From a virus: 21,048 nucleotides of DNA. Under the pieces are notes generated by a model. It saw only the letters and a program-made list of their open reading frames with translations, was not told the DNA's origin and did not search any database. The translations under genes were made by a program, and so were the position numbers. The stretch lies in IMG/VR virus record IMGVR_UViG_3300049830_000305, positions 1 through 21,048 of that record. One strand, written 5' to 3'. Positions 1-21,048 of the stretch are shown piece after piece (within the stretch, counting starts at the first letter, position 1; each line of letters starts with the position of its first letter).

Positions 1-353
1 TTCCAGCGCAGCAGCCCAGCGGCGGGGAGGTGCCACTCGGCGCAATCATCAACGGACGTGAGCACGCACGTCGATTGGTTGAGAGCTACGGCTTTTCCGA
101 TCTGGCTGATCACAGGCTGGAACTGTGCACAGACTGGGTCGAATTTCTCCGGTGTTTTGAGCACTTGGCAAGTTACGTGCAGCACGCCACCCCCGCACCA
201 GCCGCGCAGCCGATGACGGATGAGCAAGTAGCCCACGGCTACGCAAACTGCAGGATCAATAGTTCTCCGGCCTCCGTTTGGTTCGAGGCCGGCATCCGCC
301 ACGCCGAAGCCCACCACGGCATCAACGCCCAGGCCAGCGAAGGGGGTGCGTGA
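1..353 (+). CDS. Phage hypothetical protein, 5' end possibly outside the window
   Basis: I do not recognise a function. The frame is open to the left edge, so the gene may begin upstream; the first start inside the window is the GTG at 30, giving 107 residues. The second half (from MTDEQVAHGYANC) looks like the small MTDE...-type proteins often found in phage early operons of Burkholderiales. An Ala/Pro-rich linker (residues 53-60) separates two short helical parts, so this may be a linker-joined two-part protein. Its TGA (351-353) overlaps the ATG of the next gene by one base, so the two are translationally coupled. It is the first of three overlapping plus-strand genes. Confidence 0.6.
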   Translation, partial: PAQQPSGGEVPLGAIINGREHARRLVESYGFSDLADHRLELCTDWVEFLRCFEHLASYVQHATPAPAAQPMTDEQVAHGYANCRINSSPASVWFEAGIRHAEAHHGINAQASEGGA

Positions 354-955
354 TGGAGCAGCAATATGAACTCCTGTCGCTTGACCACGTCCCGTTCCAG
401 CCACCAAGAAAGGGGACGCCAGGCGAAGGCATTTTCCTGAGTTTGTGGCGCGATTACTTGGCCGCTGATAGAAACCGCCTGAGTGCCATCCTGCGCACTG
501 TCGGCGTACCCACGCAGCGTGATGCCAGCATCTGCGCCTCATTCATGACGTTCATGGGCTGCAACGGCGGGCATTGCTTCACGCTCGAAGCGCTGCGCCT
601 AACTGAAAAGCTGGGCGGCCCTTACCGTGGCTTTATGGCCGCATGGGCTCTGGAGAACAACCGCAGCACTGGCGTGAACCACGGCCTGCGCAGCATCGAG
701 TACATGCTAGCTGAGCAGCATCCGATTGATCACGGTCGCTTTAACTCTGGCTCAGTCAATTGGGGCCTGGTGCCAGATGTCACCATGCGTGACACCGATG
801 TAGTTGAGGCGATGGTTGAGTGGTGGTCTGGCGGTGACGCCGGAATCATCCGTGAGATCGCTGAGCCACTTATTAAGGCCGCCAACCAGAAGGCCTGGAG
901 CGACTTGTTCGCCAAACGCGAAGCCACCCACCCCACCAAGGAGCCCACCAAATGA
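353..955 (+). CDS. Phage hypothetical protein, 200 aa
   Basis: The chosen start is the ATG at 353, which overlaps the upstream stop in TGATG; a longer frame back to 278 would run inside the preceding gene and is less likely. The protein is soluble, with no signal peptide or membrane segment. The middle has conserved-looking aromatic and glycine-rich stretches (FMTFMGCNGGHCF near residues 64-76, then a helical WALENNRSTGVNHGLRS stretch). A charged C-terminal tail is rich in Lys, Pro and Thr. I do not recognise a family. Its stop overlaps the following ATG (ATGA at 952-955), so it belongs to a compact phage-type operon with both neighbours. Confidence 0.75.
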   Translation: MEQQYELLSLDHVPFQPPRKGTPGEGIFLSLWRDYLAADRNRLSAILRTVGVPTQRDASICASFMTFMGCNGGHCFTLEALRLTEKLGGPYRGFMAAWALENNRSTGVNHGLRSIEYMLAEQHPIDHGRFNSGSVNWGLVPDVTMRDTDVVEAMVEWWSGGDAGIIREIAEPLIKAANQKAWSDLFAKREATHPTKEPTK

Positions 956-1188
956 GCCGGGCCAACCTCGCCGCCGTGACCTTCCTGGTCCACCAGGCTG
1001 ATCGCACAACCCGCGAGGTGGCCGACATCATGGGCGTGGTGAATGATCAGCGTATCGCTGCATGGTTCAAGGCATTGGAAGCCGAGGGCCTGATTGAGCG
1101 CAAGGGCGTCCGCGATACTGGCCAGACAAGGCCGAAGCCGGTTGTTTTCGGGTGGGTGCGCACCAGGCGTGCGGACAGCGCTATTTGA
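952..1188 (+). CDS. Small winged helix-turn-helix protein, 78 aa
   Basis: Likely a DNA-binding regulator or DNA-transaction accessory protein acting in the cytoplasm. Residues 3-60 read as a compact winged helix: TFLVHQADRTTREVADIMGV gives the first helices and helix-turn-helix. DQRIAAWFKALEAEGLIERKG is the recognition helix followed by a wing, and VVFGW is a last strand. The pattern 'R T T R E V A D I ... L E A E G L I E R' is that of MarR- or replication-initiator-like wHTH folds, but the length (78) is too short for a full MarR protein. It is coupled to the upstream gene by ATGA. The stop codon lies inside a palindrome (1183-1200) that may control the next gene. The HTH call is inference from pattern; the target is unknown. 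Confidence 0.75.
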   Translation: MSRANLAAVTFLVHQADRTTREVADIMGVVNDQRIAAWFKALEAEGLIERKGVRDTGQTRPKPVVFGWVRTRRADSAI

Positions 1189-1200
1189 TCTGAGTCAAAT
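1183..1200 (+). promoter_or_regulatory. FNR/Anr-box-like palindrome upstream of the AraC gene
   Basis: ATTTGA-TCTGAG-TCAAAT is a perfect inverted repeat with 6-base arms. Its core TTGATCTGAGTCAA (1185-1198) matches 9 of the 10 fixed bases of the FNR/Anr consensus TTGAT-N4-ATCAA. It is centred about 41 bases before the ATG at 1233. It overlaps the stop codon of the preceding gene. If it worked as a class II activator site (centre near -41.5), transcription would start at about the ATG, implying an almost leaderless mRNA. It could instead be a repressor site or the site of another protein. Confidence 0.5.
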
Positions 1201-1232
1201 TCTTCATGTCGCTGTCTGTTTAGGTGGCGTGC

Positions 1233-2090
1233 ATGATTAATTTTGAGTCAATTGTTAAGTACCTTGCCGGCACTGATCGTACTGACATCGACATCGGCGG
1301 CATGACATTACACGTCATCCGAAACAGCCCGGGCCCTGAGACTATCAGGGTACCGGAGCACTCTGTTTTCGTATCAGAGTCCGACGTGACAGCGACCTAC
1401 GCATGGAACGGGGCAACCCAGCCACCAATAGACCGGTACCCAGGTATGTGCCTGTTCTTGCCGGCGAACAACCTACTGTCGTGTGAGCACGCGTCGACGC
1501 CATTCAGCGAGACCATCATCAGAATACCCGAGCCTGCACTGCGCATGGCGTCGCGCGGTGAGGTCAATTTTGAAAGGCTGCCTTGGCGCTTCGACGTCGC
1601 GCCGGTCTCAAGCGTTTATGGCATCGCCAAAGCGTTCATCAACCTGGTGCTGTCTGAGAACCCTCCTCCCCTCCTAATTGAAGCCATGTCGGTTGCGGTG
1701 AAGGTGTCAGTAGTATGCGGACTCGCACCCCAGGAAACACGAGCTCAAGTCGTCAGCACCCAGGGACTGACCCATATCCGGCGCCGGCGCGTGCAGGAAT
1801 ACATCGAGCAGAACATCGGTCGACAGATCACAGTCGAGGAGATGGCCAGGGTGGCGGCCATGAGCACCCACCACTTCAACCGGTCATTCAAGGTCTCGAT
1901 GGGCGTGTCACCGGCTCGCTATCTATGGACTCGTCGCGTTGAAAAGGCCAAGCGCCTGCTGTCGAACACTCACACGCCGATCGCCGCGGTGGCGATGGCG
2001 TGTGGGTTCAGAAGTCAAAGCCACTTCACCACGTCGTTCAAGCAGGTCACCCAGGTGACGCCAGCGGCGTGGCGCAAGGCCAAAAACTGA
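1233..2090 (+). CDS. AraC/XylS-family transcriptional regulator, 285 aa
   Basis: A cytoplasmic DNA-binding activator. The C-terminal ~100 residues hold the two classical AraC helix-turn-helix units: ITVEEMARVAAMSTHHFNRSF, then IAAVAMACGFRSQSHFTTSFK followed by the typical VTPAAWRK ending. The N-terminal ~180 residues are a diverged sensor domain rich in beta strands, with a PGMCLFLPANN turn like cupin-type effector domains; the ligand is unknown. ATG 1233 is preferred over GTG 1224 because AGGTGG lies five bases before it. Length is normal for the family (about 250-320). AraC regulators are uncommon in phage genomes. With its own FNR-like site upstream and a hairpin at its stop, it looks like an autonomous cargo gene acquired from a bacterium. 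Family assignment is secure; regulon and effector are not predictable. Confidence 0.93.
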   Translation: MINFESIVKYLAGTDRTDIDIGGMTLHVIRNSPGPETIRVPEHSVFVSESDVTATYAWNGATQPPIDRYPGMCLFLPANNLLSCEHASTPFSETIIRIPEPALRMASRGEVNFERLPWRFDVAPVSSVYGIAKAFINLVLSENPPPLLIEAMSVAVKVSVVCGLAPQETRAQVVSTQGLTHIRRRRVQEYIEQNIGRQITVEEMARVAAMSTHHFNRSFKVSMGVSPARYLWTRRVEKAKRLLSNTHTPIAAVAMACGFRSQSHFTTSFKQVTQVTPAAWRKAKN

Positions 2091-2104
2091 TACTAAATCA
2101 GTTT
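2084..2104 (+). terminator. Hairpin overlapping the AraC stop codon
   Basis: AAACTGAT-ACTAA-ATCAGTTT is a perfect 8-bp stem with a five-base loop; the TGA stop (2088-2090) is inside the left arm. No long T run follows except the TTT of the arm itself, so it may be a weak terminator or an mRNA end-stabilising hairpin. Similar CTGAT/ATCAG or TCTGA/TCAGA hairpins lie just after three other stop codons in the window. Confidence 0.4.
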
Positions 2105-2159
2105 CAGAAGGCGCCTAAGTCCGCACCACCAGCCAACTTTCCGGCCGCGCGTGCCATCC

Positions 2160-2181
2160 TTGGGCGCAGGTTGGGCGCAAA
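2160..2181 (+). repeat. Dispersed GGGCGC-N5-GGGCGC element, copy a
   Basis: GGGCGC (2162-2167), spacer AGGTT, GGGCGC (2173-2178), followed by AAA. It lies 72 bases after the AraC stop, in the same orientation as that gene. Function unknown; one of seven copies. Confidence 0.7.
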
Positions 2182-2199
2182 CACTCACCACAACGGAAA

Positions 2200-2227
2200 C
2201 GGGGACCAGCACAAAGTCCGGTCCCCG
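2200..2227 (-). terminator. Probable terminator of the Ig-like gene
   Basis: CGGGGACC (2200-2207) pairs perfectly with GGTCCCCG (2220-2227) around a 12-base loop. Read on the minus strand the stem begins 16 bases after the TAA of the Ig-like gene and is followed by TTTCCGTT, a weak T tract. It also lies between two convergent genes and could stop transcription from the AraC side. Confidence 0.5.
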
Positions 2228-2243
2228 TCCGTGGCAGCGGTGC

Positions 2244-2558
2244 TTACGACAGCGTGACAGCAACCGATGCAGGAACATCGACGGTCACAGTGGCTGGGGC
2301 TGCATCATCGGCGATGACGAAAGCATCGGACGACACGGGCGAGCCGATCACAACACCATCGGCATCCAGGCGGACAGCGGACACGGTGTAGGTGCCGGCG
2401 GCCACATCGGGGAAGCTCACATTGGTGTCCACGGTGTCTTGCGACGACACGACGGCGCCAGAGGCATCCACCAGGGCAACGCGGAAGTTACCGGGCACGG
2501 TGCCGTGAGGCGCCTCAGCGGAGGCAAGGGTCAAGACTGCAGAAACGGTTTTGCTCAT
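2244..2558 (-). CDS. Small Ig-like beta-sandwich phage protein, 104 aa
   Basis: Probably a small virion-surface or decoration-type protein; no enzyme motif is present. Residues 1-75 alternate hydrophobic and polar residues in strands, with DVAAGTYTVSAVRLDADG, a signature of carboxypeptidase-regulatory or Ig-like beta sandwiches ('...PAGTYTV...'). The C-terminus is an Ala/Val/Thr-rich strand region. It has no signal peptide. The ATG at 2558 is chosen because GGAG lies six bases upstream; a longer frame to 2588 lacks such a site. The gene stands alone on the minus strand, with its own TGTCGTGACG motif about 53 bases upstream and a hairpin downstream, so it is probably a single-gene transcript. 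The fold is inferred and the role is a guess. Confidence 0.7.
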   Translation of the reverse strand: MSKTVSAVLTLASAEAPHGTVPGNFRVALVDASGAVVSSQDTVDTNVSFPDVAAGTYTVSAVRLDADGVVIGSPVSSDAFVIADDAAPATVTVDVPASVAVTLS

Positions 2559-2612
2559 AGAAGGCTCCAAGAAGATGACAAAAGTCAATCAGGACAGAGC
2601 CCCAACTGTCTC

Positions 2613-2622
2613 GTCACGACAT
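2613..2622 (-). promoter_or_regulatory. TGTCGTGACG motif upstream of the Ig-like gene
   Basis: On the minus strand the sequence reads TGTCGTGACGAGACA, ending about 54 bases before the ATG at 2558. It also forms TGTC...GACA dyad symmetry. The same 10-mer precedes two other minus-strand genes. A promoter or activator site is inferred from position only. Confidence 0.45.
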
Positions 2623-2684
2623 CGAGGACGGTAAAACTTAACGTTTAGCAACAGATGCCAAGGCTGATTAGCACCAGGCCCAAA

Positions 2685-2716
2685 GCCGCGCCAATGCTGG
2701 TTTTTTTCGGCGCGGC
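2685..2716 (+). terminator. GC-rich inverted repeat with T tract
   Basis: GCCGCGCC (2685-2692) and GGCGCGGC (2709-2716) form a perfect 8-bp stem. The 16-base loop contains seven T, and the stem is followed by CCAGTTTTT on the plus strand. It has the form of an intrinsic terminator on the plus strand, yet no plus-strand gene ends nearby. It immediately precedes GGGCGC copy b, so it may be the remnant of a lost gene's 3' end or insulate the methyltransferase promoter. Confidence 0.45.
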
Positions 2717-2725
2717 CAGTTTTTC

Positions 2726-2742
2726 GGGCGCGTATCGGGCGC
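2726..2742 (+). repeat. Dispersed GGGCGC-N5-GGGCGC element, copy b
   Basis: GGGCGC, spacer GTATC, GGGCGC, then AA. It sits behind a hairpin and T run, about 100 bases before the methyltransferase start, in the same orientation as that gene. It is the only intergenic copy not placed after the stop of a same-strand gene. Confidence 0.75.
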
Positions 2743-2787
2743 AACATCTTTTTTGATCACGCAACGTCACGCGATGCTTTAATCAAA

Positions 2788-2793
2788 TATAAT
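2788..2793 (+). promoter_or_regulatory. -10 box of the methyltransferase promoter
   Basis: A perfect TATAAT lies about 50 bases before the ATG at 2842. The -35 region at 17 bp spacing (about 2765-2770, CGTCAC) is a poor match and overlaps a CGTCACG heptamer, so the promoter may need an activator. Confidence 0.5.
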
Positions 2794-2841
2794 CAGTGAC
2801 AACAAAATCCATAGCCACGAAACAACGTGGCTTCACTGACT

Positions 2842-4497
2842 ATGAAATTCGGAAGTGTTTGCTCAGGCATTGAAGCCGCGAGCGTTGCTTGGGATCCACT
2901 TGGATGGAAAGACGCCTGGCTCGCCGAGATTGAAAAATTTCCCAGCGCGGTTCTGGCTCACCACTACCCAGACGTGCCGAACCTAGGCAATATGACAGCC
3001 CTACCCCAGCGCATCCGATCCGGTGAGATTGAAGCACCTGACATTTTCTGCGGTGGCACGCCATGCCAAGCCTTTTCAGTCGCTGGTCTGCGCAAGTCAC
3101 TTGACGATGCGCGAGGCAACCTTTCTTTGACTTTTTGCGAGATAGCCAATGCAATTGACTCAGTTCGATCTGTTCGCGGAGAGCAACCCTCCATCGTCTT
3201 TTGGGAAAACGTCCCCGGCGTTCTCAACACCAAAGACAACGCATTCGGTTGCTTCCTTGCCGGACTTTCCGGCGAAGATGATCCTCTCATCGCGCCAGGG
3301 GGCAAATGGTCGAACGCTGGTCGAGTGCTGGGCCCCAAAAGAGCAGTCGCGTGGCGGGTGCTTGACGCCCAATATTTCGGAGTGGCCCAACGACGCCGAC
3401 GTGTGTTCGTTGTCGCAAGTGCTAGAGGTGGGTTCGATCCCGCCGCGGTACTTTTTGAGCGCGACGGCATGCGCCGGGATTCTGCGCCGAGCCGAGAAGC
3501 GAGGAAAGTCGCTCCCACCATCCCTTCACGGAGCTCTGCGGGCGGTGGCCTTGGAACAGACTTTGACTGCGACGGCGGCCTAATTCCATCGCTGGCGAAG
3601 TGCCTTACAACAGGCACCGCGCTGCGATACGACGCCGACACCGACACCATTTTGCCGGTGGCGCATACGTTGCGCGGCGAAGGCTTTGATGCTAGCGAGG
3701 ACGGAACGGGGCGTGGCACGCCGCTGGTGCCGGTGGCCTGCATCCATGCCGATGCTGTTGGCCGCTCCGGTGAGGCCATCACGCCGAGCCCTGACGCTGA
3801 AGGCCGCATTCGTCTGCGCAACCCGGGCATGGGCCTGATCGAAGACGGGACCAGTTACAACCTGATGGCGTCCGGGCAGCCGCATGCTGTTGTAGCCTTT
3901 GATACCACCCAGATCACCAGCGCAGCCAACTATAGCAACCCGAAGCCGGGCGATGCATGCCACCCGCTTGCCGCAGGGGCGCATCCACCTGCGATTGCTT
4001 TCCACCCCACACAAGACCCGATCAGCAGCACAGACGGGACGACGCACGGTCTGGGGTGCGGTTCGTCTGGCGGGCAGGCGAGCATCGCAGTGGCGGTTGC
4101 CCTGCGAGGTCGCGAGGGTGGCGCGACTGCAGAACTTGGTGACGAGGTGCAGAACTGCCTGCGTGCTTCTAGCGGTGGTGGCGACAAGCCGCACGTTCTG
4201 ACGGCCATGCAAGTGCGCCGCCTCACCCCGCGCGAGTGCGAGCGCCTTCAAGGCTTCCCCGACGACTACACTCTGATCCCATACGGGCGGGCGATCAAGG
4301 CCGAGAAGCTGGAGTGCGACTGGATCAAGTACCTGATGCGCGGTGGCGTGATGACCTTTGAGCAATGCGCTAGGGCGGCGGCGGACGGCCCGCGCTACAA
4401 GGCGCTCGGAAACTCGTGGGCGGTGCCAAACGTGGCTTGGATCGGTCGCCGGATTGATGCCGCTCTGAAGTCACCAGCCACTCAATCTGTTGACTAA
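2842..4497 (+). CDS. C5-cytosine DNA methyltransferase, 551 aa
   Basis: Transfers a methyl group from S-adenosylmethionine to C5 of cytosine in a short DNA target. Motif I FGSVCSGIEAA is at residues 3-13, and the catalytic motif IV GGTPCQAFS has Cys near 75. Motif VI is WENV (121-124) and motif VIII is QRRRR (183-187). Motif IX, LTPRECERLQGFPDDY, is near 460, and motif X, ALGNSWAVPNVAWI, near 520. Between VIII and IX lies an unusually long ~250-residue variable region (TLRGEGF...GTGRGTPLVPVA and similar), the target-recognition part typical of phage enzymes. The start at ATG 2842 gives the usual MKFGSVCSGIE beginning; GTG 2827 is possible and neither has a clear ribosome site. No restriction nuclease is adjacent, so it is probably an orphan enzyme protecting phage DNA from host restriction. 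The target sequence cannot be read from the protein. Confidence 0.95.
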   Translation: MKFGSVCSGIEAASVAWDPLGWKDAWLAEIEKFPSAVLAHHYPDVPNLGNMTALPQRIRSGEIEAPDIFCGGTPCQAFSVAGLRKSLDDARGNLSLTFCEIANAIDSVRSVRGEQPSIVFWENVPGVLNTKDNAFGCFLAGLSGEDDPLIAPGGKWSNAGRVLGPKRAVAWRVLDAQYFGVAQRRRRVFVVASARGGFDPAAVLFERDGMRRDSAPSREARKVAPTIPSRSSAGGGLGTDFDCDGGLIPSLAKCLTTGTALRYDADTDTILPVAHTLRGEGFDASEDGTGRGTPLVPVACIHADAVGRSGEAITPSPDAEGRIRLRNPGMGLIEDGTSYNLMASGQPHAVVAFDTTQITSAANYSNPKPGDACHPLAAGAHPPAIAFHPTQDPISSTDGTTHGLGCGSSGGQASIAVAVALRGREGGATAELGDEVQNCLRASSGGGDKPHVLTAMQVRRLTPRECERLQGFPDDYTLIPYGRAIKAEKLECDWIKYLMRGGVMTFEQCARAAADGPRYKALGNSWAVPNVAWIGRRIDAALKSPATQSVD

Positions 4498-4498
4498 C

Positions 4499-4531
4499 AA
4501 GGCTCGCACCAGTGAAAACTGGTCGGGCCTT
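4499..4531. terminator. Strong two-part hairpin between the methyltransferase and terminase genes
   Basis: Outer stem AAGGCTCG / CGGGCCTT (one G-U pair), a small internal loop, then CCAGT-GAAA-ACTGG with a GNRA tetraloop. It starts two bases after the methyltransferase stop and lies downstream of the convergent terminase gene as well, so it could serve both. No long T tract is present on either side. Confidence 0.55.
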
Positions 4532-4535
4532 GAAC

Positions 4536-4555
4536 TTTGGGCGCGTATAGGGCGC
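4536..4555 (+). repeat. Dispersed GGGCGC-N5-GGGCGC element, copy c
   Basis: TTTGGGCGC, GTATA, GGGCGC: the best match to the consensus. It is 42 bases after the methyltransferase stop, in the same orientation. It abuts the TGA (4558-4556) of the terminase gene on the other strand. Confidence 0.8.
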
Positions 4556-6658
4556 TCAGCGCGCCTTGACGAACAGGACGCAACTCACGTCACGGGCACC
4601 GACCTGCAATTGTCGATCCTCACACATGCCGGTCTCGGGATCGAACGCGCTGCACCGGCCACACACCCCGGATGGCAACTCCTCCATCATGCTGGCCACG
4701 GCCGTGGGCAGACCGTGCATGTTCATCGACTCGGCTTTGCTTCGCATCTCGGCCACCTGTGACCCCCCTTCTGGGATGATGAATGTGCTGGTGCCGTGGG
4801 CCCGCGACCAAGCAACATCGCACAACTGATTGGCGTAGCTGAAATGCGGATCGATTTTGATCTTGCGAACGACGCGCTTGTACTTGTTTGTCGTCGCCTC
4901 TTTGCCCGCAGCATCCTTAACCTTCTCCACCACCAACGCGGTCTTGGTGAAGTGCTCAAACGCCCTGGGTGCTATTGCGGCGCGGCCCTTGACGCCATTG
5001 TCGATCACGTCTTGCGTGAGTTCCTGGGGATCTGGGAACAAGCATGATGGCACCTTTGAGGTGAAGCGGGAGAACGATGCCTGCATGCACTTGAACTGGT
5101 CGGCCTTGACGGTGTAACGGGTTCTGTATTCCTCGTCAGTGCGACGGTCAGATACATCGACCTTGGGCCCATCGCCCCAGTGGACCATGTCATCGGCCAA
5201 TTCACCAAAGCCGTTGCAGAGAAACACGCGTCTTGGGAAGCGAGCGGCGAAGCGCTGGGCCTCATTGAAATTGGGGTTAATTTCGATCACACACACCGCG
5301 ATGCCGTAGTCCGCCATCAACTCATCAAGCCGGGCAAACGGGTCGTCAGAGTAGATTTCCTCAAGATGAATGACGGCCTGGCGCCCATCTGGTAGGCGCT
5401 CCTTGATCACCACGACGTTAAATTGACCCATCTGGTCAACGCCCATGAATGCACCCTGAGCGCGCTTTTTCCATGAAATTCCAGCCAATCGACCAGCCTC
5501 AACGCAATTGGCCATGTGCTCCAGCGTGACGGGTATCTGATCAGGGTCAAGCCAAGGCTTACCAAGCACCCGGTTATAGAAGTTCTTCTTGTCGGTGGAT
5601 GTGATGAACTTGTCCCAAATTTCACTCGGCTCGATCGTTGGTGAGAGCATCTGAGGAAAGTGCGCTGATGTGATCCATGCCTCTGGGTTATCAGCCACCC
5701 ATTCGCCTCGCTGAGGATCATCAATCCAGTGCCCATTGGGACAGACGTAACGGTAAGTCCCAAGTTGGCCCGTCACCTTGTCGTGCGTCTTGGGATCAAA
5801 TTGGATGCTGGCTGGAAAATACTCGTCCAGTGGCGCACGCGATCCACACGTGGGGCACTCAGTGTGAAAACGATGCTGGGTGCCCAACTTGTACCAGTGG
5901 TGGATGTCTGCATCTGGCCAGTTTGCTGTGGAACCCATCAGGTTGTAGCGGTACTTGCTGGCTGAAAGACGCTCACGGGTTTTTTCCATTTGAGCGAGGG
6001 ACATCTCCTGAACCTCGTCAAACGTCAAAAAGTCCATCGGAAACGACTCGGTGGACGCCTTACCTGACGTCCAGGCAAACAAGAACAACGCCTCACCTAT
6101 GCGGCGTCGTCGCACATTGCCCTCACCTTGCTTACGGCCAGATCCGTCAGCTGCATCCTGAGTCATCAGGGAGTAGGCTTCAGGAACTGTTCGCACGATT
6201 GGCATGAACCGTTCTGTCGACTTGCCTTCAGCCAAGGCAATATCAGGTAGGAACATGCCGACCGTGCATGGAGCAAATTTCAGGCCCAAATAGATCGTGG
6301 CCAGCATCTCCATGACCGTGAAACCCACCTGCGTGCACTTCATCAGCACTAGCGTGCGCCTGAAAGCCTGCTCGCGTGTGGATGGGATCTGCTCATAGAG
6401 CCAGGCCATGGCTGGGCGGTCTTCGAGTGTGAACACCTTGCCGTCGACCTTGAGCCCATCGCGGCCCAGCTTCTCGCACCATTGCCTGAACGTCATACCC
6501 TCAGGGATCACATCCTTCTTGTCCAGCTTGAAGCCGGTCTTTTGCTCCAGCGCGGCGATCGCCTGCTGCAGGCCCATGTTGAAGTCAGGCATGGCCCGAC
6601 GGTTGCCACGGCCTAAGCCTGTGGCCTTGTAACCCTTGCCGTTAGGTGCGAAGGCCAT
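4556..6658 (-). CDS. Phage terminase large subunit, GpA family, 700 aa
   Basis: ATPase-nuclease that cuts concatemeric phage DNA and pumps it into the prohead. The ATPase half holds the Walker A-like region LVLMKCTQVGFT (103-114), the GpA-type variant without a classical P-loop. The Walker B strand is MDFLTFDEVQEM (208-219), followed by a motif III-like NLMGSTA (239-245). A zinc-finger-like insert has CPTCG (268-272) and CPNGH (306-310). The nuclease half has MGVDQMG (405-411) and VCVIEINPNFNEA (455-467), with acidic residues in RNase H-like positions. A C-terminal Cys cluster (CGRC near 666 and Cys at 679 and 693) may bind a second metal ion. The length fits lambda-like GpA (about 600-700). 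It starts three bases after the small subunit's stop and converges with the methyltransferase. Confidence 0.95.
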   Translation of the reverse strand: MAFAPNGKGYKATGLGRGNRRAMPDFNMGLQQAIAALEQKTGFKLDKKDVIPEGMTFRQWCEKLGRDGLKVDGKVFTLEDRPAMAWLYEQIPSTREQAFRRTLVLMKCTQVGFTVMEMLATIYLGLKFAPCTVGMFLPDIALAEGKSTERFMPIVRTVPEAYSLMTQDAADGSGRKQGEGNVRRRRIGEALFLFAWTSGKASTESFPMDFLTFDEVQEMSLAQMEKTRERLSASKYRYNLMGSTANWPDADIHHWYKLGTQHRFHTECPTCGSRAPLDEYFPASIQFDPKTHDKVTGQLGTYRYVCPNGHWIDDPQRGEWVADNPEAWITSAHFPQMLSPTIEPSEIWDKFITSTDKKNFYNRVLGKPWLDPDQIPVTLEHMANCVEAGRLAGISWKKRAQGAFMGVDQMGQFNVVVIKERLPDGRQAVIHLEEIYSDDPFARLDELMADYGIAVCVIEINPNFNEAQRFAARFPRRVFLCNGFGELADDMVHWGDGPKVDVSDRRTDEEYRTRYTVKADQFKCMQASFSRFTSKVPSCLFPDPQELTQDVIDNGVKGRAAIAPRAFEHFTKTALVVEKVKDAAGKEATTNKYKRVVRKIKIDPHFSYANQLCDVAWSRAHGTSTFIIPEGGSQVAEMRSKAESMNMHGLPTAVASMMEELPSGVCGRCSAFDPETGMCEDRQLQVGARDVSCVLFVKAR

Positions 6659-6661
6659 CGG

Positions 6662-7336
6662 TTAGACCTTCATCGACATTGTAAAACCCTGCTTTGAATT
6701 CAAATCTGCCAGGCGCTCCATGATGCGGCGCTGACACTCGGGAGACTCTTGGCCGATCTCGTCGATGATGGTCTCGTAGAAGTTTTGCATCGTGCGCAAG
6801 TCCCAAACCTCTTGCACGGCCTTGATGGCGGTCTCCAGCAAGCTGGCCCGGCGCACGATCGACTTGTCAAAGGCCGCCGGGTTGTTGATTTGCTCGACCA
6901 ACGCCCCGGTTTCCGGGTCAGGCCTGGTCTTCATGGCATAGGCACGCAGCTTTTGGGCGTCTGCATAAAGGGCGTGGATTTCAGCCACGAAGTCCAGATT
7001 CTGTAAGCCCGACTCGCCAGTGCGCGCGATGTAGCTCGGGCTGGGGGCGGCCGGCAAATGCTTGGCCACCTTGGTGGTGCCATTCTCCTCGGCCTCGACG
7101 CGCCGCGCATCCTTGGGCAGCTTCTTGACCTTCTGCACCAGCTTGGCTTTGGCGTTGATCAACTCAGGCCGCGGCACGTCCGCTTCTTTGGCCTGCTTGA
7201 TCCAGCGCCACTTGGTGGGCTCGGCCACGTCGGGGAACTGGTCAAGAACAACCTTCCAGTTGTTCGCGCCAACGGTCGACAGATGCTGCGCGACAGCAGC
7301 GAGGAAGGCGGATTTTTGAGGGTGGTCGGTAGCCAT
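6662..7336 (-). CDS. Probable terminase small subunit, 224 aa
   Basis: Expected to recognise the packaging site and recruit the large subunit. The assignment rests mainly on position: it ends three bases before the GpA-type large subunit. The N-terminal 75 residues are helical and basic, with WKVVLDQFPDVAEPTKWRWIKQAK resembling a helix-turn-helix that includes a Trp-rich recognition helix. A long helical middle and C-terminal part (about 110-224) would suit oligomerisation. A TTG 6 bases upstream (7342) is also in frame, but ATG 7336 is preferred. A small hairpin holding the TTCGTGACG motif lies 8-28 bases before the ATG. I am fairly sure of its phage nature and less sure of the exact family. 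Confidence 0.75.
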   Translation of the reverse strand: MATDHPQKSAFLAAVAQHLSTVGANNWKVVLDQFPDVAEPTKWRWIKQAKEADVPRPELINAKAKLVQKVKKLPKDARRVEAEENGTTKVAKHLPAAPSPSYIARTGESGLQNLDFVAEIHALYADAQKLRAYAMKTRPDPETGALVEQINNPAAFDKSIVRRASLLETAIKAVQEVWDLRTMQNFYETIIDEIGQESPECQRRIMERLADLNSKQGFTMSMKV

Positions 7337-7343
7337 GCGCAAA

Positions 7344-7364
7344 TGATAGCGTCACGAACTATCA
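7344..7364 (-). promoter_or_regulatory. TTCGTGACG motif in a hairpin upstream of the small terminase gene
   Basis: TGATAG / CTATCA form a perfect 6-bp stem whose nine-base loop reads TTCGTGACG on the minus strand. This is a variant of the TGTCGTGACG motif seen before three other genes. It ends eight bases before the ATG, so it could affect translation as well as transcription. Confidence 0.4.
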
Positions 7365-7380
7365 CCCATTACTCTCAGGC

Positions 7381-7399
7381 ATGCGCCACATGTGCGCAT
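7381..7399. repeat. Near-perfect palindrome at the end of the broken tail ORF
   Basis: ATGCGCCACATGTGCGCAT is self-complementary apart from one extra C. It begins at the stop codon (7401-7399) of the frame described at 7399-7588. It could be a weak terminator or a protein site before the terminase genes. Confidence 0.35.
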
Positions 7400-7588
7400 C
7401 ACAGTGACCCGCCGCCCACGTTGGTAATGGTCGCCGTGCTGCTACCGGCCTGCCTGTAAACAAAATCGCGCCAGCTATTCGCGGCAATGGTCGCTGTGCC
7501 ACACCGTTGCCAGTTGCTGCCAAACACCTGCGCTGGCCTGCACTCGTATGGACATGGCGAGGATGGCGGTGCGCATGATCAAACCCAT
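7399..7588 (-). pseudogene. Broken or frameshifted small tail-type ORF
   Basis: Two short frames here look protein-like only when joined. The first runs from ATG 7588 (37 codons, ending TAG 7475) and contains RTAILAMSIRVQASAGVWQQ. The second, one frame over, contains GTATIAANSWRDFVYRQAGS and ends at TGA 7399. Skipping a single T at 7501 (GTG-T-GGC) would fuse them into about 62 residues of typical phage tail-fibre style. The ATG overlaps the last bases of the preceding tailspike gene; AAGGAGG lies 13 bases before it, rather far. It could be a decayed gene, a sequencing error or, least likely, a programmed +1 frameshift. The second frame is also in frame with the tailspike gene beyond its TGA. 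Confidence 0.45.
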
Positions 7589-8868
7589 GGGCTGACGCCA
7601 GCCTCCTTGATAGCATCAGCAAGACCAGACGGGTTGTAATCCGCGCCAGGGCTGCGAGTGCGCGTCAGGTTGCTGTACACAATCCGCGAACGCGGATATG
7701 ACGGAGAGCCGATTTGCTCAACCCAAAGATCAGCCGCGACACTGTCCTCAATGACAACGTTGTCCATCCGAATGTCACCATTGGAGTAGCTGTTGCGCAC
7801 CCCGCGATAACAACGCCGAATGATCCCGTCTCGCGCAAAAATACGGTCCAGATATCCAAGCCCGGTGTGGCCCCCAATGCTTGTGATGCCGTTGCCTTTG
7901 GTCAGCGATGCGTTGGGGCTACCAATGTGGTCGCGGTCGTATGTGTGCCAGCACGACGAATTACCTCCGTCCTCGATCAAGAAATTGGTCATGTAGACGC
8001 CTTGGACGCGCCCCTTGGGGGACAAGGCCGTCCACTCGAAACCACCGTAACCAAATCGGCGACCTATGCAGCCGTCATACACATGGTTCATGAGCGACTG
8101 CCCCGCCGTCTGACCCGCGTAGAGTTGGCTTGAGAAGGGGCTGTCGAACACGTCTTCGGCTGTGCAGCGTAAAACTGAGAAATCACGAGTGCTTGTACCC
8201 GCACCAAACGCGCCGCCAATGAATGCGCCGGAACCTGTGTCTCGCCAGCCACCTGACCGGTAGGACTCACAATCCTTGATCGTGATGCCATGGCAATTCT
8301 GGGCAATTTGTGATTCCTTGGAAAAGTCCAAGAACATGAGGCTGTCAACTGTGCACTTGTCGGCGCCGGAATCGAAAAACACGCCGGTCCGTATGTTCGA
8401 AACGCGCAGTGTTTTGCCCGTCATCGTGCCACCCAGCGGGCGCACATAGATCACATTGGTGTTGTAGTTCCAGCATGCCGTGCCGTTGTACATGGCGGCT
8501 GCGGTTGTCGCGATGTTGGTGTTCCACTCAACAAAGCGCAAGATTTGCGAACCTTCCGTGACGTGCCCACCCGTTGCGCCAGAAAGCTGGTAGTACCACA
8601 CGTTGTTGCTAGCGTCGTAGGTCCACGACGCGGCAGGCACGTCGATAGAACCGTCGATGATTGGCTTGGCCCCTGTGCCATAGTAGCCGACTGTGTTGCT
8701 GCCGTTGACAAACATCGTTGACGGCAAACCCTCACGCAAGGTTGTGCCGGTCTTGATCAGCAGCGAGTCGCCTGCAGCAAGGACCAGGCCAACTGCTGTG
8801 TTGAGTGGATTTGCTTGCGAACCTGTGCCGTTTGTTCCGGCTGATGGGTCAAGATATTTGAGTGTCAT
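7579..8868 (-). CDS. Right-handed beta-helix tailspike-like protein, 429 aa
   Basis: Probably a receptor-binding or surface-polysaccharide-binding tail protein. It opens with YLDPSAGTNGTGSQANPLNTA, the entry motif of parallel beta-helix (pectate-lyase-like) proteins. Strand-turn repeats follow (IDGSIDVPAASWTYD, HGITIKDCESYRSGGW, DFSVLRCTAEDVF, MDNVVIEDSVAADLWV). No catalytic set can be assigned with confidence, although His/Asp/Glu-rich turns (CWHTYDRDHIG) are present. AAGGATC is the ribosome site before ATG 8868, which starts nine bases after the upstream gene's stop. It ends in GVSPWV where the next broken ORF begins, suggesting that the 3' end has been rearranged. Fold call is good; whether it degrades polysaccharide is unknown. 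Confidence 0.85.
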   Translation of the reverse strand: MTLKYLDPSAGTNGTGSQANPLNTAVGLVLAAGDSLLIKTGTTLREGLPSTMFVNGSNTVGYYGTGAKPIIDGSIDVPAASWTYDASNNVWYYQLSGATGGHVTEGSQILRFVEWNTNIATTAAAMYNGTACWNYNTNVIYVRPLGGTMTGKTLRVSNIRTGVFFDSGADKCTVDSLMFLDFSKESQIAQNCHGITIKDCESYRSGGWRDTGSGAFIGGAFGAGTSTRDFSVLRCTAEDVFDSPFSSQLYAGQTAGQSLMNHVYDGCIGRRFGYGGFEWTALSPKGRVQGVYMTNFLIEDGGNSSCWHTYDRDHIGSPNASLTKGNGITSIGGHTGLGYLDRIFARDGIIRRCYRGVRNSYSNGDIRMDNVVIEDSVAADLWVEQIGSPSYPRSRIVYSNLTRTRSPGADYNPSGLADAIKEAGVSPWV

Positions 8869-8877
8869 GTTAGATCC

Positions 8878-9906
8878 TTAGTTAATGCCAGGGCGCAGGC
8901 GGCAGCGGACGGAATGCAGTGTGTTTGACATGGTCCCCGACCCTAGGGTCAGGACATATCCGCGCAATTGCAGCGTCCTGTAGTTGGAGCGTAGGTCAGC
9001 AGTGGTTGTCTGGAATGACACCCCGCTTTGTTGAGCACCGACACCAGCAAAACCGGCAGCCTCACCAATTTGGGATGAGAACGAGTTGCGGTTATCTACA
9101 GCGACCCCGTGCCACTTTGATGTGACAACAGAGGTGGAGCCGCCGTTATTGATGCCCGCCATCTGCGCTGATCCGAGATACAGCCGCAGTCCACGGGTTA
9201 CAGCGGTAGCAAATGCGCCAAACGTACACTTTGTCTCTAGTTCGATTGACCAGTTTTCCCTCAGCAAACCGGGCGGTAGCGTGTATTCCCACAAGACCTG
9301 CTCGCTGGTCTTGTCGTCGGTGAACGTGACATCGAAAAGTTGAGCGTCCAATTCGATGGCCGATCCCTGAGCGGGTTGCCAATACAAACCGTCGCTGGTC
9401 CATCGAGAGTGGCGTACGCCGACATCACGCACGATCACGTCGCCGAGGTACTGCGTTGCATCCGGGATGTCTTTCCACGAATAGACAGGCGGCACAGTGG
9501 GCCACCACTTTACGCCGTCACTTTGCTGCGGCACACCAGCAGCAACCGCACTTTTCCCGGCGTTTCTTGCGGCGGGGTAGTTGGATCGCAGGGTGGGCAG
9601 GTCGGTAAAATTACCCACACTCAACGCAGACACGGCCCCTGCATTCGTGGCGTCCCGCACAAGGGCAGGCAACATCAACGACTGAGGGGATGCTGCGGAC
9701 GGTGACGTTTCGCCTGACACACCTGAGAAGGTGCCACCAGCACCAGAATACTTGAACTCAGCAACGATTTGCTTACGGCCAGGGCTCACGCCACGCAACA
9801 GCAGCGGACGGCCCGCCGAATCGCGGGAGACCGTGAAGGCGTAATCGCCCTCGATCCATGAGATGACACGGCCTGCGGTGTCCGACGTGACGGCAGAAAT
9901 CGACAT
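8878..9906 (-). CDS. Phage tail-associated structural protein, 342 aa
   Basis: A probable tail fibre or fibre-associated protein, judged from its place between two beta-helix tail genes and from its composition (rich in Ser, Gly, Thr, Val). The N-terminus (DTAGRVISWIEGDYAFTVSRD...GRPLLLRGV) resembles the short beta modules that start many tail fibres. The middle has a linker and an LPTLRSNYPAARNAGKSAVAAG stretch. The C-terminal ~180 residues are a beta-rich region with FTDDKTSEQVLWEYTLPPGLL and LRLYLGSAQ, as in lectin-like or jelly-roll folds. AGGAGA lies seven bases before the ATG. Upstream is a dedicated control spacer with a degenerate GGGCGC element and TGTCGTGACG. No enzyme motif is seen, and the family name is uncertain. 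Confidence 0.75.
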   Translation of the reverse strand: MSISAVTSDTAGRVISWIEGDYAFTVSRDSAGRPLLLRGVSPGRKQIVAEFKYSGAGGTFSGVSGETSPSAASPQSLMLPALVRDATNAGAVSALSVGNFTDLPTLRSNYPAARNAGKSAVAAGVPQQSDGVKWWPTVPPVYSWKDIPDATQYLGDVIVRDVGVRHSRWTSDGLYWQPAQGSAIELDAQLFDVTFTDDKTSEQVLWEYTLPPGLLRENWSIELETKCTFGAFATAVTRGLRLYLGSAQMAGINNGGSTSVVTSKWHGVAVDNRNSFSSQIGEAAGFAGVGAQQSGVSFQTTTADLRSNYRTLQLRGYVLTLGSGTMSNTLHSVRCRLRPGIN

Positions 9907-9937
9907 AGAAAAGGTCTCCTGGTTGTAGGCATGATGC

Positions 9938-9947
9938 CGTCACGACA
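9938..9947 (-). promoter_or_regulatory. TGTCGTGACG motif upstream of the 342-aa tail gene
   Basis: An exact copy of the 10-mer on the minus strand, 32-41 bases before the ATG. It lies 22 bases downstream of GGGCGC copy d; the equivalent gap before the RHS-like gene is 24 bases. Confidence 0.45.
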
Positions 9948-9969
9948 AGGAGGCCTGATCGGGTGACCT

Positions 9970-9989
9970 GGGGCCTATCGGCGCCCAAA
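9970..9989 (-). repeat. Dispersed GGGCGC element, degenerate copy d
   Basis: On the minus strand TTTGGGCGC, CGATA, then GGCCCC; the second half is changed. It lies 65 bases after the stop of the 1260-aa gene, in its orientation. I include it because position, orientation and the first half agree with the intact copies. Confidence 0.5.
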
Positions 9990-10028
9990 GTCGGCGCAAG
10001 CGTGATTTTCCCTAGTGCAATTGCCCTA

Positions 10029-10050
10029 AGTCATCTGATTGGTTGTCAGA
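10029..10050 (-). terminator. ATCTGA/TCAGAT hairpin just after the large tail gene
   Basis: Directly at the TAA of the 1260-aa gene, the minus strand reads ATCTGA, a seven-base loop and TCAGAT. No T tract follows. It resembles hairpins after the HNH gene (about 18099-18131) and after the 134-aa gene (14178-14192). Confidence 0.35.
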
Positions 10051-13000
10051 TTACGGGTATGACGGGCTGTCTGTGATGTCGTCCAGCGTGTGCGTGCCCT
10101 GCGTGCCATTGTCGTTCACCATGAAGGCTGGATACCCGCCGGTAAGTGGCGACGAGTCGGTGTAGGTCAGCATGGTGGTGCCGTTGCACGTCAGCGTTAT
10201 CACCCCGGCATTGATCTTGAAGATCAGAATCGAGTCGGACGTTGCCGTGAGCGCGCCAGATCCAGAGGTGACGTAAGTCCCGTTGCGGTACAGGTCAAAC
10301 CCGTACGATGCCACCACCACGCGATAGCCTTCTTGGCTGTCCGTGTTTTGCAGGTACATGCGGATGTAGGCCGCATAGGTGGCCGCCTTGCGCGTCAGCT
10401 TGATCCCCTGGTTTGTGCCCTGCCCGTCCACATACCGGATGATGTCGGTGCCAGAGGTGTAAGCGCTGGCCGTTTTCAGCATCTCGCTGGCCACCGTCAT
10501 CTCACCGCCGTTAACGAACTTGGAGCTCACAGCCGACAGCAGTGTCCCGTCGGCCACGCCGGTGAACGAGTAGGTGACCCCGTTGCCGTATGCCGCCGCC
10601 GCACCCGTGAGGCTATTGGACGTGGATGTAGCACTGCCAGCGCCATTTGTGGCCGTCGACGTGCAGGTGATGGCCTGCCCAATGTCAGCGGTCACCACCA
10701 CATAGGTGCTCGAAGTGGCCCCCGAGATGGCCACCCCTGCCCGCTTCCACTGCAGCGTCACTGTGTCCGGGTAGTTGGACCACACTGCTGCGGCGCATGT
10801 CAGCGTGTTGCCTACGCGAGGAGTGCCTGAGATCACCGGAGCGGTAGTGATAGCCGGAAGTGTGGCAGTGGCCGCAATGGTGGTTGCCGCAGTCGTCACT
10901 GTCGTGGATCCGACTGAATTCGTTGCAGTCACTTGGCACGTCAGGCTACCACCTGCTGCTGTCGTGTAGGTGTTGGCGTTGGTGCCGACCGCCGTCGTTC
11001 CCATGTACCACTGGTAGGAATACGACGTTGGGTCATCCAGCCAGGTGCCGGTGGTGACAGTCATCGTCTTGCCTGCCACAGGCGTGCCCGAGATGGTTGG
11101 CAGCGTGACGAGCTCAGGCGCTACGGCCAGGTACTCGAACGCGCCGAGGTCCATGCGCACGCCGTTGGTGGCACGCGCGCCATAACCGGGCACGGAGGCA
11201 AGCGTGTTGTACTGATGGTCCACCTGCAGGTTGGCCAATTGCAGCACGGACGAGGTGCTGTAGCTGGTCGGGAATGACTGCGCCAGGTCGACGCCCGCGA
11301 AGCCATTGGCCGGGACATAGTTTGACTTCAGCACTGGGTCAGTGCCGCGCACCAGTGTGCCGGTGACAGTCACGGTTCCACCAGATGGCGCGGTCAGGTT
11401 GAAATCGCTTTCCACCCAGTTCGTGTCGTTGAACGTCAGATTGCCGTTTTCGAGGATGAAGAAAAGCAGGCTATTTGACGTGCCAGGGTGGTGGAACAGG
11501 TTAGAGCGCAGATCGATGCTCGGTGTCGTCGTCGGGCCCGCATTGACTTGGAACAGGTAGCAGTTCCCGGCAGGGTAGATCTTGTCGATCACCGTGTTGT
11601 TGTAGAAGAACAGCGTGCCCATGCGGGAAGACAGGGAGTTGTTGTCGAACCCCCAGTGGATCATCCGCGTGGAATAGTTCGTGGCCGAGTCGTCGTTAAT
11701 GATCAGGTTACCGTACACCCAGGCATCGTTATACAGAGGATCTGAGCGCACATACGACCCGTATTCCTCCTCGTTTTCGACCAGGTCGATTGCCCGCGCT
11801 GCGGTCATGATCTTGTTGTAGCGAATGACCGTGCCGGAACTGCGGTCTTTGAGCGACGACCCGGTGGCGCCAGAGATCAGGCGATCGATGAAGCAGCCCT
11901 CGATCAGCGTGCGGACGCCCTGTGTGTAGACGTTGTGAATGGTGTCGGCACCAGACACGCCATTGCCGGTGAAGTTGCACCCGCGCAGCGTGATGTACTG
12001 AGACCAGTCGGTGTCTGAGGTGCCGCGACTGTTGGTGAAGATACCCAGGCCATTGCCCGTGATGTCGCAATACTGGATCGTCAGGTTGCTCACGCGGATG
12101 GCATAAACCGCAGCACAGAAAGATTGGTAGGCCGTCAGCGTGCCCGCCGTGTTGTAGAAGCTCTTGGTGGGGTGAGCGTTGATCAGCTGCAGGTTCTGGA
12201 TGGTGATATAGGCCGGCGTGTTGTCGGTGCCGATTGTCTTGTAAATTGAGATCAGGCCGGCCGTCTCGATGCCATAGTAAGTGAACCAGCCCGCTGCCAC
12301 CGCATCAGCCGCCGTGACAGCGCCGGAGCCCGTGATGATGGGCCGGTTGCCATTGGCGTCAGTGACCCCGTTGATGATGATGGGGTTCGCGGCCGTGCCC
12401 ACGCAGGTCAGCGCGAACTTGGTGGCGTAGGGTGTAGCCTGGTAGAAAATGTTCACCACGCTGCCAGGCGTCAAGCTCAGCCACGGCACAGACGTCAGGT
12501 CCGTATAGGTCTTGCCTGGTCCAACATCGTAGCGCGTGCCCGAGCCGGTGGCATTCAGTGGGCTCGATGACACGGATGTGGTCGGCAGCGATGTCAGCGG
12601 TGCCGGTGGCCAGTTTTGCGCGAAAGCGGCAGCCAGTGCGGACGCAGCAGCAACCGTGCCTGTGAACGTCAGGGAATACGCCGTACCGTTGTAGGTGTAG
12701 TTGATCGTGACGGTCGGGAAGGCCCCGGCGGTGGTACCCGCAGCAATGGACCATGCACCAGCGGAGGTGATGGTGACGGTGCCAGCGGAGGCGGTGGCAG
12801 TGGCGCCGGCCGCAAAGGTGCCTGTCACGCCAGAGACTGTGAACGTGGTGACAGTGGGAGACCCGCCAGATGTAACGCCGGTGAAGATGTTGCCCGACGT
12901 GGTGGCGCCGTTGGTGAGCGAGTACGTGCCCGTCGTCGCGCTGCTGGTGGCCGTCGTGCTGCCCGTGGTGTTGGTAGCGGTCACCTTGACCTTGATCGGC

Positions 13001-13833
13001 ACACCAACATCATAGGCCGTGGCCACATAGGTCGCCGACGTCGCGCCCGAGATCGGCATGTCGCCGCGGTACCAGGCGTAGGTGTAGCTCGATGCATACG
13101 TCCATGTGCCCGTGGATGCCGACAATGTCGCGCCAGATGACACGGTGCCAGAGATGGTCGGCGCAACGGTGTTGACTGGCTGGGGCAAAGCCACGGTCGT
13201 GCCGGCCGATGTCGCAGCAGACGACGAACCGCTGGTGTTGGTGGCCACCACCGAGACGGTCAGCGAGGTGCCAGCGTCAGCCGACACACACACGTAGGTA
13301 GACGAAGTCGCGCCAGAAATAGCCGTGCCAGCCCGCTTCCATTGGTAGGTGTAGCCCGTTGGGCTATTCGACCATGTGCCGGTAGACGCGCTCAGCGTGC
13401 CGCCTACCGTGGCCGATCCTGTGATGGCGGGCAGGACTGAGTTCGTTGGAATACCTGGGACAGTCAGCGCATTGGACACGACAGCCACAAACCCGTAGGC
13501 GTTGGTCGCCGTGACTTGGCAGGTGATGGCCAGGCCAATGTCGGCAGACACCACGGTGTAGGTCGCCGAGGTGGCGCCCACTATCGATGATCCACCGCGA
13601 AGCCACTGGTAGGAGTAACTGGTCGGCAGATTCGACCAGGTGCCATTTGTCGTGGAAAGCAACTGACCAAGATTAGGCGTGCCGCTGATCACTGGTGCCG
13701 TGGCGTTTGCGGGAGGTGAGCCACCACTGTTACCCACGATGATGTTGCCGCTCGCATCAACGACATTGCCGCCGACGATGACGGCCACGCCCATGGATCG
13801 GGCCTTGGACAGGTCAACTGGTGTGAAGCTCAT
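10051..13833 (-). CDS. Giant multidomain tail protein: Ig-like, beta-helix, Ig-like, LamG-like; 1260 aa
   Basis: Probably a tail fibre or spike that contacts the host surface. After a ~40-residue N-terminal anchor with VIVGGNVVDASGNIIVG come three Ig-like repeats (about 42-306). These share PxISGT...L....GTWS..P..YxYQW.R...I.GATS.TY and end in VTATN. A further beta module covers about 307-398. A right-handed beta-helix follows (about 430-900), opening with YDVGPGKTYTDLTSVPWLSL and continuing with NIIING- and YNK-type rungs. Two more Ig-like repeats (about 905-1080) and a C-terminal LamG-like jelly-roll (about 1085-1260) end the protein. Ig-like domains on both sides of the helix suggest weak carbohydrate adhesion around a binding or depolymerase core. 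No catalytic residues can be assigned. Its start follows the RHS-like gene's stop by 12 bases, so the two are co-transcribed. Confidence 0.9.
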   Translation of the reverse strand: MSFTPVDLSKARSMGVAVIVGGNVVDASGNIIVGNSGGSPPANATAPVISGTPNLGQLLSTTNGTWSNLPTSYSYQWLRGGSSIVGATSATYTVVSADIGLAITCQVTATNAYGFVAVVSNALTVPGIPTNSVLPAITGSATVGGTLSASTGTWSNSPTGYTYQWKRAGTAISGATSSTYVCVSADAGTSLTVSVVATNTSGSSSAATSAGTTVALPQPVNTVAPTISGTVSSGATLSASTGTWTYASSYTYAWYRGDMPISGATSATYVATAYDVGVPIKVKVTATNTTGSTTATSSATTGTYSLTNGATTSGNIFTGVTSGGSPTVTTFTVSGVTGTFAAGATATASAGTVTITSAGAWSIAAGTTAGAFPTVTINYTYNGTAYSLTFTGTVAAASALAAAFAQNWPPAPLTSLPTTSVSSSPLNATGSGTRYDVGPGKTYTDLTSVPWLSLTPGSVVNIFYQATPYATKFALTCVGTAANPIIINGVTDANGNRPIITGSGAVTAADAVAAGWFTYYGIETAGLISIYKTIGTDNTPAYITIQNLQLINAHPTKSFYNTAGTLTAYQSFCAAVYAIRVSNLTIQYCDITGNGLGIFTNSRGTSDTDWSQYITLRGCNFTGNGVSGADTIHNVYTQGVRTLIEGCFIDRLISGATGSSLKDRSSGTVIRYNKIMTAARAIDLVENEEEYGSYVRSDPLYNDAWVYGNLIINDDSATNYSTRMIHWGFDNNSLSSRMGTLFFYNNTVIDKIYPAGNCYLFQVNAGPTTTPSIDLRSNLFHHPGTSNSLLFFILENGNLTFNDTNWVESDFNLTAPSGGTVTVTGTLVRGTDPVLKSNYVPANGFAGVDLAQSFPTSYSTSSVLQLANLQVDHQYNTLASVPGYGARATNGVRMDLGAFEYLAVAPELVTLPTISGTPVAGKTMTVTTGTWLDDPTSYSYQWYMGTTAVGTNANTYTTAAGGSLTCQVTATNSVGSTTVTTAATTIAATATLPAITTAPVISGTPRVGNTLTCAAAVWSNYPDTVTLQWKRAGVAISGATSSTYVVVTADIGQAITCTSTATNGAGSATSTSNSLTGAAAAYGNGVTYSFTGVADGTLLSAVSSKFVNGGEMTVASEMLKTASAYTSGTDIIRYVDGQGTNQGIKLTRKAATYAAYIRMYLQNTDSQEGYRVVVASYGFDLYRNGTYVTSGSGALTATSDSILIFKINAGVITLTCNGTTMLTYTDSSPLTGGYPAFMVNDNGTQGTHTLDDITDSPSYP

Positions 13834-13845
13834 CGCGCAGGCCCT

Positions 13846-14055
13846 TTATTGCTTGATCCAAGCAGACTCAGCCGTCATCTGGCCAGCGTTGTTGTAGGTG
13901 TAGGTTTTCACCCAAGACGCCGCATGATTGGCACTGACAGCCGTGTCGGACACCATTCGACCATTCGCGTCATAGGCGTAGGTGTGGCTGCACGAGCTCA
14001 ACGGAAACTCGTTCCCATTGTTGTCGATCTCTACCCGGATTGAATTGGTGCTCAC
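13846..14055 (-). CDS. RHS/YD-repeat-like mini-protein, 69 aa
   Basis: A very small protein built of two YD repeats: HTYAYDANGRMVSDTAV (about 24-40) and KTYTYNNAGQMTAESAW (about 50-66). The repeat is the one that builds RHS and teneurin shells, normally present in dozens; two copies cannot form a shell. It is directly upstream of the 1260-residue tail protein, so an accessory role in that fibre is plausible, for example as chaperone or tip. The start is GTG 14055, with only a weak GGGGGC upstream. The start codon lies in the arm of a hairpin (14053-14085), which could hold translation down. The gene has its own upstream control spacer with terminator, GGGCGC element and TGTCGTGACG motif. The repeat is visible; the function is unknown. 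Confidence 0.7.
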   Translation of the reverse strand: MSTNSIRVEIDNNGNEFPLSSCSHTYAYDANGRMVSDTAVSANHAASWVKTYTYNNAGQMTAESAWIKQ

Positions 14056-14085
14056 TGGCAGGCCCCCGATTTACAAGGGCCAGTG
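14053..14085 (-). promoter_or_regulatory. Hairpin enclosing the GTG start of the RHS-like gene
   Basis: CACTGGC (14053-14059) and GCCAGTG (14079-14085) are perfect 7-base arms; the GTG start is the end of one arm. The loop holds the purine-rich GGGGGCC. It could modulate translation initiation. Confidence 0.35.
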
Positions 14086-14088
14086 TCA

Positions 14089-14098
14089 CGTCACGACA
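14089..14098 (-). promoter_or_regulatory. TGTCGTGACG motif upstream of the RHS-like gene
   Basis: An exact 10-mer on the minus strand continuing as TGACA, 34-43 bases before the GTG start. It is 24 bases downstream of GGGCGC copy e. Confidence 0.45.
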
Positions 14099-14119
14099 TT
14101 GGAATGCTGCAAGGTCGGG

Positions 14120-14140
14120 TTTGCGCCCTACCCGCGCCCA
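14120..14140 (-). repeat. Dispersed GGGCGC-N5-GGGCGC element, copy e
   Basis: On the minus strand GGGCGC, GGGTA, GGGCGC, AAA. It directly follows the T tract of the terminator at 14140-14172 and lies 56 bases after the stop of the 134-aa gene, in the same orientation. Confidence 0.8.
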
Positions 14141-14172
14141 AAAACAAAAAACGCCCCAGATTGTGGGGCGTT
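14140..14172 (-). terminator. Strong intrinsic terminator after the 134-aa gene
   Basis: A perfect 9-bp stem AACGCCCCA / TGGGGCGTT (14150-14172) with a five-base loop is followed on the minus strand by TTTTTTGTTTTT. This ends the long operon of small genes before the tail genes begin. Confidence 0.9.
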
Positions 14173-14177
14173 GGCGG

Positions 14178-14192
14178 GTCAGATCATCTGAC
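14178..14192. repeat. 15-bp perfect palindrome just after the 134-aa gene
   Basis: GTCAGAT-C-ATCTGAC lies two bases beyond the TAA at 14195. Shared TCAGAT/ATCTGA pieces recur in the spacers after the HNH gene and after the large tail gene, hence it may be part of a common end-of-unit signal. Confidence 0.5.
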
Positions 14193-14194
14193 TG

Positions 14195-14599
14195 TTACTC
14201 TGTTTTCGCGTTCAAGCCGGTCAGAGCGGCGTCGTCGGCGGTGACCTCGGGCGCAGGCTGGCTTTCCTTTTTCGCCTGATCCTGCTGGTAGGGCATCCAA
14301 TAGGCGTAGCCGCCAATGATCTTGCCTTCAGCGTCGCGGCCTGGTTCCTCGCCGGGCTGCAGCAGCGTGACCGATGTCTTGGCGAAGGGTCGGCCGCAGA
14401 TGTCCAGAACGTTGACGTTGATGCACTTATCGCCCCACACGGCCAGAATGGTCGCATCCAGGGGCTGCACAGTGTGGTCGCCGTCCAAGTTGCCAGCGAT
14501 CACCATTTGACCAACGCCGGTGACGTCGTACTTGCTCGGGCGGTAATAGACCTTGCGGCCCACGGTGGGTTTGATGACTTGGGTCATATCAGCTTTCAT
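14195..14599 (-). CDS. Phage hypothetical protein, 134 aa
   Basis: This resembles a family of small soluble phage proteins beginning MTQVIKPTVGRKV, common in prophages of Burkholderiales, with no assigned function. The first 85 residues form an SH3-like beta barrel pattern (VYYRPS..., QPLDATILAVWGDKCINVNVLD, PFAKTSVTLLQPGEE). The tail is Ala/Gln/Lys-rich and disordered. Two starts are possible: ATG 14599 and ATG 14587; the second has GAAAG five bases upstream and matches the usual family start. It is the last gene before the strong terminator. A GCCGGC-ATCCG-GCCGGC hairpin lies just before 14599. Confidence 0.75.
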   Translation of the reverse strand: MKADMTQVIKPTVGRKVYYRPSKYDVTGVGQMVIAGNLDGDHTVQPLDATILAVWGDKCINVNVLDICGRPFAKTSVTLLQPGEEPGRDAEGKIIGGYAYWMPYQQDQAKKESQPAPEVTADDAALTGLNAKTE

Positions 14600-14667
14600 G
14601 ATGTTGCCGGCATCCGGCCGGCTCGGTACTTACTCAATCGAGGCCAGTGGCCGAAACCGGAAAAACT

Positions 14668-14922
14668 TTACAAAGCGCGGCCTGCACCGGGAAGCGCGTA
14701 GTTTCCATCATGGCGGGGGTACAGGTGGATAAGGCCCATGCGTTCGATGCGCTCCATGTAAAGCTCGCGCTCGCGTTTGTGCCTGAACTCTTTTTTCACC
14801 ACCAGGCACTCAGAATGCCTGACACCGTACAGCCTGACCAACATGTGAGCATCGATGTGGTGGATCTGTCCATCGCGCTTGCTGGTGACTTGGCCCGGGT
14901 GCAGGGCGTATTTCGCGCTCAT
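14668..14922 (-). CDS. Small phage protein, 84 aa
   Basis: This is a type often seen in Burkholderiales phages: YALHPGQVTSKRDGQIHHID followed by MLVRLYGVRHSECLVV. It has a short beta part, one helix and a basic KEFRHKRERELYMERIERMG tail. The function is unknown. Its ATG overlaps the upstream stop as ATGA (14919-14922). The next gene follows after a 68-base spacer without any other feature of note. Confidence 0.7.
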   Translation of the reverse strand: MSAKYALHPGQVTSKRDGQIHHIDAHMLVRLYGVRHSECLVVKKEFRHKRERELYMERIERMGLIHLYPRHDGNYALPGAGRAL

Positions 14923-15362
14923 GCCGTCGCTCCCGTCGCCTCACGGATCGACACCGCTGCGTGCTGGATGGCCGCCACGCTGGCCTTGCGGATGATCTCC
15001 TTGGCCCGGGTGCATGCCACTTGGAAGGTGACGATGTCGACCTCGTCGATGACGCCGCCGGCTTTGCCACAGCTTTCAATGGTGCTGATCGCGCCGCGGA
15101 TCGTGCGCAGTTCTGGCGTGTCGACCGTGCCGCCGTCGTGCACATGGCAGAAGCCCGCGATCGTCAGCAGGATGGCCAGGCCCGACAGTGTCCGGTGCTG
15201 CGCCTCGCCCAGGTTCAACCAGGCGCGCGTCTCGTCGGCCTGCAGCGAGTGGATCCACAGGGCCCGTGCTTTTTCGGACTCGTCGTTCAGTCGGTCTTGC
15301 CGGCGCGTCTCGTCGGTGCTGGCGCCGGCGGTGCCTCGGGCGATGAAGTTGAAGATGTTCAT
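14919..15362 (-). CDS. Phage hypothetical protein, 147 aa
   Basis: I do not recognise a family. The first 35 residues are charged and helical (DETRRQDRLNDESEKARALW). One hydrophobic stretch, LSGLAILLTIAGFCHVH (about 59-75), is too polar at its end to be a confident membrane segment. The rest is helical. Both ends overlap neighbours by ATGA, at 15359-15362 and 14919-14922, placing it firmly in the co-translated run. Confidence 0.7.
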   Translation of the reverse strand: MNIFNFIARGTAGASTDETRRQDRLNDESEKARALWIHSLQADETRAWLNLGEAQHRTLSGLAILLTIAGFCHVHDGGTVDTPELRTIRGAISTIESCGKAGGVIDEVDIVTFQVACTRAKEIIRKASVAAIQHAAVSIREATGATA

Positions 15363-15592
15363 GGTGTGGGGGTGTTGGTGCTGGCCTGAATCAGACCCGC
15401 AATCTGTTGCTCTGGTGCAGTTTCGCTAGGGAGATCTTGCGTGTCTGTGTGCTTTGGGCGCGTATTGGGCGCACCAAGGATCGGGGCGTCGGCTGGAAAC
15501 ACCTCGTGAAGGGGATCAGCTTCAACGGACCGAAATATGCCGATCAACTCGCCGTCGACATAGAACCCAACGTCTTTTCTGGTGTACTTCAC
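15359..15592 (-). CDS. Phage hypothetical protein with GGGCGC copy f inside its 3' half, 77 aa
   Basis: The chosen GTG start at 15592 overlaps the preceding stop (GTGA); a longer frame back to 15652 runs inside the upstream gene. Residues 1-35 (YTRKDVGFYVDGELIGIFRS) form a neat beta hairpin unit. Residues 36-77 are Pro/Thr-rich and look disordered. GAPNTRPK in the tail is encoded by copy f of the dispersed element, read antisense. The tail may therefore have been acquired when the element landed here. Function unknown. Confidence 0.65.
   Translation of the reverse strand: MKYTRKDVGFYVDGELIGIFRSVEADPLHEVFPADAPILGAPNTRPKHTDTQDLPSETAPEQQIAGLIQASTNTPTP
15456..15472 (+). repeat. Dispersed GGGCGC-N5-GGGCGC element, copy f
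   Basis: GGGCGC, GTATT, GGGCGC, preceded by TTT. It is the one copy inside a coding sequence and the only one opposite to the surrounding transcription. No hairpin precedes it. Confidence 0.75.
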
Positions 15593-15888
15593 GGCATGTC
15601 CCTCCCGATGGCGATGGCGGCGCGGAAGATGGCGAGGCGGGTGGCGGCGCACGGGTCGTCGCCAGGCAGTTCCTCGATGTCAACGATGCAAAACTTACGG
15701 ACCAGGATGCCGACGCGGCCAATGGTCAACAGAAGGCCCAGCGCCACCGCCAGCCGCAGCGCATCGCCGTCGTCGTCGAGTGGGTTCCAGTTCATAGGCA
15801 AACCGTTTGGAGAAACGTAGCCGACGCCGTCATGCTCAATCCCAGCAGCCTTAGCCGCCATCTCGTAGTCGGAGCGCGTGAAAGTCAT
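15589..15888 (-). CDS. Small phage protein, 99 aa
   Basis: A soluble protein of a type common in phage small-gene runs: DYEMAAKAAGI, then WNPLDDDGDALRLAVALGL. The helical repeats around DDDGDALRLAV suggest an acidic helical bundle. The function is unknown. ATG 15888 overlaps the upstream stop as ATGA, and its own TGA overlaps the next GTG start. Confidence 0.75.
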   Translation of the reverse strand: MTFTRSDYEMAAKAAGIEHDGVGYVSPNGLPMNWNPLDDDGDALRLAVALGLLLTIGRVGILVRKFCIVDIEELPGDDPCAATRLAIFRAAIAIGRDMP

Positions 15889-16325
15889 AGCGTGCCCCTT
15901 GCGCGTATGGCGTCGATGATCTGTTCGCCGGCCACCACCAATTGATCACGAACGCCCGTGCCACGGCGAAGCGCATCCTCGGGGATGCCAGTGCGGCGCT
16001 GAACGATCTGCACGCACGCCTCGCGCTCGTCCCTTACCGCCTTGGCCTTCGCAAGATTACCCTCCAATCCAACGCGAGCAATGCGGGCCTTAAGCTCCTC
16101 GTTTTGCAATTGCGCGGTCGTTCTTGCCTCGCGCTCGTCGGCCACAGCCTCGGCGATGCAAGCCTCGCGACTGGCATCGTTGGTGAGGTACTTGCCAGAG
16201 CGGACCAGGAAGTCTTCGATGACCAAGGCACGAAAGCGCTCCAGTGCCGCGGCCATGTCGCCAGAGGCCGTGATGCCAGCCTCAAAAGCCAAGCGGCTCA
16301 GGCGGTCGATGTCGGCGGGCGTCAT
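15885..16325 (-). CDS. Coiled-coil phage protein, 146 aa
   Basis: No family is recognised. The N-terminal 45 residues are a compact helical unit. From about residue 52 to 115 runs a long amphipathic helix rich in Glu, Ala and Arg (ADEREARTTAQLQNEELKAR and on), consistent with a coiled coil and oligomerisation. The start overlaps the upstream stop as ATGA (16322-16325) and the end overlaps the next start. It may be a scaffold-like or regulatory accessory protein, but nothing in the sequence decides this. Confidence 0.75.
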   Translation of the reverse strand: MTPADIDRLSRLAFEAGITASGDMAAALERFRALVIEDFLVRSGKYLTNDASREACIAEAVADEREARTTAQLQNEELKARIARVGLEGNLAKAKAVRDEREACVQIVQRRTGIPEDALRRGTGVRDQLVVAGEQIIDAIRARGTL

Positions 16326-16513
16326 ACCTTGCGCCCCCGCTTCGACAGCGGCGCACCAGGCAGCGTGCCACGGGCCTGCTTGGCCACGGCATCATCGGCG
16401 GACTTCATCGCCTCCTTGCGCTGGCGGGTGCGCGTCGCCGAGATCTTGCTTTCGCGCAGCATGTCGCCCGTGTCGATCTTGGGCTTGTAGCCGGGGCTGA
16501 ATGCGTTGGTCAT
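16322..16513 (-). CDS. Small basic phage protein, 63 aa
   Basis: A short, strongly basic and helical protein (RESKISATRTRQRKEAMKSA) with a Gly/Pro/Lys/Arg tail ending KRGRKV. It may bind nucleic acid. It begins 17 bases after the zinc-ribbon gene's stop and overlaps the next gene by ATGA. Function unknown. Confidence 0.65.
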   Translation of the reverse strand: MTNAFSPGYKPKIDTGDMLRESKISATRTRQRKEAMKSADDAVAKQARGTLPGAPLSKRGRKV

Positions 16514-16529
16514 AGGTGTTGGATGATGA

Positions 16530-16751
16530 TCACCGGGATGCGCCCGGCACGCGCTTCAACAATTTGCGCTCAGCCGCTGTGCAATGTCCGCAAGTCTTGC
16601 GTCCTGCCAGCAACTGGCTTTCGTGTATGGAGGCGAAGCGACCGCACACGCACCAGCATGACCATCGGGCACCAGGGCCGGCCTTGTAGCGCTTGAGCGT
16701 GATCAGGCTTCCGATCCGCTCGCCTTCTTCCATGGTGTCATTATGAATCAT
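16530..16751 (-). CDS. Single-module zinc-ribbon protein related to the HNH gene's repeats, 73 aa
   Basis: One copy of the module that occurs three times in the HNH protein encoded at 18130-19056. A hydrophobic start (IGSLITLKRYKAG) leads to WSCWCVCGRFASI, a LLAGRKTCGHC closing pair and a basic tail. The four Cys (C-x-C-x-C type plus CxxC) would hold a zinc ion, and DNA binding is likely. ATG 16751 is supported because it overlaps the stop of a 29-codon gene just upstream (ATGA). It may be the remnant of a second HNH gene, or a stand-alone DNA-binding domain derived from such an enzyme. Confidence 0.7.
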   Translation of the reverse strand: MIHNDTMEEGERIGSLITLKRYKAGPGARWSCWCVCGRFASIHESQLLAGRKTCGHCTAAERKLLKRVPGASR

Positions 16752-16837
16752 TTTTGATCATTTGTGTCTGTGTCACGCGAAGATGGTGCGCCGAAAATGA
16801 TCATCCACCAGATGCGGGGGAGAAGGAGGAAAAGCAT
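16748..16837 (-). CDS. 29-residue hydrophobic membrane peptide (short ORF)
   Basis: A very short gene between the metallopeptidase and zinc-ribbon genes. The peptide starts MLFLLLPRIWWMIIFGAP, a hydrophobic segment long enough to sit in the inner membrane, followed by a polar tail (SSRDTDTNDQK). Three features support it. A GGAG ribosome site lies seven bases before ATG 16837. The start follows the upstream stop by only two bases. Its TGA overlaps the next gene's ATG in ATGA, so it fills an otherwise unexplained 88-base gap in a run of coupled genes. It could be a holin-like or other small phage membrane protein, or merely a leader peptide that couples translation. Confidence 0.55.
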   Translation of the reverse strand: MLFLLLPRIWWMIIFGAPSSRDTDTNDQK

Positions 16838-16839
16838 GG

Positions 16840-17373
16840 TTAGGCTCCTGCGGCAGTGGCCGCTTTGATGAAGCCGGCGATGTCGGGCGTCCATGCCCCA
16901 TAGCGCTCGACTTCTGAGTTGAAAGCAGTGATGTCGTGCTCAACCAGGGCCCACACAGGCAACCCGTCTTTGTCGAAGCGCGGCGCACCGTACTTGTCCA
17001 GCGCTTGGCGAACGTGCGCCAGTTCGTGCCAGATCAGGGCCTCGCGCTGCATGTCGCTGGCCTGTTGCCACCACCCCGCATCGAGCACGATGACAAACTC
17101 GGGCAGATCACCAAGCATGCCGGCCAGCAGCTGCATGAACAGGTCTTTGAATGCACCTTGCGCCATGTTCTTGACGGCGTGCACGCTGCCAAGCTCCATT
17201 TTCCCGCCCTTATCCTTTTGATCCAGGCGCATGAGCCAGCCGAACCGCACCTCGTTGTCACCAAGGTGCTGGTGCACCTGGTGCTTCATGAGGCGATGCG
17301 CGATGGTGGCCGGATGCGTTACGTCTTGGCCTGGTAGCCGAAAGGCCTCGAAGGGGTCGATGTCGTCGATCAT
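16840..17373 (-). CDS. Putative phage metallopeptidase, 177 aa
   Basis: Belongs to the putative phage metallopeptidase family (zincin-like). The zinc-binding helix REALIWHELAHVRQ has HELAH at 116-120, and a further acidic/His group EHDITAFNSEVERYG (145-159) would provide the third ligand. The N-terminal part (residues 35-75) holds strands such as VRFGWLMRLDQKDKGG. The substrate is unknown; these proteins sit in regulatory regions of many phages. It has no signal peptide, so it acts in the cytoplasm or the virion. It is in the coupled run, 15 bases after the HTH gene's stop, with no clear ribosome site. Family call is good; activity is inferred. Confidence 0.85.
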   Translation of the reverse strand: MIDDIDPFEAFRLPGQDVTHPATIAHRLMKHQVHQHLGDNEVRFGWLMRLDQKDKGGKMELGSVHAVKNMAQGAFKDLFMQLLAGMLGDLPEFVIVLDAGWWQQASDMQREALIWHELAHVRQALDKYGAPRFDKDGLPVWALVEHDITAFNSEVERYGAWTPDIAGFIKAATAAGA

Positions 17374-17388
17374 GGTGTCAGTGTGGCG

Positions 17389-17799
17389 TCACGCCTTCCC
17401 GAACAGTGCGGCCGTCAGCGGATCGCGCTGCACCTTGGCACGCGCCGCCCGCTTGGCATGGATCTCGTCAAGCGCCCGCTCGGGGTTGTTCGCCCTGCTT
17501 TTCCGCTTCTTTTGCGCGTTGCTCATGACCATGGGACGGCGCTTGTTTGGAAGATCCCCCACCAGATAGATCGGGGTTGGGCTGCCTGGGCTATTGCGTC
17601 GCCAGTCGTGGATATGGATTTTCCTGGGCGCCTCAGTCATCAGCGCCAGCAGGTAGGCATGCATGGCATTTTTGCTGATGCTGAGGGCCTCGGCCAGTTC
17701 ATCGCGCGTGTGTGGCAGTTTCAGCAACTCCATGACCTTGACCATGCGCGCCTGGCTGGCCTCGTTCCTGAACGTGTAGTTTTGGTAGTGCAGAGTCAT
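17389..17799 (-). CDS. Winged helix-turn-helix phage regulator, 136 aa
   Basis: Likely a DNA-binding regulator. Residues 18-55 form the HTH: MVKVMELLKLPHTRDELAEA, then LSISKNAMHAYLLALM. The wing is about 58-82 (KIHIHDWRRNSPGSPTPIYLVGD). A basic tail (NAQKKRKSRANNPERALDEI) may add DNA contact. ATG 17799 overlaps the upstream stop as ATGA; a longer frame to 17832 would extend into the neighbour and is not preferred. The protein is close in style to HTH proteins found in many Burkholderia-type prophages next to the metallopeptidase, as here. Its target genes cannot be read from the sequence. Confidence 0.8.
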   Translation of the reverse strand: MTLHYQNYTFRNEASQARMVKVMELLKLPHTRDELAEALSISKNAMHAYLLALMTEAPRKIHIHDWRRNSPGSPTPIYLVGDLPNKRRPMVMSNAQKKRKSRANNPERALDEIHAKRAARAKVQRDPLTAALFGKA

Positions 17800-18023
17800 G
17801 GTGCTGCGAACATGTCGATGGTTTGAGTGCACGGCACGACGACCGTGGTCTTGCTTGCCGTGACCAGGTCAAGCTCGCCCTGAGATGCCGATCGCCGGCC
17901 ACCAATGAGGCCTTGCTTGAGCGCGCAGACAGGCCCGACGGGTAGCCCCTTGAGCAAAGCCGCGGCGCGGTCCAGTGGCCTGCGGCAGACAGCGCACGTC
18001 ATGCGGTGAGGTTGCTTACTCAT
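17796..18023 (-). CDS. Small zinc-knuckle phage protein, 75 aa
   Basis: A short protein with MTCAVCRRPLDRAAALLKG and then PVGPVCALKQGL. Cys at 10, 13 and 33 suggest a zinc knuckle or ribbon completed by a fourth ligand such as His 6. Members of this kind are frequent in phage small-gene runs. ATG 18023 is chosen because an in-frame extension to 18089 would read through the GGGCGC spacer element. Its stop overlaps the HTH gene's start. Function unknown. Confidence 0.7.
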   Translation of the reverse strand: MSKQPHRMTCAVCRRPLDRAAALLKGLPVGPVCALKQGLIGGRRSASQGELDLVTASKTTVVVPCTQTIDMFAAP

Positions 18024-18129
18024 ATTCTGGTATTTGAGCCCTATGTGCGCCCTAACTGGATGCCGCACGCCCGGAAACTCAATAGACAATGGGTTTTGAT
18101 GAATAGATCATCTGACTACAAAGCTGATT
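18024..18129. other. Spacer after the HNH gene
   Basis: It contains no gene. It holds an ATCTGA...TCAGAT inverted repeat starting at the HNH stop and a degenerate GGGCGC element (copy g) shortly before the zinc-knuckle gene. The right part is A+T-rich like the HNH gene. Confidence 0.5.
18036..18052 (-). repeat. Dispersed GGGCGC element, degenerate copy g
   Basis: On the minus strand GGGCGC, ACATA, GGGCTC, then AAA; one base of the second half differs. It lies 77 bases after the HNH stop, in the same orientation, and 13 bases before the next ATG. Confidence 0.55.
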
Positions 18130-19056
18130 TCAGATCAGTCGGCCATTTTCGGCAGCCCACAAGATCTCATCTTTGGCGCTTTTTTTGTTGTTGCAGGGAT
18201 CGCACAACAACTCAATGTTCAGGATGTCATTGCTTCCCCCTGAGGCCAACGCTTGACGATGATCCCTGCGCAGAGTCCGGTAATTCAACTTTACGCGACA
18301 GTTCGCGCACCTGAATTTCTGTTTTTTGAACAATTCCTCAATTTGATCTGCAGTGAATTTTCCTCCAGCAGACTTCATTCTCGATCGTCGTGTGGCGCAA
18401 GACGCTGCTGAATTCATCAAAAAACGGGCCCTCTCTGGCGTCAGCGGAATGTCGCAAAATTTAGTGCATCCACAAGAGGCGACCAAACCGCCCGTCATCA
18501 TGACTCCATCAAAAACAGACAGCGAGCCACAGTCGCAAAGACACACATACGGATAAACCCTTCTGCTTGAACCATCTGCCCTCATCTCGGGAGGCAGCAT
18601 GTCAATTATTTCGAGCATCCCGAATCGCTGTCCAGTCTGAATCTTGGATCGGTTCAACTCAGACAAACCCAATGCGAACCTAGACTTTGCACACCCACAC
18701 GAAACGACCGCACCAGACTTCAAGTCGCTTGCGCGCACCGTAGCCTGATTTCCGCATTTGCATCTGCAAGTCCATGCCGTCTTTTCACCCAAATTTAAAG
18801 ACTCACCAACCACAGTCAGATCACCAAAAAACCTACCCAGTAAATTTTCTTTGTAGGCTAACGAATGCTTTTCTCGACGAAGGCACCCGCAAGATTCGGT
18901 CTTCCCCGTAATCAAGCTGTCAGCCAGGACGGATTTTTTTTCTCCGCACTCGCACAAGCACACCCACCTCAACTTACCAGGCTTGCTTTCAGCATCTGGT
19001 GCAACAGCCGTAAGTCGACCAAAAATCCTATTTGATAGATCTTTTCTGCGCGTCAT
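18130..19056 (-). CDS. HNH endonuclease with three zinc-ribbon modules, 308 aa
   Basis: Likely a mobile (homing-type) DNA endonuclease. Three tandem modules (about 8-60, 68-120 and 135-200) each follow G.L.VV...W.C.C.CG.....L..G...SCGC and would bind zinc and DNA. The C-terminal 75 residues are an HNH nuclease: FRCANCRVKL, then RRDHRQALASGGSNDILNIELLCDPCNNKK. This gives the Cys pairs, the catalytic DH and the Asn. ATG 19056 is preferred; 19068 is also in frame, and neither has a clear ribosome site. The gene is visibly richer in A+T than its neighbours and overlaps the 3' end of the upstream gene, both signs of insertion. There is no intron evidence, so it would be a free-standing intergenic endonuclease. 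The single-module protein at 16530 is a relative. Confidence 0.9.
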   Translation of the reverse strand: MTRRKDLSNRIFGRLTAVAPDAESKPGKLRWVCLCECGEKKSVLADSLITGKTESCGCLRREKHSLAYKENLLGRFFGDLTVVGESLNLGEKTAWTCRCKCGNQATVRASDLKSGAVVSCGCAKSRFALGLSELNRSKIQTGQRFGMLEIIDMLPPEMRADGSSRRVYPYVCLCDCGSLSVFDGVMMTGGLVASCGCTKFCDIPLTPERARFLMNSAASCATRRSRMKSAGGKFTADQIEELFKKQKFRCANCRVKLNYRTLRRDHRQALASGGSNDILNIELLCDPCNNKKSAKDEILWAAENGRLI

Positions 19057-19330
19057 GAAGATAATCATACGCTGAAATAGCTGTAATCTCTGATGGAAAC
19101 TCAGGTGTTACATTTTCGTTTTTTGCGCACCTCAATCCAGCATCAGCGCCGGTTTTCAGCTTGATGCCGCACGAACAGATCACCGAGGGCGCGCGGCCTT
19201 CCTTCTCGATGCCACACCCAGCACAGCGGTAGATCTTGCGATGGTCGAAGGTCTCACGCACCAGGACGCGCGAAAAGCACACGCGGCAGCAATGGTCTGT
19301 GAGGGCCCACAGGGGAGATTGATCGCTCAT
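19028..19330 (-). CDS. Cys-rich zinc-ribbon phage protein with a foreign-looking tail, 100 aa
   Basis: A small protein with HCCRVCFSRV (Cys 14, 15, 18), RCAGCG (36, 39), ICSCG (52, 54) and a final Cys at 68: two likely zinc ribbons. It probably binds nucleic acid or protein. ATG 19330 overlaps the upstream stop in TGATG. After about residue 70 the composition turns A+T-rich and the protein loses its Cys pattern (VTPEFPSEITAISAYDYLHD). That tail overlaps the HNH gene, so the original C-terminus has probably been replaced by inserted DNA. Function unknown. Confidence 0.75.
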   Translation of the reverse strand: MSDQSPLWALTDHCCRVCFSRVLVRETFDHRKIYRCAGCGIEKEGRAPSVICSCGIKLKTGADAGLRCAKNENVTPEFPSEITAISAYDYLHDAQKRSIK

Positions 19331-19854
19331 CACCACAGCCTGGCCTGACGAACCGCTGCAGGCGGCGCCGAGTTGAATGCGAACACGACGGCCTTCTTGC
19401 TGTCCCGCAAGGTGGCCACCACCAATTCGTCGACGTCCAGGGTTTGGCGCATCACCAGGGTTCGAGGTTCATCGCCATGGAGGTAGCGGATCGAGCGCTG
19501 GTGCAGTTGGCCCAGCTTGACCGGTGCCGTGCCCTTGGCGTTGCGCCCCAGGGCCTTCTCACGGGCCCGGTTGTAGCACGACACGCAAACCATTTTGCCG
19601 ATCAGTCGCCCGGCGGTGCGATGGCAGCGGCAGCACGTCAGCGAGCCCTTGAGCGGGCTCATGCTTGCAGCCACCTCGCCAGCGTGCACGGCGCCAACTG
19701 GGCACAGCCTGCAGGCTGAGTGCGACCCGTCGTTGATCTCGTCAGCCTTGCGCCACATGGAAGCGCAGGACGTTGTGCTGAGCTTTGCACGCATGCGATC
19801 GCACTGGAAGAACACCTTGTCGGGCACGCTCTCGATTTTGAAGTAGTCGACCAT
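19330..19854 (-). CDS. Cys-rich zinc-binding phage protein, first gene of the minus operon, 174 aa
   Basis: Likely a zinc-stabilised regulator, though the function is not established. Cys at 18, 30, 48, 51, 74, 75, 77, 90 and 93 form at least two sites: CDRMRAKLSTTSC / SACRLCPVGAVHAG, and CCRCHRTAGRLIGKMVCVSC. The C-terminal third (VMRQTLDVDELVVATLRDSK) is basic and helical. Similar proteins occur at the head of small-gene runs in Burkholderiales prophages, as far as I recall. The start is ATG 19854 with GGGGGA four to five bases upstream. A 20-bp palindrome lies across the leader, so the gene is probably repressor-controlled. Its place suggests it could act on the operon it heads. Confidence 0.75.
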   Translation of the reverse strand: MVDYFKIESVPDKVFFQCDRMRAKLSTTSCASMWRKADEINDGSHSACRLCPVGAVHAGEVAASMSPLKGSLTCCRCHRTAGRLIGKMVCVSCYNRAREKALGRNAKGTAPVKLGQLHQRSIRYLHGDEPRTLVMRQTLDVDELVVATLRDSKKAVVFAFNSAPPAAVRQARLW

Positions 19855-20019
19855 CGATCCCCCGAATTGATCAAATCGGGTGCAATTCTAAGCGCATTTC
19901 GATCGTAAATGATCAAAGCAAGGCGAGAAGTTGCGTGATTGCACGGGATCAGTGCCTCACTTCGTTCTTGTTGATCGTATCTATTGTATTATTTGTGCTT
20001 TCAACTCTCGAACTGAATC
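19855..20019. promoter_or_regulatory. Divergent control region
   Basis: This spacer lies between the minus operon (ATG 19854) and the plus gene (ATG 20020). It holds a 20-bp palindrome (19861-19880), a GTGCAAT / ATTGCAC inverted pair (19880-19886 and 19938-19944) and six GATC sites between 19856 and 19976. A TATTAT (19987-19992) could be a plus-strand -10 box; the -35 at normal spacing is weak. Confidence 0.5.
19861..19880. promoter_or_regulatory. 20-bp near-perfect palindrome, candidate operator
   Basis: CCCGAATTGATCAAATCGGG is symmetric in nine of ten base pairs, with core TTGATCAA. It sits six bases before the ATG at 19854, covering the leader of the first operon gene. A related ATGATCAAA is at 19909-19917. 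A repressor site is inferred from shape and position. Confidence 0.5.
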
Positions 20020-20238
20020 ATGTCCAGACGCAACCCTTACGCAGTGGCCCTCAAGCGTGGGCCCAAAGAGAAGTACCCATGGTCGACGATGGGAATCGGG
20101 GACACGTTCTTCGTGTCAGACGAGGATGCAAAGCCCAGCAGTGTGCGTGCGATGGCCAGCGCGAAGGGTCGAGACTTGGGACGCAAGTTCTCGGTGACCA
20201 ATGGTGCGGGCGGGATGCATGTTGACCGGGTGTCCTGA
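20020..20238 (+). CDS. Small phage protein, 72 aa, sharing a domain with the next gene
   Basis: First gene of the plus strand to the right of the control region. Residues 18-72 read KYPWSTMGIGDTFFV...SSVRAMASAKGRDLGRKFSV...GGMHVDRVS, a domain seen in many small phage proteins of unknown role. The same pattern is visible in the next gene from about residue 75. The domain alternates strands and one basic helix, so DNA or protein binding is plausible. ATG 20020 has no clear ribosome site. A long hairpin follows directly after the stop. Confidence 0.75.
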   Translation: MSRRNPYAVALKRGPKEKYPWSTMGIGDTFFVSDEDAKPSSVRAMASAKGRDLGRKFSVTNGAGGMHVDRVS

Positions 20239-20282
20239 TTTTGGCCGGGAACCGCTGGGTTACCCCTCGGTTCCGGCCAAAA
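20239..20282 (+). terminator. Long hairpin after the 72-aa gene
   Basis: TTTTGGCCGGGAACCG pairs with CGGTTCCGGCCAAAA (one bulged G), with a further GGG-TTA-CCC in the loop. It starts right after the TGA (20236-20238). The T run is upstream and the A run downstream, the reverse of a normal intrinsic terminator on the plus strand. It may therefore stabilise the mRNA end or be a protein site as well as, or instead of, a terminator. Confidence 0.5.
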
Positions 20283-20302
20283 AATCCTTTTGGGACAAGG
20301 AC

Positions 20303-20331
20303 TTGGCCTCTTTAATACCAATATCTATTAA
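20303..20331 (+). promoter_or_regulatory. Candidate sigma-70 promoter for the structured RNA
   Basis: TTGGCC (20303-20308) and TATTAA (20326-20331) are separated by exactly 17 bases; each matches four of six consensus bases. Transcription would begin near 20338, within the AAT repeat. Confidence 0.35.
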
Positions 20332-20337
20332 ACAAAA

Positions 20338-20449
20338 TAATAATAATAATAGGATGGGTATTTTTATGGGAAGGAAGGAAGGACACATACATTTTTTGTG
20401 TGTGTGATGCTTTCTTTCTTGCCTGAGTAAATCCTTCCCTATTTTTTTC
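20338..20449 (+). ncRNA. Candidate small RNA or attenuator with terminator
   Basis: An outer stem GGGAAGGA (20368-20375) / TCCTTCCC (20432-20439) is followed by TATTTTTTT (20440-20448), as in an intrinsic terminator. Inside it is a 9-bp hairpin ACACATACA / TGTGTGTGT (20383-20405, one G-U pair) with a T5 loop. With the promoter candidate this would give an RNA of about 110 bases. No known family is recognised. Confidence 0.35.
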
Positions 20450-20574
20450 AAAGGCTGGCCCAGTAAACCAATTAACATTTTCAGAAAACAGCCCTAAGTC
20501 GTTGTCACGAAACGTTTATTTGCAGATGGCCGAAAACAGAAAAACCGGCCAAATGACTACCAGGAACCACCACC

Positions 20575-21048
20575 ATGAGCGGAATAGACCTTGAAACCCG
20601 GCGCGCAGTGCTGCGCTTGAAGATCGGACCGACAACCGAGCTCGCAAAACCGGACCACCAGCACACGCTGATCAAAGGCCAGATTGAGGACTTTGCGCGA
20701 TCTCACCGCATCGGGGTGAAGGTCACATCGCTCCCCGGCAAGCTGGTGCTAACGAAAACAGGCGACCTTGCATCGACCGTGAAGTACGGCGAGATCGATT
20801 TGCTGGAGGTCGGCCAGTCCCACCTGTTCGAGTTGCCCCCCTCCTACCATCCCTCGATCCGCAGCAGCGTCACCTATCGAACAAGGAAGACTGGCCGTGT
20901 ATTTCGGTGCATCGCCGAGGGTGGTTTTCTTCGAGTCACCCGCATGCCCACCACTGACGAGGAGCGTGCCGAGTGCCCGCCGATCGTTCAGGCTGTCAGC
21001 CAAACCAAGTACGGAATGGAGAAATTGTCCGAGCAATCGTCTCTGACA
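20575..21048 (+). CDS. Phage protein with shared domain, runs off the right edge
   Basis: Open from ATG 20575 to the end of the window (158 codons, no stop), with AGGAA nine bases before the start. The N-terminus is helical (IDLETRRAVLRLKIG), followed by HTLIKGQIEDFARSHRIGVK and a strand pair. From about residue 75 (KYGEIDLLEVGQSHLFELPP, then SIRSSVTYRTRKTGRVFRCI, then GGFLRVTRM) it matches the domain of the 72-aa gene upstream. It may be an early-region regulator or replication accessory protein. The function is not recognised and the C-terminus is not visible. Confidence 0.75.
   Translation, partial: MSGIDLETRRAVLRLKIGPTTELAKPDHQHTLIKGQIEDFARSHRIGVKVTSLPGKLVLTKTGDLASTVKYGEIDLLEVGQSHLFELPPSYHPSIRSSVTYRTRKTGRVFRCIAEGGFLRVTRMPTTDEERAECPPIVQAVSQTKYGMEKLSEQSSLT

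Follow-up and report, generated by a model that had tools for sequence, protein, structure and literature searches.

The window analyzed here is a 21,048-bp viral contig, which constitutes the whole of its record. Its plus strand carries an AraC-type regulator gene (1224-2090; PF12833) and a C5-cytosine DNA methyltransferase gene (2827-4497; PF00145), and the gene for the terminase large subunit lies on the minus strand (4556-6658). The terminase shares 61% identity with its counterpart in Pseudomonas phage Dolphis, which places the contig in the Dolphis/PHB04 group; its terminase relatives, Dolphis and others, have genomes of 86-96 kb. Farther along, gene 10051-13833, which lies between two of the sites described below, encodes a 1260-aa protein in which Ig-like segments recur around a central part; this protein is perhaps tail-associated. 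The translation of gene 18130-19068 shows repeated Cys-x-Cys-Gly motifs and an HNH-like C-terminus.

A tandem hexamer pair, GGGCGC-N5-GGGCGC, recurs along the window. Exact matches were found on the plus strand at 2162-2178 (spacer AGGTT, 3' of the AraC-type gene), 2726-2742 (GTATC), 4539-4555 (GTATA, 3' of the methyltransferase gene) and 15456-15472 (GTATT), and on the minus strand at 14123-14139 (GGGTA). Two degenerate copies, both on the minus strand, are located at 9970-9986 (GGGCGC-CGATA-GGCCCC, two mismatches) and 18036-18052 (GGGCGC-ACATA-GGGCTC, one mismatch). All seven had been placed correctly in the first-pass annotation. Five exact matches compare with 0.01 expected from 100 dinucleotide shuffles; with two mismatches allowed, 16 were observed against 7.7 expected, and the degenerate copies therefore carry little weight on their own. 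The methyltransferase gene, lying between two of the sites, is a candidate cassette. Five copies had been described as lying 42-77 bases past a stop codon in the same orientation, and we measured 41-77 bp for those at 2162, 4539, 14123, 9970 and 18036. The exceptions are the copy at 2726, whose left neighbor is on the other strand, and that at 15456-15472, which is antisense to the neighboring genes and falls within a called ORF; either this ORF is not a real gene, or the module is inverted.

The hexamer pair is real but proved to be half of a larger element, the other half of which, a core approximately 74 bp upstream, had been overlooked. Aligning the flanks on the motif revealed this second conserved block, a 5-7-5 inverted repeat (e.g., CCTGA-TACGGAA-TCAGG) with the pattern [CA]C[TA]GA-N7-TC[TA]G[GT], positioned at about 74 bp from the hexamers or one helical turn nearer or farther; no GTTRRRY consensus was seen in the conserved core. 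Among 107 scattered copies from 19 genomes, the dyad occupied positions -77 to -73 in 68, compared with 0.19% of random positions per such window, and positions -66 to -62, one helical turn nearer, in a further nine, while the other core-to-arm spacings differed in steps of about 11 bp. The stop codon of the upstream gene often falls within the core. A perfect IHF consensus lies between core and arms in 4.4% of copies (0.1% of shuffles), leaving most copies without one, and clear IHF-like sites are limited to about 13%.

Within the window, perfect (5/5) dyads precede the copy at 2162 (ACTGA-TACTAAA-TCAGT at 2086-2102, plus strand, -76), where the TGA stop of the AraC-type gene lies inside the core, and the copy at 9970 (TCTGA-CAACCAA-TCAGA at 10034-10050, minus strand, -64), where the core directly follows gene 10051-13833. 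Dyads of 4/5 accompany the copy at 15456 (TCAGA-CCCGCAA-TCTGT at 15391-15407, plus strand, -65) and that at 18036 (ACTGA-TCTGAAA-TCAGC at 18123-18139, minus strand, -87, one helical turn farther); the latter core spans the stop codon of gene 18130-19068, and a second 4/5 dyad is present at -61. The remaining three of the seven cores are weak (3/5) and were assigned tentatively: ACAGA-TGCCAAG-GCTGA for the copy at 2726 (2651-2667, plus strand, -75), CCAGC-CACTCAA-TCTGT at the methyltransferase gene end for that at 4539 (4474-4490, plus strand, -65, one helical turn nearer), and ACAGA-GTAACAG-TCAGA, spanning the stop codon of gene 14195-14599, for that at 14123 (14187-14203, minus strand, -64).

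The same motif is widespread among the related phages. Relatives encoding an arm-domain integrase typically contain 3-12 copies per genome, with 5-12 exact copies each in Dolphis, Jeremy, PHB04, ST4 and many IMG/VR contigs of 90-96 kb, and their spacer between the hexamers is almost always NNNT[AC]. Reversed-pattern controls gave nearly zero matches in these genomes. Apart from the copies at attP, 89 of 96 are intergenic, and the gene upstream mostly runs in the same direction; distances to a same-strand stop codon peak sharply at 70 bp (median 71). Terminator-like hairpins frequently lie directly before the hexamers, and a site follows the AraC-type gene in the Dolphis, PHB04 and ST4 orthologs as it does in the window. 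The relatives fHe-Yen8-01, T5282EW and Mecenats66 contain no copy, and a de novo search of the terminase relatives for other arm hexamers returned no new hexamer. In the one host genome scanned, a 4.9-Mb Microvirga assembly, 9 of the 14 matches were located in a 94-kb prophage and five elsewhere. The earlier description of a phage-specific, oriented element, with tandem half-sites one helical turn apart placed after genes, was borne out.

A probable identity for the element was suggested by the phage attachment site. At attP, which adjoins the integrase gene, the same GGGCGC hexamer pair is found on either side of the attP core. A Microvirga lupini assembly, in which contamination is possible, contains a prophage of the Dolphis/PHB04 group, a group familiar from Pseudomonas phages, in tRNA-Arg(ACG) (L280:4773-4849), with ends marked by a 51-bp direct repeat and one hexamer pair near each end, split as predicted from the parts of attP. 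The host tRNA-Arg core, CCAGA-CTACGAA-TCTGGGGGTCA, fits the pattern of the scattered cores, and three scattered cores of G011 continue TCTGGGGGTC exactly. A scattered site thus resembles one prophage end, consisting of core, spacer and tandem arms. Scattered core half-sites also tend to fit the attP of their own genome: only 6 of 720 permutations fit as well, the agreement being clear for G019, ST4, G006 and the tRNA-Arg group and failing for PHB04 and G004.

The N-terminus of the integrase is the Pfam domain Arm-DNA-bind_3 (PF13356), and PF13356 together with PF00589 was found in the relatives. In ST4, G004, G006 and G012, PF13356 is retained while the remainder is a different integrase (28-31% identical overall), and all four have GGGCGC sites. 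Conversely, the seven terminase relatives without PF13356 (three isolates and four long contigs) contain no copy, or one with a non-matching spacer. In Touem01 and G024, GGGCC[CT] pairs occur at attP and at scattered places alike. Judged from these genome sequences, the motif tracks the integrase arm domain, even across replacement of the catalytic domain; the window phage itself presumably encodes such an integrase outside the 21-kb fragment. Integrases in which the arm domain is kept and the core-binding and catalytic parts come from another integrase family were observed at L190:33293-34462, L147:12662-13864, L160:3592-4764 and L176:7688-8872.

Comparisons between genomes break at the cores. 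G002 and G005 have in common a 917-bp methyltransferase segment, 83% identical and embedded in unrelated flanks, which starts at the right half of a core and stops at the right half of the following one, so that both of its ends lie at cores. At one site, Dolphis and Jeremy show unrelated sequence upstream and become near-identical from the first core bases on, two G007/G009 sites break at the core in the same manner, and one G009 site resembles a hybrid of two G007 sites. In alignments with an identity of 78% or more, nine starts of downstream homology lay within -40 to +60 of a core, and all of them fell at -20 to +3; most were counted from both partners, and they thus represent approximately five independent junctions. 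The tally comprises one two-ended cassette and three one-ended junctions, and a search of 268 sequences for further two-ended cassettes with differing flanks returned only the G002/G005 case. Other viral contigs contain relatives of the methyltransferases of G002 and of the window (the C5 enzyme); among those inspected, composite sites were present only at the G002 and G005 loci. At sites, 21 of 263 comparisons retained the downstream neighbor, compared with 58 of 227 at nearby site-free gaps, although these comparisons are non-independent; site-bearing regions are variable anyway, and the compared genomes are themselves non-independent. A histogram of low-identity homology endpoints was uninformative as breakpoint evidence, because homology stops at gene ends everywhere, and in pairwise flank identities over all site pairs the global-alignment baseline of 0.61 swamped the signal, so that only base-level cases were used.

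The site architecture, the match to attP, the co-variation with the integrase and the breakpoints at cores, all of them features of sequence, point to an attachment site. We consider it probable that each hexamer pair forms the arms of an integrase attachment site, used by the tyrosine integrase that the phage itself encodes, and that these sites bound mobile gene cassettes; integrase binding, catalysis, any circular intermediate, the exchange frequency and recombination itself are what we infer from these features. In full, the site would comprise a core (a 5-bp half-site, a 7-bp overlap and an inverted 5-bp half-site) positioned at a gene 3' end and often spanning the stop codon, then a spacer of about 56 bp, which in a minority of copies contains an IHF-like bend site, and finally the two tandem GGGCGC hexamers one helical turn apart. 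PF13356 would contact the arms, binding and cleavage of the core would fall to the core-binding and catalytic domains, DNA bending would help the integrase to hold arms and core together, and strands would be exchanged within the core overlap. A cassette would begin with the right half of a core and end with the left half of the following one, and could thus be inserted, lost or swapped; the upstream gene would be unharmed, as its stop codon would be restored.

Lambda-type recombination normally requires equal overlaps. Here the overlaps vary between sites within one genome and are unequal between the partners at G002/G005 and at one G007/G009 junction. This variation could stabilize the array, but it also counts against strand exchange between the unequal sites. 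The unequal overlaps at two junctions, the position of breakpoints within short shared blocks and the exonuclease VIII-like genes encoded by these phages would all suit passive boundary linkers, through which phage homologous recombination (a RecE-like exonuclease and annealing) swaps modules while the integrase acts at attP only. We regard this as unlikely, as it leaves unexplained the complete integrase site, its absence where the integrase is absent and its joint change with attP, and as the breaks are located at the core, not at the longer and more conserved hexamer pair.

A regulatory role is similarly improbable. A repressor, or the integrase itself, might bind the tandem hexamers and stop or control transcription between modules, with the copies at attP serving autoregulation; the agreement of orientation with transcription, the position after stop codons, the hairpins before the hexamers and the retention of the site by the AraC-type gene in several phages are in keeping with this. 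Mycobacteriophage stoperators, to which the immunity repressor binds so that transcription stops (PMC6550527, PMC9283540), likewise recur in a set orientation within the short intergenic gaps of a temperate phage. Unlike stoperators, the site described here is composite, with a recombinase core, and matches attP. An operator would not be expected to have a constant core upstream that matches the core of attP, to switch sequence at attP and at scattered places together, or to have breakpoints at that core. In addition, the repressor-like gene rep50 is present also in motif-free relatives, and no repressor among the candidates compared tracked the motif. For this reason, together with the core and the breakpoints, the stoperator or repressor operator was rejected as the main reading. 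Of the two roles suggested in the first-pass annotation, the stoperator-like repressor site thus found no support, as a recombinase core accompanies the copies at helically phased spacing, as copies bracket the attP core and track the arm-domain integrase, and as genome comparisons break at the core; the other suggestion, that of module-boundary sequences, is supported.

The sites of P2 Cox and 186 Apl are direct repeats about one helical turn apart, in attP and elsewhere, as are the hexamers. It is nevertheless very doubtful that the element serves an excisionase-type protein that directs excision and regulates transcription as these do, even with an HTH_17-like protein encoded within the same gene block, since that protein was undetected in the site-bearing G007 and G009 and since the element, unlike Cox and Apl sites, is joined to a recombinase core at gene 3' ends and tracks the integrase arm domain.

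Returning to the attachment-site reading, we lean towards the view that in the temperate Dolphis/PHB04 phages the phage-encoded lambda-type integrase, besides serving lysogeny, builds and reshuffles an array of accessory-gene cassettes, each ending in a one-armed site at a stop codon; such a cassette system would be previously undescribed. The acquisition of single accessory genes (morons) at gene ends in temperate phages is an old question, usually credited to illegitimate recombination. For such gains the present proposal names a particular enzyme, a particular site and exact boundaries, which makes it directly testable in a Pseudomonas putida phage, and it would allow cassettes to be delimited by sequence. 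The cassette array would also offer a reason why the integrase keeps its arm domain while the catalytic domain is swapped, because the whole array would depend on that domain.

Integrons have been described in phages, with IntI-type attC sites (PMC9892861). As with integron cassettes, the sites lie at gene 3' ends, mostly in one orientation, and the units, which include methyltransferase cargo, may be movable. Unlike integrons, the enzyme is a prophage-type integrase with PF13356, at a tRNA attP, and the defining IntI is absent; the core is presumably double-stranded and is accompanied by arm sites, and multi-gene units occur. No IntI-type attC sites were found. These comparisons suggest that the element may work like an integron but is built from different parts. 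Within the open PMC literature searched, no description of prophage-integrase sites scattered at the ends of cassettes came to light.

In lambda attL, the order is core, the IHF site H' and the arm sites P'1 and P'2, and the IHF bend lets the integrase bridge the core and P'1-P'2 (PMC4880445). The element resembles it in the order of core, spacer and arms, the 7-bp overlap between inverted half-sites, the tandem arms and a two-domain integrase with an arm-binding N-terminus, and thus appears to possess most of the sequence features of a lambda-type attachment site. Unlike lambda, which has one attP, these phages carry many copies per genome at gene ends, with varied overlaps. The right part of the Dolphis attP (L126:40380-40580) contains additional GGGCGC hexamers at a spacing of 12-13 bp, some of them inverted.
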